This document shows positions 1 to 64,000 of a DNA stretch of 64,000 nt, piece after piece. Source of the DNA: Yamagishiella unicocca (taxonomy: Eukaryota; Chlorophyta; Chlorophyceae; Chlamydomonadales; Volvocaceae); the NCBI GenBank assembly GCA_003116995.1, contig BDSL01000172.1, positions 56,690 through 120,689 on the forward strand. The letters run 5' to 3'. Position 1 is the stretch's first letter. Each line of letters starts with the position of its first letter. Position numbers and translations under genes: made by a program. The notes beneath the pieces were generated by a model. It saw nothing but the letters and a program-made list of their open reading frames with translations, ran no database searches and was not told where the DNA came from.

Positions 1-71
1 CCCGTATTAACTAAACCTTAAGTTTGTTTTACAAAGTGATTTAAGGGTGTCTTGTTACGGGCACAACGCTG
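1..71. mobile_element. MITE copy A (hAT-like, 5' end outside window)
   Basis: The window opens inside a copy of the dispersed palindromic element. It shows the internal CCTTAAG...TTTAAGG core and ends with the inverted terminus ACGGGCACAACGCTG. The 3' flank is GTCACAGG, which is also the first word of a second dispersed repeat (see 20288 and 20835), so this copy probably inserted into that repeat. The 5' target duplicate cannot be seen. Confidence 0.85.
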
Positions 72-295
72 GTCACAGGAAATTCGCAATCGGGCATCAC
101 GGCATGCCCATCCCCTGGCTGCTAGCGTTGCGTTCGATCGTTCGTTCCTCGTGCACAACTCGTGTCCGGAAGTAAGTTCTATTTATTCATCAGCGCAGGC
201 GTCATTGCATTTCTGGGTCTGTTGATCGTTACAAAATTACATCGAAAACTCCAGGAAGAATTATCAGCATATCAGCGTATCAGCATATCAGCATA
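72..295. repeat. Spacer with dispersed repeat and duplicated gene tail
   Basis: Bases 72-130 match the start and end of a diverged dispersed repeat (GTCACAGGAAAT...GGCATGCCC) also found at about 20288-20395 and 20835-20915. Bases about 189-231 resemble bases 308-353, which encode the C-terminus of the neighbouring minus-strand gene, so the gene's 3' end seems to have been duplicated past its stop. Short ATCAGCAT repeats occupy 264-298. Confidence 0.55.
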
Positions 296-2113
296 TCAGT
301 AGTACATCATCAGCGCCGGCGTTCTTGCATTTCTGGCTCTATTGAGCGTCTCAACGATGATGGCCAACTTAGACAAGAAGATCGTCAGCTCAGGAGTTTC
401 TCTATACACATTGTGGACCTTTATGGGGTTGAACGACCCTGTGAAGAGATTGTCCAGCCTAGGTTCTGCACCAGCGAGCTGAAGCACAATGTGTTTAATA
501 TTATTGCTGTGACGTCTAACATTGTTCAGGTGTTGTGGCATTATATTACACGATACTGAAGAAGAATTTGAAAAGAGACGTTGAATGCTGTATAGTTGTT
601 GGAAGTTGTATTCAACAAACGCGTCATTCAGCACCTCACATGATCCGTAGTCGCTCATTTTTGCTACATTGATGTACGTAGTAAGTAGATTGTTCAATGA
701 TGTATGAAGAATCAATGATGGTACGCTGATATCGAAGCACATCATTCGCCGATTGTTTGAATGCCTCAACATGCGCCCACAGAATGTCTTGAATGTGCTG
801 ATAAACTCTGTCTCTGGGGGGACATAATCGAAGATACTCGACCACTTAGACTTGAACCTTGCAACGTCTGTGTCATTCATGCCTACGATGAGTATGCCCA
901 ATCCGGCAAGGTACTTCTTGGTGTACCGGATGATAGCTGTAGTGCTGAGTGTGTGGGTGTCAAAAAGGTTCCATCCGTTGCGCCATGCACGAAAGGCCGT
1001 GTCGTGCGCCCGCAGGCTCACACCATCAAAGAACAAGCGGCATGAGTCGATATCAAAACCGGCCACGACCTGTGCTGCAGAGGCGTAGATGCGGTGGATG
1101 ACTTGGTATACGATGATCGGTATGCAAGCACCTTGTGATGTACGTTTCCGGACAGTAATCGTTGTCACGTGTGTGGACACCTTGACGAAAATTACGCAAT
1201 TTCGAGACTGATGAGCGTCAAAAATAGCGGTCAGTGTGGCTGCAACCAAATTATTCCCTTGCTGCAAGACCGATGCGGTATCCTCTTCTTCAGCTCCTGC
1301 TGCTGCAGACATTCCCAGAACAATGAAAATATCCACATCCCGTGGCGCCACTCCTAATAGCATGGATTCGAGACATCCACCTGCCACGATAACGCCGCCA
1401 CTGCTGCTGTTGCTGTTGATACCTGCCCATGGCAAGTTTGAGCACATAATAACTTTCGTGACAGACTCGTGAGTAATCAGAGATGGGTCTATTTGTGATG
1501 GAGGCGTAGGAGGACGCAGCTGTGTCCAGCATGATTTGGGATTCAGTTGGATCAACGGCTCCAGTGCGAAACTGTCCCTGTCCATCACGCGTAATTTTGA
1601 CATTGTAGCAGTTGAACGGCTGTTGTACAGTGTTCTGCGCTCGTACATATTTCGCATTGTCAGCCACCATAGCTGTGGTGATGCCTGCCTCAGCATTGTT
1701 GTGTACTTGTCGCAGAGTGGTGTGTATGCCTCCTTGAAGTAATCGAAGAGGTGTTCGAATCCCATGAAGATGATCTCCTTGGAACATTTACCCGACATGA
1801 GGTCCATGGATATGTCCCCGAATAGAATGTACATCATGACTTGCTGATACCGCGAGCTCTTGTCCGTCTTACTGTCCTGATACTCGTCGTCATCATTTGC
1901 CATGGTCCTTTTTGTCCCGCTTGGTATGATGTCATCATAATGACCATCATGACCATCCGCATTTGTCAAATTTTCCGACAGCATAGACAGCAGGCTGTTA
2001 CTGTTTAATGCATTTTCGGAAAAGGATTCCTTGAAGCACTTGATGAGGTGGGGGTTCAGCACTTCAATAAGATTATCGATGTCACTGCAGGATATGTGTA
2101 AAGAATCGGACAT
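296..2113 (-). CDS. Nucleotidyltransferase-fold protein, paralog A
   Basis: A 605-residue protein. Around residues 240-265 it has a GG-x(n)-ES-x-LLG-x(3)-RDVDIF segment, typical of the polymerase-beta-like nucleotidyltransferase core (glycine pair followed by a D-x-D metal site). The following region, with CRLFFDG, RAWRNG and IRYTKKY, resembles the domain that accompanies this fold in eukaryotic and giant-virus proteins of unknown substrate. It is closely similar along its whole length to the gene at 41053-42909, so the two are paralogs. The ATG is followed by the same MSDS start in both copies. Substrate and role are unknown; RNA tailing or nucleotide second-messenger synthesis are possibilities only. 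Its base composition is more AT-rich than that of its paralog. Confidence 0.75.
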   Translation of the reverse strand: MSDSLHISCSDIDNLIEVLNPHLIKCFKESFSENALNSNSLLSMLSENLTNADGHDGHYDDIIPSGTKRTMANDDDEYQDSKTDKSSRYQQVMMYILFGDISMDLMSGKCSKEIIFMGFEHLFDYFKEAYTPLCDKYTTMLRQASPQLWWLTMRNMYERRTLYNSRSTATMSKLRVMDRDSFALEPLIQLNPKSCWTQLRPPTPPSQIDPSLITHESVTKVIMCSNLPWAGINSNSSSGGVIVAGGCLESMLLGVAPRDVDIFIVLGMSAAAGAEEEDTASVLQQGNNLVAATLTAIFDAHQSRNCVIFVKVSTHVTTITVRKRTSQGACIPIIVYQVIHRIYASAAQVVAGFDIDSCRLFFDGVSLRAHDTAFRAWRNGWNLFDTHTLSTTAIIRYTKKYLAGLGILIVGMNDTDVARFKSKWSSIFDYVPPETEFISTFKTFCGRMLRHSNNRRMMCFDISVPSLILHTSLNNLLTTYINVAKMSDYGSCEVLNDAFVEYNFQQLYSIQRLFSNSSSVSCNIMPQHLNNVRRHSNNIKHIVLQLAGAEPRLDNLFTGSFNPIKVHNVYRETPELTIFLSKLAIIVETLNRARNARTPALMMYY

Positions 2114-2446
2114 TTTTTATGAACTGTGCAGACCTGCCAATTAGTAAAAAATCATAGTTGTAAAACAAATGTGAAATCAGGCACGATTGTCAACTCAATA
2201 TATATTTGATTGTTGTTGTCATGATTTTGAGATTGGCGGTATTCAAAAAGCAACCAATTTAAAATAGTAAAATGGACTTCAGCAGTGTCCATCATCAGCG
2301 TTGTGCCCGTAATAATACACCCTTAAATCACATAGTAGAAGAAACTTAAGGTTTAGTTAATACGGGCACAACGCTGTCCATCATGCACATCGAATGTGTG
2401 CGTTAACTTTCCATTTTTAAACCGAACTTCAGAGGGTATTTTTGGG
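2114..2446. other. Intergenic spacer around MITE B
   Basis: The gap between two minus-strand genes. It holds an AT-rich stretch directly upstream of the 2113 start, which may act as promoter, and the complete MITE at 2296-2376. No credible gene is seen. Confidence 0.6.
2296..2376. mobile_element. MITE copy B (hAT-like, complete)
   Basis: An 81-bp element beginning CAGCGTTGTGCCCGTA and ending with its inverse TACGGGCACAACGCTG. It is flanked by perfect 8-bp direct repeats TCCATCAT (2288-2295 and 2377-2384). The internal half-palindrome ACCCTTAAATCA...CTTAAGGTTT is shared with the other copies. No coding capacity. Confidence 0.93.
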
Positions 2447-3994
2447 TCATTTTCTTTTCGAAGTCCTTCTTGTCGAAGCATTTGGTTTCGAAGTCGTTCT
2501 TGTCGAAGCTTTTGATTTCGACGTATTGCTTTTCGAAGAGTTTCTTATCGAAGAAGTCTTTGTCAGAGTGTTTCTTTGACTGTATTTTTGTCTGCCCAAC
2601 AAAGAGTCGGCGATAAATTCTGGGTCTACCGCGCTGATAAACCTATACAAATCTATAATGCACGACTGAATATTTTTGGAAAGAATGTTCACTCGAAGTT
2701 TATTGTTTTGGTCGATAATTTTGTTAGATTCCATGATTTTCAACAGAGCGATAGGGGACTTTTGAAGTGAATTCTGAAGCCTCCTTAATGCATCCATGAC
2801 CCTCGTCAGATACTTCAAAGAGCGCAATGGGTGTATGTGCGCATAACACATATTTTCTATGAAGCTACACATTAACATGTTTTGCCAGTTTGTCTGTTGT
2901 AACTGGGTCACACTGCCAGGAAAAGCTAAGTTCCGCTGCATACACATCACAACATGAAAAAATGTGCCTTGGCAGTGATAAGACTCCACCTGGTTCATAC
3001 TCACAGCCGACATGATCCCAATGACCCTGTTAATGTCACTTTGGATATCATTATCATCATGTCGACTGTTGGCCCTTGGAAGTTTTTTGGTGACCTCTTG
3101 GACTTCTACCATCAAGCCATATACAGAATCCGCGTCTATTAGAGGCTCTGCAATTATCTTTTTGTGATTGACCACCCATTCATGGAAGGCGTAATCATAC
3201 TGCCCATGTATAAGTACATCTCGTTCGCTACCTCCTTGTCCTCCTCCTTGTCCTCCTTCTTGTAGTCTATGTATTCTATGTAGGTCACTGTTCAATGTCA
3301 AACTCATTCTGAATTGGTTTGATATGCAGTAATCTGATAGGTTCGAAGTAACATCAATGTCACCATTCATGCGGATTGCGAAATTTGTAATGTAAAAATT
3401 GATGTCAAAAAAAGCATACACATTTTTTAAGTTCCCTTGAAACAAAACATCAATATCCTTCTCAAAACATTTCGTCATGAAATGATCAATATTAAGTGTG
3501 ATAAGGTAATTTGTGACAAAACATGTACTTGATACTGTTACATCAATATCAGAGTCAACGTTTTGGCTACCAAATGCAAGACATGTTGGCTTGACCATTC
3601 TGTCTCCATTACTGGACTGACACGACCTATGTGCCATTGCAGGACTCTGACAAACCGCCATTAACACATCCATGAGCTTCTTCCTGAACAAATACAGACT
3701 ATCGTTTGATTGGCGCCCTGTCATAACATACTTCCATTCAAGCTTCCACTCAGGGAGGGATTCAATAGGTGGAATAGCATCGAATTGGTCATGTCGAATG
3801 AGGTCTTTTACGTTTTCTTTGGAGGTAGGCCACATCGCATCGATAATAGCATTTCGTTCATGAGACCACTCAATAGATAGTTTATTATAATATCGATTCT
3901 CGTCATTGATAGTAACATCCCTCGAAGTTTGATATGATGTAAGGTGTGTTTGTAATGAGTTGCGTTTTTTCAATGACCTTCTCGTCTGTGACAT
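2447..3994 (-). CDS. Nucleotidyltransferase, poly(A)-polymerase-like
   Basis: From the chosen ATG at 3994 this is about 515 residues. Around residues 138-153 it reads AFGSQ-x(3)-SDIDVTV, the GS...DxD signature of polymerase-beta-like nucleotidyltransferases, which include viral poly(A) polymerase catalytic subunits. The C-terminal 40 residues are a basic Ser/Thr/Lys-rich tail (SKSNTSKSKASTRTTSK), possibly nucleic-acid binding. The frame is open to 4138, but that start would overlap the next minus-strand gene (4095-4352). The ATG at 3994 has a very AT-rich 50-base leader, so I prefer it. Poly(A) polymerase is inferred from the motif and the viral setting; other tailing enzymes are equally compatible. 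Confidence 0.7.
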   Translation of the reverse strand: MSQTRRSLKKRNSLQTHLTSYQTSRDVTINDENRYYNKLSIEWSHERNAIIDAMWPTSKENVKDLIRHDQFDAIPPIESLPEWKLEWKYVMTGRQSNDSLYLFRKKLMDVLMAVCQSPAMAHRSCQSSNGDRMVKPTCLAFGSQNVDSDIDVTVSSTCFVTNYLITLNIDHFMTKCFEKDIDVLFQGNLKNVYAFFDINFYITNFAIRMNGDIDVTSNLSDYCISNQFRMSLTLNSDLHRIHRLQEGGQGGGQGGSERDVLIHGQYDYAFHEWVVNHKKIIAEPLIDADSVYGLMVEVQEVTKKLPRANSRHDDNDIQSDINRVIGIMSAVSMNQVESYHCQGTFFHVVMCMQRNLAFPGSVTQLQQTNWQNMLMCSFIENMCYAHIHPLRSLKYLTRVMDALRRLQNSLQKSPIALLKIMESNKIIDQNNKLRVNILSKNIQSCIIDLYRFISAVDPEFIADSLLGRQKYSQRNTLTKTSSIRNSSKSNTSKSKASTRTTSKPNASTRRTSKRK

Positions 3995-4094
3995 TGTATA
4001 CAGTCGTATATTATTTACAATTGAATTACAAAATGTTTCATCTACATAGCGATATACAGACGTCATGTGATCTACTCCTATTAGGAGACTCCTA

Positions 4095-4352
4095 TCATGT
4101 TGGCCTATGCAAAGTGTGTTGGATAAACATGAGGGCACGTGTTATTATTGATGGTGTCTCTTGTTCAACTTCGTCTTCTTGATCAAATTCATCAATATCA
4201 TTAATCAGTGAAAACGTGCGACTTGCTGGAATATGAGGCAAATTATCCGATTGTGGTGTCTGAATTGATTGTGAAAGGGTACCTGGTGTTGTCATCATTG
4301 TCATTACAGCAAAAGCGATGAGGACAAAGAATAATATTCGAAGCCACGACAT
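4095..4352 (-). CDS. Small N-terminally anchored membrane protein
   Basis: 85 residues from the ATG at 4352; the open frame extends to a GTG at 4397 through a repeated SQTR leader that I consider untranslated. Residues 2-20 form a single hydrophobic helix (WLRILFFVLIAFAVMTMM), followed by a polar, acidic tail with DEFDQEDEVEQE. This type II-like layout is common among virion membrane proteins of large DNA viruses. No family recognised. It sits directly upstream of the nucleotidyltransferase at 2447-3994 on the same strand. Confidence 0.55.
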   Translation of the reverse strand: MSWLRILFFVLIAFAVMTMMTTPGTLSQSIQTPQSDNLPHIPASRTFSLINDIDEFDQEDEVEQETPSIITRALMFIQHTLHRPT

Positions 4353-4493
4353 TCTTTTTTGACTTCTTGTTTGACTTCTTGTTTGACTTGTTTTCACTTG
4401 TAAACCACTATTCTGTTATAATTATTCTTTTCTTGCTTTTCTTCTGTGTTTACTGTGTCCTCCAGCACAATTAATTTTTCCACCAAGCAATGA

Positions 4494-4751
4494 ATGCAAA
4501 CTAAAGTAATGGCGTCACCAACTATTCTCCCAATTCGACTATTAGAACTTATTGGTGGTGTTGATGGTGCAGACGTAGAGAAATATGGCGATTACACGAA
4601 AGTTATCAAAGGAGATGTGGAGGCATACTTATCACCTCCCCGAACATGCATAATCCTAAAATTTTCATGTTCTGACAACAAAATTCGTATATTTCCCAAC
4701 CTTTCTATCGCATCACACCATCTAGCGTCGACGTTGGACGAACTGGAGTGA
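4494..4751 (+). CDS. Small hypothetical protein
   Basis: 85 residues from the first ATG, or 80 from the second ATG at 4509. The sequence is mixed and compatible with a small soluble protein (LLELIGGVDGADVEKYGDYTK near the start). No family recognised. It lies between divergent and convergent minus-strand genes with no overlap, which modestly favours a real gene. Confidence 0.4.
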   Translation: MQTKVMASPTILPIRLLELIGGVDGADVEKYGDYTKVIKGDVEAYLSPPRTCIILKFSCSDNKIRIFPNLSIASHHLASTLDELE

Positions 4752-4824
4752 GTGGGTGACCGGACGAGCTGTTGGGCGAGTTGGAGTCCATATGATGATG
4801 ATTTTACAACTTACCACTTACAAC

Positions 4825-5538
4825 TTACATAATTTCAAATGCACGTCGCGACACGTCAGGCTCGATGGTGCTCATCATCCATGGTGATACCTTAAATTGC
4901 GGGTTGATTGGGTCTGAACGGAGCTGCAGATTTGCATTCCTCAACGATTGACCCTGTGTGTTGACACCAATATGCCATGCTGCGGTCATGAAGTTCAGGT
5001 TGCTCAGTTCTCCTTGACCAGAAGGTGTCACTTGTGCCCATTTGCTATTGGCAGCATCTTTTGGAAGAAGGTCCTCTGTAGATAGCCTCTTGCCTGAGAA
5101 TGGGTTTGGATTCCCTGCCGGGTTTCCAAAATCAACTGCCCGATACTGCTCATTGCTCAAAGGTTCGGAAGCTTCAACCGCTCCTGCAGCAGCCACTGCC
5201 CCCGCCGCGACACCCCGAGTACTCGGTGCTAGAGGTACCTTGACGCATGATTTGGAGTCACATCGCATGACGGTGGGTACAATGCTATTCTTGAACGCCT
5301 CTGCATCATCTTCCGGACTCGCATATGACCCATATGCATCCTGTGAGATATCGGCATCTTCTCCACCTTCATATTCATCATCATCACCTTCATAACCTTC
5401 ATGGTCAGGTTGAAACGTCGTGCTGAATGATTCATTTTTGCCGCAGCATGTTTGGTGTCGGTACAAGGCTATCAATGCAAATAGCACGATGGCCGCAACC
5501 AATATGATGAAGGCTCGGAATGCTATCGCTTTGTCCAT
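4825..5538 (-). CDS. Conserved virion-type membrane protein with SPW-STI-PD tail
   Basis: About 237 residues from the ATG at 5538, chosen because it places MDKAIAFRAF and one transmembrane helix (residues 8-27) at the N-terminus; the upstream extension to 5637 is less protein-like. A Glu/Asp/Tyr-rich linker and an Ala-rich segment follow. The C-terminal 90 residues carry LLPKD, NFMTAAWHIG, SLRNANLQLRSDP and SPWMMSTIEPDVSRR. I know this pattern from a conserved protein of Phycodnaviridae and Mimiviridae relatives, probably a minor capsid or inner-membrane component. The family placement is from memory and the exact role is an inference. Confidence 0.7.
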   Translation of the reverse strand: MDKAIAFRAFIILVAAIVLFALIALYRHQTCCGKNESFSTTFQPDHEGYEGDDDEYEGGEDADISQDAYGSYASPEDDAEAFKNSIVPTVMRCDSKSCVKVPLAPSTRGVAAGAVAAAGAVEASEPLSNEQYRAVDFGNPAGNPNPFSGKRLSTEDLLPKDAANSKWAQVTPSGQGELSNLNFMTAAWHIGVNTQGQSLRNANLQLRSDPINPQFKVSPWMMSTIEPDVSRRAFEIM

Positions 5539-5639
5539 ATCTATAGAGTTGTGTGATCTGCTGTTGACGAACAATATTAGTGATACATGGGAAAAAATTT
5601 CAATGCTGTCGAGTCGCAGAGAAGAGAAGTGAACCAAAG

Positions 5640-6035
5640 TGAAGTCTTATGAATTATGGAGGTATAACTCGACTTGCATTCATGCAAAACAACAAAACAA
5701 TTATTGTAACAATCATGAAAACATTCCATTACAAATTTTGAAATGCTATAATGAAATTGAATTCAATTGTCAATTGAATTGATATCAATACAACACAATC
5801 CCAACAACCCAACCAAATAGCTAGCGTTGTGCGTTGTGCGTTGTGTAATAATACAACACCCTTAAATCACTTTGTAAAACAAACTTAAGGTTTTGTTAAT
5901 ACTGACACAACGCTGCAAATAGCCACACATCCAGGATGATGGCATATAATATACTAATAGAAAAACCCGTCCAGGCTTCATTTATAGGATTCTCAACACA
6001 AAGAAGGTACCTTAAAACTTATTTTCAAGCACAAA
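5640..6035. other. AT-rich spacer with MITE C
   Basis: An AT-rich gap between divergent genes. It includes a short palindromic cluster around GAATTCAATTGTCAATTGAATT (about 5755-5781), the MITE at 5822-5915 and the upstream region of the plus-strand gene at 6036. No gene seen. Confidence 0.6.
5822..5915. mobile_element. MITE copy C (hAT-like, with internal end duplication)
   Basis: A 94-bp copy flanked by perfect 8-bp repeats CAAATAGC (5814-5821 and 5916-5923). Its left end reads TAGCGTTGTG followed by two further GCGTTGTG words, so the terminal motif has been locally triplicated. The right end is CTGACACAACGCTG. The internal core matches the other copies. Confidence 0.9.
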
Positions 6036-6401
6036 ATGAACGACGAACAACATCCAGCTCTCTCTACTACCTTTGATGAAGACTTGATGGCAATGAAGCA
6101 CGACGATTTGTTGCTTTGCACACCTGTGGATACAGAAGAGACGCGCTTGAACGACAGCAACAAGCCATCTATGGTTCGCGCACTAACGGGTCGGGTGCTA
6201 GATCTCATCATTACAGAACTACATAGCGCAGAAAATCAAAAGCGTCTCAAGGAGCACATCATCCACCCGCTCATTAAAATGCTATACACACAAATGTTTC
6301 CATACGTCCTGGTTATGTGCAGTGTCATCCTTATTATCCTCTTAACTTCACTCTGTACATGCACAATGTTTGCACTTTTTTTCTTTAGGTCGAGGCAATA
6401 A
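6036..6401 (+). CDS. C-terminally anchored small membrane protein
   Basis: 121 residues from an ATG. The N-terminal half is acidic and soluble. Residues about 55-85 (VLDLIITELHSAENQKRLKEHIIHPLIK) resemble the short helical block found before the C-terminal membrane anchor in conserved small proteins of algal giant viruses. Residues 87-118 form one long hydrophobic helix (YVLVMCSVILIILLTSL), ending in FFFRSRQ. Probably a tail-anchored virion membrane protein; function not known. Confidence 0.65.
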   Translation: MNDEQHPALSTTFDEDLMAMKHDDLLLCTPVDTEETRLNDSNKPSMVRALTGRVLDLIITELHSAENQKRLKEHIIHPLIKMLYTQMFPYVLVMCSVILIILLTSLCTCTMFALFFFRSRQ

Positions 6402-6463
6402 TGACTAGACAGCGAAACTAATAAAAATAACTAAAAAACAATTAAAAATAATAACAATGATCA

Positions 6464-6952
6464 TCACTCATTGTCTGATTCTTGTTGCTGTTCCTCCTTA
6501 ATCTTCAAGCCGTCCACATGGTTTTGTTGATCTACATTGGTCTTCGCCATTTGTACCTTGTTTTGGTGCTGGTGGAAGAATCGACTCTTCACATTTACAT
6601 GGGGCCTAATGACATTCAGGAAACCTGTATGATCCGCAGTATCGAAGAAGCCAAGGGATACATAGCGACTTTTCATTTCTTGAAATGTATCTGGAAATCC
6701 AAGCAAGTTAATACATACGGACAATGGGGCCGATACATGGCGTCGGTGCTGTGTAGTTCTACATGGCTTCTGTGTCTGTGCTTTTGTTGTTGCCGACGGC
6801 ATCGCATTGACTTCAACACCATCATCAAGCACATCAATTTCATCAATGATAGGGTTGACATTATGGTCCATGTAGGATGCACTTCTGTTATTTGTTGATG
6901 GTATGGTATCTCTGATATCTCTGATGTCAGTGTTATCTGGAATATGAGCCAT
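6464..6952 (-). CDS. Hypothetical protein, 162 aa
   Basis: 162 residues from an ATG. The N-terminus is rich in Asp/Ile (DNTDIRDIRDT) and the middle carries VCINLLGFPDTFQEMKSRYV, the most structured-looking part. The C-terminus is acidic and Gln/Glu-rich (KEEQQQESDNE). No membrane segment and no family recognised. A plus-strand frame overlaps it but has a less balanced composition, so I annotate the minus strand. It converges on the gene at 6036-6401. Confidence 0.5.
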   Translation of the reverse strand: MAHIPDNTDIRDIRDTIPSTNNRSASYMDHNVNPIIDEIDVLDDGVEVNAMPSATTKAQTQKPCRTTQHRRHVSAPLSVCINLLGFPDTFQEMKSRYVSLGFFDTADHTGFLNVIRPHVNVKSRFFHQHQNKVQMAKTNVDQQNHVDGLKIKEEQQQESDNE

Positions 6953-7149
6953 GTTTCACGTCTTCACACCAAACAAAACACGAACTGCTGGAGGTCTAGA
7001 TGCAGAAGTCTGTTCTGAATAGCTTACATACCCATTATTACTATGTGCTTATGCCATTATTGTTGTTTGTTGTTTGTTGTTGTTGTTTGTTGTTGTTGGA
7101 ATTCATTGGAATTAATTGAAATTCATTGATGTTCACACACGCGATGGCC

Positions 7150-8013
7150 CTATACAGAGCACCCGTACTTGCTCCTCCATTGCCACAGTAGTAGCCCAGC
7201 ATTATGGTAGCACACAAATGACACCACCACCAGCAAGTGCATGATAAAATGGCTATGTCCCCATATGTTAAGCTTCCCTGGGAAATAGCGCTCTGGAAAT
7301 CGGCTGCTGAACAAGATGGCCCCGGTCAGGTTGCACAACATTTGCATCAGCGTCAACAATAGCGCTTTTTTCAGGGCAGTGACGTTCCAAAACAGAACCG
7401 CCGCGTGAATCATAGGCGCTATTCCAGATAGGCCCAGCAGACAAAAGCACATGGGCTGTAGATGGTGGTATTTTGGGTCCTGGAACGTATCTGACATTCC
7501 CAGAGCAACACAGGAGAGTGCCATGACACCCGACACCCCGATATAGATTGCATTGATTACCGGTGGCGTGTTGCAGGCAAAAATGTACCAGCACCATGGC
7601 ACATACATGGACCACATCACGATGGCAATGGCCGTGTAATCAAACTTCCAGACAAGGTTATAGGCGCGTCGTCCCAGGCAGCACAGCAGGTGCGCGAATG
7701 TTGAGATGGATAGCACGTAAAGTGCCCCCACGATGTACACGATGTGAGGCCAGCGAGGAGCTAGGTCATGGGGAGGTACACCTGCTACTCCGGTGAAGAG
7801 AAACTGCACACCAAATGCGAGAATAAGAAAGAAGCCAACCACATGACTCCAAATGTTCCCGCTTTCATTGTGAAGCGTGAAGAGTGTCAGCATAGCCGCC
7901 TTGAAGCACAGTTCCGCTCGGTAGCCATCTGTGATGTACGGTCCATATGCCTCTTTCAAGTAGTTGGGCACCTGAGAAAGATTCAATTCATAACCGGGTA
8001 GTAACGGAACCAA
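7150..8013 (-). CDS. PAQR / adiponectin-receptor-like seven-helix protein
   Basis: About 287 residues with a clear PAQR family layout. The first hydrophobic block is preceded by TLHNESGNIWSHV, followed by STFAHLLCCLG, an aspartate in FDYTAI and the final GHSHFIMHLLVV. These supply the histidines, serine and aspartate that form the zinc site of the family, and about seven transmembrane helices are visible. PAQR proteins act as membrane ceramidase-like or receptor proteins. The frame has no ATG before the conserved core and begins at a TTG (8013), with a stop just upstream. A short upstream exon ending near 8058 (donor AAG|GTGCGC, acceptor TTAAG) would supply an in-frame ATG at about 8143. That intron is only about 45 bases and is unproven. 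Confidence 0.85.
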   Translation of the reverse strand: MVPLLPGYELNLSQVPNYLKEAYGPYITDGYRAELCFKAAMLTLFTLHNESGNIWSHVVGFFLILAFGVQFLFTGVAGVPPHDLAPRWPHIVYIVGALYVLSISTFAHLLCCLGRRAYNLVWKFDYTAIAIVMWSMYVPWCWYIFACNTPPVINAIYIGVSGVMALSCVALGMSDTFQDPKYHHLQPMCFCLLGLSGIAPMIHAAVLFWNVTALKKALLLTLMQMLCNLTGAILFSSRFPERYFPGKLNIWGHSHFIMHLLVVVSFVCYHNAGLLLWQWRSKYGCSV

Positions 8014-8232
8014 ACGCGAACTTAATAATGCAAATCCTATAATCTATAACCTATAATGTGCGCACCTTGTCCCTTGCAGAAAGAGACACTGCTTGCGCCC
8101 ACAGCGTCTGATGTTTGTGCGTTCGATGGCGCCTTGGGCAGGCATGAAGCTCCTTCACAGCATCCCTGGATCTGAAGACAGGATTAAGAACCATCCACAA
8201 ACAAACAAACAAAAACTAAGAAAACAGAATTC

Positions 8233-8328
8233 ACTTTCAACTCGTGTATCAACTCGTGTATGAACTCATGTATGAACTTATATATGAACTCATGTATGAA
8301 CTCATGTATGAACTTATATATGAAACCA
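8233..8328. repeat. 12-bp tandem repeat (minisatellite)
   Basis: About eight imperfect copies of a 12-base unit, ATGAACTCATGT with the variant ATGAACTTATAT, after two TCAACTCGTGTA variants. It lies at the 3' end of the minus-strand frame 8314-8667 and partly encodes its last residues in other frames. Probably replication slippage. Confidence 0.85.
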
Positions 8329-8667
8329 CTGACTTGTGTTTACTGTGAGATCAGGGTAACGCTGCGGTTCTTGATGCTGCGGTCCAGAAGTTTCTCCAAG
8401 GTACTTGCAGTTCAGGTCCGAAGCAGCTGCGTCGAGGTCTGCTTTTGTGATGCCAAAGCTGAGAAGATCCAGCTCGGACGGCTCGAGCTGCTCCTCAATA
8501 GGTCGAGCAAGGCAAATCGCCCGGTACAGCTCCATCAAAGGGATAAGTACATCGTCAATCTTTGAGAGGTCGCCGCTATTATCAGGCGCAAGCGAGCTGT
8601 CATTTTCACAACGCTCTCGATATCTTGGTCCTTGGTCCAGTATATTTGGTCCAGTATATATCTTCAC
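8314..8667 (-). CDS. Hypothetical protein, no ATG start
   Basis: 117 codons in a protein-like composition, for example LSKIDDVLIPLMELYRAI, PSELDLLSFG and TKADLDAAASDL, suggesting a small helical protein. The frame starts at a GTG and has no ATG before the upstream stop, so either an upstream exon is missing, a non-ATG start is used, or it is a gene remnant. Just upstream (about 8724-8745) the minus strand repeats the GGTTCCGTTAC word that encodes the start of the PAQR gene, hinting at a duplicated 5' end. No family recognised. Confidence 0.35.
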   Translation of the reverse strand: MKIYTGPNILDQGPRYRERCENDSSLAPDNSGDLSKIDDVLIPLMELYRAICLARPIEEQLEPSELDLLSFGITKADLDAAASDLNCKYLGETSGPQHQEPQRYPDLTVNTSQWFHI

Positions 8668-8831
8668 AAGCCCTAATGCTTGCGAGAACGATGGGTGCTA
8701 ATAATACTAATTCAGGACCGTGTGGTAACGGAACCTAACTCAAACGCATGTAATGTCTTAACGTACGTATAATTGCATAGCTGCCCATTGGGTAAATGAA
8801 CCTGTATATATTATAGGATCCATTGGCAGAG

Positions 8832-9905
8832 ATGGAGCAGCAGAAACCACACGCCCTTATTGTGGACAAGGTCAATAGTAAGACCTTCGTCAAGAGTAAT
8901 TTAATGGTACAGTATCTTGACAATATTATAGTCAGATGTGGCATTGGAGCCGCATTGAGCCATAAGCAGCATTCTGAGCAGATATCCGGCTTACTCAAAG
9001 ACGGTTCTCTGGTCGTGCTTCTGCTGTCGGGGAACAACACTCCCCGAGACCCAAAACTTATGGCATCGTGTCTACTGCAGCTTCACAGGCAGTTCAATAC
9101 GTATGAAATCCAGGATGTGTGTGTACCTGTTCAACGGTTTGGCAAGGTGGGACTCTGGAACACTCTAATTAAACAAGCCATATATGAGGTTCGAAAAAGA
9201 AAGGGACGTAGGGTATCTGTATGTTGTAATTCAAATTATAAGGACGCTTTCAAGTGCTATACCCGTTGTTTTGGAGCGCAGGTGCACAAAGCTCATGAGG
9301 TTTCCAAGAATTGGGCCGCATTCGAGATGAACATCAGAGCGGACGCCAGGGCATCGTCCAACGTGCCTTCTCCCAAGTGCATGAAAAACATGAATAAGGA
9401 GGAGGACCACGTTCCACGACGCGTCCTTGTTGTAGACAAGGACAACAGTAAGACCTTTCTCAGGAGTAATTTATTGCTACAATATCTTGACAACAAGTTA
9501 GACTGTGGCTCTCGACCCGGCTTGAGCATTAAACAGCATACAGATTGGATGGCTACTTACCACAGCAACGGATCTCTGAACGTGCTAATTCTATCGGGGA
9601 CAGAGGATCCGAGAGACCAAACAGTTATGGCATCGTGTGTACTTGTGTTTCACGGGCAGTTCAATACGTATGAAATACACGATGTATGTGTCAATTTACA
9701 ACATCGTGGCAAGGGGCTCTGCAACACTCTGATTACAGAAGCTATACATGAGGTTCGAAAAAGAAAAGGACGCAGGGTATCTGTATATTGTAATGCAGAT
9801 AACAAGTACGCATGCAAATGCTACGCCAGTCTGTTTGGATCACCGGTGCACGAACTTTCAGATACCAATTCGAATACAGCCGCATTCGAACTCAACAGTC
9901 CATAG
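8832..9905 (+). CDS. Tandem GNAT-like N-acetyltransferase (two domains)
   Basis: About 357 residues from the ATG at 8832 (the frame opens at a TTG nine bases earlier). It consists of two similar halves, residues about 5-165 and 195-355. Each begins with a VDK-x-NSKTF-x(2)-SNL block and contains an FNTYEI-x-DVCV strand, an acetyl-CoA-loop-like motif and a VRKRKGRRVSV segment. The second half has HRGKGLCNTLI, matching the R/Q-x-x-G-x-G/A motif A of GNAT enzymes. The first half has RFGKVGLWNTLI, with one residue inserted, so its cofactor loop may be degenerate. GNAT enzymes transfer acetyl groups from acetyl-CoA to amines; the substrate here is unknown. The halves must come from an internal duplication. 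Confidence 0.7.
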   Translation: MEQQKPHALIVDKVNSKTFVKSNLMVQYLDNIIVRCGIGAALSHKQHSEQISGLLKDGSLVVLLLSGNNTPRDPKLMASCLLQLHRQFNTYEIQDVCVPVQRFGKVGLWNTLIKQAIYEVRKRKGRRVSVCCNSNYKDAFKCYTRCFGAQVHKAHEVSKNWAAFEMNIRADARASSNVPSPKCMKNMNKEEDHVPRRVLVVDKDNSKTFLRSNLLLQYLDNKLDCGSRPGLSIKQHTDWMATYHSNGSLNVLILSGTEDPRDQTVMASCVLVFHGQFNTYEIHDVCVNLQHRGKGLCNTLITEAIHEVRKRKGRRVSVYCNADNKYACKCYASLFGSPVHELSDTNSNTAAFELNSP

Positions 9906-10005
9906 AGACAAAGAGACAACAATCCATAGCAATTATAAAGTCGAAAGGAATGCCGCATTTGAAAATTGAAGATCATCCAAACAATTTTAGAATCATCCAA
10001 ACAAC

Positions 10006-11103
10006 ATGATGGTCGACAATGTACGTTGTCTTCTCGATATGCCACAAGACGTAATTATAGACATTATTGTTCGCAGTAATGGATCCAGGAGTCTGCAGCA
10101 AAGCTGCAAATGTTTCAAGAAGGCATATGACAGAATCATGGTCTATGAGCCGCTGATGTGTGCTCGAATCATGTACAATATCCTGGTTGACAGGCCCGGC
10201 TCCAAACTCGATAGCGATTCTCAAAACCCTAAATTAAGTCATCTATACGAACATTTTTCTAGCAACTTCATGGAAATACTCAATAGATTCCTCTCAATTT
10301 TATTAGAACATGAGCAGGAGCTCACGTCTAAGTATCTTAGCAACCTGTTAATATGGGCATCTCAAAAGGGTCTAATGGATGTTGTGAAGCTCCTCTTGGA
10401 GAGGAATGCTGATATCCATGTGGATAAGGACAGCGCATTACGTGTGGCATCTTGTTATGGCCATACAGACATAGTGGAGGTGCTGCTCGACGGGGGCGCT
10501 GATGTACATGCGGATAAAGGCCGAGTACTATACTGGGCATCTTCGAAATGTATCACTCAGACCGTGAAATTGCTCTTAGATAGAGGAGCTGATGTACACG
10601 CACTTGATGATTGCGCATTGCACATGGCATCTAAAAAAGGTCACATTGAGATTGTGAAACTCCTACTCGACAGGGGCGCAGATGTACACGCTCTGAATGA
10701 CCACGCACTGCACACGGCATCTGCATATGGTCACATTGAGACTGTAGAGTTCCTACTCGACAAGGGTGCCAATGTACGTGCAATAAATGACTATGCACTG
10801 CACATGGCATCTTCACAAGGTCACATTGAGACTGTGAAATTACTCTTAAATAGGGGCGCTGATTTACATGCGTTTTATGATAATGCATTGCGCCGGGCAT
10901 CTGAGAATGGTCACATTGAGACTGTAGAGTTCCTACTCAACAAAGGAGCCAATATACATGCAATAGATGACTACATACTGCACATGGCATCTTTACATGG
11001 TCACACTCAGACTGTGAAATTACTCCTAGATAAGGGGGCTAATGCACATGTGTACAGAAATTTGGGAAGAGATGCGGACAGAGCGTGTTGCACCATTATG
11101 TAG
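10006..11103 (+). CDS. F-box-like / ankyrin-repeat protein
   Basis: 365 residues from an ATG. Residues 8-45 (LLDMPQDVIIDIIVRSNGSRSLQQSCKCF) have the pattern of an F-box-like helix bundle as seen in poxviral and giant-virus ankyrin proteins. From about residue 105 to 355 there are about eight ankyrin repeats of 33 residues, with recurring HIETVKLLLDRGADVHA units. Such proteins usually recruit host targets to SCF ubiquitin ligases; that role is inferred from architecture. AAAATTGA occurs about 45 bases upstream of the ATG. A related but GC-richer gene with the same N-terminal pattern lies at 22127-22993. Confidence 0.85.
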   Translation: MMVDNVRCLLDMPQDVIIDIIVRSNGSRSLQQSCKCFKKAYDRIMVYEPLMCARIMYNILVDRPGSKLDSDSQNPKLSHLYEHFSSNFMEILNRFLSILLEHEQELTSKYLSNLLIWASQKGLMDVVKLLLERNADIHVDKDSALRVASCYGHTDIVEVLLDGGADVHADKGRVLYWASSKCITQTVKLLLDRGADVHALDDCALHMASKKGHIEIVKLLLDRGADVHALNDHALHTASAYGHIETVEFLLDKGANVRAINDYALHMASSQGHIETVKLLLNRGADLHAFYDNALRRASENGHIETVEFLLNKGANIHAIDDYILHMASLHGHTQTVKLLLDKGANAHVYRNLGRDADRACCTIM

Positions 11104-11289
11104 TTGTATACCCAGCGTTGTGTAGTCGTATATCAATTGTCATCGACATCATCTACTACGTGGATCGCGTCGATCGAGCTGGCGCCGCAGCGCGTCCATT
11201 ATTGCGTCGAGCTCCGACCGCTTTTGTGTGAGAAAACAAAACACCGCTAAAAATATCCATACAAAACAACATATTGCAACTACAACACA

Positions 11290-12114
11290 ATGGAACACCT
11301 TCACTTGCGCAAGTTTGACATGTCAACAATTGCCAACGATTCTGTTGTGGTCATGTTGGGGAAGCGCAACACGGGCAAATCATTCCTAGTCCGAGACCTC
11401 CTCTATTATCACCGTGATATCCCTATTGGAACGGTGGTGTCTGCTACCGAATGCGCAAATAATTTTTATGGCCAGATGATCCCAAACATCTTCATCCATG
11501 AGTCACCTGACCCAGAGATCGTTGCAAAGGCGTTGAAGCGACAGGCAAGGCTCCAACAACAAATTAAGAAATCAATTCGACGAACGGGGAGGTCCGATAT
11601 CGATTTGCGCGCCTTCCTTATTCTTGATGATTGCCTTGCCGATAAACACAAATGGATTAATCACCCCGCAATTCAACAGGTATTCCTTAACGGGCGTCAC
11701 TACAAGCTTCTTGTGTTGATCACCATTCAGTATCCGATGGGCATTCCCCCCATTCTGCGTGGAAACATTGATTATGTGTTTGTGCTGCGAGACAACATCA
11801 TGGGGAACCGCAAGAAAATATATGACAACTACTGCGGTATGTTCCGGAGCTTTGATATGTTCAATCAGGTGATGGAGCAAACTACCTCAAACTATGAATG
11901 CCTGGTCGTCAATAACAATGTCAAGAGCAACAAGCTCGAAGACCAAGTATTTTGGTACAAGGCTCAGAAACATGATTCATTCAAGATTGGGGCACAATAT
12001 TTCTGGGATCTTTGTGCCTCCTCTGATGATGATAATGATAATGATGTTGATGAGGAGGAAAACACCATACGCAGAGTGTCCAAAGGACCCGTCGTATCAG
12101 TCATTAAGGGGTGA
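11290..12114 (+). CDS. A32-like genome-packaging ATPase
   Basis: 274 residues from an ATG. Residues 24-31 are the P-loop GKRNTGKS, residues about 108-117 (RAFLILDDCLAD) are the Walker B strand, and QVFLNGRHYKLLVLITIQYP followed by VFVLRD matches the conserved later part of the FtsK/HerA-type packaging ATPases of Nucleocytoviricota. These enzymes pump viral DNA into the capsid. The length is typical. The C-terminal 40 residues are an acidic linker (DDDNDNDVDEEEN). Its neighbours, the AAA ATPase and HSP70, are also core-like genes. This is one of the best lineage markers in the window. Confidence 0.95.
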   Translation: MEHLHLRKFDMSTIANDSVVVMLGKRNTGKSFLVRDLLYYHRDIPIGTVVSATECANNFYGQMIPNIFIHESPDPEIVAKALKRQARLQQQIKKSIRRTGRSDIDLRAFLILDDCLADKHKWINHPAIQQVFLNGRHYKLLVLITIQYPMGIPPILRGNIDYVFVLRDNIMGNRKKIYDNYCGMFRSFDMFNQVMEQTTSNYECLVVNNNVKSNKLEDQVFWYKAQKHDSFKIGAQYFWDLCASSDDDNDNDVDEEENTIRRVSKGPVVSVIKG

Positions 12115-12269
12115 TTTAATGGTTTTGATTCGTGGATATTTCATAGACAATCCAGCCATATTATTGAAAAATTGAATGATCTTGACCAAATCATAGTAAC
12201 AGTCCAGATAAGAGTCCGTAATTGACCACTCTGTAAGAGAGACTACAGGATTATACTGTATCCCTTGCA

Positions 12270-13796
12270 ATGGTCAGGCGTTCGTATAACATGATGGGTG
12301 CCTGGGCAAGCGGAATGGAACACATCTGGCACGGAAGCACTATCACTAGCATGCTCCAGCTGTCAGGTCTTTTAAACTTCCTAAGTTTGCGATTCTTCGT
12401 AACCGCCATCCCATGGAAAGCGGTATGTGATTGGATGGTAGGTGGCCACAGGATGAAAATATCAGATGAGGCGAACACAGCTGGTGACCGACTTGACACC
12501 AACCCTGCCATGAGAGCCATTCTACGTGCCAATGCCGAGCATGCAAGCGCCAGTATCAGTGTTATTGGTGCTGTCTTGGATTACCTCGTTTCAGTCTATG
12601 ATGTTAAGGGTGATCGAGTTCAGTGTCAGAAGATTGAATCTGACGAAACTAGCAACGGCAGTCCTTACACAGAGCTGTCTGCGAAGTACATGCCCGACTC
12701 AGTGGGGCAGTGGGTCTACGTTCCCAGAGCAAAAATATCATTCATGTTGCTGGAGAACATCAAGATGGCAAATGATAACACCAAAGTCGCCTCTTACATG
12801 AAGCAACTACATCTCTACGCGCGGGGAAAGGATGCTCGAGATCGACTGACATGCTTCATAGATGGTGCGATTAAGCGACACAATGCATTGGAGAAGAAAG
12901 CCGCCGGCGATGGAATTCTGTACGTTTACAAGGGTTCCTACGATGCCAACGCCAACAGCGATGGTGCGGTTGTATACACTCGATACGTGATACCAATGGA
13001 CTCGGGCGAGTCGGACAAGTACAGTAATGTACTATACAAGGACATGGACAATATCAAACGAAGACTGGAGAAAGGCCTGTCAGCTGGCATTTTCCTGCAT
13101 GGACCGCCGGGTACTGGCAAGAGTACGTTTGCCATCACGCTGGCCCGCAAGACAGGGAGGACCGCAGTAATCCTCGTCGACCCACGCGGATATGAGAACT
13201 CACGGTCTGCTCTAGAGCAGCTCATGCTCAAGGGCACCTTTCAGTTGGATGCTTCTGAGGACTACCGCAAAGTTTGCATACAACCACGCATGTCCATCTA
13301 TGACTTCGATGAAGCGGATGCATACGAAGTCATGACCAACCGGTCTGCTGGGATTTCCCAGGCCAAAAAGCCAGTCCGCCGGTCAAGGGTCGAGTCCTCA
13401 GACTCTTCGGGATCTTGTCGGGTCTCTTCTAGGCCGCGTGGACGACGTGTGGTTGAGGATAACGGAGACATGCTCACAATGGGTCGCATGCTTGAGATGC
13501 TCAGTGGTACGGTAAACACACCCGGACACGTGTATGTTGCGAGCACCAACTTGCGAGACAAGATTGACTCCGCCTACATGCGCGCAGGACGCTTTGGGGA
13601 CTATGTCATCGAGCTGGGGTACCTGGAGGTGTCACAGATCGTGGAAATGCTCCAGATGCATTATGGAAACACTGTCAAAATTGACGATATCAAGCATCCG
13701 ATTGGCAATGTCACAGCGGCCAACATGTTCAATGCCTTCGCAAAATACGAGACAGTGGATGAGGCGATCGCATCCCTCGGAATGGGACAGGCGTAG
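12270..13796 (+). CDS. BCS1-like AAA ATPase
   Basis: 508 residues from an ATG. The N-terminal third has a hydrophobic segment (LLNFLSLRFFVTAIPW, about 31-46). At about residue 277 there is the P-loop HGPPGTGKST, then a Walker B region SIYDFDEADAYE and a sensor/second-region-of-homology block YVASTNLRDKIDSAYMRAGRFGD. This order and the DxAxxRxGR ending match BCS1-like AAA ATPases, which in mitochondria are membrane-bound protein translocases and are frequent in giant viruses with unknown role. A Ser/Arg-rich linker (about 368-392) separates Walker B and the sensor, a lineage-specific insertion. Confidence 0.88.
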   Translation: MVRRSYNMMGAWASGMEHIWHGSTITSMLQLSGLLNFLSLRFFVTAIPWKAVCDWMVGGHRMKISDEANTAGDRLDTNPAMRAILRANAEHASASISVIGAVLDYLVSVYDVKGDRVQCQKIESDETSNGSPYTELSAKYMPDSVGQWVYVPRAKISFMLLENIKMANDNTKVASYMKQLHLYARGKDARDRLTCFIDGAIKRHNALEKKAAGDGILYVYKGSYDANANSDGAVVYTRYVIPMDSGESDKYSNVLYKDMDNIKRRLEKGLSAGIFLHGPPGTGKSTFAITLARKTGRTAVILVDPRGYENSRSALEQLMLKGTFQLDASEDYRKVCIQPRMSIYDFDEADAYEVMTNRSAGISQAKKPVRRSRVESSDSSGSCRVSSRPRGRRVVEDNGDMLTMGRMLEMLSGTVNTPGHVYVASTNLRDKIDSAYMRAGRFGDYVIELGYLEVSQIVEMLQMHYGNTVKIDDIKHPIGNVTAANMFNAFAKYETVDEAIASLGMGQA

Positions 13797-14302
13797 TCCC
13801 TGCTCGCTCGCCAAATCTGGACTCTACTAATTGTACCACCGCACCTTAGTGCCTTAGTGCCTTAGTGCCTTAGTGCCTTAGTGCCTTAGTGCCTTAGTGC
13901 CTTAGTGCCTTAGTGCCTTAGTGTCTTAGTGCCTTAGTGCCTAAGTGTCTTAGTGTCTTAGTGTCTTAGTGTCTTAGTGTCTGAGTGTATTACTGTCCTA
14001 AGTAATGGCAGTCCCGCGCGTCTTTAATTGTTGACGGACCTCAATAGCATTCCTAAATTAATTGTTTTATTTCTGACAATGATTCTGACAATGACGATGT
14101 CAAATACGACAAATACAAAAGAACGACTGTTGCCTTACTGACTTCCTGGAATTTGAAAAAAAGTGAAATAAACAATCACAAAACCAATAGTTGCACAGTA
14201 AACCAAGAGTTTAACCAAGAGTTGAATACGAGTGATCCGTCTTCGTACCTACTTACTCTAACTACTTACTCTAACTACTTACTCTAACTACTTACTCTAA
14301 AC
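13797..14302. repeat. Spacer with 8-bp minisatellite and 13-bp repeats
   Basis: About 13843-13988 is a long tandem array of the 8-base unit CCTTAGTG (roughly 18 copies, later ones drifting to TCTTAGTG). About 14250-14301 is a 13-base array (TAACTACTTACTC) ending six bases before the ATG of the next gene. The middle part is AT-rich without a credible gene. Confidence 0.88.
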
Positions 14303-15244
14303 ATGTACCCGATGACCTGTCAAGTCCACCGTCCACAGCCGATTCCATACATGGTGATTCCTGTGTTTCATGCCCCTCACCATTTTGTTCCACAATTCCA
14401 ATCACAGTACGAAAACGTTCATATGGCATCATACCAATTTCCAATGTTGCCACCCTCAACTGCATTTTACTGGGGTCCAGTACTACTACCAGTAAATCAT
14501 TTCATACACTCCGCAATGAACCCAGCAATTCACCCAGCAAACATGATCGCTGCTTACCCGATCACTACAAAAGAGTCAGAGGAGTCAGAGGTGTCGGATG
14601 AGTCACCGGAGTCAATGACCACATATGAGTCACTGGAGTCAAGGACCACATATGAGTCACTGGAGTCACTGGTTACAGAAGAGTCACTGGAGTCAAGGAC
14701 CGCAGAAGAGTCACTGGACTCAATGGTCACAGAAGAGTCATTGGAGTCAATGACAACAGAAGAGTCAATAGACATAGCCATTGAGGAACCGTCTACCATT
14801 TCTGAGCCAGCTCAAAATCAAAAAGAGTCATGTAGCAAGCCGCTGCTCATGCTGGCACACCCAACAACATTTCCAGTGAACGAATTTGGCCCCACCATCT
14901 ACTCTGTGCGGTCATGGTCTTCGTGCTGGGAGGCCATCATGACACGAGTCAAGTTGGCTGATATGGTGATGCCTGAGATGAAAAATATCATTGATGCTTG
15001 TGCAGTGATGGACATTGCTGACAATGAAATCTTCCCGCTTGCACGTCAGATATGTGATGTCCTCCGTGTAGACAACACTTCTGTTAACAGTTCTAAGAGC
15101 TCATTTGCAACCATTGTGGTGAACCTAATCACGCGAATTAAGATGGGCTGCAAGTGGTTTGAGGATCTCGACTTTACACAGAGTTATGAGATAACTCGTT
15201 TAGCAATGCACCTTTACGTACTGGATGAAATGTCAAAGGTTTAG
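14303..15244 (+). CDS. Hypothetical protein with ESLES repeats
   Basis: 313 residues from an ATG. The N-terminal 85 residues are rich in Pro, His and aromatics. Residues about 92-158 are degenerate TEESLES/TYESLES heptamer-like repeats, highly acidic. The C-terminal 120 residues (from about PTIYSVRSWSSCWEAIM) look globular and helical, with CKWFEDLDFTQSYEITRLAMHL. No family recognised. The repeat region likely evolves by slippage of a 21-base DNA unit. Confidence 0.65.
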   Translation: MYPMTCQVHRPQPIPYMVIPVFHAPHHFVPQFQSQYENVHMASYQFPMLPPSTAFYWGPVLLPVNHFIHSAMNPAIHPANMIAAYPITTKESEESEVSDESPESMTTYESLESRTTYESLESLVTEESLESRTAEESLDSMVTEESLESMTTEESIDIAIEEPSTISEPAQNQKESCSKPLLMLAHPTTFPVNEFGPTIYSVRSWSSCWEAIMTRVKLADMVMPEMKNIIDACAVMDIADNEIFPLARQICDVLRVDNTSVNSSKSSFATIVVNLITRIKMGCKWFEDLDFTQSYEITRLAMHLYVLDEMSKV

Positions 15245-15618
15245 GTCATTCCGTGCCATTTCGTGCCATTTCGTGTCATTTCGTATCATTTCGTCACATT
15301 TCGTGTCCGCATTTTGGTTCAATATGGGCAATCAATATGGGCAACAATCATTTTTGACAATATTTTTTTTTGACAATATTTTAGTTGACAATATTTTAGG
15401 ACATCATTTTGGACATGTCGGGGGGGGGGAGGACCAACCCACCCTCCTGCTACTGCTGCTGCTTCTAGCGGCGGCACGCGATTGTTACATTATTTTTCAT
15501 TATAAAATTGATAAAAATATCAAATGGCATTCATCACTTGAATTCGACGCCGCCTCCGCAGTCAGACGACGTGGCGACATCACACCTGTTATATATAGGA
15601 CACATTTTAGTTTAGGAC
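15245..15618. other. Spacer with short tandem repeats and G-run
   Basis: About 15247-15305 contains CATTTCGTGC-type 11-base repeats, 15355-15410 contains TTGACAATATTTT repeats, and there is a run of about nine G at 15421. The last 30 bases hold TTATATATAGGA, a TATA-box candidate about 25 bases upstream of the next gene. Confidence 0.7.
15588..15599 (+). promoter_or_regulatory. TATA-box-like element
   Basis: The sequence TTATATATAGGA lies about 20-30 bases before the ATG at 15619. It is only a sequence match; no start site is known. Confidence 0.4.
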
Positions 15619-16131
15619 ATGGCGTCTTGCAGTCCTGTAACCCAAGACTTCCCACCAGCCACTGCCAATCATCAACAAAAAATATCGCCAGCGAACAAGA
15701 TTAGGACCGAGGAACCCATTCATGATCATCGTTGCGCTTTGTTATTGGGAATATTATTAAGCACAATCTCATGGTCTATTATGCCCATTATAGGGGTGTG
15801 CTTCCTGAATTACCCTGAACCACTTCCGATTCTAATCGGAGCGATCCTGATCAGCAACTATTTCATGATGTTGTGGCCTCTTCTATTCGCACACTTTGTA
15901 CAACAACAGACTGGCATCAAAGTAGTATTAGCACCTTTTGCAATACTGACGCCGTTGGTTCCGTTTGCGATAGGTGGATATTGTTTGATTCTTGATCCCT
16001 CTGGATTCGCTGCACTGTTCATGACCGGCTACTCAATACTAATATTGATAATAACTGCGGTGGAGGAGAAGGAAAGAGAGTTTTCTAATGGATTGTGTCA
16101 CGAGTCGGAAAAAGTAGAGTTGAAAGTATAG
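15619..16131 (+). CDS. Multi-spanning membrane protein
   Basis: 170 residues from an ATG. A polar 35-residue N-terminus is followed by four hydrophobic segments: LLLGILLSTISWSIMPIIGV, LPILIGAILISNYFMMLWPLL, VVLAPFAILTPLVPFAI, and FAALFMTGYSILILIITAV. The tail is charged. No family recognised. It converges with the HSP70 gene, 75 bases apart. Confidence 0.65.
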   Translation: MASCSPVTQDFPPATANHQQKISPANKIRTEEPIHDHRCALLLGILLSTISWSIMPIIGVCFLNYPEPLPILIGAILISNYFMMLWPLLFAHFVQQQTGIKVVLAPFAILTPLVPFAIGGYCLILDPSGFAALFMTGYSILILIITAVEEKEREFSNGLCHESEKVELKV

Positions 16132-16206
16132 TTGAAAGCCGTGGCGGCTGAGGAGGAACAAGCTGTGTGAATCATGATGATATAATCTTCCTCGTTGTTG
16201 CAAATT

Positions 16207-18096
16207 TTATTCCTTCGTACCATCATCATCGTTATCATTCGCGCATTTTACATCTTCCGGCAAGTTCACAGCAGACTCAATACATTTTTGGAGGTCCATC
16301 AACTTTAACTCGTATTCCTCCGTACTGGCATCGGGGTTTGACTCTGTCCATGCTAGAGTTTCTTCGACTAATGACTTCAATGTAGATGTCGGCTCGCTGT
16401 TATTCTCGCTATTATTTTTATTATTTTTGATCGAATATGCAAGGCTTTCCAGGTTGTTCTTTGCATCAATACGTCTTTTCTGTTTTTCGTCATCATCTTT
16501 AAAGATCTCTGCCTGTTTTATCATTGCGTCCACTTGTGCTTTGCTTAGACGGCCCTTGTCATCGGTGATGGTAATATTGCTCTTGTTGCCGGTAGTTTTA
16601 TCGTGCGCTGTTACTTGTAAAATGCCATCGCGCGTCACCTCGAGGGTGACTTCGATCTGAGGCACGCCTCGTGGGGCGGCTGCAATGCCATTGAGGTCAA
16701 ATGTTCCCAGTAGATTACAGTCCTTGGTGAAGTGTCGTTCGCCCTCATACACTTTTATAGAGACGACTGTTTGGTTGTCCGCATATGTTGAGAACACTTG
16801 CGACTTTTGCAATGGGAACTGTGTGTTCCTGGGAATAATAACTGTCATCACCCCACCGGATGTCTCGATTCCCAGCGACAATGGTGTGACGTCCCATAGC
16901 AAAATATCTTTGATAGCATCATCACCTTCCACTGGACCTTTGAGCAACCGTGCTTGCACTGCCGCCCCATACGCAATCGCCTCGTCTGGATTTATGGACT
17001 TATTCAGCACCTTTCCATTGAAGAAGTCTGAGAGCATGCTTTGGATTTTGGGGATGCGTGATGAACCACCAACAAGCACAACATCATGTATGCTCGCCTT
17101 GTCCAGTTTGGAATCTCGGACCACTGATTCTACAGTGTTGATGCATTTTTGGAAGTATGATGAACACAAGTCCTCGAACTTTGAGCGCGTGATTGATGCG
17201 GCATAGTCAAGGCCTTCAAAGAGAGAATCCAGTTCAATACTTGTCGTCATAGATGTCGATAGCGTGCGTTTTGCACGCTCACATGCCGTCTTAAGACGCT
17301 TCATGGCCCGTGAATTTGTCAAGACGTCCTTCTTGTAACGCTTCTTAAAATCTGCCGCGAAGTGCTCTACAAGATTGTTGTCAAGGTCCTCACCTCCAAG
17401 ATGCGCATCACCGCCAGTTGCCTTAACCTCAAAGAGTCCCTCGCAAATAGTCAGAACTGTGACATCGAAGGTGCCTCCACCTAGATCAAATATCAGGATG
17501 TTTTTTTCAGTATCAGATGAGGCCGCCTTTGTGTCAAGACCATATGCAATAGCCGCTGCAGTGGGCTCGTTTATTATACGGAGGACATTTAATCCTGCAA
17601 TACGTCCAGCATCCTTAGTTGCTTGTCTCTGACTGTCACCGAAGTATGCAGGCACCGTTATGACAGCATCCACACATTCATGCCCCAATTTATTTTCTGC
17701 AATTTCTTTCATCTTGCTCAGAATCATTGCGGATATCTCTTCTGGATAATACGTTTGCGTCAGACCCTTGTACTCAACCGATATTTGACCCCTGTTTTGA
17801 GAGTCAGGGACGACATCAAATGAAAATAGCTTCAAGTCATGTTGCACTTCGTCAAAGCGACGTCCGATGAGACGTTTTGCATCATATACAGTGTTCTTGG
17901 GATTCATGCAAGCTTGGTTCTTTGCGGCATCACCAATGAGCCGTTCTTCGGATGTGAATGCCACGTAAGATGGTGTCGTCAGGTTACCTTGGTCATTGGG
18001 AATTAACTCAACGCGACCATTCAACCAAACAGCAACAGCTGAATAGGTCGTGCCAAGATCTATGCCAATAGCAGTTGATGTTGCCGAATTTGTCAT
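16207..18096 (-). CDS. HSP70: HSP70 / DnaK family chaperone
   Basis: About 629 residues from the ATG at 18096; the longer frame would start at a TTG. All three family signatures are present: [14 protein letters not shown] near the N-terminus, [16 protein letters not shown] in the middle and [14 protein letters not shown] about residue 330. The linker and substrate-binding region follow ([14 protein letters not shown]). The C-terminus ends DNDDDGTKE and lacks the EEVD tail of cytosolic eukaryotic HSP70 that binds TPR co-chaperones. The protein is an ATP-dependent folding chaperone; in a virus it may serve capsid assembly. Host-derived acquisition is likely but not provable here. Confidence 0.96.
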
Positions 18097-18462
18097 GATA
18101 TTCAGATCGATTACAGAACACTTATTTATCAATGAACATGCATGGCTTATGTTTTTTCGTATTTTGTTCGTTTGACAGTTTCATTGACGATAACAAGATC
18201 TCAAGATCTCAAAGTTAGTTGAAACGCCAGGCATGATGCCGGAACATGTAGTACTCCATGGATCTCGCATTCTACAGAACTCCATGGATCTCGCATTCTA
18301 CATGACTCCAGGGATTTCGCATTTTACATAACTCCAGGGAGCTCTCACTTGTACTGCATAATGTCCTTTAAAAAACTATTTATAGGGTGATGTCTCGCAT
18401 TACAAAATACAATATCATGGTGTGAACAATTCCTCAACAATTCCTCAAACAACAAAATCAAA
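18097..18462 (+). promoter_or_regulatory. Repeat-containing upstream region with shared promoter box
   Basis: About 18245-18345 holds four imperfect copies of a 27-base unit (ACTCCATGGATCTCGCATTC and variants). The last one leads into ACTCCAGGGAGCTCTCACTT then GTACTGCATA (18331-18360), and a TATA-like CTATTTATAGG is at 18377-18387. An almost identical box and TATA spacing stand before the paralogous spliced gene (23175-23225). This is therefore probably the promoter of 18463-19950. Confidence 0.65.
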
Positions 18463-19950
18463 ATGAGAAGAATCAAGCTTAAGTTCGGTACAATTGATAA
18501 GGCCAGCAATGATGGCACTGAATCAGCAGGTAATGACGTTGCTCAATTTTACTTCCTAAAGGTTTACATGAACAGGTTCCAGACTGCTAATGGTAACTTT
18601 TATTGACCTTATGCAGGAAACAAAAGTCGTCCCAGCTCCATGATGGCTTCAGACACATCATTCGAGGGTGTCCCTGACAACATTCCCATTGGCACCGGGG
18701 ATGGAGATGGAGATGTTGAGGTCGGCACTGGAGCCGGTCATGGTGACGCTGGGGAGGCCAGCGATGGAGACATTGAGCTCGACACTGGAAACGGTGATGG
18801 TGACGCTGAGGAGGCCAACGATGGTGACGCCGAGGCTGGCGATGGTGATGCCGAGGCTGGTGCTGGTGACACCGAGTCTGGCGATGGTGATGCCGAGGCT
18901 GGCGATGGTGATGGTGAGGCTGGCGATGGTGACACCAAGTCTGGCGATGGTGATGCCGAGTCTGGCGATGGTGATGCCGAGGCTGGCGATGGTGACACCA
19001 AGTCTGGCGATGGTGATGCCGAGGCTGGCGATGGTGATGGTGAGGCTGGCGATGGTGACACCAAGGCTGGCGATGGTGACACCAAGTCTGGCGATGGTGA
19101 TGCCGAGTCTGGCGATGGTGATGCCGAGGCTGGCGATGGTGACACCAAGTCTGGCGATGGTGATGCCGAGGCTGGCGATGGTGATGGTGAGGCTGGCGAT
19201 GGTGACACCAAGTCTGGCGATGGTGATGCCGAGTCTGGCGATGGTGACACCAAGTCTGGCGATGGTGATGCCGAGGCTGGCGATGGTGATGGTGAGGCTG
19301 GCGATGGTGACACCAAGTCTGGCGATGGTGATGCCGAGTCTGGCGATGGTGACACCAAGTCTGGCGATGTTGATGCCGGGGCTGGCGATGGTGATGGTGA
19401 GGCTGGCGATGGTGACACCAAGTCTGGCGATGGTGATGCCGGGGCTGGCGATGGTGACACCAAGGCTGGCGATGGTGACACCGAGGCTGAACAGGTCAGT
19501 GGTCTATGGGTTGGACTCTATGGGTTTCCACTCTTGTGTTGGATAATGAATTAAATATGTGTGTATATTTCGACGCAGGTAACCCTACAAAAAAAGGGCA
19601 AGCGCAAGAAGAGCGTACCCTTCAGCTTCGAGGGTGATATCAAGGATGTAAAATGGCCCAAGAGCGGGGTGAGGTCTGGGGTACACCCGCAGCAGATCTT
19701 CAATTACTCAAACTACAAGCAGAACGGCTCACTATTGCTTTACGACGCCGTATTGTGCAAGAATATCTGCGACGCTGAAACTGGCGCCAAAATCAAGAAG
19801 AATTCAAATGTATTCGTTGTCATCGACTTCTTCCATTTCACTGCGAGGTTCTCCTCCTGGAATGGCACAGAAACCATCGTCGTGAACACCGATCTGAAAT
19901 TTGAGATGCCCTCAGCGATGACCTCAGCGAAGAGGTTCAAGAAGGAATAG
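18463..19950 (+). CDS. Spliced gene A: acidic GDGD-repeat protein with conserved C-terminal domain
   Basis: Three exons: 18463-18529, 18617-19494 and 19579-19950. Joined they give an open frame of 438 codons, while the unspliced sequence has in-frame stops in both introns (TGA near 18603, TAA near 19552). Exon 1 begins MRRIKLKFG. Exon 2 is about 35 copies of a heptad GDGD(A/T)(E/K)(A/S), encoded by a 21-base repeat, giving an extremely acidic region. Exon 3 starts with a basic KKGKRKK patch and encodes a domain of about 110 residues ([14 protein letters not shown]...). That domain is distantly similar to the C-terminal domain of spliced gene [13 protein letters not shown] against FEHGDINKV/HPSK, and later a similar [13 protein letters not shown] against VCVIIS.E.FFIRIS pattern. 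Function unknown; the layout suggests a nucleic-acid or histone-binding acidic protein, which is a guess. Confidence 0.8.
18530..18616 (+). other. Spliceosomal-type intron 1 of gene A
   Basis: 87 bases, donor GCAG|GTAATG, acceptor TATGCAG|GAAAC, phase 1. The intron contains an in-frame TGA, so splicing is needed to link the ATG exon to the repeat exon. Confidence 0.75.
18680..19490. repeat. 21-bp coding minisatellite
   Basis: A near-perfect tandem array of GCTGGCGATGGTGATGCCGAG-type units inside exon 2 of gene A. Higher-order blocks of about five units recur. The other frames are also open across this array, giving long spurious frames on both strands. Confidence 0.95.
19495..19578 (+). other. 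Spliceosomal-type intron 2 of gene A
   Basis: 84 bases, donor GAACAG|GTCAGT, acceptor CGACGCAG|GTAACC, phase 0. It contains an in-frame TAA. The split codes continue in the same frame on both sides. Confidence 0.72.
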
Positions 19951-20626
19951 GTCATCATTGGTTAGCCATCTCCGGTTTGGGGACTTTTGCTTGACCCTTG
20001 CTTTACTCCTCCATGACTCTTGAACTCTTGAACTCCTAAAATATTGAGACAATCTGACTTTCTGATTACTGTGATACTTTCCATAAGTCGCGCACGCATC
20101 TTATTGATTGGTAACAGCGTTTTAGAACGACTTCTGGTGTTTGTCAAGTGATTATTAATGACTTGCAACTCGAACACGTATGCGATATGATTGGTACCTT
20201 GTTGCAAGTACCTCGTTGGCACCTTGGTTCGTGTGCACGTGTGCGCATTAGTGGTCTATTCTATACGAATGTGGGTCACTGGACTTCGGGTCACAGGAAA
20301 TACGCAGCCGGTATAAGATATATCCGTCTTTTGACGGACTCTGCTTGTCCCTTTACAAAATCGTCGTGACAAGGGCGTCATGGCATGCCCACACACGGAT
20401 TTTATGCATGAACTTATTCCTCGTATTAAGGACTCTTTGTATCAATGACTCTTTGTATTAATGACTCTTTGTATTAATGACTTTTTGTATTCATGACTAC
20501 AGCATAATTGCTGTGCATGGATTGTTGCTGTGCATGGATTGCGCGCTTATGCTGCAAATACGTGTAATACGCAATCGGAGTCAATCGGATCAATTTGACA
20601 TCATAACATTAGACGTTAGACGTTAG

Positions 20627-20707
20627 CAGCGTTGTGCCCGTAACAAGACACCCTTAAATCACTTTGTAAAACAAACTTAAGGTTTAGTTAATACGGGCAC
20701 AACGCTG
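20627..20707. mobile_element. MITE copy D (hAT-like, complete)
   Basis: An 81-bp element with intact 16-bp inverted ends, flanked by perfect 8-bp repeats GACGTTAG (20619-20626 and 20708-20715). Same orientation as copy B. Confidence 0.93.
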
Positions 20708-21364
20708 GACGTTAGACACTCCGCTCAGTCTATATACAACTCAGTCAGTTGCGAGACAGGAATCTTCATTATCAGCATCATTGTCGATAAGGATAAAGGG
20801 TGGGCAACTTCGGGAAATACCCACTGTCGTGTGGTCACAGGAAATACACAGTCGGTTTTTATGTCCCACTGCAAAATATCGTGACCAGGGCATCTCGGCT
20901 TGCCCGCCCTCGCAAACAACGCATTGTCATCCAATGTGCAACACGTGCGAGATGATTAACGTGGAAGGCATCTTTGAACACTCCTCGTTAGACCTTTTAA
21001 TGTTGTAAATGAACGATTCCACAATTTGCATCTTCGTCTAAAATATGGTTATCTGCTTACACCCCGTTCCTCTTGCAAAGCTGGGTTCTGGCACTCCCTG
21101 GAACTTTTCGCAAACGCCTTCATGCGACTGGCAGTTGTCCACTAGGTAGACCTGAAGATCACCAAAGTTTCATGGGTCAAACGCTCTCCTCTCTGACCTA
21201 AATTAAGCATTGTTGAACACAAAAGAGCAGGGTACCACAAAAGAGGACTTCGATATGTTTTTAAGGGGAACTTCGTGTTAGACACATACAAATACAAACA
21301 AATACAAAGAATTTTGACACATACAATACATGGGGGGGGGGGTGTTGGGTTTGTTAAACCCACC

Positions 21365-21442
21365 CAGCATTGTGCCCGTATTAACAAAACCTTAAGTTTG
21401 TTTTACAAAGTGATTTAAGGGCGTATTATTACGGGCACAACG
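21365..21442. mobile_element. MITE copy E (hAT-like, right end trimmed)
   Basis: A 78-bp element, starting CAGCATTGTGCCCGTA and ending ACGGGCACAACG without the final CTG. Perfect 8-bp target repeats AACCCACC flank it (21357-21364 and 21443-21450). Opposite orientation to B and D. Confidence 0.9.
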
Positions 21443-21454
21443 AACCCACCACAC

Positions 21455-21682
21455 CTAGGCGTGGCCGCATGCTAAGCACATCAGGAACAAGCTCAACACA
21501 CCACCGACACAATTCAAAGTATCGGTGATACACGCTCCAATGTAGCAACCAATGTAGCAACCATCCATCGGTTTTGTTGGTTTCACGGTCGGAGCCACAG
21601 TCGGAGCCTCGGTAGGAGGAGCCTCAGGGTTGTCCGTGTTTGTGTATAAGCTGTGCACATGTGGGGGCTGGTTCTGTGACAT
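21455..21682 (-). CDS. Small Pro/Thr-rich protein with hydrophobic Cys-rich tail
   Basis: 75 residues from an ATG. The N-terminal half is rich in Pro, Thr and Val (EAPPTEAPTVAPTVKPTKP). The C-terminal 35 residues are hydrophobic with six cysteines (CYIGCYIGACITDTLNCVGG) and could be membrane-associated. No family recognised. The clear domain contrast favours a real gene, but the block is repeat-rich. Confidence 0.45.
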   Translation of the reverse strand: MSQNQPPHVHSLYTNTDNPEAPPTEAPTVAPTVKPTKPMDGCYIGCYIGACITDTLNCVGGVLSLFLMCLACGHA

Positions 21683-21832
21683 GTTTTTCCTTCAGAATTT
21701 TGAATGTATTCAGGAATGTCAAATGTCCAAATTATGTTTTCAAGTGTATCGTATTTTTTAAAGTGTATCGTAAATCAATTTTTTCCAACAAAGATTCTCT
21801 CGCAGTCAGTCGCGGCCTCACCTATATATAAC

Positions 21833-21872
21833 CGTGGAGCTCCTCCTCAACAGGGGCGCGGTAACAAAGAAT
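21833..21872 (+). pseudogene. Ankyrin-repeat fragment
   Basis: The plus strand encodes TVELLLNRGAVTK here, the second helix and turn of an ankyrin repeat matching units of the gene at 10006-11103, but with no start, no neighbouring repeat and stops nearby. It looks like debris of an ankyrin gene in the opposite orientation to the gene at 22127-22993. Confidence 0.5.
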
Positions 21873-21959
21873 ATCGGGGCTTGTATATTACATATTACAT
21901 TGGACACGATTTTTGGGAAAATATTTGGGAAAATATGAGTTGATGAGTCAGTATATAAT

Positions 21960-22126
21960 ACCCTGGAACTCTTGAAAGAAAAGAAAAAAGAACCCGCATG
22001 ATATCTCCGTGTGGATCGCACGATCTCAATGTGCCGCCCGCCTCCCCCATCTCCGACATCGCCAAGCGCATCCCTATTAACGTGGCACGTGTGGCCCGCG
22101 CATGCCGCGCAAAACGCAGCGCCTCT
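21960..22126 (-). pseudogene. Frameshifted 3' continuation of the ankyrin gene
   Basis: Just past the stop of 22127-22993, the next frame reads NEEALRFARHARATRATLIG, parallel to the preceding repeat (GNEALRLAEVSARANILRFLL). A further frame change then exposes GGRHIEIVRSTRR, an ankyrin HIEIV helix. At least one more repeat has therefore been cut off by indels. Confidence 0.55.
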
Positions 22127-22993
22127 TCATTGCCGCTCCTTGTCATCTTGCGCCAACAGGAACCTTAATATGTTCGCTCGGGCGCTAACTTCCGCCAAGC
22201 GCAGAGCCTCATTTCCTTGCGCGTGAACGTCAGCTTCGCTGTCCAAGAGTAAACGACGTACCATCTCCGCGCGGGCCCCACCTGCCGCGATACGCAGCGC
22301 ACTCTCTCTTGCTTCAGCAGACACGTTAGCTGCGACGATCATGTGGATGAGGGGCTGCACGATCTCCATGCGGCCGCACCGCTTAGCAGAGTTCAATGCA
22401 CACGCGTGCACTTCTCCTCGATTCGTGACCGGTAGTGATTGTACGCTGCGGAAGAGCAATTTGATAGCGTCCATGTTGCCGCCCGCAGCCGCCTTATCCA
22501 CGGCCTGGCAAGCGTATGTCATCAAGTCAGCGCCTCTCTCGATGAGGAAAGACACTGTGGACGTGTGGCCCTGCGCCGCTGCAACCACCAGTGCCTGGCC
22601 AATGAGCTCCTGCTGCTGCAACTCCTCTGATAGTATGAACTTGTCCAAGATGTACCGCGCCGTGTCAGTGCAGCTCGTCGCACATGCCCAGAGAAATATG
22701 TCCCGCTTGACGGCTTCTCGCAGGGTCTTCGCGCACTCCTCCGGACCGTTGAAAAGAGGCAAGAAGCTGTTCACGACGCTGTGACCGGGCGTTCGCCTAG
22801 TCACGTCCGTGACCAGAATGTTGTGTCGGATGCGAGCTAGGACCAGCGGGTCAGCCTTCTTGCTATTGTATATGTCCCTAAAGGTTGTGCAGCTGCGTAT
22901 GAGATCCTTGCTGCCATTGCTGACGACAATGACCTCTAAAAGGAGTTCTGGCGGTAAACTAAGCAAGTTCTTATCCTCATAATTGCTTATCAT
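22127..22993 (-). CDS. F-box-like / ankyrin protein, GC-rich, truncated at 3' end
   Basis: 288 residues from an ATG. Residues 10-47 (LLSLPPELLLEVIVVSNGSKDLIRSCTTF) match the F-box-like start of the 10006 gene, with the same VVSNGS/VRSNGS word. Ankyrin-like repeats follow (GHTSTVSFLIERGADL, GNMDAIKLLFRSV, GRMEIVQPLIHM, ARAEMVRRLLLDSEADVHAQGNEALRLA). It is much more GC-rich than the 10006 gene. The C-terminus ends abruptly after one helix, and further repeat sequence continues downstream out of frame, so the present protein is probably a shortened product. A role as a host ubiquitin-ligase adaptor is inferred only. Confidence 0.75.
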   Translation of the reverse strand: MISNYEDKNLLSLPPELLLEVIVVSNGSKDLIRSCTTFRDIYNSKKADPLVLARIRHNILVTDVTRRTPGHSVVNSFLPLFNGPEECAKTLREAVKRDIFLWACATSCTDTARYILDKFILSEELQQQELIGQALVVAAAQGHTSTVSFLIERGADLMTYACQAVDKAAAGGNMDAIKLLFRSVQSLPVTNRGEVHACALNSAKRCGRMEIVQPLIHMIVAANVSAEARESALRIAAGGARAEMVRRLLLDSEADVHAQGNEALRLAEVSARANILRFLLAQDDKERQ

Positions 22994-23384
22994 TTCTTGT
23001 TGTTTTCAATGAATGAACGATTCGTGAACGATTCATTAACTATTCGTGAATTATTTGTGAATTATTTTTGTGAATTATTTGTGAACTATTCGTGAACTAT
23101 TCGTGATTGTGATTGTGAACTTGAAAGTACAGTCATGCACGACAAATCAACATGAGAAGTACGAAACTGTCATCACTCCAGGGAACTGCGAATGTACTGC
23201 ATTTGCATTCCATGCATATATAATCAGCTTTTAAAGCTCAAAGGGCATATCTTATCATGTTTGCTCAAACATAGCTCATTACCTCACTATTACCTCACTA
23301 TTACCTCATTACCTCACTATTACCTCATTATTACCTCAGTTCATCAGCTACAGATTTTCAGGTCTCACAACGCCCGAACCTGCC
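22994..23384 (+). promoter_or_regulatory. Promoter region of spliced gene B
   Basis: About 23000-23120 has TTCGTGAACTATTCGTGAA repeats. At 23175-23203 ACTCCAGGGAACTGCGAATG then TACTGCATT repeats the box seen before gene A, followed by a TATA-like CATATATAATC at 23215-23225. About 23278-23340 is a run of ATTACCTCACT repeats in the probable 5' leader. The conserved box plus TATA spacing supports a shared promoter. Confidence 0.65.
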
Positions 23385-25105
23385 ATGTTGCCATCAAACG
23401 AGAACGTGACAGCAGTTTTTGGTGACCGCTTGATTGTCCACCACGGTATGTTGCCTCGGTAACTTCATGAATGTGTGCCTGCAAAACTAGGGTTGGCTTA
23501 ACTGCATTGATGATGATGATGACCACGTGTGCCATATTTTCCCCTTTCTCGCAGACACACACGGTGACACGGAGTGTGATGAGAAGATTAACGACGACGT
23601 GACAGCAGTTATTGGTGACCGCTTGATTGTCCACCACGGTATGTTGCCTCGGCAACTTCATGAATGTGTGCCTGCAAAACTAGGGTTGGCTTAACTGCAT
23701 TGATGATGATGATGATGATGACCACGTGTGCCATATTTTCCCCTTTCTCGCAGACACACACGGTGACATGGAGTGTGATGAGAAGATTAACGGTGATGTG
23801 AAGATTAATGGTGATGAGAAGATTAACGGCGACCAGAAGTATGACAGCGGTGCAGGAGGCAGTGCAGGCGACACCAAGCAGCGCCAAAAAAAACGCAAGC
23901 ACGAGGACGGAAGTGGTGGTGCAGGCGGCATCAAGCAGCAGCCTGGCAAGAAGAGCAGTCAAACGATGCGCAAGCACGATGGTACGAAACGTTGTGTTCT
24001 CAACCAGCGTAGTGCCCGTATTAACAAAACCTTAAGTTTGTTTTACAAAGTGATTTAAGGGCGTATTATTACGGGCACAACGCTGTTCTCAACTGAGCTA
24101 ACAATCACCTACCAACAAATATCATCTATCCCGAACGTGCGCACAGGTGGCGGCCCGCGAGATGACGCCCTTGATATCGAGGACGATAATGACGGCGCTG
24201 AGTCAGGACAGCGCAGAAACTCGTCGCTGGCAACAACTAAGCAAGGGGCACCCAAGCCGCCGGGAGGCAAGCAGGGGGCACCCAAGCCATCGGGAGGCAA
24301 GCAGGAGGCAGCCAAGCCATCGGGAGGCAAGCAGGAGGCAGCCAAGCCACCAGGAGGCAAGCAGGAGGCAGCCAAGCCATCGGGAGGCAAGCAGGAGGCA
24401 GCCAAGCCACCAGGACATAAGTCGCCAGGACACAAGCCGTCAGGAAGCCTTCAGGGGGCATCCAAGCCACCAGGACACAAGCCGTCGGGAAACCAGCAGG
24501 AGGCAGCCAAGCCACCGGCACCCAAGCCGCCGGCACCCAAGCCACCGGCACCCAAGCCGCCGGGAGGCACCAGCAACGACAACGACAACGAATCAGACAC
24601 CGTACCTGACTCTGATCAGGAGACGTCGCATGAGGAGTCGCCAAAGAAGTCGCCAAAGAAGTCGCCAAAGAAGTCCTTGGATAATGGACTCATCGTCATG
24701 GGCAAGAATTTCGACTTCGAACACGGCGACATCAACAAGGTGGCCTACCCCTTGACGCAGGGGAAGGAAATCATCCACCCGTCCAAGCTCGTCAGGTCCA
24801 AGTACATCAAGCGTGTTGGCACCACGCTCATCTGCTTTGGCAAACTTTTGAAGACGGTTTGCTGTGACAAGACTTCGGCAGTCATCCACAAGGATACAGC
24901 TGTCTGCGTCATCATCAGCCCAGAGAAGTTCTTCATTCGGATTTCTGAGGATCTGCGGAAGTGCAACACGTGCCAACCTCCGGTCGGCAAAACGTCGATT
25001 AACGTGTTCAAACATCTGCACTTCAACCAGAAGAAGGAGAATGCGTTGATGAAGAAGGAGGCGGAGGAGGAGGTGAAGCAGGAAGGAGAGGAGGGGATGG
25101 AGTAA
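23385..25105 (+). CDS. Spliced gene B: low-complexity protein with conserved C-terminal domain
   Basis: Four exons: 23385-23445, 23555-23638, 23754-23981 and 24147-25105. Joined they give exactly 444 codons (443 residues and stop), every junction in phase 1. Exons 1 and 2 encode a near-identical TAVxGDRLIVHH peptide, the result of a tandem exon-intron duplication. Exon 3 has KINGD repeats and a basic QRQKKRK patch. Exon 4 has PxGGKQEAAKPPGGK repeats, then KSPKKSPKKS, a pattern like histone H1 tails. A globular C-terminal domain of about 125 residues (from MGKNFDFEHGDINKV) is distantly similar to that of gene A. The last 25 residues are Lys/Glu-rich. Function unknown; the Lys-Pro repeats suggest DNA binding, as an inference. 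Confidence 0.85.
23446..23554 (+). other. Intron 1 of gene B
   Basis: 109 bases, donor CCACG|GTATGT, acceptor CCCCTTTCTCGCAG|ACAC with a strong pyrimidine tract and a CTTAAC branch-point candidate. It is nearly identical to intron 2, which differs by one T/C change and two extra GAT triplets. Confidence 0.88.
23639..23753 (+). other. Intron 2 of gene B (duplicate of intron 1)
   Basis: 115 bases with the same donor GTATGT and acceptor CTCGCAG as intron 1. The copy arose with its upstream exon as a tandem duplication of about 193 bases (roughly 23409-23601 and 23602-23800). Confidence 0.88.
23982..24146 (+). other. Intron 3 of gene B, containing a MITE
   Basis: 165 bases, donor GATG|GTACGA, acceptor GTGCGCACAG|GTGG, phase 1. 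Removing the MITE and one target copy leaves about 76 bases, close to the other introns. The insertion is fully inside the intron, so the spliced product is unaffected. Confidence 0.8.
24005..24085. mobile_element. MITE copy F (hAT-like, inside an intron)
   Basis: An 81-bp element with ends CAGCGTAGTGCCCGTA and TTACGGGCACAACGCTG, flanked by perfect 8-bp repeats TTCTCAAC (23997-24004 and 24086-24093). This target fits the nTnnnnAn preference of hAT transposases. Opposite orientation to B and D. Confidence 0.93.
24235..24575. repeat. 30-bp coding repeat in exon 4 of gene B
   Basis: Tandem units of GGAGGCAAGCAGGAGGCAGC then CAAGCC(A/G)(C/T)C(A/G) encode (P/S)GGKQEAAKP decapeptides, degenerating to PAPKP units. 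Spurious long frames occur on both strands across it. Confidence 0.85.
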
Positions 25106-25934
25106 TAGTTCCGGGAACTGCGACTGCAATTTGTATAGACTTGCGATTGACTTGCGAATTAAGCCGGTGGGTCTATGCATGTTTCGATGTTTCGATGTTT
25201 CGACGTGCGCTTGAGGATTTTTACATATGCAGATGGCGTGGGTTTGCCGAGATGCCATGTGGTCACGACAGTTTGCAAAGGGACAGCGTTGGGCTTGTTT
25301 TACAAAGTGATTTAAGGGTGTCTTATTACGGGCACAACGCTGCAAAGGGACACTAGGATTGTAGAAAGTCGAATAGACCTTCTAAAGACCTTTAACGATT
25401 GGGTTTTGGACATGCGCGCTTTCTTGAGGGTTTTCGACATGCGCGCTTTCTTGAGGGTTTTCGACATGCGCGCTTGCGGGTTGTGGGTTTGGACATGCGC
25501 GCTTTCTTGTGGGTTTGGACATGCGCTTGACAATCAAAGTGTATGAGCAGATCACATATAATTTATTCTGCTTCAACAGTGGTGCTTGTTAGTTATTGAA
25601 CATGTGTCACCAGGCCCTCATGGGGCCCATGTGTAACGAATGACACGAAACACTTTCCCTCACGTGTCACTGTGCCAAATTCCGATGAAGTTCAAAACCT
25701 CAGCTTTAGTCTTAGCGTATCGCTGCAACACAGAGCAACAGTGAATATATGCGACGCCGCGCTCTCCCTAGCCTCCACGCTGCATTCTCAAAGCTTGCTC
25801 TACATATGCTTTACTTTGTTATTTTGTTGTTTGTTGTTGTAATACCAAGTCTTGCGGAATCTTGCGGAATCCGAAAGGATCGTTGAAAATCTTCGAAATT
25901 ACATCGGAAGCATTTTGTTATAGGCACCATATCA
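25106..25934. other. Spacer with MITE G and 26-bp repeats
   Basis: Immediately after gene B, 25107-25132 (GTTCCGGGAACTGCGACTGC) resembles the promoter box of gene B, perhaps a duplicated promoter without gene. About 25409-25530 has four copies of a 26-base unit (GACATGCGCGCTTTCTTGAG and similar). TTGTTGTTTGTTGTTG repeats lie near 25820. No credible gene seen. Confidence 0.6.
25284..25342. mobile_element. MITE copy G (hAT-like, internally deleted)
   Basis: A 59-bp copy: the left end CAGCGTTG is joined directly to the core GGCTTGTTTTACAAAG, having lost about 22 bases. The right end is intact, and perfect 8-bp repeats CAAAGGGA flank it (25276-25283 and 25343-25350). Confidence 0.9.
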
Positions 25935-26294
25935 TCACATGGTCTTCCAGAACATTCCACAGTGCGAACAATAATAGAGAAACTTCATATTTATGGAATC
26001 GTACTTCAAGTAAATTACTTCTTCCTTGGAGGACTCAGGACGCTGACAGGTCTTGTTAATACATGGGATCTTGTCTGTCCTTGGAAGGGTATGGTCATAT
26101 GCGATATATTGTGAAAGATACTGCTTGTGTATACCCTCTCCATAATCTTCTTGATTTATGACTTCATTATTTGGGGCACCTGCATCGCCTGGGCCTGGGT
26201 CTGCATATGTTGCACAACACTTGCACTGATACTGCATTGCTGATCCATCTAAACGAAGGTAGAGCATGTTGTGACATTTGTCACAGAATCGCAT
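25935..26294 (-). CDS. RPB9: RNA polymerase subunit RPB9-like (zinc ribbons)
   Basis: 119 residues from an ATG. The N-terminal zinc ribbon has C4, C7, C24 and C27 (FCDKCHNMLY...), the linker carries the family hallmark DHTLPRT (67-73), and the C-terminal ribbon has C78, C83, C109 and C112 (YYCSHCGMFW). Length and order fit RPB9 better than TFIIS, because the TFIIS acidic RSADEP hairpin is absent. It would be the small lobe subunit of a virus-encoded RNA polymerase. RPB6 is encoded 500 bases upstream on the same strand. Confidence 0.88.
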   Translation of the reverse strand: MRFCDKCHNMLYLRLDGSAMQYQCKCCATYADPGPGDAGAPNNEVINQEDYGEGIHKQYLSQYIAYDHTLPRTDKIPCINKTCQRPESSKEEVIYLKYDSINMKFLYYCSHCGMFWKTM

Positions 26295-26488
26295 GTTGAT
26301 AGTGTTACCGGTAACCCCTTTCCTTTTGTGAAGGCGTACATTTTTTATGTCAAATTGATGTCCCTTCTCATTTTATTAGTTTAAAAAATATTTTGGGAAA
26401 ACGTACCGAGACTGATATCTCATGTATTTATTCTTGTTTTATTGTTATCCCAATCATATGAGATCAAGCCATTATCAACTACGCGTCA

Positions 26489-26851
26489 ATGAACTACGCG
26501 TCAATGAACTACGCGTCAATCAACTACGCGTCAATCAACTACGCATCAATGACCAAGCCGGAGTGTCTTCTATACTGCGATGAAATACTTTACCCGTCAG
26601 AAACCGAGCCACAGGTACCCTCTAAGACATCTTCAACCATCGTCAATAGCAACGTCATACACACCACATGTACCAATCCTGCCAATCCAGCATCCATGGG
26701 AAAATATGTCGCTGATGATTTACTACAAGATACTGCACAGAGTTCTAAGCTCAAAAGCTCAATCAATAATATGGTGAATGTTGTTGTTATACCTATCCAA
26801 GGAGTTCGGAGAGGGACCATGTCTCACGTCCTCCATCAGGAAGCCGTTTGA
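26489..26851 (+). CDS. Hypothetical protein with NYAS repeats
   Basis: 120 residues from an ATG. The first 20 residues are MNYAS/INYAS repeats encoded by a 15-base DNA repeat (AACTACGCGTCAATG). The rest is mixed in composition with several cysteines. The 3' end overlaps the RPB6 gene on the other strand by about 58 bases. No family recognised and the start repeat is unusual, so it may be spurious. Confidence 0.35.
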   Translation: MNYASMNYASINYASINYASMTKPECLLYCDEILYPSETEPQVPSKTSSTIVNSNVIHTTCTNPANPASMGKYVADDLLQDTAQSSKLKSSINNMVNVVVIPIQGVRRGTMSHVLHQEAV

Positions 26852-27140
26852 CAACCGTAAATGGCAGTTTCCGTTCCTCAAGCTCTTGGAGAGCTATACT
26901 TCGAACATCCATACGCTTATCCGGAGGTATATCGATGAATGGACGGGCTCCTCGTTGAAGTTGTTCCATTCGCCGACCTATGATTGATGCGCGTTCATAC
27001 CTCGTCAAGACCGGCCGTGAACGACGATCATCTTTGACATTGTCTACATTGTCTTTCACAGTCGCACGTGCCGTCTCTGTCATTGTATACGCATCATTAG
27101 TCTTAATCCCGTCGGTAATGTTACCTTCATATGCTGCCAT
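26793..27140 (-). CDS. RPB6: RNA polymerase subunit RPB6-like
   Basis: 115 residues from an ATG. Residues about 46-115 match the RPB6/omega core: LTRYERASIIGRRMEQLQRG, then IALQELEERKLPFTV and KRLPDGGRETWSLSEL. RPB6 stabilises the clamp and largest subunit of RNA polymerase. The N-terminal 45 residues are a charged, variable extension. With RPB9 and the TBP-like protein this supports an independent viral transcription system. Confidence 0.93.
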   Translation of the reverse strand: MAAYEGNITDGIKTNDAYTMTETARATVKDNVDNVKDDRRSRPVLTRYERASIIGRRMEQLQRGARPFIDIPPDKRMDVRSIALQELEERKLPFTVVKRLPDGGRETWSLSELLG

Positions 27141-27215
27141 TGTTGTGCTGTCACTTGTCGGCCATTACAAATCCGGCATCTTTTTTTTATGCCGATTATC
27201 TCATGATGAGTTGTC

Positions 27216-27434
27216 ATGAAAACCTGGTTAATCCTCGCCCTCTTCGTTGGGATGTTTTTAGTGGTACATGGAATTTACGAGGAGAAACTCAGAGCCCATG
27301 ACAGAAATGTGAAGGTGGAATATCGGTTTGTTCCAAGAACATACTATGATGAACAGCTCATGAATGCTGAAGGGTCGCTTGCTTCGAAGTTCAAGAGTAT
27401 GTTTGAAGGCGTGGATCCGAGCGCTATGGGTTGA
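27216..27434 (+). CDS. Small conserved membrane protein with EYRFVPRTYYDEQL motif
   Basis: 72 residues from an ATG. Residues 3-20 are a single N-terminal hydrophobic helix. The remainder contains VKVEYRFVPRTYYDEQL and KFKSMFEG. I recognise this motif from short conserved proteins of algal giant viruses and mimivirus relatives, probably virion membrane components. No enzymatic motif. Confidence 0.7.
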   Translation: MKTWLILALFVGMFLVVHGIYEEKLRAHDRNVKVEYRFVPRTYYDEQLMNAEGSLASKFKSMFEGVDPSAMG

Positions 27435-27588
27435 TGGTGGGGTGGGCGAGGTTGTTTTCGGAGAGATTGTTTTTCGGAGAGATTGCTTTTCGGTTATGTT
27501 ATTTACCTTCTGATTTACCTTCTGTAATACCAGAGAGACATGCGTAAAATTCAATAATTCTAAATCCTTGTCAGAGAAATAACAATAC

Positions 27589-29025
27589 ATGACTATGGGG
27601 GATGACCAAACTGATGTGCTGCGACAAAGATTCTCTGGATTGGTTGGGTCTTTCATCAAAGACGCCATTCTAGACATGTATCATTCTGTTCGATCACGTA
27701 ACAGCGATCCCCGCATGGTTCTTCGCGAGTTTCAAGATAGCCTTCGGACTATTCCTGACTGGCCATTGCCAACCCTCCGGAATGTTTTGTCGAAATGGCA
27801 GGATTCGAGCAGGCTGAAACGGCTCTACGCAAGCATTCACAAACTAAAGTCCTGTGATGGCATTGACTCCTATATACGTTGCACTTGCACTGACACCGCG
27901 CGTCATGTTTGGCAGCATCCGCATTTGGTATACCATAACCAAGACAGAACGGCATATTGGAAAAACATCAAATCACTGGAGGATTTTGCGACAGAAGTAG
28001 CCCTTAAGAATGTTATTAAATTTATGCCATTGACGAGTGTACATAATGTCAACAACAATGTCAACAACAATGTCAACAACATTGACAAAAGGGTCAACAA
28101 CAATGACAACAACAATGACAACAATGACATCATTAGGACCACAATCAGGGAGAAGACACAACATGCTACTCTTGACCATAATCTTGACCATAATTTTGAC
28201 AATGAAGTGTTGAAATCTACACAGTCGCTCAAACGCTGCAACATGAACGAAGCTTATGAGGAGGAAAATGAAGATGAAAATGAAGATTGGGATCATGATG
28301 AAGACGGTGGTCAATACGAAGATGAAGATGAGGATGAAGATGAGGATGAAAATGTGGATGAAAATGAGGATGAAAATGAGGATGAAAATGAGGATGAACA
28401 TGGTGACTCCGGAAACTACACTGTTTTGGAGGATGAGTCGTTTTCAAGGTTGGCCAAAACCCATGCGAGCAATATAATGTTCAATAAGAAAGGCGATGCA
28501 CGTCGCGGCAATCACAATATTGAAGATCACGTAGGTCCCGTGCATGATGTAGTCCAGGATGTTGTTCATGTCAATGCAAACGGAAAGCGTCAAAACAAAA
28601 TCAGCCACGACCACGCCCCTAACCCCGATGCACTAGTATTTAGGCTGCTACCATCGGATGATGATGATGATGATGCTGATGATGTCGATCGACAAATTCC
28701 AAAAGTGAAAGATATGTATACTCCCGCAAGGAGCATGCCATCACGAGACTCAGTTCCTGTTACATTTCCCATGTTTTTGCGCCGGCCCACAACTGCTGCA
28801 GTTGCTGCTCCTTCCGGTGACAAGCAAATAGATGTCACCGAAGATCACAAAGCCGATGTTAACGGCAAGAATGTACGCAGCAGGCGACATGCGAGGCACA
28901 AGCGACATGTAGCAGGTGCCAATCATGATGACGACCCTCGTTTGCGGCATCGTGAAAAGGTGAATCGCATTAAACGTAAGATCGGACGGGGTGGCGGTAG
29001 CAGTCTCAAAGACCTCTTCCTCTGA
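27589..29025 (+). CDS. Conserved protein with FQ-L-IPxW domain and acidic repeats
   Basis: 478 residues from an ATG. The first 130 residues are helical (FIKDAILDMYHSV..., LREFQDSLRTIPDWPLPTLRNVL) and resemble an N-terminal domain found in conserved proteins of mimiviruses and phycodnaviruses, probably structural or virion-associated. An Asn-rich stretch (VNNNVNNN) and a long Asp/Glu run with EDENEDEN repeats (about 225-270) follow. The C-terminus is basic (RSRRHARHKRH, NRIKRKIGRGG). The family assignment is from memory of the motif; function unknown. Confidence 0.65.
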   Translation: MTMGDDQTDVLRQRFSGLVGSFIKDAILDMYHSVRSRNSDPRMVLREFQDSLRTIPDWPLPTLRNVLSKWQDSSRLKRLYASIHKLKSCDGIDSYIRCTCTDTARHVWQHPHLVYHNQDRTAYWKNIKSLEDFATEVALKNVIKFMPLTSVHNVNNNVNNNVNNIDKRVNNNDNNNDNNDIIRTTIREKTQHATLDHNLDHNFDNEVLKSTQSLKRCNMNEAYEEENEDENEDWDHDEDGGQYEDEDEDEDEDENVDENEDENEDENEDEHGDSGNYTVLEDESFSRLAKTHASNIMFNKKGDARRGNHNIEDHVGPVHDVVQDVVHVNANGKRQNKISHDHAPNPDALVFRLLPSDDDDDDADDVDRQIPKVKDMYTPARSMPSRDSVPVTFPMFLRRPTTAAVAAPSGDKQIDVTEDHKADVNGKNVRSRRHARHKRHVAGANHDDDPRLRHREKVNRIKRKIGRGGGSSLKDLFL

Positions 29026-29091
29026 AACGCGCGATTAAAAGCAACAATAATAATTCTGGACTGAGCACAGTAACGACACAACCAACAACCA

Positions 29092-29583
29092 ATGAACTTC
29101 CTTTCAAAGATTATGAGCTTCCCACAGAGCAGGAACATCCTAATCTCAGTCGCTGTTGCTCTGGTTGCATCAATCATAGTTGCCAGCATCACAAAGTATA
29201 GGTCGCAACAACACAGAAAACAGTATCAAAATCCGAGTCAAAATCCGAATCAAAACCCGAACAATGGGTCGGATGGACAAAATGTCCAACCCCAAGATGT
29301 CCAAGGATCTACAACACAGTATCGAGGCAACTCTGCTCTGGCGGCATTCTTGTGGACATTCTTCTTTGTGGTCCTGTCTGTATACATTTTGTTGTACTTC
29401 ATTTGGAAGCCTGCACAAAAAACTTTAAACAACACTCTAGCCGATTCAAAAGCACCCATCGACACGCCTGTGGGTGCCCCAGATGTAAAACCCTCTCAAT
29501 CTGGTGGTGGAGGCATCCAAGAGCAACTCGTTGATATTGAAGTCGTGATGAGAAATGTCAGGGGAGGCGCACCAGATTTTTAA
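29092..29583 (+). CDS. Two-helix membrane protein
   Basis: 163 residues from an ATG. Hydrophobic helices are at about 15-33 (NILISVAVALVASIIVAS) and 85-107 (AFLWTFFFVVLSVYILLYFIW), separated by an Asn/Gln/Pro-rich linker (NPSQNPNQNPN). The C-terminal tail is soluble. Probably a virion membrane protein; no family recognised. Its last 26 bases overlap the end of the converging RING-CH gene. Confidence 0.65.
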   Translation: MNFLSKIMSFPQSRNILISVAVALVASIIVASITKYRSQQHRKQYQNPSQNPNQNPNNGSDGQNVQPQDVQGSTTQYRGNSALAAFLWTFFFVVLSVYILLYFIWKPAQKTLNNTLADSKAPIDTPVGAPDVKPSQSGGGGIQEQLVDIEVVMRNVRGGAPDF

Positions 29584-30391
29584 TCCACTTCACAACTGTG
29601 TATAACGCCCTCATCTTCAATGGCCTCCTACTCCGTGTTGATGTTGAAACATCGACATGAGCAATGACTTCTTGTGCGTGTCCTTCGTCTGTCATGTTAC
29701 TGTTGTCAACGTTGTTGGACATGATGTTCGACTCCATGTTCGACTCCATGTTCGACAGGATGTTCGACTCCATGTTGGACAGGATGTTCGACTCCATGTT
29801 GGATAAGATGTGGTGGGATTCGATGAGGACATTGAAAGCGGGTCGTAAAGTATCCGCAATATTGACCTCGAATACGATCGATGGTGCACCTTGGGTGCAA
29901 AATATGAATGCATTGAAAATTGCGTCGCTGTTGCATAGCATGACAATCGTTTTCCGTGTGAACATGTTGGGGAATTGTACGTAAGGTGTGATTGTGTGTC
30001 TGTCAGTTGTCGCGAGATGATCAAGCTTCAAGTACGTTTCCACCAAACGAAGAGCTTGTGTAATTCCAGCCATTCCAGTATTGTGTCCCACTGGGATGAC
30101 ACCACATCTCCAGCGAAGCCTGGATACTGCTTTGACGCGTACTTGGATCTCCATGAATGATGGTGGAGGTGGGTATTGTCGGCCAGTTGCGTTGGCTACA
30201 ATGTGTTTCCAGTCAGGAAGAAGCGCAGTGCAGACACTGCAGTGAGTTTCCATCCGTGTTCCAACAGAATTCAGCTGCCACTGCGCTAAGCAGAGTTTAT
30301 GACTAAACCGATTCACACAATTGCAGGACTGGGAGACTATGGGGTTTCCTGGCAAGTCATCACCATCCATGCAGATACAACAGATAGCCAT
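29558..30391 (-). CDS. RING-CH (MARCH-type) zinc-finger protein
   Basis: 277 residues from an ATG. The N-terminus has C4-x2-C7, C23-x-C25, H31-x2-C34 and C51-x2-C54, the C4HC3 order of RING-CH domains, with W38 at the expected place. Such domains act as E3 ubiquitin ligases. The middle is a globular domain without recognised family. Residues about 200-225 are NILSNMES repeats encoded by a 24-27-base DNA repeat. No membrane segment is obvious, unlike host MARCH proteins. A role in modifying host or viral proteins is inferred. Confidence 0.8.
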   Translation of the reverse strand: MAICCICMDGDDLPGNPIVSQSCNCVNRFSHKLCLAQWQLNSVGTRMETHCSVCTALLPDWKHIVANATGRQYPPPPSFMEIQVRVKAVSRLRWRCGVIPVGHNTGMAGITQALRLVETYLKLDHLATTDRHTITPYVQFPNMFTRKTIVMLCNSDAIFNAFIFCTQGAPSIVFEVNIADTLRPAFNVLIESHHILSNMESNILSNMESNILSNMESNMESNIMSNNVDNSNMTDEGHAQEVIAHVDVSTSTRSRRPLKMRALYTVVKWIKNLVRLP

Positions 30392-30662
30392 GGGTAGTCT
30401 GCAGTGATATCTGCAAGGGTAATTTTGTAAAGCCCCACTCCCTAAAACTACGCATTACGCATTATATATGGAAATGTGTGGAATCATATGTCGTATATAT
30501 ACTTGTATATATAGTCGTATATATAGTCGTATATATAGTCGTATATATAGTCGTATATATGTCGTATATGTACTAGAGACATGTACTACATTTCATTTTC
30601 AAAATCAAAATCATTTTCAAAATAAACTCGTCCATTAAGATTTCGTCTCAATTGTGACAGTC
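30392..30662. other. AT-rich spacer with 13-bp repeats
   Basis: About 30485-30570 is an array of GTATATATAGTC units with many TATATA words, in the upstream region of the RING-CH gene. No gene seen. Confidence 0.7.
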
Positions 30663-30992
30663 CTACCAGAGCCAAGTCTGCCATGCCAGTGCTTTGCTCA
30701 GGCATCGCTGGGTCCAGTCAAAATAGTGCATAACGGCATGTTCCGCAAGGCGCTCATCCTTCTCGGTCTCGTCATAGCTGACGATGCGCCGCATGCTGTC
30801 CTGTCCAACTTTCTTGTGGTAATCCGCTCGGATCCTTGAAAAGTCATGGAACTGGTCACAATGCGCGGTGTTCTCGAGCTCCCGAATGAAGACAGTAGGT
30901 TTTTTTGTTATTCCTCTGGATTGGAGGAGGTTTCGATAAAGGCTTTGGCATTTATGATTTTCATACTGGTTGTCCATTTTTTGTCTGTCCAT
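30663..30992 (-). CDS. Hypothetical protein, 109 aa
   Basis: 109 residues from an ATG. The sequence is charged and helical, with HDFSRIRADYHKKVGQDSMRR and DETEKDERLAEHAVMHYFDW. No motif or family is seen. The opposite strand is open only in shorter pieces. It could be real or a remnant. Confidence 0.4.
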   Translation of the reverse strand: MDRQKMDNQYENHKCQSLYRNLLQSRGITKKPTVFIRELENTAHCDQFHDFSRIRADYHKKVGQDSMRRIVSYDETEKDERLAEHAVMHYFDWTQRCLSKALAWQTWLW

Positions 30993-31130
30993 GTATACTA
31001 TGCATTACTATATGCATTCTTATGCATTACCACATGGAAGAGGCCTTGCAATGCATTCCGCAAGTCGAAAATATGAGTAAGAGCAACCCCCGCCGCCAGC
31101 TAACCTCTTCCACCTGGATGGTCTAATGGT

Positions 31131-31919
31131 CTAGTTGATGCCGTGCTGAGGCCCGTCAGCAGCCACCTGGACCGCTTTGATTGCCGCCTCAAGCTGGCTT
31201 AGGGCAATGTAACAGTCGGACTGCCCAGCCATATCATCGGAAGGCGGGTTATACCGCTCAATGGCATACTTCGCAAACGCTGCCAGGAACGGGTCTTTGA
31301 GGATGGCCTCAAACGTCATGTCGGTCGCACAGATGTGCAAGCGCACCAGGTAGGCCAGCACGCGGACATCCATGTCCTCATTCTCGCAGCAGTCAAGCTG
31401 TTGCATCGCAAAGGAAACCCATGTCGCCATCCGGGACGACGGCTGCCTCATCTCCTCCTCGGGCCAGAGTTCGTTGATGTTGGCGTCCTCCGACCTGGCC
31501 GCAGTGCTACAGGGCAAAGTCGTGAGGCGCTTTACCTCAGCTGCGAAGCGGTCGACCGGCATGTCCTCAACGGGGAACAGAACGTAGTGCTTCCCACACG
31601 CTATCTTGTCAGGGAGCCTATCCTTTGGAGTGTACTGTGGGCAGAGGCATCGATAAAAGATCCCTTGGTACAGCATGGCGAAGCCATCCGACACAGCGAA
31701 CCGCGGGGTAGTCACTTTACACTGTTCTGGGTCCCGGAACAAAGTATGGAGCCTCAGAACCAAGTCTGCAAAGGGTTCCACAAAGCTGACGCCTTTCTGA
31801 TATTTGTCTTTTTGGCTATATACCCATTGTGACCCATCGTGATGCTCGTAAGAGTCACAGTCCGCATTGCGTCCCACGAGGCCAGAAAAGCGGTGAAGCA
31901 CAACGTTAGGAAGTTCCAT
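31131..31919 (-). CDS. Hypothetical protein, 262 aa
   Basis: 262 residues from the ATG at 31919; the open frame extends to a GTG at 31970. The sequence looks globular: GSQWVYSQKDKYQKGVSF, FADLVLRLHTLF, CGKHYVLFPVEDM, then a helical C-terminus rich in Ala and Met. No signal peptide, membrane segment or recognised motif. GC content is somewhat above that of its neighbours, hinting at a separate origin. It stands alone with spacers on both sides. Confidence 0.6.
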   Translation of the reverse strand: MELPNVVLHRFSGLVGRNADCDSYEHHDGSQWVYSQKDKYQKGVSFVEPFADLVLRLHTLFRDPEQCKVTTPRFAVSDGFAMLYQGIFYRCLCPQYTPKDRLPDKIACGKHYVLFPVEDMPVDRFAAEVKRLTTLPCSTAARSEDANINELWPEEEMRQPSSRMATWVSFAMQQLDCCENEDMDVRVLAYLVRLHICATDMTFEAILKDPFLAAFAKYAIERYNPPSDDMAGQSDCYIALSQLEAAIKAVQVAADGPQHGIN

Positions 31920-32094
31920 TTCCGAAGATGAAGTGATACAATGAGATGTCACTGAGATGCCTGCTGTCACTGTTTAAACCTTTCGAGTCTCCAGAGACAG
32001 CTTCTCTAGAACCAAAGAGTCCGCGAAAACCCTTTTCAGATGCTTAGATCAGATGTTTAGCGGTATAGCATTATAGCGGCTAGTTGCATCGTAA

Positions 32095-33267
32095 TCAGCA
32101 TTCTACATCATCGCTGGCTTTAGTTTTGTATTCAGCGCTAACTTCAACTTCACCGCTGACTTCATTGGTGATGTTGTTTACTTCACTAAGTACATTGTTA
32201 TGCTCATTGTTATGCTCCATGACCTCCTTGACCTCCATGACTTCCTCGACTTCCTTGACTTCCTCGACTTCCTTGACCTCCATGACCTCCTTGACCTCCT
32301 TGACTTCCTTGACTTCCTTGACTTCCTTGACTTCCTCGACTTCCTTGACCTCCATGACCTCCTTGACCTCCTTGACTTCCTTGACTTCCTTGACTTCCTT
32401 GACTTCCTCGACTTCCTCGACTTCCTTGACATCTGCATTCGACTCCTGATTACTATCTTCAAGAGCTTCCATTCGACGCTGCAACCAAGGGTCGTCCTGT
32501 GCGTCATCGATACACGGGCATTCCGCAATTGTCTCTGCAGAATTATCAACCTTCGTATCCTCGTATCCCTGTTGAATTTTCTTACACTGGCTTATGGAGC
32601 TTGTAATGAGATTTGATTTTCGAGTGTCATAGACCTCTGTCTTTTGTTGGATGTTCTGCTTGTAATCCTTCATTAATGTATTGAGCTGTGTCTCAGCATA
32701 CTCGCAATTTTCAATGTCTTCTGGATTAGGTGACCAAGGGCACCAGCAACCTATCTGTGATACATATACATGAAATTTGTCGTCGAATTTCCTGATCTTC
32801 TTCGCGCGTGCAGTGGCCTCTTCAAGGGATTCATAGACACCTCGGATCTTGAAGCCGCGAATGCTGGTTTGAAAGCCTTCAATCTGTTTGAAACCGTCAT
32901 CGATAGACGCCTCGTTTAGAGCGGTAAAGCCATTGAATTCATCTAGGATGTCTTTCTCCGAAAACATGTATCGATATCTCTCACGAATGCTCTTGATCAT
33001 GTCATGGTTGTTCACATCATCCTTAAACTTTTCATCGAGGGATGTCAGCATTGAATCGATGTCACGTGACATTGCTTCAATAAATTTATGCACTTTAAAG
33101 ATATCTTTGCGTTTCAATACATCCTCGGGTGACACGAAAGATATACAGGCAAATTGCTGACCTCTGATAGGAGGATCCTGATCAAGGAAATCACTTTCGG
33201 CGACTGGCACTACTACTGCTGCTTTAGCTGGCTGTTGTTGCTGTGTTTGCTGTGTTGATGTAGACAT
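32095..33267 (-). CDS. Conserved giant-virus protein (DUF5832-like) with VKEV repeats
   Basis: 390 residues from an ATG. Residues about 35-240 include FACISFVSPEDVLKRKD, FKIRGVYESLEEATARAKKIRKFD and CWCPWSPNPEDIENCEYAETQLNTLMKDY. I associate this pattern with a conserved family in phycodnaviruses and mimiviruses, catalogued I believe as DUF5832. Residues about 275-365 are VKEVKEVEEVMEV repeats, a charged possible coiled coil encoded by a 15-base DNA repeat. Its role in the virion or in replication is not known. Confidence 0.7.
   Translation of the reverse strand: MSTSTQQTQQQQPAKAAVVVPVAESDFLDQDPPIRGQQFACISFVSPEDVLKRKDIFKVHKFIEAMSRDIDSMLTSLDEKFKDDVNNHDMIKSIRERYRYMFSEKDILDEFNGFTALNEASIDDGFKQIEGFQTSIRGFKIRGVYESLEEATARAKKIRKFDDKFHVYVSQIGCWCPWSPNPEDIENCEYAETQLNTLMKDYKQNIQQKTEVYDTRKSNLITSSISQCKKIQQGYEDTKVDNSAETIAECPCIDDAQDDPWLQRRMEALEDSNQESNADVKEVEEVEEVKEVKEVKEVKEVKEVMEVKEVEEVKEVKEVKEVKEVKEVMEVKEVEEVKEVEEVMEVKEVMEHNNEHNNVLSEVNNITNEVSGEVEVSAEYKTKASDDVEC
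32213..32432. repeat. Coding repeat GACCTCCTT / GACTTCCTC
   Basis: Tandem 9-15-base units within the C-terminal part of the 32095-33267 gene. The array consists of two or three larger similar blocks of about 78 bases, so the VKEV region has been duplicated as blocks. Confidence 0.8.
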
Positions 33268-33420
33268 GATTTGTTAATGAGATGCGAATATGTACTTTGT
33301 AGAACCGCTTACATTCAGTTCGTGAGTATGAGTTTAAATCTCTTTTTTCAACGTCTGATGTTTTAGTGTTTTTTAGTGTTTTGACCTAGTTTTTTGACGT
33401 AGTGTTTTGACTTATGAAGT

Positions 33421-34002
33421 TCACCTATGGCGTATAGACAGAACGATAACCCAAACGACGGCGACAGTCATGATTCCCAAAAGAATGAAGGCAAAAATAT
33501 CAAAGAGCTGGACTCCAGAATCATCATCTTCATCATTGTAGTTGTTGTAATCATAATAATCATAAGGTTGCACATACTCATACGATATGCTACTCTTGTA
33601 AGCTTTAGCGGCAGGCATGATATATTTCGGCACGCTAGGCTTCATGGGTTTAGATTTTCGCTTTGCTTTTCCAGGATTTGCTGTCATCATGATTGTCGGA
33701 GCCAGAGCAGGAAGACCACATGTCAGAGGCGCACCCATCTGATTTTCCCAGTCGACAACACCATCATCGGTAATAATGGAGCCGCCTCGCATGTTAGATG
33801 TCCTGTTGCCATAATTGCATTTCTGAGGAGCACTGTTATCTTGTAGAAGGCTATATGGGGATGCTTCAACGAGAGGGTTGTGAAACGCAGCATCACAACT
33901 CTGACGCTGGACACATTCGGGCTCTTCGAATGCGAGCCATGGGCTTAAGCATTGCGTTTGGGTTATGCATTGTGGTAGCGGCTCTTGGGAACGTATCGCC
34001 AT
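33421..34002 (-). CDS. C-terminally anchored membrane protein
   Basis: 193 residues from an ATG. A Cys/Pro/Gln-rich N-terminus (CITQTQCLSPW, CVQRQSC) is followed by a basic stretch KAKRKSKPMKPSVPKYIMP and a Tyr/Asn/Asp-rich linker (YDYYDYNNYNDEDDD). One transmembrane helix follows at about 168-188 (FDIFAFILLGIMTVAVVWVIV). The layout suits a virion membrane protein. Function not known. Confidence 0.6.
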   Translation of the reverse strand: MAIRSQEPLPQCITQTQCLSPWLAFEEPECVQRQSCDAAFHNPLVEASPYSLLQDNSAPQKCNYGNRTSNMRGGSIITDDGVVDWENQMGAPLTCGLPALAPTIMMTANPGKAKRKSKPMKPSVPKYIMPAAKAYKSSISYEYVQPYDYYDYNNYNDEDDDSGVQLFDIFAFILLGIMTVAVVWVIVLSIRHR

Positions 34003-34098
34003 AAATCTTCTGTGTTTTCGACTTTACAGTGAATATACAAAAAACTCGAGTTGTAAGGGTCTGTATTGATGGTTGACCCATATAATAATACTACTAAT

Positions 34099-34179
34099 CA
34101 GCGTTGTGCCCGAGTTAACTAAACCTTAAGTTTGTTTTACAAAGTGATTTAAGGGTGTATTATTACAGGCACAACGCTG
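34099..34179. mobile_element. MITE copy H (hAT-like, complete)
   Basis: An 81-bp element flanked by CTACTAAT (34091-34098) and CTACGAAT (34180-34187), an 8-bp target repeat with one mismatch. The ends are CAGCGTTGTGCCCGAG and TACAGGCACAACGCTG, so both ends have a mutation. This and the target mismatch suggest an older insertion. Confidence 0.9.
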
Positions 34180-34225
34180 CTACGAATCACATGTCCAACA
34201 ATCAATCAATAACAATGACAAAATG

Positions 34226-34585
34226 CTAGATTGCACCAACTTTCACACCATCCAAAACTTGTTGAATCAGTTTGCGGAAAACATGAAGTTCCATGAACAT
34301 GGCTGTGGCTATTATTCCATTCAGCTCAAACACAACCTCTTCCGAGATACCAAGCAAGAACGTCGTGATGCTGTCGATAAAGACATTCGGGATACTGCTT
34401 GGGGCATTCATGTATGTCAGGATCTCATCTGTCTTTAGGTATATGGTTCCATGCCCATCCACAAAGATCCGCTGAGCGCAGCAGTTCATCACTTGAAATT
34501 TGTTCTGTTCAGCATGATCGACGCACCATTTATAGTTTGCGGTGACGCCTATTGTTCCAATCTGGCTGTAAAAGATCTTCATCAT
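34226..34585 (-). CDS. Hypothetical protein, possible 5' frameshift
   Basis: About 119 residues from the ATG pair at 34585, and the same frame stays open upstream to about 34652 without an ATG. An ATG at 34695 (MSQTSSPTTVSYEQ) lies in another frame and would run into this frame after one indel near 34655. The body is hydrophobic and aromatic in places (VFIDSITTFLLGISEEVVFELNG). No family recognised. Confidence 0.45.
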   Translation of the reverse strand: MMKIFYSQIGTIGVTANYKWCVDHAEQNKFQVMNCCAQRIFVDGHGTIYLKTDEILTYMNAPSSIPNVFIDSITTFLLGISEEVVFELNGIIATAMFMELHVFRKLIQQVLDGVKVGAI

Positions 34586-34860
34586 GAAACTGAGCACCAC
34601 GGTACTGTAAGCCTCCTCATGCTGTTTGGCTGTAGCAATGGCGTATTCAATGCTTGTTCATATGACACGGTAGTAGGTGATGACGTCTGAGACATGGTCC
34701 CAGATGACATGTGACGCTCGTTGTTGATTCTTGATACGACTCTTGATACGACTCTTGATACGAATCTTGGGATGTGTACTGAATTTCAATTATTTACAAT
34801 TTATTACAATTTACAATCGAATACATGATCGATACATGATCGAGTACATCAATGCCCACC

Positions 34861-35376
34861 TTATTTGCCGATGCGTAGATTTGATGATTGTTTTGGACTT
34901 CGCAGGTATTTGATGGCAATGAGGGCTACCAGTAGTGTTGCTAGGAAAATTGCGAATCCTACCATGCTCGCAATAAGAATATTTCTGTTGTCGCCCTCCG
35001 TTTTTTGAGGAACATATACATCGTACATCTGGTCTACTTCATTTGAAGATGCGGCCGCAATTCCAAGATAGTACACTTTTGCGCGATCGACATCCATCAA
35101 AGGCTTGTTGCCATCCTTGTTTACCATATTGTGGAGCGCAACCGTCCATGCGAAGAGCGAATCTCTACTTGCAAGGGCTTGTTCAATGGGCTCGATAGAT
35201 TCTATATGGCGCTGAAAATTGTCTCTACATTTGTAACAAGGAAGAACTCTACCAACGGTCATATAGAATGTTCGATAGACGTCCATATGCTCTTGTGTGG
35301 GTTCTGTAGGGTACCCCAATGCGACATAGTGAATGGTGCTCCAGATAGGAGGGCCCCAGACGGTCGGATCAACCAT
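34861..35376 (-). CDS. ERV1: Erv1/Alr-type FAD-linked sulfhydryl oxidase
   Basis: 171 residues from the ATG at 35376; the frame extends to a GTG. WGPPIWSTIHYVALGYP near the N-terminus, the active-site CYKC with following RDNFQRHI (C47 and C50 from this start), and LFAWTVALHNMVNKDGNKP are hallmarks of the Erv1 fold, including the His-Asn residues that bind FAD. A transmembrane helix is near residues 134-156. These enzymes form disulfides in viral proteins during cytoplasmic assembly and are near-universal in Nucleocytoviricota. Confidence 0.95.
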   Translation of the reverse strand: MVDPTVWGPPIWSTIHYVALGYPTEPTQEHMDVYRTFYMTVGRVLPCYKCRDNFQRHIESIEPIEQALASRDSLFAWTVALHNMVNKDGNKPLMDVDRAKVYYLGIAAASSNEVDQMYDVYVPQKTEGDNRNILIASMVGFAIFLATLLVALIAIKYLRSPKQSSNLRIGK

Positions 35377-35473
35377 GATGTGTTTGGATCGTCTTTTGCA
35401 CTTTGACACGTAATTACTATTATGGAACTACTATTTTCGGAGCCATCGATCAGACGAGATGAGTTTCAACCAT

Positions 35474-36406
35474 TCATATAATCATAGATGTAAAAAGGTA
35501 GGGCTCCTCTTGGAGCTCTGTAATATCTCCTAATTCTAACTGAGCCGCAGCAGCCGCCTTTGCACGAGCACTCGATGTAGTATCCGCTACAAACTTCTTC
35601 GCATATTTCTTCCGTGCAGCTGCATACTTCGTGCTTCCGATTGGAACACCACGTCGACCACATGTGGTGTCCATACTGTTCTCTAGGGATTCCAGAAAGC
35701 GCTGCATGCTGCTGTTACCAATTGTCGGCCCAACGGCATCGGCCACACTGGGCGCGGCATTCACTGTGTCAGCATCAGCAGTCTCAGCAGTCACTGTAGA
35801 ATTGCTTGTCTTCGAAGTAGTTGCACTCGTCTTCAAAGTAGTTGAACTCGTCTTCAAAGTAGTTGAACTCGTCCTTGTTACCATTTCCGCAGTATTTCTA
35901 TTCTTACTACCAGCCTTAGTGGCCGCTTTTGAAGTGCATGTATCAGACACAGTACATTTCTCAGCGGTCATAACCATGTTAGTACCCGGTGTTGTACATG
36001 TATCAGCATTGGTGTGAACCTCAGTGCTAGTTTCTGCATGTGCTGCCTCCTTGGGCTCTTTGGTCGTCGGGTCTTCATCTTCCTCACTCCCACCGACTCT
36101 CTCGTTAGACATACAATCGAGGTTCTGATACAGTTTGCATTGATGCAAAAGTTTGTCGTACTCTTCAAGCTCTTTATTGTTCTCAGAGCAAAATGTAACA
36201 AAATCAGAAATCTCCGTTATGATGTCAGCTGATACAGAAGAGATATTTGCAAAAACACCGTTCTTGTTCTGTGTGTATGGGACGTCATGTTTTCGTAGGA
36301 TCCTCAATATCTCTTGATGCTCGGTGGGTCCCAATGTTCCAATACGCTCCATCAATGTCTTTCGCGAAGTCATCATATTCCTATCTCTTTTGTCCAGTTT
36401 GTCCAT
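35474..36406 (-). CDS. NET-domain-like protein with Thr/Ser-rich linker
   Basis: 310 residues from an ATG. Residues about 17-85 (LMERIGTLGPTEHQEILRILRKHD, then YTQNKNGVFANISSVSAD and ISDFVTFCSENN) resemble the NET-like domain seen in giant-virus proteins and in eukaryotic transcription regulators, where it binds short basic peptides. A long Thr/Ser/Ala linker with SSTTLKTSSTTLKTS repeats follows. The final 80 residues are basic then acidic (KYAAARKKYAKKF). A transcription or virion role is inferred from the domain only. Confidence 0.6.
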   Translation of the reverse strand: MDKLDKRDRNMMTSRKTLMERIGTLGPTEHQEILRILRKHDVPYTQNKNGVFANISSVSADIITEISDFVTFCSENNKELEEYDKLLHQCKLYQNLDCMSNERVGGSEEDEDPTTKEPKEAAHAETSTEVHTNADTCTTPGTNMVMTAEKCTVSDTCTSKAATKAGSKNRNTAEMVTRTSSTTLKTSSTTLKTSATTSKTSNSTVTAETADADTVNAAPSVADAVGPTIGNSSMQRFLESLENSMDTTCGRRGVPIGSTKYAAARKKYAKKFVADTTSSARAKAAAAAQLELGDITELQEEPYLFTSMII

Positions 36407-36515
36407 TACTATAATTGCCTGACAATGGTATTATATGCGTTTATAGAGAAATCCATCGTCGAAATGTCAAAATTCACAAGCTGTGTATTAGTGTAGTATT
36501 ATATATGTGTGTCCA

Positions 36516-37901
36516 ATGGCATCACCTAACAAATTGAATCCACGTGTTCGAAAGGTCCAAAGTGTAGCAATGGTTGGCGGAGGGTTTAGAGATAGTCTAG
36601 GAAAGGTTAAAGATAAGGTTCGAGGTAGTCTAGATAAGGCTAGAAATAGTCTAGGAAAAGTTAAAGATAAGGCTAGAAATAGTCTAGGAAAGGTTAAAGG
36701 TAGTATAGGAAAGGTTAAAGATAAGGTTAAAGGTTCTCTAAAAAAAAATAAAGGGCCTAAACCATATGATGATGGCAGCATCAGAACTAGTGGATCAGAC
36801 ACAGATAATGGTGACAAATCCGACGATGGTATGAAGCGAAGCAAAAGTGACAAGAATAACATTATCCAATTAACGGGCACATGTGTTAAAAAAACTGCGA
36901 AACTGGTAAAAATCGCCGCTACTTCAATAGTCTCTATAGCACAATTCTGTCAAGCGATTGTCATATTGATCGTCATCATCATCATTGTTGTTTTCATCGT
37001 GATGCTTGTGATGTACTATAGACCTGTCATCCCACTCATTAGCCATTCATATGATTATGACAAGTTCATGGATGATGAGTATTATCCTGAACTTATCAGC
37101 TCTTTAAAGGTCATTAAAGAACATACATTTAGGTTTGGTAGAAAAGTCATGACTGGCGAGTCGTCGAAAATCGTGACGCCGGGAGCATACCCGGGTTCTG
37201 AGACCATTAAGCAGGTACAGGCAGCAGCCGTCAAGCTTCTAGAAGTTGGAGACTTGCAGTTGCAACGGAATCTGCATCTGTATTTTACGCACCAGATGTG
37301 TGTAACAAAACGGGGCGAGACACCATACAATTTGTTTTGCAAATCATCATTCTGCACGGACCCCGAGTTCCGCAAGTCAGCATCCTCACCTGAGCTTATC
37401 GCAAAGATTGCGGTACAGTGGGATGAAGAAAAAGTTGCTGCTTTTGAGGAAAACGTGGTAAAGCCTGTTCACATCCTTCGTGAAGGTTGCAAAAACATTT
37501 CAATAAAAGCATTCGAATCCGCCGATGACATGATGAACAAGGAGTGGTATCAAGTCGATTCATTGACCGCATTTACATGGGTAGCCTCCATTCACAAGTT
37601 GCGAATATTTTTGGACAACTACCATGATCAGATCAGCCTTTCCGCCATGTCCAGGGTCAATGACACGTTTTCGATAAATATTTGGATTATATTTTACACA
37701 CCGTTCATCAAAGACATATTCCAACATCATATTCCAGCCATTTGGAGAAACCTGAATAAGATTAGAATCCAACTATACACAATATGGGATGCTGGCTTCA
37801 AGTGGCTTGGCAAATGGATTATCAATATGCCCTGCCGCATTGTTGCCAAGGCCCAGGGAGAACAGGCAAACAACTGCAACGCCAACTTTCTCTTGCTATA
37901 G
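36516..37901 (+). CDS. Large membrane protein with 11-residue amphipathic repeats
   Basis: About 461 residues from the ATG at 36516; the frame opens at a GTG nine bases before. Residues about 25-80 are repeated SLGKVKDKA(R)(N) units of 11 residues, the periodicity of lipid-binding 11-mer helices and LEA proteins. A strong transmembrane helix is near 150-172 (AIVILIVIIIIVVFIVMLVMYY). The long C-terminal domain of about 280 residues includes several cysteines (HQMCVTKRGETPYNLFCKSSFC). Probably a virion envelope protein; no family named. Confidence 0.65.
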   Translation: MASPNKLNPRVRKVQSVAMVGGGFRDSLGKVKDKVRGSLDKARNSLGKVKDKARNSLGKVKGSIGKVKDKVKGSLKKNKGPKPYDDGSIRTSGSDTDNGDKSDDGMKRSKSDKNNIIQLTGTCVKKTAKLVKIAATSIVSIAQFCQAIVILIVIIIIVVFIVMLVMYYRPVIPLISHSYDYDKFMDDEYYPELISSLKVIKEHTFRFGRKVMTGESSKIVTPGAYPGSETIKQVQAAAVKLLEVGDLQLQRNLHLYFTHQMCVTKRGETPYNLFCKSSFCTDPEFRKSASSPELIAKIAVQWDEEKVAAFEENVVKPVHILREGCKNISIKAFESADDMMNKEWYQVDSLTAFTWVASIHKLRIFLDNYHDQISLSAMSRVNDTFSINIWIIFYTPFIKDIFQHHIPAIWRNLNKIRIQLYTIWDAGFKWLGKWIINMPCRIVAKAQGEQANNCNANFLLL

Positions 37902-37940
37902 ATTTCTAATATTTTGAGTGTTAGTATTAATGTTAATAGA

Positions 37941-39572
37941 ATGGGGAAGAAGGTTGTCAACAGTAGTATCAGCAGTAAGAATATATTCATATCTATCACT
38001 GTTGTAATCATATCGGTCGTGGCTACATTGTTCGTTGTCTATTTCGTCACACCCTCTACAGACGAAGACAGGGAACGGTTTTTAGATGCACCAACTACCC
38101 AAAGCGATAATGCGGGAGATAGGAAGTGTCAGGACTTTGTGCAGGGTATGTACCCCGGGATCCTACCAAATTCGTGTGATATCGATTCTAGCATGTTGCG
38201 AGGAGCAGTGTGCCCTCTGGACATCAGTACCGCCAGTACCAAGGTACCAGGAAGGTGCGTTGTTCCATTGCGAAATGTTCAAAAGCTCCTAAGCCGTGAT
38301 CTTGTGTGGGCCGGCTCACTGATGGACATCACCAGCAAGGGTATCCACTACCTATCCATTCCACGGGCTAGCGGGGGTGGCCGCAATCTTGTGCTTCCAT
38401 TCTACGTCGATGTCATACTGAAACCTGTCTTAGAATACAGCATCTCTCAAAAGGCTAACGGTCAGGATGTACTGTTAAAACCCATTGGAACAGTGGGAGC
38501 AGGAGTTCCTCCTCCACCGTCCCCTGTCAGCAGCAATATGAGTGTCACACGCGACCTGCTTTCACTGACATCTACAGCATCCCTTGACCCATCGCCATCA
38601 GCAGCTACCATTAATGCGGTGACACCGGGCATTGCAGCATTGAATTCAAAGTATGCACCTCCGAGCCCGGCGACTCCCTCTCAATCTCCAATAATAGATG
38701 TAAAACGATATGATCAATGGGCCCTTGTTTACAAGTATGTTGCTCGCAATGTGGTCCCCGATCCTTCCCTGAGATATGTGGACCCATTGAAGCTCATCAG
38801 GCAACAGGATGATGTAACCGGAGATGTTGATCGTGCAAATCCATCTATCAACATGTCCAAGCATAAGTTACCGTTCGTGCACCCAGTTATGGCCCAGCCA
38901 GAGCTGTGGAATTATTTCCCTTTCACACATGCGCGCATAGTTGTTATGAAAAATGACACCATGATGGCCGAGTACATATTCCGGACTTATACCAACGAGG
39001 CAAGCATGTACAAGCTCGACAGGTTGGGATGGCTCACTCCCATGACTTTCGTTTCCGCGAAGTTTGGAAGCCAGGGTGAGACAAAGAAGATTGATGGCAA
39101 GATCAGTGCCGAGAAATTCCCAATTGGGTTCGGCATTGAGGGATCGCCATTGTCAGCAAAGTCCATGTCCATCCTGGCATGGAATATTAGACATGACTCA
39201 TTGTCATCAACTCTTTCGACTTCAAGTTCGACTTCTAGTTCGACTTCAAGTTCGACTTCAAGTTCGACTTCTAGTTCGACTTCAAGTTCGACTTCAACCA
39301 TGAACAAAGATAGTACATGTGATGTAACCTTGACGCCCGGTCTTCTTGTATGCCCTCTAAAGTATCAAGACACTGAATCCAAGTGTTGGGATGTAGCGAT
39401 GGACGGCTGCATCATATCAAGCATTGATGGAAACCCTGTGTCCATTGCATCACTGCATGCACAAGTTACTACAGCAATCACCAAAAGTGCAGCACGCGTA
39501 CCCATCGAGACCATGAATGAGACTTTTAACCTCGGAACACATCTGCTAGTCTACGTTGGTAATCTGACTTGA
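37941..39572 (+). CDS. N-terminally anchored large membrane protein
   Basis: About 543 residues from the ATG at 37941. A transmembrane helix is at residues 15-37 (IFISITVVIISVVATLFVVYFV), followed by a large outer domain with cysteines. A Pro/Ser linker (GVPPPPSPVSS) and an STSSSTSS array (39220-39297) interrupt it. The layout matches the previous gene (single helix and large ectodomain), and the two are only 40 bases apart on the same strand, so they may be co-regulated virion proteins. No family recognised. Confidence 0.65.
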   Translation: MGKKVVNSSISSKNIFISITVVIISVVATLFVVYFVTPSTDEDRERFLDAPTTQSDNAGDRKCQDFVQGMYPGILPNSCDIDSSMLRGAVCPLDISTASTKVPGRCVVPLRNVQKLLSRDLVWAGSLMDITSKGIHYLSIPRASGGGRNLVLPFYVDVILKPVLEYSISQKANGQDVLLKPIGTVGAGVPPPPSPVSSNMSVTRDLLSLTSTASLDPSPSAATINAVTPGIAALNSKYAPPSPATPSQSPIIDVKRYDQWALVYKYVARNVVPDPSLRYVDPLKLIRQQDDVTGDVDRANPSINMSKHKLPFVHPVMAQPELWNYFPFTHARIVVMKNDTMMAEYIFRTYTNEASMYKLDRLGWLTPMTFVSAKFGSQGETKKIDGKISAEKFPIGFGIEGSPLSAKSMSILAWNIRHDSLSSTLSTSSSTSSSTSSSTSSSTSSSTSSSTSTMNKDSTCDVTLTPGLLVCPLKYQDTESKCWDVAMDGCIISSIDGNPVSIASLHAQVTTAITKSAARVPIETMNETFNLGTHLLVYVGNLT

Positions 39573-39795
39573 CTTGATTCAACTTCCATAAATTGTCAAG
39601 AATGTTCTTTTGTTCGTACTTATTTTAAAGTAGACAAAAGCAGCACAGAGGTATCCATATTTGAATCTTTTTGAATCTTTGAATCTTTGAATCTTTGAAT
39701 CTCTGGTATTTATTTGAATCTCTGGTATTTATCAACCTGTCACAAATTGCCGTGTGACATTCTGGCGGCAGACAAAATAATATTGCGAGAATAAA

Positions 39796-40266
39796 ATGTC
39801 GATGCAAGTCGCAAGCAACAACAAGACAACTATCCAGTACAAGTACATCGACAAGGACTCCAGAGTTTACATCGGTGTTATCCCCAACAAAAAAGAGCCA
39901 CGGTCAATCTTTGGAGAGCCGAAACGCATGACATCATCATTCTATTCTGTACCATGGGGCATCACTACAATTGAACAGCCAAGCAAAACTCGTGCAAAGA
40001 AGGTGGCTCGTGTGAGCAGCAACAATGATCAACGCCACCACATCATAGCCACGGAATGTCCACGTGTGTTCTCTGAGAGTGTGATGCTATCAAGTCAACC
40101 AAGCGACGTTAAGGTGGTCGATATCTCGTTATCTGAGTTGAAGCATATGGCATCCGTGCTGTACATGCCTCTTGCAGTAATCTGCAACTCCTACTGCGAC
40201 ATTGCAACACATGATCGAGTCCTTGAAGTATATTACTATAAGCCCGCTGGGCTCTTGACGCAGTGA
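39796..40266 (+). CDS. Hypothetical protein, 156 aa
   Basis: 156 residues from an ATG. Mixed beta-like sequence (TTIQYKYIDKDSRVYIGVIP, DVKVVDISLSELKHMASVLYMPLAVICNSY). A basic patch PSKTRAKKVARV is in the middle. No membrane segment and no recognised family. Tandem GAATCTTT repeats (39661-39700) lie upstream. Confidence 0.55.
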   Translation: MSMQVASNNKTTIQYKYIDKDSRVYIGVIPNKKEPRSIFGEPKRMTSSFYSVPWGITTIEQPSKTRAKKVARVSSNNDQRHHIIATECPRVFSESVMLSSQPSDVKVVDISLSELKHMASVLYMPLAVICNSYCDIATHDRVLEVYYYKPAGLLTQ

Positions 40267-41052
40267 GCATCGATGCTGATCATGTTTTTTTGCTGTTATT
40301 TTGTTTGTCATAATAACGATGTATATATCCTGAAGTATTGTAATCTATTGAAGTCTGGATCCGGATAATGGTGATGTGTGTATGTCACGCAGATAATCAT
40401 TACATCTTGTAAGCACATGATGACAAACAAATGACGACAAATTCATAATAGCCTAATTGATCTTTGTTGTTTGTTGTCATTGTTGTCAGATTGTCAGTGT
40501 CAGTGTCAGATTGTCACCTCAAAAATCAGCATATCTGTCGCCTCAACAAGAATCAACAACAATCAGCTTATCTTGCATATCTTACAAACTCGTAATAGAC
40601 TACTCGTAATAGACTCGTAATAGACTACTCGTCATAGACTACTCGTAATAGACTACTCGTCATAGACTCTACTCGTAATAGACTACTCGTAATAGACTCT
40701 ACTCGTAATAGACTACTCGTAATAGACTACTCGTAATATACTACGTAAAATAGGTAGAATAGGTATCATCTCAAGGTGTGTATCATCATAGGCACGTGGT
40801 AAATCGCACATTTCTAGTCCCTGGTAATCAGATCATTATACACGCCATCGCCTCACATGCCAGACTCCCGCTATTTTCCAGCATATACTTGTTAACGACA
40901 CGGCCTGACCCACCTACATGGTAACAGCAGCACACGCAAAGTGGTCAGTGTTAATCACGCACAGATAGGTCGCCAAACAGATAGGTCTCCAAAGAAACAA
41001 AAACAAAACCGAAATCTTAAGAAATTATGTACTTACTATGCGGGTGGGCGCA
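40267..41052. other. Long spacer with 12-bp tandem repeats
   Basis: About 40590-40742 is an array of ACTCGTAATAGACT units (with CATAGACT variants). TTGTCAGTGTCAG repeats lie near 40480-40515. No credible gene on either strand. It separates two converging genes. Confidence 0.75.
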
Positions 41053-42909
41053 TTACTCCAGATATCCAATCCTCCCAGTGTTGCGAGCCAGGTTGGCCCT
41101 CGTGACTATAATGTCCAACTTCTTCAATAAGCGAATCAGCTTTGGGCTGACGGCACAGAGGTCGTGGACCTTCACGGGATTGAACGAGCCAGTGAAGAAC
41201 TTGTTCGTTTCGCCCTGCTGTGAGTCTGACACCGACGCGATCTCCAGCGTGATGAGCTTCACATTCTTGACGTGCCGCTTGACATTGTCCGGGCGGAGCG
41301 CCGGCGTCGGCGTGGTCGTGGACAAATCGCAACCGAAAAAGATGCTGGAAGCCTTGCTTAGGTCGAGCGGCTTGAAGTTTTCAGTCATGAAGCGTGTGTC
41401 AAGCAGCTCCCACGAGGAGTAGTCGTTCGGGATTAACTTGTTCCTCATGCACGCATTCAACAGCTTGTCCGCCAAGGTGTGCAGCAGCAGTGATGGCACG
41501 CTGATGTCAAGGATGCTCTCCATGGTGTGATTGTTTTGATTCCACAACATGTAAGCACAACGCCTCTTGAAAGCCTTAACAAACGAGTCCGCTTCCAGGG
41601 GAATGTACTCAAAGATTTTTGACCACTTGGACTTGTAGCTCGCCACATCATCATCATCCATGCCCATGACCAGGATGCCCAGACCAGCCATGTACTTCTT
41701 GGTGTACCGGATGACGGCCGTAGTGCTCAACGTGTGGCCGTCAAATAGGTTCCAGCCATTGCGCCATGCGCGAAAGGCCGTGTCATGCGCGCGGAGATCT
41801 CTGCCGTCGAAGAACAGGCGGCACGAGTCGATGTCAAATCCAGCCACGACCTGAGCCGCAGAAGCATAGACGCGGTGGATAATCTGGTACACCATGATCG
41901 GCTTGATAGTAGAACCAGCGAAGATAGTAGAGGGCCGGACGGTAATCGTCGTCACGTGCGCGGACACCTTGATGAATACGGAGACGTCCAATGACTGGTG
42001 TGCCTCAACAATGGCGTTAATCGTGAGAATGACAACCTCGCGCGCACGATCCAAAACCTCTTCCGAATCCTCCGAATCCTCCTCATTGTTCACACCAGCT
42101 CTGCTCGTCCCTATGTTCTTCTTCCCCACGACAATGAATAAGTCCACGTCTCGTGGCTCCACGCCCAAGATCATTGACTCAAGGCATCCACCCGCCAGTA
42201 CGACACCATCTCTGCTGGAAGCCAAAGCTGCCCATGGAAGGTTGGAGCACATGATAACCCTGGCGACGGACTCTGGGTTAACCCGTGATGGATCCGCTAG
42301 GGCCAGATTAGGAGGAGAACGACGCAGCTGTGTCCATCGTGAATCCGGATTCAGCGGGATCAATGGCTCTGCTGCGATGCTGACGCTGTCCATCACGCGC
42401 AATTGTGCCATGCTCGCTGCGGAGCGGCTGTTGTAGAGTGTCCGGCGCTCGTAGAGGTTGCGCATTGTAAGCCACCACAACTGCGGAGAAGTCCGTCTCA
42501 GCATCATGATGTAATTGTCGTGGAGTGGGACATACAGCCCATTGGATGAGTAATCAAAGAGGTGCTCAAACCCCATGAAGGCGATCTCCTTGGAACACTT
42601 GCCAGAAATGAGGTCCATGGACATGTCGCCGAAGACCACGTACATCATGACTTGCTCCATACCCGATTTCTTAAGGTCTAATGTATTGTGTTTGTGTTCA
42701 TCATCAGGAGCATTGGCCCTGCTCCTTTTGACACCGCTCGCTTTTGGCCCCTCTACGCCCATCAGCCTCTCTGAAAGCATAGTCAACAGACTGTTGCTGT
42801 TGAACGCCTCATCAGAGAACGTCTCCTTGAAGCAATTGATGAGATGGGGGTCGAACACCTCCATAAGACTCGAGATGTCATCGTCGGTAATGTGCGCTGA
42901 ATCTGACAT
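41053..42909 (-). CDS. Nucleotidyltransferase-fold protein, paralog B
   Basis: 618 residues from an ATG. Similar along its full length to the 296-2113 protein, with the same MSDS start, the LVLAGGCLES-like and PRDVDLFIVVG metal-site region at about residue 245-265, and CRLFFDGRDLRAHDTAFRAWRNGWN. Its codons are clearly more GC-rich than those of paralog A. The two proteins differ in short Asp/Glu-rich insertions after the metal site. Nucleotidyl transfer is likely because the GG and DxD residues are kept in both copies. The biological substrate is unknown. Confidence 0.78.
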   Translation of the reverse strand: MSDSAHITDDDISSLMEVFDPHLINCFKETFSDEAFNSNSLLTMLSERLMGVEGPKASGVKRSRANAPDDEHKHNTLDLKKSGMEQVMMYVVFGDMSMDLISGKCSKEIAFMGFEHLFDYSSNGLYVPLHDNYIMMLRRTSPQLWWLTMRNLYERRTLYNSRSAASMAQLRVMDSVSIAAEPLIPLNPDSRWTQLRRSPPNLALADPSRVNPESVARVIMCSNLPWAALASSRDGVVLAGGCLESMILGVEPRDVDLFIVVGKKNIGTSRAGVNNEEDSEDSEEVLDRAREVVILTINAIVEAHQSLDVSVFIKVSAHVTTITVRPSTIFAGSTIKPIMVYQIIHRVYASAAQVVAGFDIDSCRLFFDGRDLRAHDTAFRAWRNGWNLFDGHTLSTTAVIRYTKKYMAGLGILVMGMDDDDVASYKSKWSKIFEYIPLEADSFVKAFKRRCAYMLWNQNNHTMESILDISVPSLLLHTLADKLLNACMRNKLIPNDYSSWELLDTRFMTENFKPLDLSKASSIFFGCDLSTTTPTPALRPDNVKRHVKNVKLITLEIASVSDSQQGETNKFFTGSFNPVKVHDLCAVSPKLIRLLKKLDIIVTRANLARNTGRIGYLE

Positions 42910-43519
42910 TCCGTAAGAAAGATGAGCTGATAAGTTACCCGAGTTCTTGATAGAAACAAGATCAGTTATTGATAAGTTGTCATGACCATGACACAGGGTT
43001 CCGAGGTAATAATGTATGTATATACAATATTGTATATATACACATCTGCAGTGTTACAATACGACTCATCGTACTAAGAAGTCGTACTGAGATTCATGAC
43101 AATTTTTTGGATTCATGATTCGTTGGATTCATTAGATTCATGATTCGATTCATGATACGGATCCATAGACCACATCCAAAACTTTCACATTGACAGACGC
43201 AACTATTCGTATGCATACTTTGGAGTTATTGCTGGAGTTTGTTGGTATTATTTGGAATTATTTGGAGTTATTTGGAGTTATTGTCATTTGTTGTCATTTG
43301 GAGTTATTGTCATTTGTTGTCATTTGGAGTTATTGGTTGAAATGTTTGGAGTCGTTTAGTTGGAGTCGTTTTGGAGTCGTTTAGTTGGAGTCGTTTTTGG
43401 AGTCGTTTAGAGTCGTTTGAAGTTGTTTTGGAGTTGTTTTGGTTTGGAGTTGTATGTGCTGGAGTCAGTCCAGATTTTTTCGGTATGGTCAGTAGACTCA
43501 GAATCTAGGGAAATAACGA
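42910..43519. other. Spacer with TTGGAGTCGTTT repeats
   Basis: About 43220-43465 has overlapping repeats of TTTGGAGTTATTGTCATTTG and TTGGAGTCGTTT. TATATACA words lie at 43018-43040 and GATTCATGATTC repeats near 43105-43160. No gene seen. Confidence 0.7.
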
Positions 43520-44878
43520 ATGGTACAAATGGTACAACAATCATACCATACACTCAGTCGTGATGGTGTTGGCAAGAACGAAGAAACGAAAATCATAGAC
43601 ACTTTTCATGCTGATGTTAATGACGTTAATGATGATGATGATAATGATGATGATAATGATGATGATAATGATGATGATAACGAATTTAGTGATGTTAGTG
43701 ATGATGGTGTTGAAGTGAATGAGGATGGAGATGTGGTCGAAGGGTTTATCATAGGCAAACTTTTCAAGATCATCTTCAAGCCCATATTTAGCTTTATCAA
43801 AGCTGGCTTTGGCCTCATAGGCAAGTTTGTGATGCCCCTCATCAGTTTTTTTCTGAACGTCGCGATGATGGCAATCCTGATTGGTAAGTTGGCTGCCAAC
43901 TTTGTCAAGAACCCCTTCATGACAATTTTCAAGATCATCATGCTCATCGGAGGAATAATGTTATCGATTGTGCTCCTCCTGGGATACATCTTCCTCATGC
44001 TGGGCCTGGCACAGGGCACTGGTGCAGTTTTATCCCTAGTTGCAGCAACCATTATATGCAGCGTACAGACATTGCTTTTACTCATTCTATGGCTCATCGC
44101 AACATTGGTCTTTATCGTAATATGGATCTTGAATATCCTCACAGGAGGGATGCTGACTTTTCTCATGCGGTGCGAGAACCAACCGGATGCATGGTATACA
44201 CAGCCTGGTTATGGTCAGGGTAATGAATACAAACGATTCTTCCTGTGTTTCATGCCTTGCTCATCGGGCTGGAAGCGCATCTTTGGAGGCGTCTGCCGGA
44301 AGCAGCAAAAATCATGTCCAGGTTTTTGCCCCCAGCAAAACATATATGGCTACTTTGCAGATTTGCAATCACGCGCCAGGATTAACCCATACATATTTGA
44401 TGAGCACCTTCCTGATACGAGGTTCTACAATTTGAGGCTTGATGAGAAGCAAACCGTCATCCTGAAGACACTGAGTGAAAAGAAGTCCTTCCTAGGGAGT
44501 TGTTCCTCTAAACTCTCAGATTTTGATTTCATGAACAAACACATTTGTACCAATCTGGATAACCTTGACGATAAAATTTACACCAAAGAGCACAAGTCCA
44601 GAATGCGTGCAATGTGTCGACAGGTATTCTGTGACTTTACGGTCTCGCTGGAAGGTGGTGGTAAGCCACTCGCTACAGAACACATCAACTCGGGATGCAA
44701 GTGGTGCAAGGACATCGCTGAACCTCCTCAAAATGAATCATTCCTAGGTGATGATGCGGCAAAAGAGTTCTTAGTCTGCCTTCTCATGCTAATTATCGGT
44801 ACAGTCTCGTGCTTCTTGATTCTGACAGTCCATGGATACATGGACATACCAATACACACACACCACCGCCTCCCATAA
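43520..44878 (+). CDS. Conserved multi-spanning virion-type membrane protein
   Basis: 452 residues from an ATG. The N-terminus has a DDDN repeat array. Between about 75 and 215 there are roughly five hydrophobic helices (for example IIMLIGGIMLSIVLLLGYIFLML). The C-terminal half is cysteine-rich: RCENQPDAWY, FFLCFMPCSSGWKRIFGGVC, SCPGFCPQQNIYGYFADL. I recognise this CENxPdaWy...CP-FCPQ pattern from conserved membrane proteins of mimivirus and phycodnavirus relatives. A last hydrophobic helix is near the C-terminus. Its biochemical role is not known. Confidence 0.7.
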   Translation: MVQMVQQSYHTLSRDGVGKNEETKIIDTFHADVNDVNDDDDNDDDNDDDNDDDNEFSDVSDDGVEVNEDGDVVEGFIIGKLFKIIFKPIFSFIKAGFGLIGKFVMPLISFFLNVAMMAILIGKLAANFVKNPFMTIFKIIMLIGGIMLSIVLLLGYIFLMLGLAQGTGAVLSLVAATIICSVQTLLLLILWLIATLVFIVIWILNILTGGMLTFLMRCENQPDAWYTQPGYGQGNEYKRFFLCFMPCSSGWKRIFGGVCRKQQKSCPGFCPQQNIYGYFADLQSRARINPYIFDEHLPDTRFYNLRLDEKQTVILKTLSEKKSFLGSCSSKLSDFDFMNKHICTNLDNLDDKIYTKEHKSRMRAMCRQVFCDFTVSLEGGGKPLATEHINSGCKWCKDIAEPPQNESFLGDDAAKEFLVCLLMLIIGTVSCFLILTVHGYMDIPIHTHHRLP

Positions 44879-44900
44879 TCCAGTGAATCGATGAGTGACC

Positions 44901-45701
44901 CTATTTTCCATGCGCATTTCCAGTCTCGTTCGACAGCACGTCCCCGAAAGTGTTTGCGGCGGCGCCCAAAATCGCAAAATCCACAAACTCGACGCATGCA
45001 CACATTTCAGTCCAGAAGTCCACGTCATTCAACACATCTCGGAAGATCTCCGCCACATGACGCACAGGACACCCAAACGCCCCGCATCCAAGTGCCCCGC
45101 ACACCACCGAGCAGTGACCGTGTTTGGCCGCCGTATGAAATAAAAGTCGCACCTTGAGCTTCATGAGGGCTGCATCATCACTGTTAAAACGGTGATCCCT
45201 CTCCAGGCGCGGCATCTTGATCGCCGGCAAGGCCAAGAAGGACAGTCTTCGAGGCTCAAGTAGTGGCGCATATCCGCTTTCTTCTGTATCCAATAAGACT
45301 GGCACATTGTGCGCACAGAGGGCTTCCTCGTCTTCGATAGGGTACATTTCTGGACGCAAGAAAGCAAATAATGCTGTGCGGCGAAATAGAGATTCTTCTT
45401 GCATGCCGGCACCGGCAAAGACGCATCCACCTGGTTGTTTTGCGTCTGCAAAGATCAGGACGAGGGGGTTGAGAGGGTTGACCTCGGGCGATAGCGCCGC
45501 CTCGAGTGTATCGCATTTGTGAACACGGACTCGCGGCGGCCTGACCAGGGTGCTTGCCGTGCGATGAATCGCTGTTACATCTGTGATACATCGCTGTATC
45601 TTTTCACGTGTCACACGACACTCCTCCTGTGCGGATAACCTGAGAGAGAAATTCAACATTTCGGACAACGCTCTGTCACGAATTTCACCATGGGTTATCA
45701 T
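44901..45701 (-). CDS. PARG-like macrodomain protein (TIGR02452 type)
   Basis: 266 residues from an ATG. ANAKQ-like FADAKQPGG at 85-92, followed by FAGAGMQEESLFRRTAL (96-110), matches the GG...QEE catalytic signature of the bacterial/microbial poly(ADP-ribose) glycohydrolase-like family. GALGCGAFGCPVRHVAEIF later matches its ALGCGAFGNP-x-x-VA motif. E102 and E103 correspond to the catalytic pair. These enzymes remove ADP-ribose from proteins, so the viral copy may counter host ADP-ribosylation; that role is inferred. Length fits the family. Confidence 0.88.
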   Translation of the reverse strand: MITHGEIRDRALSEMLNFSLRLSAQEECRVTREKIQRCITDVTAIHRTASTLVRPPRVRVHKCDTLEAALSPEVNPLNPLVLIFADAKQPGGCVFAGAGMQEESLFRRTALFAFLRPEMYPIEDEEALCAHNVPVLLDTEESGYAPLLEPRRLSFLALPAIKMPRLERDHRFNSDDAALMKLKVRLLFHTAAKHGHCSVVCGALGCGAFGCPVRHVAEIFRDVLNDVDFWTEMCACVEFVDFAILGAAANTFGDVLSNETGNAHGK

Positions 45702-45939
45702 GATGACTTGATCCTGTAGAATGCGAGCCTATGAACACTTATGTCTTGGTCAATGTCTTGGTCAGCGTTGGCACCGTAATGTTTTTCGTCAAAAAGACAT
45801 TACGCCAAAGGTTGTGTTTTCCTGAATTTCTTTGATACATATACTGTGCTCTGCTGGTAAGTGGTAAATGAAAACTGTAAAAAATTGAACTCTGGGTGAG
45901 TAGTAGAAAGAGAAGGCCAGATAACAAAGACAAAGGAAT

Positions 45940-46254
45940 ATGTCTTACCGGTATATCGGCTCTCCTCCGTTTGTGCCGTTTCCAGTTCCGCGTGAGGGCG
46001 AATCCCCGGTGGAATGGCACACTCGGTACGCTGAGAATGCAAAGAAATGTCTCACTGACTTGCGTTCCATGAAGCAGCCAGAAATTGGTCTGCTGGCGGA
46101 AAACATTAGGCTGTGCGAAAAGACAGAGGCCGCCGCGCGTCGTCACGCAGCTATGGGAAGTGCAATTCCAAACATGAATCGCGATCTCTTCAGCAGCCGC
46201 GAGGACGCAGAGGCCTATATGAAAGTCGACTCAGGAGTAGCTGCTCAGAAGTAG
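45940..46254 (+). CDS. Small hypothetical protein, 104 aa
   Basis: 104 residues from an ATG. Starts MSYRYIGSPPFVPFPVPREG, then a helical part (EWHTRYAENAKKCLTDLRSM, IGLLAENIRLCEKTEAAARRH). The higher GC content and coherent helical stretch support a real gene. AAAATTGA occurs about 50 bases before the ATG. No family recognised. Confidence 0.6.
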   Translation: MSYRYIGSPPFVPFPVPREGESPVEWHTRYAENAKKCLTDLRSMKQPEIGLLAENIRLCEKTEAAARRHAAMGSAIPNMNRDLFSSREDAEAYMKVDSGVAAQK

Positions 46255-46336
46255 CTTTTGCCCATGGCGACCTCCTAAATAAATTGATTATTATTCATTA
46301 TTTCATTGCGCCAAATAAATATTACATTATACGGCC

Positions 46337-46500
46337 TTAAAGGGCTCGACGAAGTTCACCTTGCCGTTCTCCCAGACGAAGTGGCCATCGATGCGGCCCG
46401 CGCGCAACATGGAGCCGGAAGCGTCGTAACCTTCATAATCAACTAATATGCTATAGTCCCATCAGCGCGTAAAGCACCGCCCAGACAGGCGCGAACGCTA
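46337..46500 (-). pseudogene. GC-rich coding remnant (TspO-like word)
   Basis: A GC-rich island in an AT-rich spacer. On the minus strand one frame ends in a clean stop after RAGRIDGHFVWENGKV and EPFKAV, and another frame upstream reads AFAPVWAVLYALMGL, close to the FgPVWtxLYaLMG signature of the TspO/MBR family. Neither has a start. It may be the debris of a transferred gene. The TspO match is short and may be chance. Confidence 0.35.
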
Positions 46501-46578
46501 AACTATCTTTCTGCTGATATCGGTGATCTTTGTGATATAGATATTTGTATAGATCTTGATAGATCATTAGGAGAATGT

Positions 46579-47595
46579 CTATGGGCCCTTGAAGATTTCA
46601 GCTACGTGCTTGTAGTCATTGAACCTCTGTCGGTCATTTTGATTGCGAATATTCTTTGGCTTCGTCCATGTTACAGGGCTTCCGCCAACGATGTCTGCAA
46701 TTATCCTAAGATATACAAATGCCTCGAAGTGATTCTTGCTTGGCAACTCGAATGCGGCACATTTTTGGACATCCTGATATTCCGATGACCGAATTGTGTT
46801 TACAATGGGCAGAATCTTCTCCGCCAGTTGTTCTCTGATGACATAGAACGTCTCCTCCTCTTGTCCCTGATCGGACGTTTGTGTTTTGATGATTACACCA
46901 ATATATTTATCAGCTATTTGCTGTGTAAACTTGAAGACCTGCTTCATGTCTCTGACACGCATCATGTCATCGAGCATATCAGTCGCTTGTGTGCTGAGAT
47001 CAGCATCGTGTGGTGCCACGACTACAGGAGTCACATTTCGTGGACTATTTATGACTTTGAATTTTATTGTAAGGTATGCGTTCAAAGCACACCTGATTGC
47101 TTCATTCAAATTTGTTTCGCTGCTATTGGAGCAGGAGTCGCTGTCATCATCATCATCATCATCATCATCATCACTTTTAAGAGTCGCTGAATTGTTTGTT
47201 GTAATTGACTCACTGTTACCAGTCGCTATGCGATGGTGAATTTGCCAATTTGGAACTTTACTGAACATGTCCTGCATAATGCGATCCATGTTAAACTCAT
47301 CAAGTGCCTTTGTGAGTGTATTATGATATATTTGTGGAACTGCATTCTTATCGTGAATGCTGTACTGAGCACGAATGTTAAGTTTTGTCTTCCCAATGTC
47401 CATATTGGGAATACGCACATAAAAGTCCCGGTATGTAATATCCAATTTCGTCTTTTTTGATCTGATTGATCTGATTGATCTGATGATTGCACGCATAATT
47501 TTGTTGTGTGTAATGTTGAATAATTCTGGTGTTGTTATCGTCGTTGGATGACCATACAGTAATGAAGCTGGAAAGGAAAACACTGTTTCTACCAT
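46579..47595 (-). CDS. Hypothetical protein with poly-Asp tract
   Basis: 338 residues from an ATG. A run of ten Asp (about 142-151, encoded by ATC/GAT triplets) is followed by a Ser/Asn-rich stretch. The C-terminal half looks globular (LNEAIRCALNAYLTIKFKVI, MKQVFKFTQQIADKYIGVII). IRSIRSIRSKK near residue 40 is a short repeat. No membrane segment and no recognised family. Confidence 0.6.
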   Translation of the reverse strand: MVETVFSFPASLLYGHPTTITTPELFNITHNKIMRAIIRSIRSIRSKKTKLDITYRDFYVRIPNMDIGKTKLNIRAQYSIHDKNAVPQIYHNTLTKALDEFNMDRIMQDMFSKVPNWQIHHRIATGNSESITTNNSATLKSDDDDDDDDDDSDSCSNSSETNLNEAIRCALNAYLTIKFKVINSPRNVTPVVVAPHDADLSTQATDMLDDMMRVRDMKQVFKFTQQIADKYIGVIIKTQTSDQGQEEETFYVIREQLAEKILPIVNTIRSSEYQDVQKCAAFELPSKNHFEAFVYLRIIADIVGGSPVTWTKPKNIRNQNDRQRFNDYKHVAEIFKGP

Positions 47596-47817
47596 AGCGA
47601 TTCAGTAACTGTGACGGTGTGACGGAGTGCAGTAAGTAGTCAGTCACTGTAAGTAGTCAGTCAGTCACTGTAAGTAGTCAGTCAGTCACTGTAAGTAGTC
47701 AGTCACTGTAACTGACGGTACTGTGTATGATGCACATATGGACTCACGCACGTGGTGAATCAATTTTTTTTATTTTGTTGTGTTTTTTAGAAATCTATGA
47801 GTTCAAGGGCAGTAGTT
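47596..47817. other. Spacer with CAGTCACTGTAAGTAGT repeats
   Basis: About 47628-47715 contains four copies of a 21-24-base unit AGTCAGTCACTGTAAGT. A TCAATTTT word lies at 47759. No gene. Confidence 0.75.
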
Positions 47818-48807
47818 CTATGAGTTATATATGTTGAGTTTGTTGTATTCAGTCAAGAAGAGTGGTGATGCTGTCGCTCCTGTGTCAGTGGTGGCAGCAA
47901 TGGTAGTTGGGGGGCCAGCATTGTATGCTTTTTCGATTTCCTCGATCGTTAGCGCGTAATTGTAATAGGCGAGATTCCCTATCTTGCAACCATCGATTGC
48001 CCCTGTCGGGAAGAGGTACAAATTGCCGTTGTTTTGACGGAGGGCGCTCTTCATGGTACTTGACTGATAGTGTACGTCATTGCAAAAGAAACTCATCTCA
48101 ATGCCGTTTTCGAACTCGTTCAATGGGACCCTGTCCCTGAAAACAAAGGTATACATGAGCCATCTATTGATACCCAGTTTGAATATGTTCTTACGCATAG
48201 AATTATCCTGTGGATCTGCTGAATTGGGTGTGGACGTGATAATAAATGGGGTGGGGTTTGGATCTTCAATAGTATTCACCTCCACTGCTAGCTCATTGTA
48301 CTTGCCATTGAATCGGATACGCGGACACTTTATCATTATATCTTGTGTGTGCGATAGCACCTCCTTAGTGCTTTCATCAACGGTCATAAGGTTATATGAC
48401 ATGTTGTCTCCCTTCACCAGAACGTCCTGGTAGGTGACGTCCGTCGGGTTGGTCAAAAGGAGCCAGAACTGATAGGTGAATTGCGCACCACCGTTTCTGT
48501 TGATAGATCTGGGGATTGCCGCAAAGGACATTGAGGATGGATTTAGTGTGTCGATGACAGTTCGTTGGATGGCATGGGCATCAGCAAAACCGGCAATAAC
48601 TAATGTCTTGGTATTCCCGTCGTAATTGTATTTCTGATCCATTACTAGTTTGTCACGTTTCAGGACCCACAAGGACAGCACATAGACACCATACACTGCT
48701 GCTATAGCAAGGGTAATCTGCATCGCGATGAAACCAATCGGTTTGTTAAATGCATACGTAATCAGAGATGCGATGACCAGAAGGAGAACTAATGTGAGGA
48801 TCAACAT
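47818..48807 (-). CDS. Membrane-anchored LamG/concanavalin-A-like protein
   Basis: About 329 residues from the ATG at 48807. Two N-terminal hydrophobic helices (LILTLVLLLVIASLITYAF and IAMQITLAIAAVYGVYVLSLWV) are followed by a beta-rich domain with FTYQFWLLLTNPTD, INRWLMYTFVFRD and DGCKIGNLAYYNYALTIEEIEKAYNAGPP. The last segment is the usual C-terminal signature of LamG/ConA-like jelly rolls. It shares the NYALT-x-x-xI-x(3)-Y-x-x-GP word with 50515-51429. Likely a virion surface protein binding glycans or protein, by inference. Confidence 0.75.
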   Translation of the reverse strand: MLILTLVLLLVIASLITYAFNKPIGFIAMQITLAIAAVYGVYVLSLWVLKRDKLVMDQKYNYDGNTKTLVIAGFADAHAIQRTVIDTLNPSSMSFAAIPRSINRNGGAQFTYQFWLLLTNPTDVTYQDVLVKGDNMSYNLMTVDESTKEVLSHTQDIMIKCPRIRFNGKYNELAVEVNTIEDPNPTPFIITSTPNSADPQDNSMRKNIFKLGINRWLMYTFVFRDRVPLNEFENGIEMSFFCNDVHYQSSTMKSALRQNNGNLYLFPTGAIDGCKIGNLAYYNYALTIEEIEKAYNAGPPTTIAATTDTGATASPLFLTEYNKLNIYNS

Positions 48808-48926
48808 ATTCAATCGACGCCTCGATAATTACTATTTGTTACGAATTATTATTCTGAAGGAAAAGAGAATGAAAAAAATTGAATGATGCATGATATCATC
48901 ACTATGTACAGAAGTACTCCTGCAGA

Positions 48927-50363
48927 ATGGCATCTACATGCTGCATTTGCAATGGCATCAATTCCGTTTTCACTGAATGTATCAATGCAAAGTGTGCACT
49001 CACAATGTGCGTTGCATGCACTGAACAGAGTATGAAGTCTGTTGAGACTGCGTTCAGATGCAAAGAGTGCCATTCCTTCAACCACAAGTTGGAAGATATC
49101 ATGATGCAATATGGCAAGATCATCAAAACCGACGTTTACATGGATGCATACACCAATTTCGTTGCACCCATGAAATTCCAGAGAGAGATATATCACAGAC
49201 TGCCGAGGTTATCGGGGGTCAAGCTCAGCTTGTACAAGCAAATGAAGATTAAGGGTATCAATGCTCTGAAAGCAATCCCAGAGGGTGATGATAATGACGA
49301 ATTTAAGGCATTCATACAAAAGCATCTGGCACAAAAGCAAAGGAAGATGAAAAATGTGGATGAAATCAATGAAATTGAGGCTCATGTGGAAAATGAAGAG
49401 GGCGATAAGGACACGGCAGGACAAGACCCCGTGGAACAGCTTAACGACCCCGTGGAACAGCATAACGATCCCGTGGAACAGGATAACGACGGAACGGCCG
49501 TCAGCGACGATCCAAGCACTGACACGGAGGATATCAGTCCTGATGAGGAGACTGGTGATGCCAACGACTCCCCACATCATGCCAACAAACATCCGCATAT
49601 TTGGCACTGCAAGCAGTGTATTGGATACGTGTGCCAAGATGAATCTTGCAAATACTGTGGGGGCACTCCGAAATTGGAGCAATGCAGACGAAGGGACTGT
49701 GCCAAATGTCACGCTAATATCTACAATTGCATAGATCTATGCATCAGGTGCGGAGAGCCGACCAAACATATCGAAGTGCCTCAAGACTTCAACACATGGG
49801 CTTCAAGCTTCTTGAGTTTGTCTTCGAATGTGCTGACAACAGATGCTCTTCATAGCATCCAGGACGGTGACATCAAAAAGGCATACGAAGCTGTCAGTTT
49901 GATGACGTCCATCAAGGCCCCTACGGATGCACCTATGGACATGCTCGTCCATAAATTGGAACTTAAGATTAACACGATGCAAAAAACAATTGCTGCAAGT
50001 GTGCGTCTAGATAAGGAGCTCGCACGGTACATCATCATCCGCAGGCTTCGTCAGACGGCCATATCGGCTATCGGACGTATCTTGCAGGCAAGTATTGATA
50101 TGCAGCAAACAGAGCGACAGACACATCAAATCCTCTTCGCATTCCGCAATAGCCTGAACAATGCAATCATGCATGTCTATCACTCAGTGCCCCCCACCGT
50201 AAGGTACACGTTTGCAACATTAGACCGTTCGTGGACGTGGATCCCTATCGTAAGTGCGGTAAGAAAGAAGCGGGTCCGAGCATCAGCGCCAGCTCTGGTT
50301 CAAGGAGATATTGCCGGGGGCTCGGGCGGCGCGGATGGCGCAGGATCGGTCAACACGCAGTAG
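48927..50363 (+). CDS. Double zinc-finger protein
   Basis: 478 residues from an ATG. Residues 5-47 have C-x2-C, C-x4-C, C-x2-C and C-x2-C pairs (CCICNG, CINAKCALTMCVAC, CKEC), a RING-like cross-brace. A second cysteine cluster near 228-276 (HCKQCIGYVCQDESCKYCGG, CRRRDCAKCH, CIRCGE) forms two or three zinc knuckles. Between them is an acidic linker with NDPVEQ repeats. The C-terminal 200 residues are helical. An AAAATTGA word is about 60 bases upstream of the ATG. An E3 ligase or transcription role is possible but unproven. Confidence 0.65.
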   Translation: MASTCCICNGINSVFTECINAKCALTMCVACTEQSMKSVETAFRCKECHSFNHKLEDIMMQYGKIIKTDVYMDAYTNFVAPMKFQREIYHRLPRLSGVKLSLYKQMKIKGINALKAIPEGDDNDEFKAFIQKHLAQKQRKMKNVDEINEIEAHVENEEGDKDTAGQDPVEQLNDPVEQHNDPVEQDNDGTAVSDDPSTDTEDISPDEETGDANDSPHHANKHPHIWHCKQCIGYVCQDESCKYCGGTPKLEQCRRRDCAKCHANIYNCIDLCIRCGEPTKHIEVPQDFNTWASSFLSLSSNVLTTDALHSIQDGDIKKAYEAVSLMTSIKAPTDAPMDMLVHKLELKINTMQKTIAASVRLDKELARYIIIRRLRQTAISAIGRILQASIDMQQTERQTHQILFAFRNSLNNAIMHVYHSVPPTVRYTFATLDRSWTWIPIVSAVRKKRVRASAPALVQGDIAGGSGGADGAGSVNTQ

Positions 50364-50514
50364 GTTCATGTAGACTATGTTGACTATGTTGACTAGACTA
50401 ATAGTCAAGAATATGACCATGATAGACCGACCATGCTGTGATTACCATGTTTACCATCTAGACATAATCTGCAGTCCTCCATGGTATTAATAATTATTTG
50501 ATTCCTTTCATTCC

Positions 50515-51429
50515 CTAAGCTCCTACACGATACAATGGTGAGCGCAGACCGTAACCTGCTAGACCCAGTCGTGTCAACAACGAGGAAGAGCTTGGGCCGT
50601 TCGAGTATATCGTTGAGATATCCTTTGGTGTTAGCGCGTAGTTGAAGAACTTCAGCTGTGCTATGTATGCACGTGGATCACGCATACCTGTGACACCAGA
50701 TGGTCCAATGTACACATTTCCTTTGCAAGGAGCGAATACGGGTCTTGCAGGGCGTGGTTCGATGTTGGGGTCCACAAGCTCGTTGACATTTGCGACGGTG
50801 TACATGGAAGAGTTTAGGTAGAGGGATAGGTTGTCGTCTTTAACGAGTGCGATAACATTGACCCATCGTTGGAGCGGAAAGTAATCGATCCGGCTCGTGA
50901 GGTATTTCGAGTTTGGAAGCATGAAGGTGTTGGGAAGGGCCGGCGATGCAGCCCCTGTTCGGATGGACACATAGAGAGTATTTGTGCTACCGTCCATGGC
51001 AACAATGGGATTTGCGGTCTCTATGGATGTGCCATCACTGGACCTCATGAAAATGAGTTGTGGCCCATCTGCTGTGGGCACGAAATCGATAAGATATAGC
51101 CAGAAACTGAATGAGAACTCCTGTCCATTCACAGTTGGAGGAATCTTGCTCTGATCGACACGGATTTGAGATGACATCCCATAGAGTTTCATGGCATCGC
51201 CTACGATGAGTGTTCCAGTCGTATTAACGCTTTTTAGCTTGATCACGAGGAATGCAATAAGGACCGCAATCGTAAGAAGTGCCAGGATGACAAAGATAGC
51301 AATGCTGCCCTTCTTGGCAATGCTATCTTTCAGTTTGTTCACAGTGGCTGCCCCGTTGAATTTCAATTTGTTAAAGACACTGGCCCCGTTCCCAGGAGCT
51401 GCTGGAGGAGATGGACTCTGGTTCTGCAT
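50515..51429 (-). CDS. Membrane-anchored LamG/concanavalin-A-like protein, second
   Basis: 304 residues from an ATG. One hydrophobic helix at about 40-65 (IAIFVILALLTIAVLIAFLVI), then a jelly-roll-like domain: NGQEFSFSFWLYLIDF, LYVSIRTG, QRWVNVIALVKDDNLSLYLNSSMY, IAQLKFFNYALTPKDISTIYSNGP. The WVxVIALVKDDNLSLYLN strand pair is characteristic of LamG folds. Similar to 47818-48807 in order and ending. Likely virion or envelope protein. Confidence 0.78.
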   Translation of the reverse strand: MQNQSPSPPAAPGNGASVFNKLKFNGAATVNKLKDSIAKKGSIAIFVILALLTIAVLIAFLVIKLKSVNTTGTLIVGDAMKLYGMSSQIRVDQSKIPPTVNGQEFSFSFWLYLIDFVPTADGPQLIFMRSSDGTSIETANPIVAMDGSTNTLYVSIRTGAASPALPNTFMLPNSKYLTSRIDYFPLQRWVNVIALVKDDNLSLYLNSSMYTVANVNELVDPNIEPRPARPVFAPCKGNVYIGPSGVTGMRDPRAYIAQLKFFNYALTPKDISTIYSNGPSSSSLLTRLGLAGYGLRSPLYRVGA

Positions 51430-51529
51430 GATGTCTCTACAATATGTGAATTTAATTTACAGATGGTTGAGATTTTGTGTTGTCCAAAAATATGTGCTTC
51501 AAATTAATACTATTTACGAGTATGCATCA

Positions 51530-51584
51530 TTGTTTCCTTAGAACTCCTTAGAACTCCTTAGAACTCCTTAGAATTCCTTAGGAC
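51530..51584. repeat. CTTAGAACTC tandem repeat
   Basis: Four or five copies of TTAGAACTCC lie between the LamG gene and the TBP gene, immediately downstream of the latter's stop. Confidence 0.8.
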
Positions 51585-52844
51585 TCATAGAGGTGGAATG
51601 ACGGACCTCTGAATGGATTCTCTGTGTGTCGAAGCAACACGGCAAACAAAAGAATACGTGTCCTCGAGTTGCGTGTATGAGTGTGCCCCGGTTATGATGG
51701 TGCACCCCGATTGAAATATGGCACATGTAACGCGCCGACAATCACCTGCACCATAGCCATTTCCGTTACCTTTACACTTCCTAGAACATTTGCAGACACC
51801 GTCCTGCACAATATTCATGCTCGTATTTTGGTGATTCCACATGAATGACACCTTGACTCCTGGGTAAATACATGGCTCAAAGCTCACAACTACACCGTAC
51901 TTCTGAGAGATTATAGTATGAAGGATGTCACGGCGGATGTTAAACCCCAGATTAAAATCACTGTTAATGAGGCATATCTTATAGCTGGACGCGAATGGTA
52001 CAATGTTACAGAAGAGCTGATCCCTTGATCCTATGTTGACACCACCATCTTCTTTTTCTTCTTCTTCTTCTTCTTCTTCTTCTTCTCTTGCGAGCGGTAC
52101 CAGAATCGACGTCGATGAAGAATCAACTTTAATTACCTTCTGCCCAAGAGCACGAACTGTTTCCACGACTCTGTTTAAGACACGTTCGCCTTCTTCAACA
52201 TGCCTGACCCCCGTCATTTGGATCCGACCGTTTCTGAAACACTTGACGTTGACGCCGCGCGTGAAGCCCGCATCAATGCGTTCCTTCTCCCAGTATATGA
52301 GAGTGCACTGGTTATCAAAATGACGAGCGGGTCTCCGCTTACGTCGCGAGCTTTGCTGAACTGGAAGGGGAACACCATTGGCATCCAATGCGGATCTTCT
52401 CACTAGGGTCAACATCTCACGACTATTAATGATCCGATTGTCGTCAATATTGTCAATGTTATTGGCGGTAGGGTTTACTTGGATATTATGTGCCTGCATT
52501 GATTCTGCGTTCATTGTTGTTGCTGCTGTTGTTGCTGTTGTTGTTGCTGCTGCTGTTGTTGCTGTTGTTGCTGTTGCAATCGTTGTAACGAATTGGACTG
52601 ACACAAATCCCCACTCGCTATCAGTCGTATTCTGCTGTTTTTTTTTTGTTGTAGAAGAGATAGCAGTATGCCAGCCTCGAAGAGGAACCTCACAGAAAAA
52701 GGCATCTAGATCAATGTTGACATTCACATCACCCGTCGCAGTTATTGTAGAAATCTTGTATGGTGTAGGGGCTATGTTATCACACATTTTGCAAACATCA
52801 CGATGATAGTCCTGACGCATTGTGGCACAGATCCTCTCTGCCAT
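51585..52844 (-). CDS. TBP: TATA-binding-protein-like transcription factor
   Basis: 419 residues from an ATG. Two TBP-type repeats are visible: in the first, PTPYKISTITATGDVNVNIDL and VKCFRNGRIQMTGVRHVEEGERVL; in the second, INSDFNLGFNIRRDILHTII, YPGVKVSFMWN and CAIFQSGCTIITGAHSYTQL. These match the strands and the FxSGxIxxTGA motif of the TBP saddle, as in TBP-like factors of mimiviruses. Low-complexity Thr/Ala (residues near 90-120) and Glu runs are inserted between repeats, making the protein much longer than cellular TBP. Acts with the virus RNA polymerase in promoter recognition, by family inference. Confidence 0.85.
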   Translation of the reverse strand: MAERICATMRQDYHRDVCKMCDNIAPTPYKISTITATGDVNVNIDLDAFFCEVPLRGWHTAISSTTKKKQQNTTDSEWGFVSVQFVTTIATATTATTAAATTTATTAATTMNAESMQAHNIQVNPTANNIDNIDDNRIINSREMLTLVRRSALDANGVPLPVQQSSRRKRRPARHFDNQCTLIYWEKERIDAGFTRGVNVKCFRNGRIQMTGVRHVEEGERVLNRVVETVRALGQKVIKVDSSSTSILVPLAREEEEEEEEEEKEDGGVNIGSRDQLFCNIVPFASSYKICLINSDFNLGFNIRRDILHTIISQKYGVVVSFEPCIYPGVKVSFMWNHQNTSMNIVQDGVCKCSRKCKGNGNGYGAGDCRRVTCAIFQSGCTIITGAHSYTQLEDTYSFVCRVASTHRESIQRSVIPPL

Positions 52845-53019
52845 ATCCTCCGGCTTAACTCGTGTTCTGGGTCGTAAGTCGTGTTCTGGGTGGTAATTAC
52901 AAAAGTCAAGATATATTCAAGATATAGTCACTCTTTTACTCTTCGTGTGGACTTCTTATACTCGGGCAGAACCTATAGAATTGCTAGGTTTTAGCTTCAG
53001 TTCGCAACCATATACAAAA

Positions 53020-55131
53020 ATGTGGGCTGTTAGTATCATAATAATGACAACATGTTCGTATTCCGCTCAAGGCGTCCTGCAGTGTTTTTCAGGTCGTTCA
53101 GGTCGAGAGAGATTCACTAGTGATAACCCAATCAATAACAAGAACAACGATGGCAACAATGACGCACCTTGTAATAATCTTATCGGGGAGTATTCTGAGT
53201 GTTTATCAGGTTACAAGGCATCGTCCCCTGCGGAAAATAAGATTGTGGCTTATGCAAATGATGCCACTGATTGCTCTCAAATATGCGATGATGACCAGGG
53301 TTGCAAATCCTTCTATTATGAACCCACGCGCAACCAGTGCACAACATTCAACAAAAGCGATATTGAAAGTGAAGCATCGGGGAATGGTGTAGTCGCTTGG
53401 AAGAAGCGAAAGCCAGTTCTGCAGAAACAAGCTAAAGGAAAACAAGATGATGTACCACCCCACATGAAGTTTCCGTATAACAACACATATTCCTCGGGCG
53501 ACTCGATGACATCAACCAATGCGTCGACACCATATTCATCATACACAATGTTTTCTTCAGCGACGAGACCAGGCCCAGGACCTACGCGGATACCCAAAAC
53601 CGATATGGCTATCGATGATATGTATCCTGAACATACATATTACAGTGAGGATACATCGCGCGAACAAAGTCAATATGACACTAATGGTGACGATGGCAAC
53701 CTATATTCAACGCCCTCATCCATGGTGTATCCTTACACAAAGAGCACTAGTAAGAGCATTACTCAGAGCACTAGTACCCCTGACAGCAGTATGAGTGGAA
53801 CTTCATCATATGTGTTGCCTTCAGCGCAATACAACAAATACGCAAGTGGAAACACTAACGGTGATGATGGCAACCTATACTCAACGCCGCCCCCATCCAT
53901 GGCATATCCTTACACAAGCACACCAAGCACAAACACAACAAACACAAAGAGCACTAGTAAGAGCATTACTCAGAGCACTAGTACCCCTGACAACAGTATG
54001 AGTGGAAGTTCATCATATGTGTTGCCTTCAGCACAATACAACAAATATGCAAGTGGAAACACTAATGGTGACAACGGCAACCTATATTCAACGCCGCCCC
54101 CATCCATGGCATATCCTTACACAAGCACAAACACAACAAACACAAACACAAACACAATGGGCACTAGTAAGAGCATTACTCAGAGCACTAGTACCCCTGA
54201 CAGCAGTATGAGTGGAACTTCATCATATATGTTGCCTTCAGCGCAATACAACAAATACGCAAGTGGAAACACTAATGGTGACAATGGCAACCTATATTCA
54301 ACGCCTCCCTCATCCATGGTATATCCTTACACAAGCACAAACACAACAAACACAATGGGCACTAGTAAGAGCATTACTCAGAGCTCTAGTACCCCTGACA
54401 GAAGTATGAGTGGAACTTCATCATATGTGTTGCCTTCAGCGCAATACAACAAATACGCAAGTGGAAACACAAATGAATCTAACTTTACTGACAGCAGTAA
54501 AGTTGGAATGCCGTATGTGCCATCTCAACAACAACAACAACAACAACAACCATTGATGTATCCGTACAGCAGCAATACGATGTTGGCTGTAATGCCATCG
54601 CCATACATGCCATCGATGGCACAAAGGTCAACTATGTATACTGCACCTTCAATAATGAACTCAGTTACTGAAACTTCTCCAATGAATTCATTTGCTGTCC
54701 CTCCATCAATGCGTTCATTGGATACCACTTCATCAATCAAATCATTGGATGCCCCTTTGTCAATGAGATCATTTGCTGTCCCTCCATCAATGAGTTCAGT
54801 TGCTTCCCCTCCACCGACGAATTCATTTGTTGCCACTCAACCTAAAAACTCGTTTCCTACCCCGCCATCGGTGAACTTTTCATCAGTCAACTCATTTGCT
54901 GCGCCCTCATCAAGAACTGACTACAGGAGTACCACACCTCTTCAACCGCAATTCACAATTAACAACGCAAACAACGCAAATCAAGGATCACAAGGATCAC
55001 AAGGATCACAAGGATCACAAGGATCACAAGGATCACAAGGATCACAACCAGCACCAGCAGTGAAGTATATTTTCCGCCCGCCACAGATTCAACAGCAGCA
55101 GCAGAAGCAAGATGGATGTGTTATATCATAG
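53020..55131 (+). CDS. Secreted/surface PAN-domain protein with long Ser/Thr repeats
   Basis: About 703 residues from the ATG at 53020; the open frame begins at a GTG 75 bases before. MWAVSIIIMTTCSYSAQG looks like a signal peptide. Residues about 47-110 contain CNNLIGEYSECL and ATDCSQICDDDQGCKSFYYEP with NQCTTFN, the cysteine layout of a PAN/Apple domain. Then come four copies of a 65-70-residue repeat (GNLYSTPPPSMAYPY, SKSITQSTSTPDSSMSG, SYVLPSAQYNKYASGNT), a second Pro/Ser repeat (NSFAVPPSMRS) and a seven-fold QGS run. No second membrane helix. A mucin-like virion fibre or surface protein is likely, by inference. Confidence 0.75.
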   Translation: MWAVSIIIMTTCSYSAQGVLQCFSGRSGRERFTSDNPINNKNNDGNNDAPCNNLIGEYSECLSGYKASSPAENKIVAYANDATDCSQICDDDQGCKSFYYEPTRNQCTTFNKSDIESEASGNGVVAWKKRKPVLQKQAKGKQDDVPPHMKFPYNNTYSSGDSMTSTNASTPYSSYTMFSSATRPGPGPTRIPKTDMAIDDMYPEHTYYSEDTSREQSQYDTNGDDGNLYSTPSSMVYPYTKSTSKSITQSTSTPDSSMSGTSSYVLPSAQYNKYASGNTNGDDGNLYSTPPPSMAYPYTSTPSTNTTNTKSTSKSITQSTSTPDNSMSGSSSYVLPSAQYNKYASGNTNGDNGNLYSTPPPSMAYPYTSTNTTNTNTNTMGTSKSITQSTSTPDSSMSGTSSYMLPSAQYNKYASGNTNGDNGNLYSTPPSSMVYPYTSTNTTNTMGTSKSITQSSSTPDRSMSGTSSYVLPSAQYNKYASGNTNESNFTDSSKVGMPYVPSQQQQQQQQPLMYPYSSNTMLAVMPSPYMPSMAQRSTMYTAPSIMNSVTETSPMNSFAVPPSMRSLDTTSSIKSLDAPLSMRSFAVPPSMSSVASPPPTNSFVATQPKNSFPTPPSVNFSSVNSFAAPSSRTDYRSTTPLQPQFTINNANNANQGSQGSQGSQGSQGSQGSQGSQPAPAVKYIFRPPQIQQQQQKQDGCVIS
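53680..54480. repeat. 200-bp coding tandem repeat, four copies
   Basis: Inside the PAN-domain gene. Each unit runs from GGTGACAATGGCAACCTATA to AACAAATACGCAAGTGGAAA, with length variation at the ACAAACACAAC triplet-rich part. Confidence 0.9.
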
Positions 55132-55205
55132 ACCCCTCCCTCCTTGATTATGTGGTTATGTGTGGTTATGTGTGGTTATGTGTGGTTATTATGTGACATC
55201 AGTCA

Positions 55206-58200
55206 TTAATTACATGGATAGCCCATCTTATCAAGCGCAGCATCGAGCCGTGCAAGATCTGCCCGCCACATTTCCATTACTCCAGTCGCTTCCAGCACTT
55301 TAAGACTTGCTTTGGTTTCCTTGAATGATTTTTCCAGACTCTCTTTTTTAGAGCGCGTCATTGATGACATGGGCATAGAGGTCAAGTAGCTGTAAGAATT
55401 GTCAATCATTGCAAGTTCATGTGATTTCATCACTGAATCAAAATCGGTATCTGATACCGTGTGTAGTTGAAGATCACCCGATGTAACAAGGTCAAGGAAA
55501 TGAATCCTCTCGTGAAGCAAGAGGACACGATTTGAAAGGATCTCCATCTGGCTCTTCTTACGTTTTGTGTATCCCTCAAGGCGCACGGTGACAAAATCAT
55601 CGATGATGGCCTCCGGTGTAGCATATCGCTTGATGCGGCCGGCAGCGTCAAAGAGGTGCATGTTTGATGTGGATGTACAGCGATTGTTGACCAGCTTTAG
55701 CTCCTTGTCTAGACGCGAACATCCATAATCATCTTTCTCTAGGTAGTCTGTCGCGATGGCAGCGTTTTGAAATGCAACTGTGAAGTCTATTGTGGTATCT
55801 CCTGAATCATTTGAAAATGACTTGACATCGGCATTTCTAGCCACAAATGCTTCCAGTGTAACCTTGAAGTCGTCAGTCCACACGCCAATGGGCAACTCAG
55901 TGATGCGCACCCTGCTAGTTTTCCCAATTTGCTTGTAGACTCCATGACAAGGTGAGGGCCCCGTGTATCCACGATACCATGGCTCCAAGGGAGCGCAAGG
56001 TCTACAATGCCTGCTGCTTGCTTCTTCATCGCACTCGATCACCTCCGCCTGATGATGTTCCTGATGTTCGTTGTTGTTGTTGCTCTCATCAGCAGCAGCA
56101 GACATTGCAATGATTTTGGATACTATGCGCGATATGATCTGACGTGGGTTGTAGCAAGGGATGCTCGTTGAGTAGCCCGTACCGATTCCAACGGCGCCAT
56201 TTACAAGGACCATTGGGATGATTGGCAGGTACCATTGTGGTTCCACGGGAATGCCTTCGACTTGAAGGTACGTTAGAATGTCATCGTCTTCAGGACAGTA
56301 TATCTTGCGTGTGATGCTAGTCATGTGTGTGTGAATGTACCTGGGGCTGGCACTGTCACCTCCACCTGTGAGGCGGGTGCCAAACTGACCAACAGGCTCC
56401 AATAAGTTGATATTGTTGCTACCTACGAAGTCTTGCGCCATTCCAACGATTGTTCCGTGCAGAGATGTGTCACCATGATGATAAACCGCATGCTCGGAGA
56501 TGTAGCCCGCGAGCTGAAGGACTTTAATCTCCTTTGTCAGATCTCTCTTGAAGCAACCAAAAAGAACCTTCCTCTGAGAGATTTTCAGTCCATCCACGAG
56601 ACTAGGGATGGAACGCTCCGTGTCATATGCGCTAAAATGTATTAAATCCTTGTCGATAAACTCCTGGTAGGACAACGCGCCAGTGTCCGTGGACGCCACA
56701 GATGTAGAATCGTAGTCTGTCAGCCATTGCTTTCTGTCATTAGCTCGCTTCTTGTTGAAAGCGAGGTCCATAGCTTCTTGACACGCATCCGACCACTCGT
56801 ATGAAATGAGACGCATGACCTTGAAGTACTCACGCGCCTCAAGGGGTGTGCTTGTACCCAGACCTTTGTAGTACTTGCAGGTCCACTGTTTCATCTCTTC
56901 TTCACTCAGGCCTGAGCTCCATTCCTGGAAGGCGGACATGCTGTAAAATTCCTTGTCTGTATCGCTGCCTCCCTTTGTGTTCTCACTGGTCTTGACATTC
57001 TTTGTTTTTTTACCACGTGTCGTGTGTGCCTTGACAATAGGAGTGAGCATGCTGCAAATGAATCCAGGGATACGCAGCAGGGACGGCCACTGATTTGCAA
57101 ATAGGTTCATGACGAGACCCTTGATATGCGATCCATCTGCATCAGCGTCGGCCAGGATCATCACGCTCCCGTAGCGAAGCTCCGCCACTGTCTCGTACTC
57201 GCGTCCCGACTGCAGACCCAGGATCTTCTTAAGACTGGCAATCTCCGCATTGTCACTGATCTTCTGGACGGTAGCATCACACACGTTGAGCATCTTGCCT
57301 CTCAGGGGAAAGACACCAAACTTTTGTCGACCGACCACGACAAGCCCTGCAATGGCCATGGCCTTGGCAGAATCGCCCTCGGTCAGTATGAGTGTGCACT
57401 GTGAGCTCTTCGGTGTGCCTGCCCATTCCGCATCGTCTAGTTTGGGGATTCCAGACACGGTGGCCTTCTTTGTGCCATCAGATTTCTTGAGGTCCTTCGT
57501 CATGATAGCCACACTCAATGATGACACACGATCGACAAGGTCTCCGAGCTGGTAGATACGTTCGACAAATTTGCCAGGCAACTCGATCTTAACGCCAAAT
57601 TTGTTTGCTGGTGTGGTCAGCGTATCCTTGGACTGCGAATCAAATGTGGGATTCGGCACTGTTGCCCGGAGAAATAGGAACAAGTTATCCTTGATGAAGT
57701 GTTTCTTGATCACGGCACCCTTCTTCTTCGATGCAATCATGTCGTACAGTTTTTTGACCAGGAAGGCGCTGATTGCGTCGACATGTTTGCCTCCTCGGAG
57801 CGTGGCGACACCATTGACAAAAGAAACATGCTGGAAAGAGTCCGTTTGTGACAGACCCACTGCAATTTCCCACCCATCCGATAACTTGTGGTATACTATA
57901 TTGTTAGCTGTGTTGCTGTTGCTGTAGAGATCACAATATTTCTCAAACGACTTGCACTCCAGCTTTTGATCATTGAGGAACACGGTGACACCACTGTCCG
58001 TTACAGCTGTGACATCGTATACACGTTTGACCAGAAGGCTGTACGTGTCGTCATCAATGCCATCTGCCATCTTGAAGCGTTCATAGTCTGGCAGGAACGA
58101 CACACGTGTCATGGGCTTGTTACTACATGGTTGTATCTCTGGCGGATTGATGACAGTCATGTTATCTTCAAATCGCTGCGTGTACTTCTTCTTGGTGGTT

Positions 58201-58697
58201 GCGTCGATGGTTTCAATGCAGAACCACTTGCTGTAGATATTGCATGCTTTGGCGCCAATACCATTCTGTCCTCCCGTCGTCCTACTCTTCTCATCATCAT
58301 AGTTGCTAGATGTCAGCATATGCCCAAATATGAGTTCTGGGACATAGACGCCGGAGGAATGCAGCTCCACAGGAATGCCATCACCGTCGTTCTCCACAGT
58401 TATAATGTTGGTCACGCGATCTATTGTAACAGCTATGCGCTTGACCTTGCTCTCCGAAGTCAAAGTCGAATTCGAAGTCTTCGCGGCGTTAGTATTCGCG
58501 CTGTGATCTACAGCATTCATCAATATCTCATCAATGATTTTGTAAAACCCAGGAACGTACTGGATTGTCTTTTGTACCATCTGTGATCCTTCAAATACCC
58601 ATGTCAGCTGGCTCTCGGACTCCATAGAACCAATGTACATGCCGGGACGATTGAGGACATGTTCTTTGAGCTCATATTGCTGATATTTCTCGGTCAT
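55206..58697 (-). CDS. TOP2: Type II DNA topoisomerase (eukaryotic/viral type)
   Basis: 1163 residues from an ATG. It has a complete domain order: GHKL ATPase (PGMYIGS, EILMNAVDHSAN, NDGDGIPVE, GGQNGIGAKACNIYS); TOPRIM with EGDSAKAMAIAG near residue 439, FPLRGKMLNV, and DADADGSHIKGL near 518; a winged-helix domain with SQRKVLFGCFKR and the catalytic tyrosine in ASPRYIHTH near 786; and the C-gate. Length and fused ATPase/cleavage parts fit the nucleo-cytoplasmic virus enzyme, which lacks the long eukaryotic C-terminal tail. An intact, probably active enzyme that passes duplexes to resolve replication tangles. Confidence 0.97.
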   Translation of the reverse strand: MTEKYQQYELKEHVLNRPGMYIGSMESESQLTWVFEGSQMVQKTIQYVPGFYKIIDEILMNAVDHSANTNAAKTSNSTLTSESKVKRIAVTIDRVTNIITVENDGDGIPVELHSSGVYVPELIFGHMLTSSNYDDEKSRTTGGQNGIGAKACNIYSKWFCIETIDATTKKKYTQRFEDNMTVINPPEIQPCSNKPMTRVSFLPDYERFKMADGIDDDTYSLLVKRVYDVTAVTDSGVTVFLNDQKLECKSFEKYCDLYSNSNTANNIVYHKLSDGWEIAVGLSQTDSFQHVSFVNGVATLRGGKHVDAISAFLVKKLYDMIASKKKGAVIKKHFIKDNLFLFLRATVPNPTFDSQSKDTLTTPANKFGVKIELPGKFVERIYQLGDLVDRVSSLSVAIMTKDLKKSDGTKKATVSGIPKLDDAEWAGTPKSSQCTLILTEGDSAKAMAIAGLVVVGRQKFGVFPLRGKMLNVCDATVQKISDNAEIASLKKILGLQSGREYETVAELRYGSVMILADADADGSHIKGLVMNLFANQWPSLLRIPGFICSMLTPIVKAHTTRGKKTKNVKTSENTKGGSDTDKEFYSMSAFQEWSSGLSEEEMKQWTCKYYKGLGTSTPLEAREYFKVMRLISYEWSDACQEAMDLAFNKKRANDRKQWLTDYDSTSVASTDTGALSYQEFIDKDLIHFSAYDTERSIPSLVDGLKISQRKVLFGCFKRDLTKEIKVLQLAGYISEHAVYHHGDTSLHGTIVGMAQDFVGSNNINLLEPVGQFGTRLTGGGDSASPRYIHTHMTSITRKIYCPEDDDILTYLQVEGIPVEPQWYLPIIPMVLVNGAVGIGTGYSTSIPCYNPRQIISRIVSKIIAMSAAADESNNNNEHQEHHQAEVIECDEEASSRHCRPCAPLEPWYRGYTGPSPCHGVYKQIGKTSRVRITELPIGVWTDDFKVTLEAFVARNADVKSFSNDSGDTTIDFTVAFQNAAIATDYLEKDDYGCSRLDKELKLVNNRCTSTSNMHLFDAAGRIKRYATPEAIIDDFVTVRLEGYTKRKKSQMEILSNRVLLLHERIHFLDLVTSGDLQLHTVSDTDFDSVMKSHELAMIDNSYSYLTSMPMSSMTRSKKESLEKSFKETKASLKVLEATGVMEMWRADLARLDAALDKMGYPCN

Positions 58698-58830
58698 GAC
58701 TAATGTTCTGATGCGCTGATGTCCTGTAGTGATACAAACGAGAGTTACATGATCTGGCTTTATGAAGGAAAATATTTATCTAAACATGTACTAGCTTTTG
58801 AAAGAAGTTTCGCAGGTTGAGAGAAAGGAC

Positions 58831-59661
58831 ATGCAAACCGCGAAGCCCGAGGATTATGATATCGATATCACACAGTACCGTGTTTGCAATAACAATGCGG
58901 ATGGGACTTCAGGTGGCAATTGTTTTATGGTGGATGTAAACCAAAGTGATCCGGTCATTAACAAAATGGTCATACCAATGAAAACAAATGTTACAGATAA
59001 CACGAGTAGTAGAGTTTATTCCAAACAACAGAACTTTGCACCATATTCAGTGGACAGTAGTAGCACTGCAACACAGCAGCAGCTTTTAGCACAGCAGATG
59101 CAGCAGCTTCAGCTTCAACAACAGGTCTACCAGATTCAGCAACAGATCCAGCAGCAGGCGTATCGCTCAACGGGGAGAGGTCGTGAAAATATCAGCAATG
59201 ATGTCAGTGTCAACGTCTCCTTGCCAGACGGCTCGGGACGTAATTTGCAAAAGCGATTCCGTCGAAATCAACGCAATCAACAGTCATCTCCGGATATGGA
59301 TGGCAATGATAACAACTACGGTGGCGTCGATGTCCAGTACAAGGGAACTGGTGACGATGGTAGTGGTAGTGGTAGTGGTAGTGGTGATAGTGGTGATAGT
59401 GGTGGAGGTAGTGGAGGTAGTGGACTATACTTTGGTGATCGATCCATTGCCAACGATCGCACAAATGCTCTCACAAATACAGGCACCGGAATGAATGGAC
59501 TTCAAAGTGTAAACTGGCAATCAGCAAGCGACCGACTTCTTCCTGAACAACAACGATGGATGATGTATCAACAGCAACAACAGCAACTACAAAACAGCAG
59601 CAGCAACTACAACAACAGCAGCAGCAACTACAACAACAATTGCAAGATCAAGCATCAATAA
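58831..59661 (+). CDS. N-terminal part of a broken lectin-like surface protein
   Basis: About 276 residues from the ATG at 58831; the frame opens at a TTG. It contains two Gln-rich arrays, a [15 protein letters not shown] linker and [17 protein letters not shown]. Near its end the CAG/CAA array (QQQQQQLQ) switches, at an AAAA run about 59590, into Asn/Ser codons, while the frame of the next gene continues the same CAG-CAA-CTA pattern. A single-base indel thus probably separates it from 59556-62318, and the two were one gene. Confidence 0.6.
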
Positions 59662-62318
59662 ACACAACTTCTGCCTCTCGGATTGCAGGAGCAGTTGGAC
59701 GGATATCTGATTCAAGTGAATCATCATCGTTACCACCAACAATTGTCTTTGGTGATTCAACCAATCTTGCACCCTCTTACATGTCACAACCAGCCACGAT
59801 GTATGATGACACACAGGCACAGGCACCATTGGACAACTCTTCACAATTCAATATCCCAGCACCAGCACCCTCCGGATCATCATTGTACATTCAGCCAGCA
59901 CCTATAGATTCTGCGGTGTACATGTCACCTGCATCTTCAGCGTCGTACATACAGCAAGCACCCACAGATTCTGCCCTGTACATATCACCTGCACCTTCAA
60001 TGTCGTACATAGAGCCTGCACTTGCACCTTCAATGTCGACATTGTATTCAGTATCACCCGCACCCTCAAATTCGATATTTGATCTGGGACCAGCCCTCAT
60101 GGAAGAAACGCAACCTGCTCTAGGACGTTTCCCCTCACAATGGGACAACAGGGCACCAGCACCTTCAGACTCGTCATGGGGCACTGGATTATCTGCACTG
60201 GCATCAAGCCTGGTTCTGGCACCACCAGCATCTTCATCAGATGACATCACTCCGGGAACAGATGCATCGGCCAACAATCCCAGGTCCTGGGTACATAATG
60301 TTGTGACACAGTCTTCCAATCCAGGTGAGATTTACTTTGGGGGCGGTGTGACACAATCGTATATATTTGCTGGATATGTGAACCGAGTAGGTGGCAATGA
60401 CGCCACATCTATCGTCACATCCTTCACGGCACCAATGGTATCGGGCTTTGGAACAGTTCTTCGACCCAGGATGACATTCCGCCTTCTCGATTGGAGCATC
60501 AATACCGCCGAGGGCAATAACAGCAGCCCTGACCTCACCGTCATCAGCATATCAAACCTGACAGATAATACCAGTATGCAAGAAGTGCAGTTTTTCCCCA
60601 GCGTCATAATGAAGCCGAACAGGATGCAGAGGATTGAGTACGATGTGCTCAAGTTCAAGGGTGGTGACAAGGACCAGTTTCCTGAAAATCCAAGGATTAA
60701 TCTACGCGCGAAAGACCTCGCGAAAGACATTCAGCCGGGTGACAATGTGTCCAGCTGGGGAGAGTTTACACAGTCAGAAACATCAAGACAACCTAAGTAC
60801 AATGTGCGCGGCCAGCAAGGATATGTCAGTTTCGCTAGGGCTTCTTTCCAAACACTTTCGACGCCAAAACCAATTCCCATAATGACAACACATGGATTTA
60901 CGTACATATTGATGATAGCCCCAAGAATGCAACTACTCACAGACCGTGATAAGTTCATCCAGGGTATAGATAGTTGGGGCAAGGAGGTATTTGCAATCAG
61001 TCGTGATGTGCCCCGCAACCCGAAGATGATGTCCTTGCATGTTTCTGGGGCGGATTATAGGGTGCCTGTGATGGCGGCGCCACTAGAAGATATGGTGTGG
61101 TACATCTACCTATGTCGTTACAATAGAATGGAACAGTCGTTAATCATACAACGTTCCCATGTCAAAGAAAATCGGCTATACGTGGACACAATATTGACGG
61201 AGATGGGTGATGTCAATGTTGATGTTGACCTGACCATGCAAATTGCACTTGGCTCTAACATTTTGCCACCTGATCCGGGTATGCGCGGAAATACATCTTT
61301 CAACCTAGGCGCTTTTATCATGTATGACAGGGCACTGAGCGACAATGAAATGGATAATCTATTCGAGTATGTCGATGAGGGTAATGCAACACAAGTTGTG
61401 TTTCCCGCTCCTGCTCCAGCCCCATCTCCATTCGTTGCTCCTGCTCCAGCCCCATCTCCATTCGTTGCTCCTGCTCCAGCCCCATCTCCATTCGTTGCTC
61501 CTGCTCCAGCCCCATCCCCATTTGTTGCTCCTGCTCCAGCCCCATCTCCATTCGTTGCTCCTGCTCCAGCCCCATCTCCATTTCTTGATCCATCTCCAGC
61601 TCCATCTCCATTTCTCGCTCCATCTCCAGCTCCATCTCCATTTATTGCTCCAGCCCCTGCCCCATCCCCATTTATTGCTCCAGCCCCTGCCCCATCTCCA
61701 TTTGTTGCTCCAGCCCCAGCCCCATCTCCATTTATTGCTCCAGCCCCAGCCCCATCTCCATTTTCTGCTCCTGCTCCTTCTCCTTCACCTTCCGCTAAGT
61801 GGGTACCCACAAATCCCTTTCAAAACGGTGACAAGAATATATTGCCGCTACGACCAATGGTCTTGTTGCAAACCCGTGACATTGCCGATGCGCCTACGGG
61901 TAAACCTCTGGAGAAGTGGGGTACCTTCATTCAAGAGAATCCCGACAATCGTCCAGTGGTAGTTCGATACGCAGGAGATAAGAAAGTCTATGTTGGCTTC
62001 ACTGCCTTGGGGAAAAAGTTCATGTATACACCAACGGCGGTAAAACTCAAATGCGCGAGTCAACCGGTGGCCAGTGAACAGGGGTTAACATATATCATAA
62101 TGTTTCGTACGCATTCATTTCTATCCGTGGTGGACAGATTCGTACAGGGCGTATCAAAAGGTGATGAAGTGTTTTCAGTTCGGCGCCAACCTTTTGACAA
62201 CAAATATACATCTTCACAATCAGTGGAGCAGGCGAACATGTGTGGGATGGAAATACCACAGAACCCAACAGAAACTACGTATTCATCTACAGGTACAACA
62301 ACAAAAACAAAGAGTTGA
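59556..62318 (+). CDS. LamG-like repeat protein with PAPAPSPF linker (frameshifted at both ends)
   Basis: A 920-codon frame. It begins inside the poly-Gln array of the previous frame, so its own start is doubtful. Pro/Ser/Ala-rich segments ([10 protein letters not shown] repeats) are followed by a LamG-like domain at about 250-615 ending [26 protein letters not shown]. An array of about 13 [10 protein letters not shown] units (61405-61770) follows, and then the first half of a second LamG-like domain. That half stops at 62318, but its continuation is found in another frame from about 62265. Surface adhesion or glycan binding is inferred from the domains. Confidence 0.65.
61405..61790. repeat. 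30-bp coding repeat (PAPAPSPF linker)
   Basis: About 13 units of CTCCTGCTCCAGCCCCATCT plus CCATTTGTTG. A similar but shorter Pro-Ala array is at 62600-62805. Both act as linkers after LamG-like domains. Confidence 0.92.
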
Positions 62319-62824
62319 TTGTGCAGTGCTCATACACGGACTCATCGAATCGCACAGTAATCATTGCAAAGAAGAAGCAACTCTCTTCCAATGTTTCAAT
62401 ACCTGACCTCTCCATGCAGATGAGTCTTGGTGCCGATATTTCAGGCATTTCACAACCAAGCACTGCGACGAAGGGATTCGCGTACTTCGAGCTGGGAGCA
62501 TTCATTATGTATGACAGATGTCTGACACCTTCAGAGACCAACAACCTATTTGAATATGTCGATGACAGTGTTGCAATGGCTGACTATGTAGGAAAACCAC
62601 CTGCGCCAGTACCTGCGCCAGTACCTGCGCCAAGACCTGCACCAAGACCTGCACCAAGACCTGCGCCCAAGACTGCGCCAGCACCCGCTGCACCAGTACC
62701 TGCGCCAGCACCTGCTGCACCAGTACCTGCGCCAGCACCTGCTGCACCAGTACCTGCGCCAGCACCTGCTGCACCAGTACCTGCGCCAGCACCTGCACCT
62801 GCAGAACCACCGAGGCTGTCTTAA
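62240..62824 (+). pseudogene. Second half of LamG-like domain 2 and Pro-Ala linker, out of frame
   Basis: This frame reads [20 protein letters not shown], then [26 protein letters not shown], aligning with the end of LamG domain 1, then PAPVPAPRPA repeats. It lies in a different frame from its first half (59556-62318) with about 80 bases of overlap and no splice sites, so an indel near 62250-62275 separates them. It stops at 62824, where the next domain again continues in another frame. Confidence 0.7.
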
Positions 62825-63230
62825 AGAGGGGAGAGAGTATTCGGTCGGATGCAACTACGAGTAGAGGCAACAGCATAACATCTCGTAATGGAAGCTTCAA
62901 AATAGTTGTCACCAATGACGGCACACTACAGCTTCAAGATACATCCACCGGGCATCTCTGTGGACCAGTCAATTTCATACAAATCTCCGAATACACCACC
63001 ATACAAACTGACACTTGACTATACAAATGGCAGTCTTGTGCTATCGGACGCGTCGAATTCGATTGTATGGCAACAGACTAGCCTTCAGACACTGCTCCCA
63101 AAGATTTCATTGTAACGATACGGGTGCTATGCACGTGGTCAGCTCTATTGGGCTTTTGTCTATGCCGTTGGAGGACAAACTGGTTTCATTAATGTTAGCA
63201 GAGGTTTCGTAGGTCAGGCGGCAAGTGCAA
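62820..63230 (+). pseudogene. Bulb-type lectin-like domain, broken frames
   Basis: From 62827 one frame reads SRGNSITSRNGSFKIVVTND and TLQLQD, and after another frame change near 62980 a second reads YKLTLDYTNGSLVLSD with SIVWQQ. These are two beta repeats of the mannose-binding B-lectin (bulb lectin) pattern, where NGSF, DGxL and VW are typical. Frames change at least twice within 400 bases. Confidence 0.5.
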
Positions 63231-64000
63231 GGACCTATTGCATAGTTTCATGGGATCGACGGACATGGAGGCATGTGGGGCGCAATGCGAAATGCGCCAG
63301 GATTGCATGGCATATTCTCATGATTCGACAACTTCGGAATGCAAACTCTTCTCACAGCCATTTAAAAGAGTGAAATCAATGACAATACAAAGACCATTGA
63401 AACCTTCGCACAGCCTATGAATAGGATTAGGAGCAATATCTTGATAAGTACAGGCAACCCCGACGATATCGTTGCAGACAAAATTCCGGTTGATGTCTGC
63501 AAAACGCTGCCTAACATATTCACTGCATGCTCCTTCGGCTCGAGCGCAAGTAGTACCTCGCCCGGTGAAAACAATCACCACACTCCCAAATACGTTTAAA
63601 GGCAGGAACGCCTGTGCATGCACTGCGATTACAACCCCGAATGCCAATCATTCTATCATAGTGGCAGCGATTGTACCCTATTCAAGGTTCCTATCGGCAA
63701 AGGGTCCGTCAAGAGTGTTCCAGATAAATCAAAGGCACAGTGGCCAGCAGTGTGTGCTCCATCAATCCAACCCGGCTTCCAACGATGCATCAAAGGTGTA
63801 CGAGGTGGTTCAAAGGATCCAAATGTGTCATGGCAATCATTCCAAACATTTCAAACACCAGATGCATGCTCTGTTGAATGCGCCAAGCGCCAAGATGCCA
63901 AAGCATTCTATCACTCTGGGACTTCGTGTGTTCTTTACAGGAAGCCGTTTGCAGAAGGTAGCAGCATGGTAGAGGGTGCGGCGGGGAGTGACCCTGATGG
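63230..64000 (+). pseudogene. PAN/Apple-domain repeats, broken frames, continues past window
   Basis: At least two to three cysteine-rich PAN-like modules: EACGAQCEMRQDCMAYSHD with ECKLF (63265-63360), CMHCDYNPECQSFYHSG with DCTLF (63615-63690), and ACSVECAKRQDAKAFYHSG with CVLYRKPF (63868-63955). The last frame is open from about 63600 to the window end. Short frames in between (for example DVCKTLPNIF near 63495) belong to other phases. The PAN domain here resembles the one in the gene at 53020-55131. Confidence 0.6.

What the first reader, a model, noticed from the sequence alone, without database searches (positions are those of the whole stretch)
2288..34187. A hAT-type MITE family in a giant-virus genome
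Eight copies (1-71, 2296-2376, 5822-5915, 20627-20707, 21365-21442, 24005-24085, 25284-25342, 34099-34179) share 16-bp inverted ends CAGCGTTGTGCCCGTA and an internal CCTTAA/TTAAGG hairpin. All seven complete sites have 8-bp direct repeats: TCCATCAT, CAAATAGC, GACGTTAG, AACCCACC, TTCTCAAC, CAAAGGGA, and CTACTAAT/CTACGAAT. An 8-bp duplication plus a CAGnG terminus is the hallmark of hAT transposons. Known giant-virus MITEs that I recall (for example in Pandoravirus) were assigned to mariner-like families, so a hAT-like family would be distinctive. Both orientations occur and no transposase is in the window, so movement must be in trans.
Basis: partly seen in the sequence, partly recalled or inferred. 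Interest (0 to 1): 0.9.

Follow-up and report, generated by a model that had tools for sequence, protein, structure and literature searches.

The report
Host-powered hAT mini-transposons in giant-virus DNA
Tiny 81-base jumping DNAs crowd giant-virus-like DNA in a eukaryotic genome, have the same ends as transposons of the host, and are present or absent in near-identical copies of that DNA, so they really moved; the same kind of system was already known from pandoraviruses.

Summary
Eight copies of one short inverted-repeat element lie where stated, and the seven complete in the window have 8-bp target duplications (six exact, one with one mismatch); the edge copy has none. The window lies on a low-GC, giant-virus-like contig of a 133-Mb eukaryotic assembly with 314 exact 16-bp ends (reversed-pattern control 0): 108-116 per Mb on two virus-like contigs, against 8 sites outside multicopy blocks on the 148 largest contigs (about 106 Mb, estimated). 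Two long host elements (1500 and 1396 bp) have exactly these ends, perfect 8-bp duplications and a BED-finger-like exon. Sister host ends, sharing 12-13 of 16 bases, lie beside hAT transposase genes (PF05699; aligned to Hermes across E572). Two insertion sites exist filled and empty in near-identical copies, each empty site read having one copy of the 8-mer. So this is a real, recently mobile hAT MITE family, most likely moved in trans by a host transposase. What may be new is a MITE seen only in virus-like DNA. No intact transposase gene between matching ends was found.

The parts
1..71 (-). MITE copy cut by the window edge (full copy C172:56680-56760)
   Evidence: flanks CCTCCTAC / GTCACAGG, no target duplication
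2288..2384 (+). MITE 2296-2376 with target duplication TCCATCAT on both sides
5814..5923 (+). MITE 5822-5915, expanded left end (TAGCGTTGTGCGTTGTGCGTTGTG), target duplication CAAATAGC
20619..20715 (+). MITE 20627-20707, target duplication GACGTTAG; eight other places in the assembly match its 81 bases at 100%
21357..21450 (-). MITE 21365-21442 lacking 3 terminal bases, target duplication AACCCACC
23997..24093 (-). MITE 24005-24085, target duplication TTCTCAAC
25276..25350 (-). Internally deleted MITE 25284-25342 (59 bp), target duplication CAAAGGGA
34091..34187 (-). MITE 34099-34179, target duplication CTACTAAT / CTACGAAT (1 mismatch)
45763..45778 (+). Single end CAGCGTTGGCACCGTA, the end found beside host hAT transposase genes on C152 and C96; no partner end found in the window

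Best explanation
A non-autonomous hAT MITE family has multiplied in giant-virus-like DNA by cut-and-paste transposition, using a hAT transposase supplied in trans by the eukaryotic host. Shown: the anatomy, the 8-bp duplications, filled and empty sites in near-identical copies, host elements with identical 16-bp ends and 8-bp duplications, and host hAT transposase genes beside ends that share 12-13 of 16 bases. Inferred: that the host enzyme belonging to the identical-end (TGC) subfamily moved the MITEs; that much of the movement happened while the DNA was viral, since the short MITE was not seen in ordinary host DNA; and that insertions within genes were selected out.
For: 10 of 18 readable insertion sites have exact and 14 of 18 near-exact 8-bp duplications. 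First empty site: 4 contigs filled, 4 empty with exactly 8 overlapping bases, plus empty partial copies on C41 and C454. Second: 8 contigs filled, C151 empty with one TGTACAAG. Identical-end host elements with exact duplications on C11 and C47. PF05699 genes beside related ends on C152 and C96, and on C11 with a BED-like exon 43% identical to that of the identical-end element. C11 ORF best PDB match Hermes, E aligned with residue 572. A GCA-end host element on C6 with exact duplication CCGGCGGC.
Against: No element with two CAGCGTTGTGCCCGTA ends and a hAT catalytic domain was found; the two complete identical-end elements keep only the first exon, and one BED-like frame and one PF05699 gene carry a stop. 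MITE and host element share only the ends; the interior gave no meaningful match. 4 of 18 sites, and the edge copy as well, have no duplication. hAT expression or activity was not testable.
Confidence: 0.8

Rival explanations
1. The MITEs spread only after the viral DNA had been integrated, by hAT hopping to nearby chromosomal sites, so the virus itself never carried a mobile family.
For: hAT elements favour linked sites (recalled). At least some of the DNA seems integrated: C62 and C64 hold both kinds of DNA.
Against: On the 148 largest contigs no 81-bp pair of exact ends is listed outside the multicopy blocks. Copies of one block, filled and empty, end at the same base beside five different flanks, which fits separate entry of different viral copies better than hopping in place; but whether those flanks are host is unsettled.
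Confidence: 0.25
2. The repeats were spread by recombination or duplication of larger blocks, not by transposition.
For: Blocks with MITEs are multicopy on small contigs; 4 of 18 sites lack duplications.
Against: Similarity stops at the element ends in the window, flanks differ between copies, and empty sites lack exactly element plus one 8-mer.
Confidence: 0.02
3. A virus-encoded transposase, not recognised by the searches, moves the MITEs.
For: Of the 20 window proteins scanned, 11 gave no Pfam family, and I saw only pieces of the other contigs.
Against: PF05699 was found nowhere on the contigs treated as viral, and identical ends occur on long host elements.
Confidence: 0.06
4. The family belongs to another superfamily with 8-bp duplications, such as P or MULE-like.
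For: 8-bp duplications are not unique to hAT (recalled).
Against: CAGCG ends, and closely related ends beside PF05699 genes.
Confidence: 0.04

Closest known systems
hAT-NA MITEs of pandoraviruses with hAT-5 of Acanthamoeba (PMC6004678; abstract, passages and section 5 read)
   Same: hAT MITEs at high copy number in giant-virus DNA; a host autonomous partner sharing the ends; 8-bp duplications; empty sites
   Different: Those MITEs are 116-422 bp and partners share 10-bp ends; here 81 bp and 16-bp ends. There several families were also found in the host; here the short MITE was not seen in ordinary host DNA. There the partner is intact; here no intact one was found. Sequence relation to those families not tested
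Submariner MITE of Pandoravirus salinus (PMC4495683; search listing only)
   Same: MITE in a giant virus with a host partner
   Different: mariner-type, other ends and target (from passages of PMC6004678 and recall)
M1/M2 repeats of pithoviruses (PMC10664404; passages read)
   Same: Palindromic MITE-like repeats that invade a giant virus
   Different: Dinucleotide target duplication; no related host transposon found by the authors

Membership tests
hAT superfamily | 8-bp target duplication | tested here: met
   10 of 18 sites exact, 14 of 18 with at most 1 mismatch, 4 of 18 without, and the edge copy without; null 0.0125% and 0.078%
hAT superfamily | Short terminal inverted repeats beginning CAGNG (rule recalled) | tested here: met
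   CAGCGTTGTGCCCGTA
hAT superfamily | Related element encodes a transposase with the PF05699 dimerisation region | tested here: inconclusive
   PF05699 genes lie beside ends sharing 12-13 of 16 bases; elements with the identical ends keep only a BED-like exon
hAT superfamily | Catalytic DDE residues | tested here: inconclusive
   Only the E region was aligned: it falls on Hermes residue 572 (catalytic role recalled). The two D positions were not tested
MITE | Short, without coding capacity, uniform length, many copies, inverted ends | tested here: met
   13 of the 18 sites are 80-83 bp; 314 exact ends in the assembly
MITE | Has moved: filled and empty forms of one site | tested here: met
   Two sites
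Pandoravirus hAT-NA families | Sequence homology to the published elements | not tested
   Those sequences were not held
Giant virus (Nucleocytoviricota) origin of the host DNA molecule | Capsid and other giant-virus genes on MITE-bearing contigs | tested here: inconclusive
   Capsid_N on C223, C509, C672, C715, of which C223 also bears the MITE; window has topoisomerase II, HSP70, DUF5832, ankyrin ORFs but no capsid gene was seen on its contig

The most novel reading that the evidence does not exclude
A MITE family specialised on viral DNA: it lives and jumps only in the giant virus and its integrated copies, is driven by a host hAT enzyme whose own long elements stay in host DNA, and was still moving among near-identical viral copies when these entered the genome, so that each integration brings dozens of ends that the host enzyme could recognise into a chromosome.
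Probability: 0.4. Interest if true: 0.6.

Novelty: new member of a known kind. Interest (0 to 1): 0.42.

Why it matters
If it holds, it is a second setting, beside pandoraviruses, in which giant-virus DNA is colonised by a hAT MITE whose likely enzyme is the host's. Filled and empty sites lie side by side in one assembly, so timing and host dependence can be tested directly. If the restriction to viral DNA is real, it raises the question why host hAT elements and viral MITEs with identical ends occupy separate DNA.

Tried and rejected
Relatives in IMG/VR: scans with the topoisomerase II, part of the capsid protein, HSP70 and a 920-aa ORF gave no confirmed relative (these use exact short peptides and are not sensitive). 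Empty sites for the window's own eight copies were therefore not found. Window 1500-6600 and 19800-26400 (which hold 6 of the 8) have no close second copy in the assembly, only MITE matches and 68-73% paralogues (40 of 327 and 40 of 293 candidates scored). Ten IMG/VR contigs with an exact 16-mer were not read: one 16-mer is expected by chance in a collection of that size (own estimate), and the paired-end pattern and an interior 25-mer gave none. The idea that the sharp edge of the multicopy block is a MITE end was dropped, the edge reads ...GTGTTCTGCG. A composition score separates the window from host loci but leaves the blocks near that edge and their flanks ambiguous, so 'the flanks are host' is not claimed. 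No host species or virus family could be named; three ORFs of a host locus that looked alga-like to me gave no Pfam family. No Rfam family and no tRNA in the window.

Full report
Observation. With up to 3 mismatches the 16-mer occurs 14 times in the window; 0.34 are expected and none of 100 shuffles reaches 14. The seven copies complete in the window have 8-bp repeats, six exact and one with a mismatch. The copy at the window edge is complete in the contig (C172:56680-56760), but its flanks CCTCCTAC and GTCACAGG do not match. For a wider count I took 18 sites with both ends and both flanks readable (7 in the window, 11 in fetched loci), picked from the pairs; further loci showing the same insertion site, half copies and the edge copy were dropped. 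Of the 18, 10 have exact and 14 have near-exact duplications and 4 have none. Twelve full copies differ by 6.8% on average, from 2.6 to 9.9%, while the copy at 20627 has eight further 100% matches, so the family has young and older members.

Setting. The window is part of contig 172 of an assembly of 133 Mb in 1415 contigs. Its GC is 0.457; the host loci L001-L003, L005, L007-L015 and L017 have 0.52-0.64. Of 20 window ORFs scanned, 9 gave a Pfam family, among them topoisomerase II, HSP70, DUF5832 and ankyrin repeats. The giant-virus capsid domain lies on C223, C509, C672 and C715, and C223 bears the MITE. I call the DNA giant-virus-like; the family is undetermined.

Distribution. Exact ends: 149 forward, 165 reverse, reversed control 0 and 0. 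The answer lists the first 100 in contig order. By my tally 18 of these lie on C1-C148: 8 in host-like places (C11 two, C39 one, C47 three, C63 one, C67 one) and 10 in multicopy or virus-like blocks near contig ends (C41, C64, C82, C108, C109, C139). C149 has 20 in 184.6 kb and C172 has 14 in 120.7 kb. C1-C148 sum to about 106 Mb by interpolation between known contig lengths (the tally typed into that script had C149 at 19 and C204 at 6, where the list gives 20 and 5). On C1-C148 the list shows no pair at the 81-bp spacing outside the blocks. This covers exact ends only; of 330 candidates for the 81-bp sequence 40 were scored, so diverged host copies are not excluded, and the 214 ends not listed lie on smaller contigs of which I read few.

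Host partners. Two long elements have exactly the MITE's ends and perfect 8-bp duplications: C11:235169-236668 (TCTCCCAT) and C47:487553-488948 (CGAATGCC). They contain a short open frame with CxxC pairs; Pfam gave no family for it, so 'BED-like' is my reading. A similar exon, 43% identical and with one stop, lies at C11:1257981-1258142, in a locus with the end CAGCGTTGTTACCGTG upstream and a PF05699 ORF downstream; a similar exon also lies inside a pair of CAGCGTTGGCACCGTA ends on C30. PF05699 genes on C152 and C96 have CAGCGTTGGCACCGTA downstream. The pattern CAGCGTTGNNNCCGTR has 209 + 232 sites, control 14 + 11; in its list of 100 the repeated triplets besides TGC are mainly GCA, TTA and CGA. 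A GCA pair on C6, 1297 bp, has CCGGCGGC on both sides. The C11 ORF has Hermes transposase as best PDB match (E 0.001), and its conserved glutamate falls on Hermes residue 572 when counted from the stated start at 540 of chain 8edg_A (that E572 is catalytic is recalled). A coding element complete with both ends was not found. MITE and host element share only the ends: the interior gave two 9-base matches with E 3.1.

Movement. At the first site C64 reads ACAGTA CCTGTACC TGTTTT, while C108 and C139 have the 81-bp element between two copies of CCTGTACC. In the wider search (40 of 315 candidates scored) C108, C139, C353 and C657 are filled and C62, C64, C424 and C1023 are empty, each empty one with exactly 8 overlapping bases; C41 and C454 hold inverted partial copies that are empty too (of these only C64 was read letter by letter). 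At the second site C82, C109, C150, C164, C424, C590 and C827 are filled over the whole 1000 bases and C372 over 978, while C151 is empty with one TGTACAAG (40 of 320 candidates scored). Flanking identity is about 99-100% in these rows, so the insertions are recent compared with the divergence of the copies, or the copies have been homogenised. A perfect excision could also leave such a site, but hAT excision usually leaves a footprint (recalled).

Mechanism. The simplest account is cut-and-paste by a hAT enzyme acting in trans. The enzyme source is inferred: the identical-end host elements look like deletion derivatives of an autonomous element that this assembly does not show intact. The eight window copies lie outside the 40 ORFs that I kept of the 54 (these 40 cover 73%; chance about 8e-6 by random placement). 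One copy, 25284-25342, does lie within a dropped antisense ORF (24593-25345), so this figure depends on that choice. Selection against gene hits, or a preference for intergenic DNA, would explain it. Whether movement came before or after integration is open. One multicopy block ends at the same base beside five different flanks, with different MITE content, which favours movement before; but the nature of the block near its edge and of its flanks is unsettled. C64 holds a remnant like the C11 element at 115 kb and the block at 594-601 kb, and C62 a CGA end at 188 kb and the block at 606-612 kb, which favours integration, if the contigs are correctly assembled.

Known work. hAT MITEs in pandoraviruses, with a host hAT and empty sites, are in PMC6004678 (abstract, passages and section 5 read). 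Pithovirus repeats are in PMC10664404 (passages). My searches listed no title that reports this family or a hAT MITE in an algal endogenous giant virus; I judged by listings and abstracts' beginnings, and the library lacks most subscription journals. Verdict: real, a new member of a known kind, with one unusual trait (restriction to virus-like DNA) that needs a full count.

Noticed in passing
window 45763-45778; C149:8949-8964; C149:125776-125791: Single ends CAGCGTTGGCACCGTA, the type beside host hAT genes on C152 and C96: a second hAT family may have reached the viral DNA.
   Followed up: partly
C82:10253, C109:10663, C150:12065, C151:31198, C164:28786 (L018, L020, L024, L070, L027): A multicopy block ends at exactly the same base (...GTGTTCTGCG) beside five different flanks; diverged sequences on C33, C133, C168, C221, C233 and C345 stop at the same point. 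It could be a viral terminus or an integration edge.
   Followed up: partly
window 1502-2115 and 42310-42910: A pair of paralogous stretches, 70% identical, within the ORFs 296-2113 and 41053-42909.
   Followed up: no
C41:23070-24884; C454:17954-19766: Inverted duplications around the empty form of the first MITE site.
   Followed up: no
C223, C509, C672, C715: Four capsid genes with the same score (198.6 bits), so part of the viral DNA is present several times.
   Followed up: no
L025:4065-6951 (C151); L016:5797-6771 (C64): Long open frames with ADP-ribosyltransferase-like, Hint (Vint) and histone-deacetylase domains in virus-like or multicopy blocks.
   Followed up: no
window 34188-64000: No MITE copy in the right part of the window, where the kept ORFs cover 85% (from 35001 on) against 62% of the first 35 kb.
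   Followed up: no
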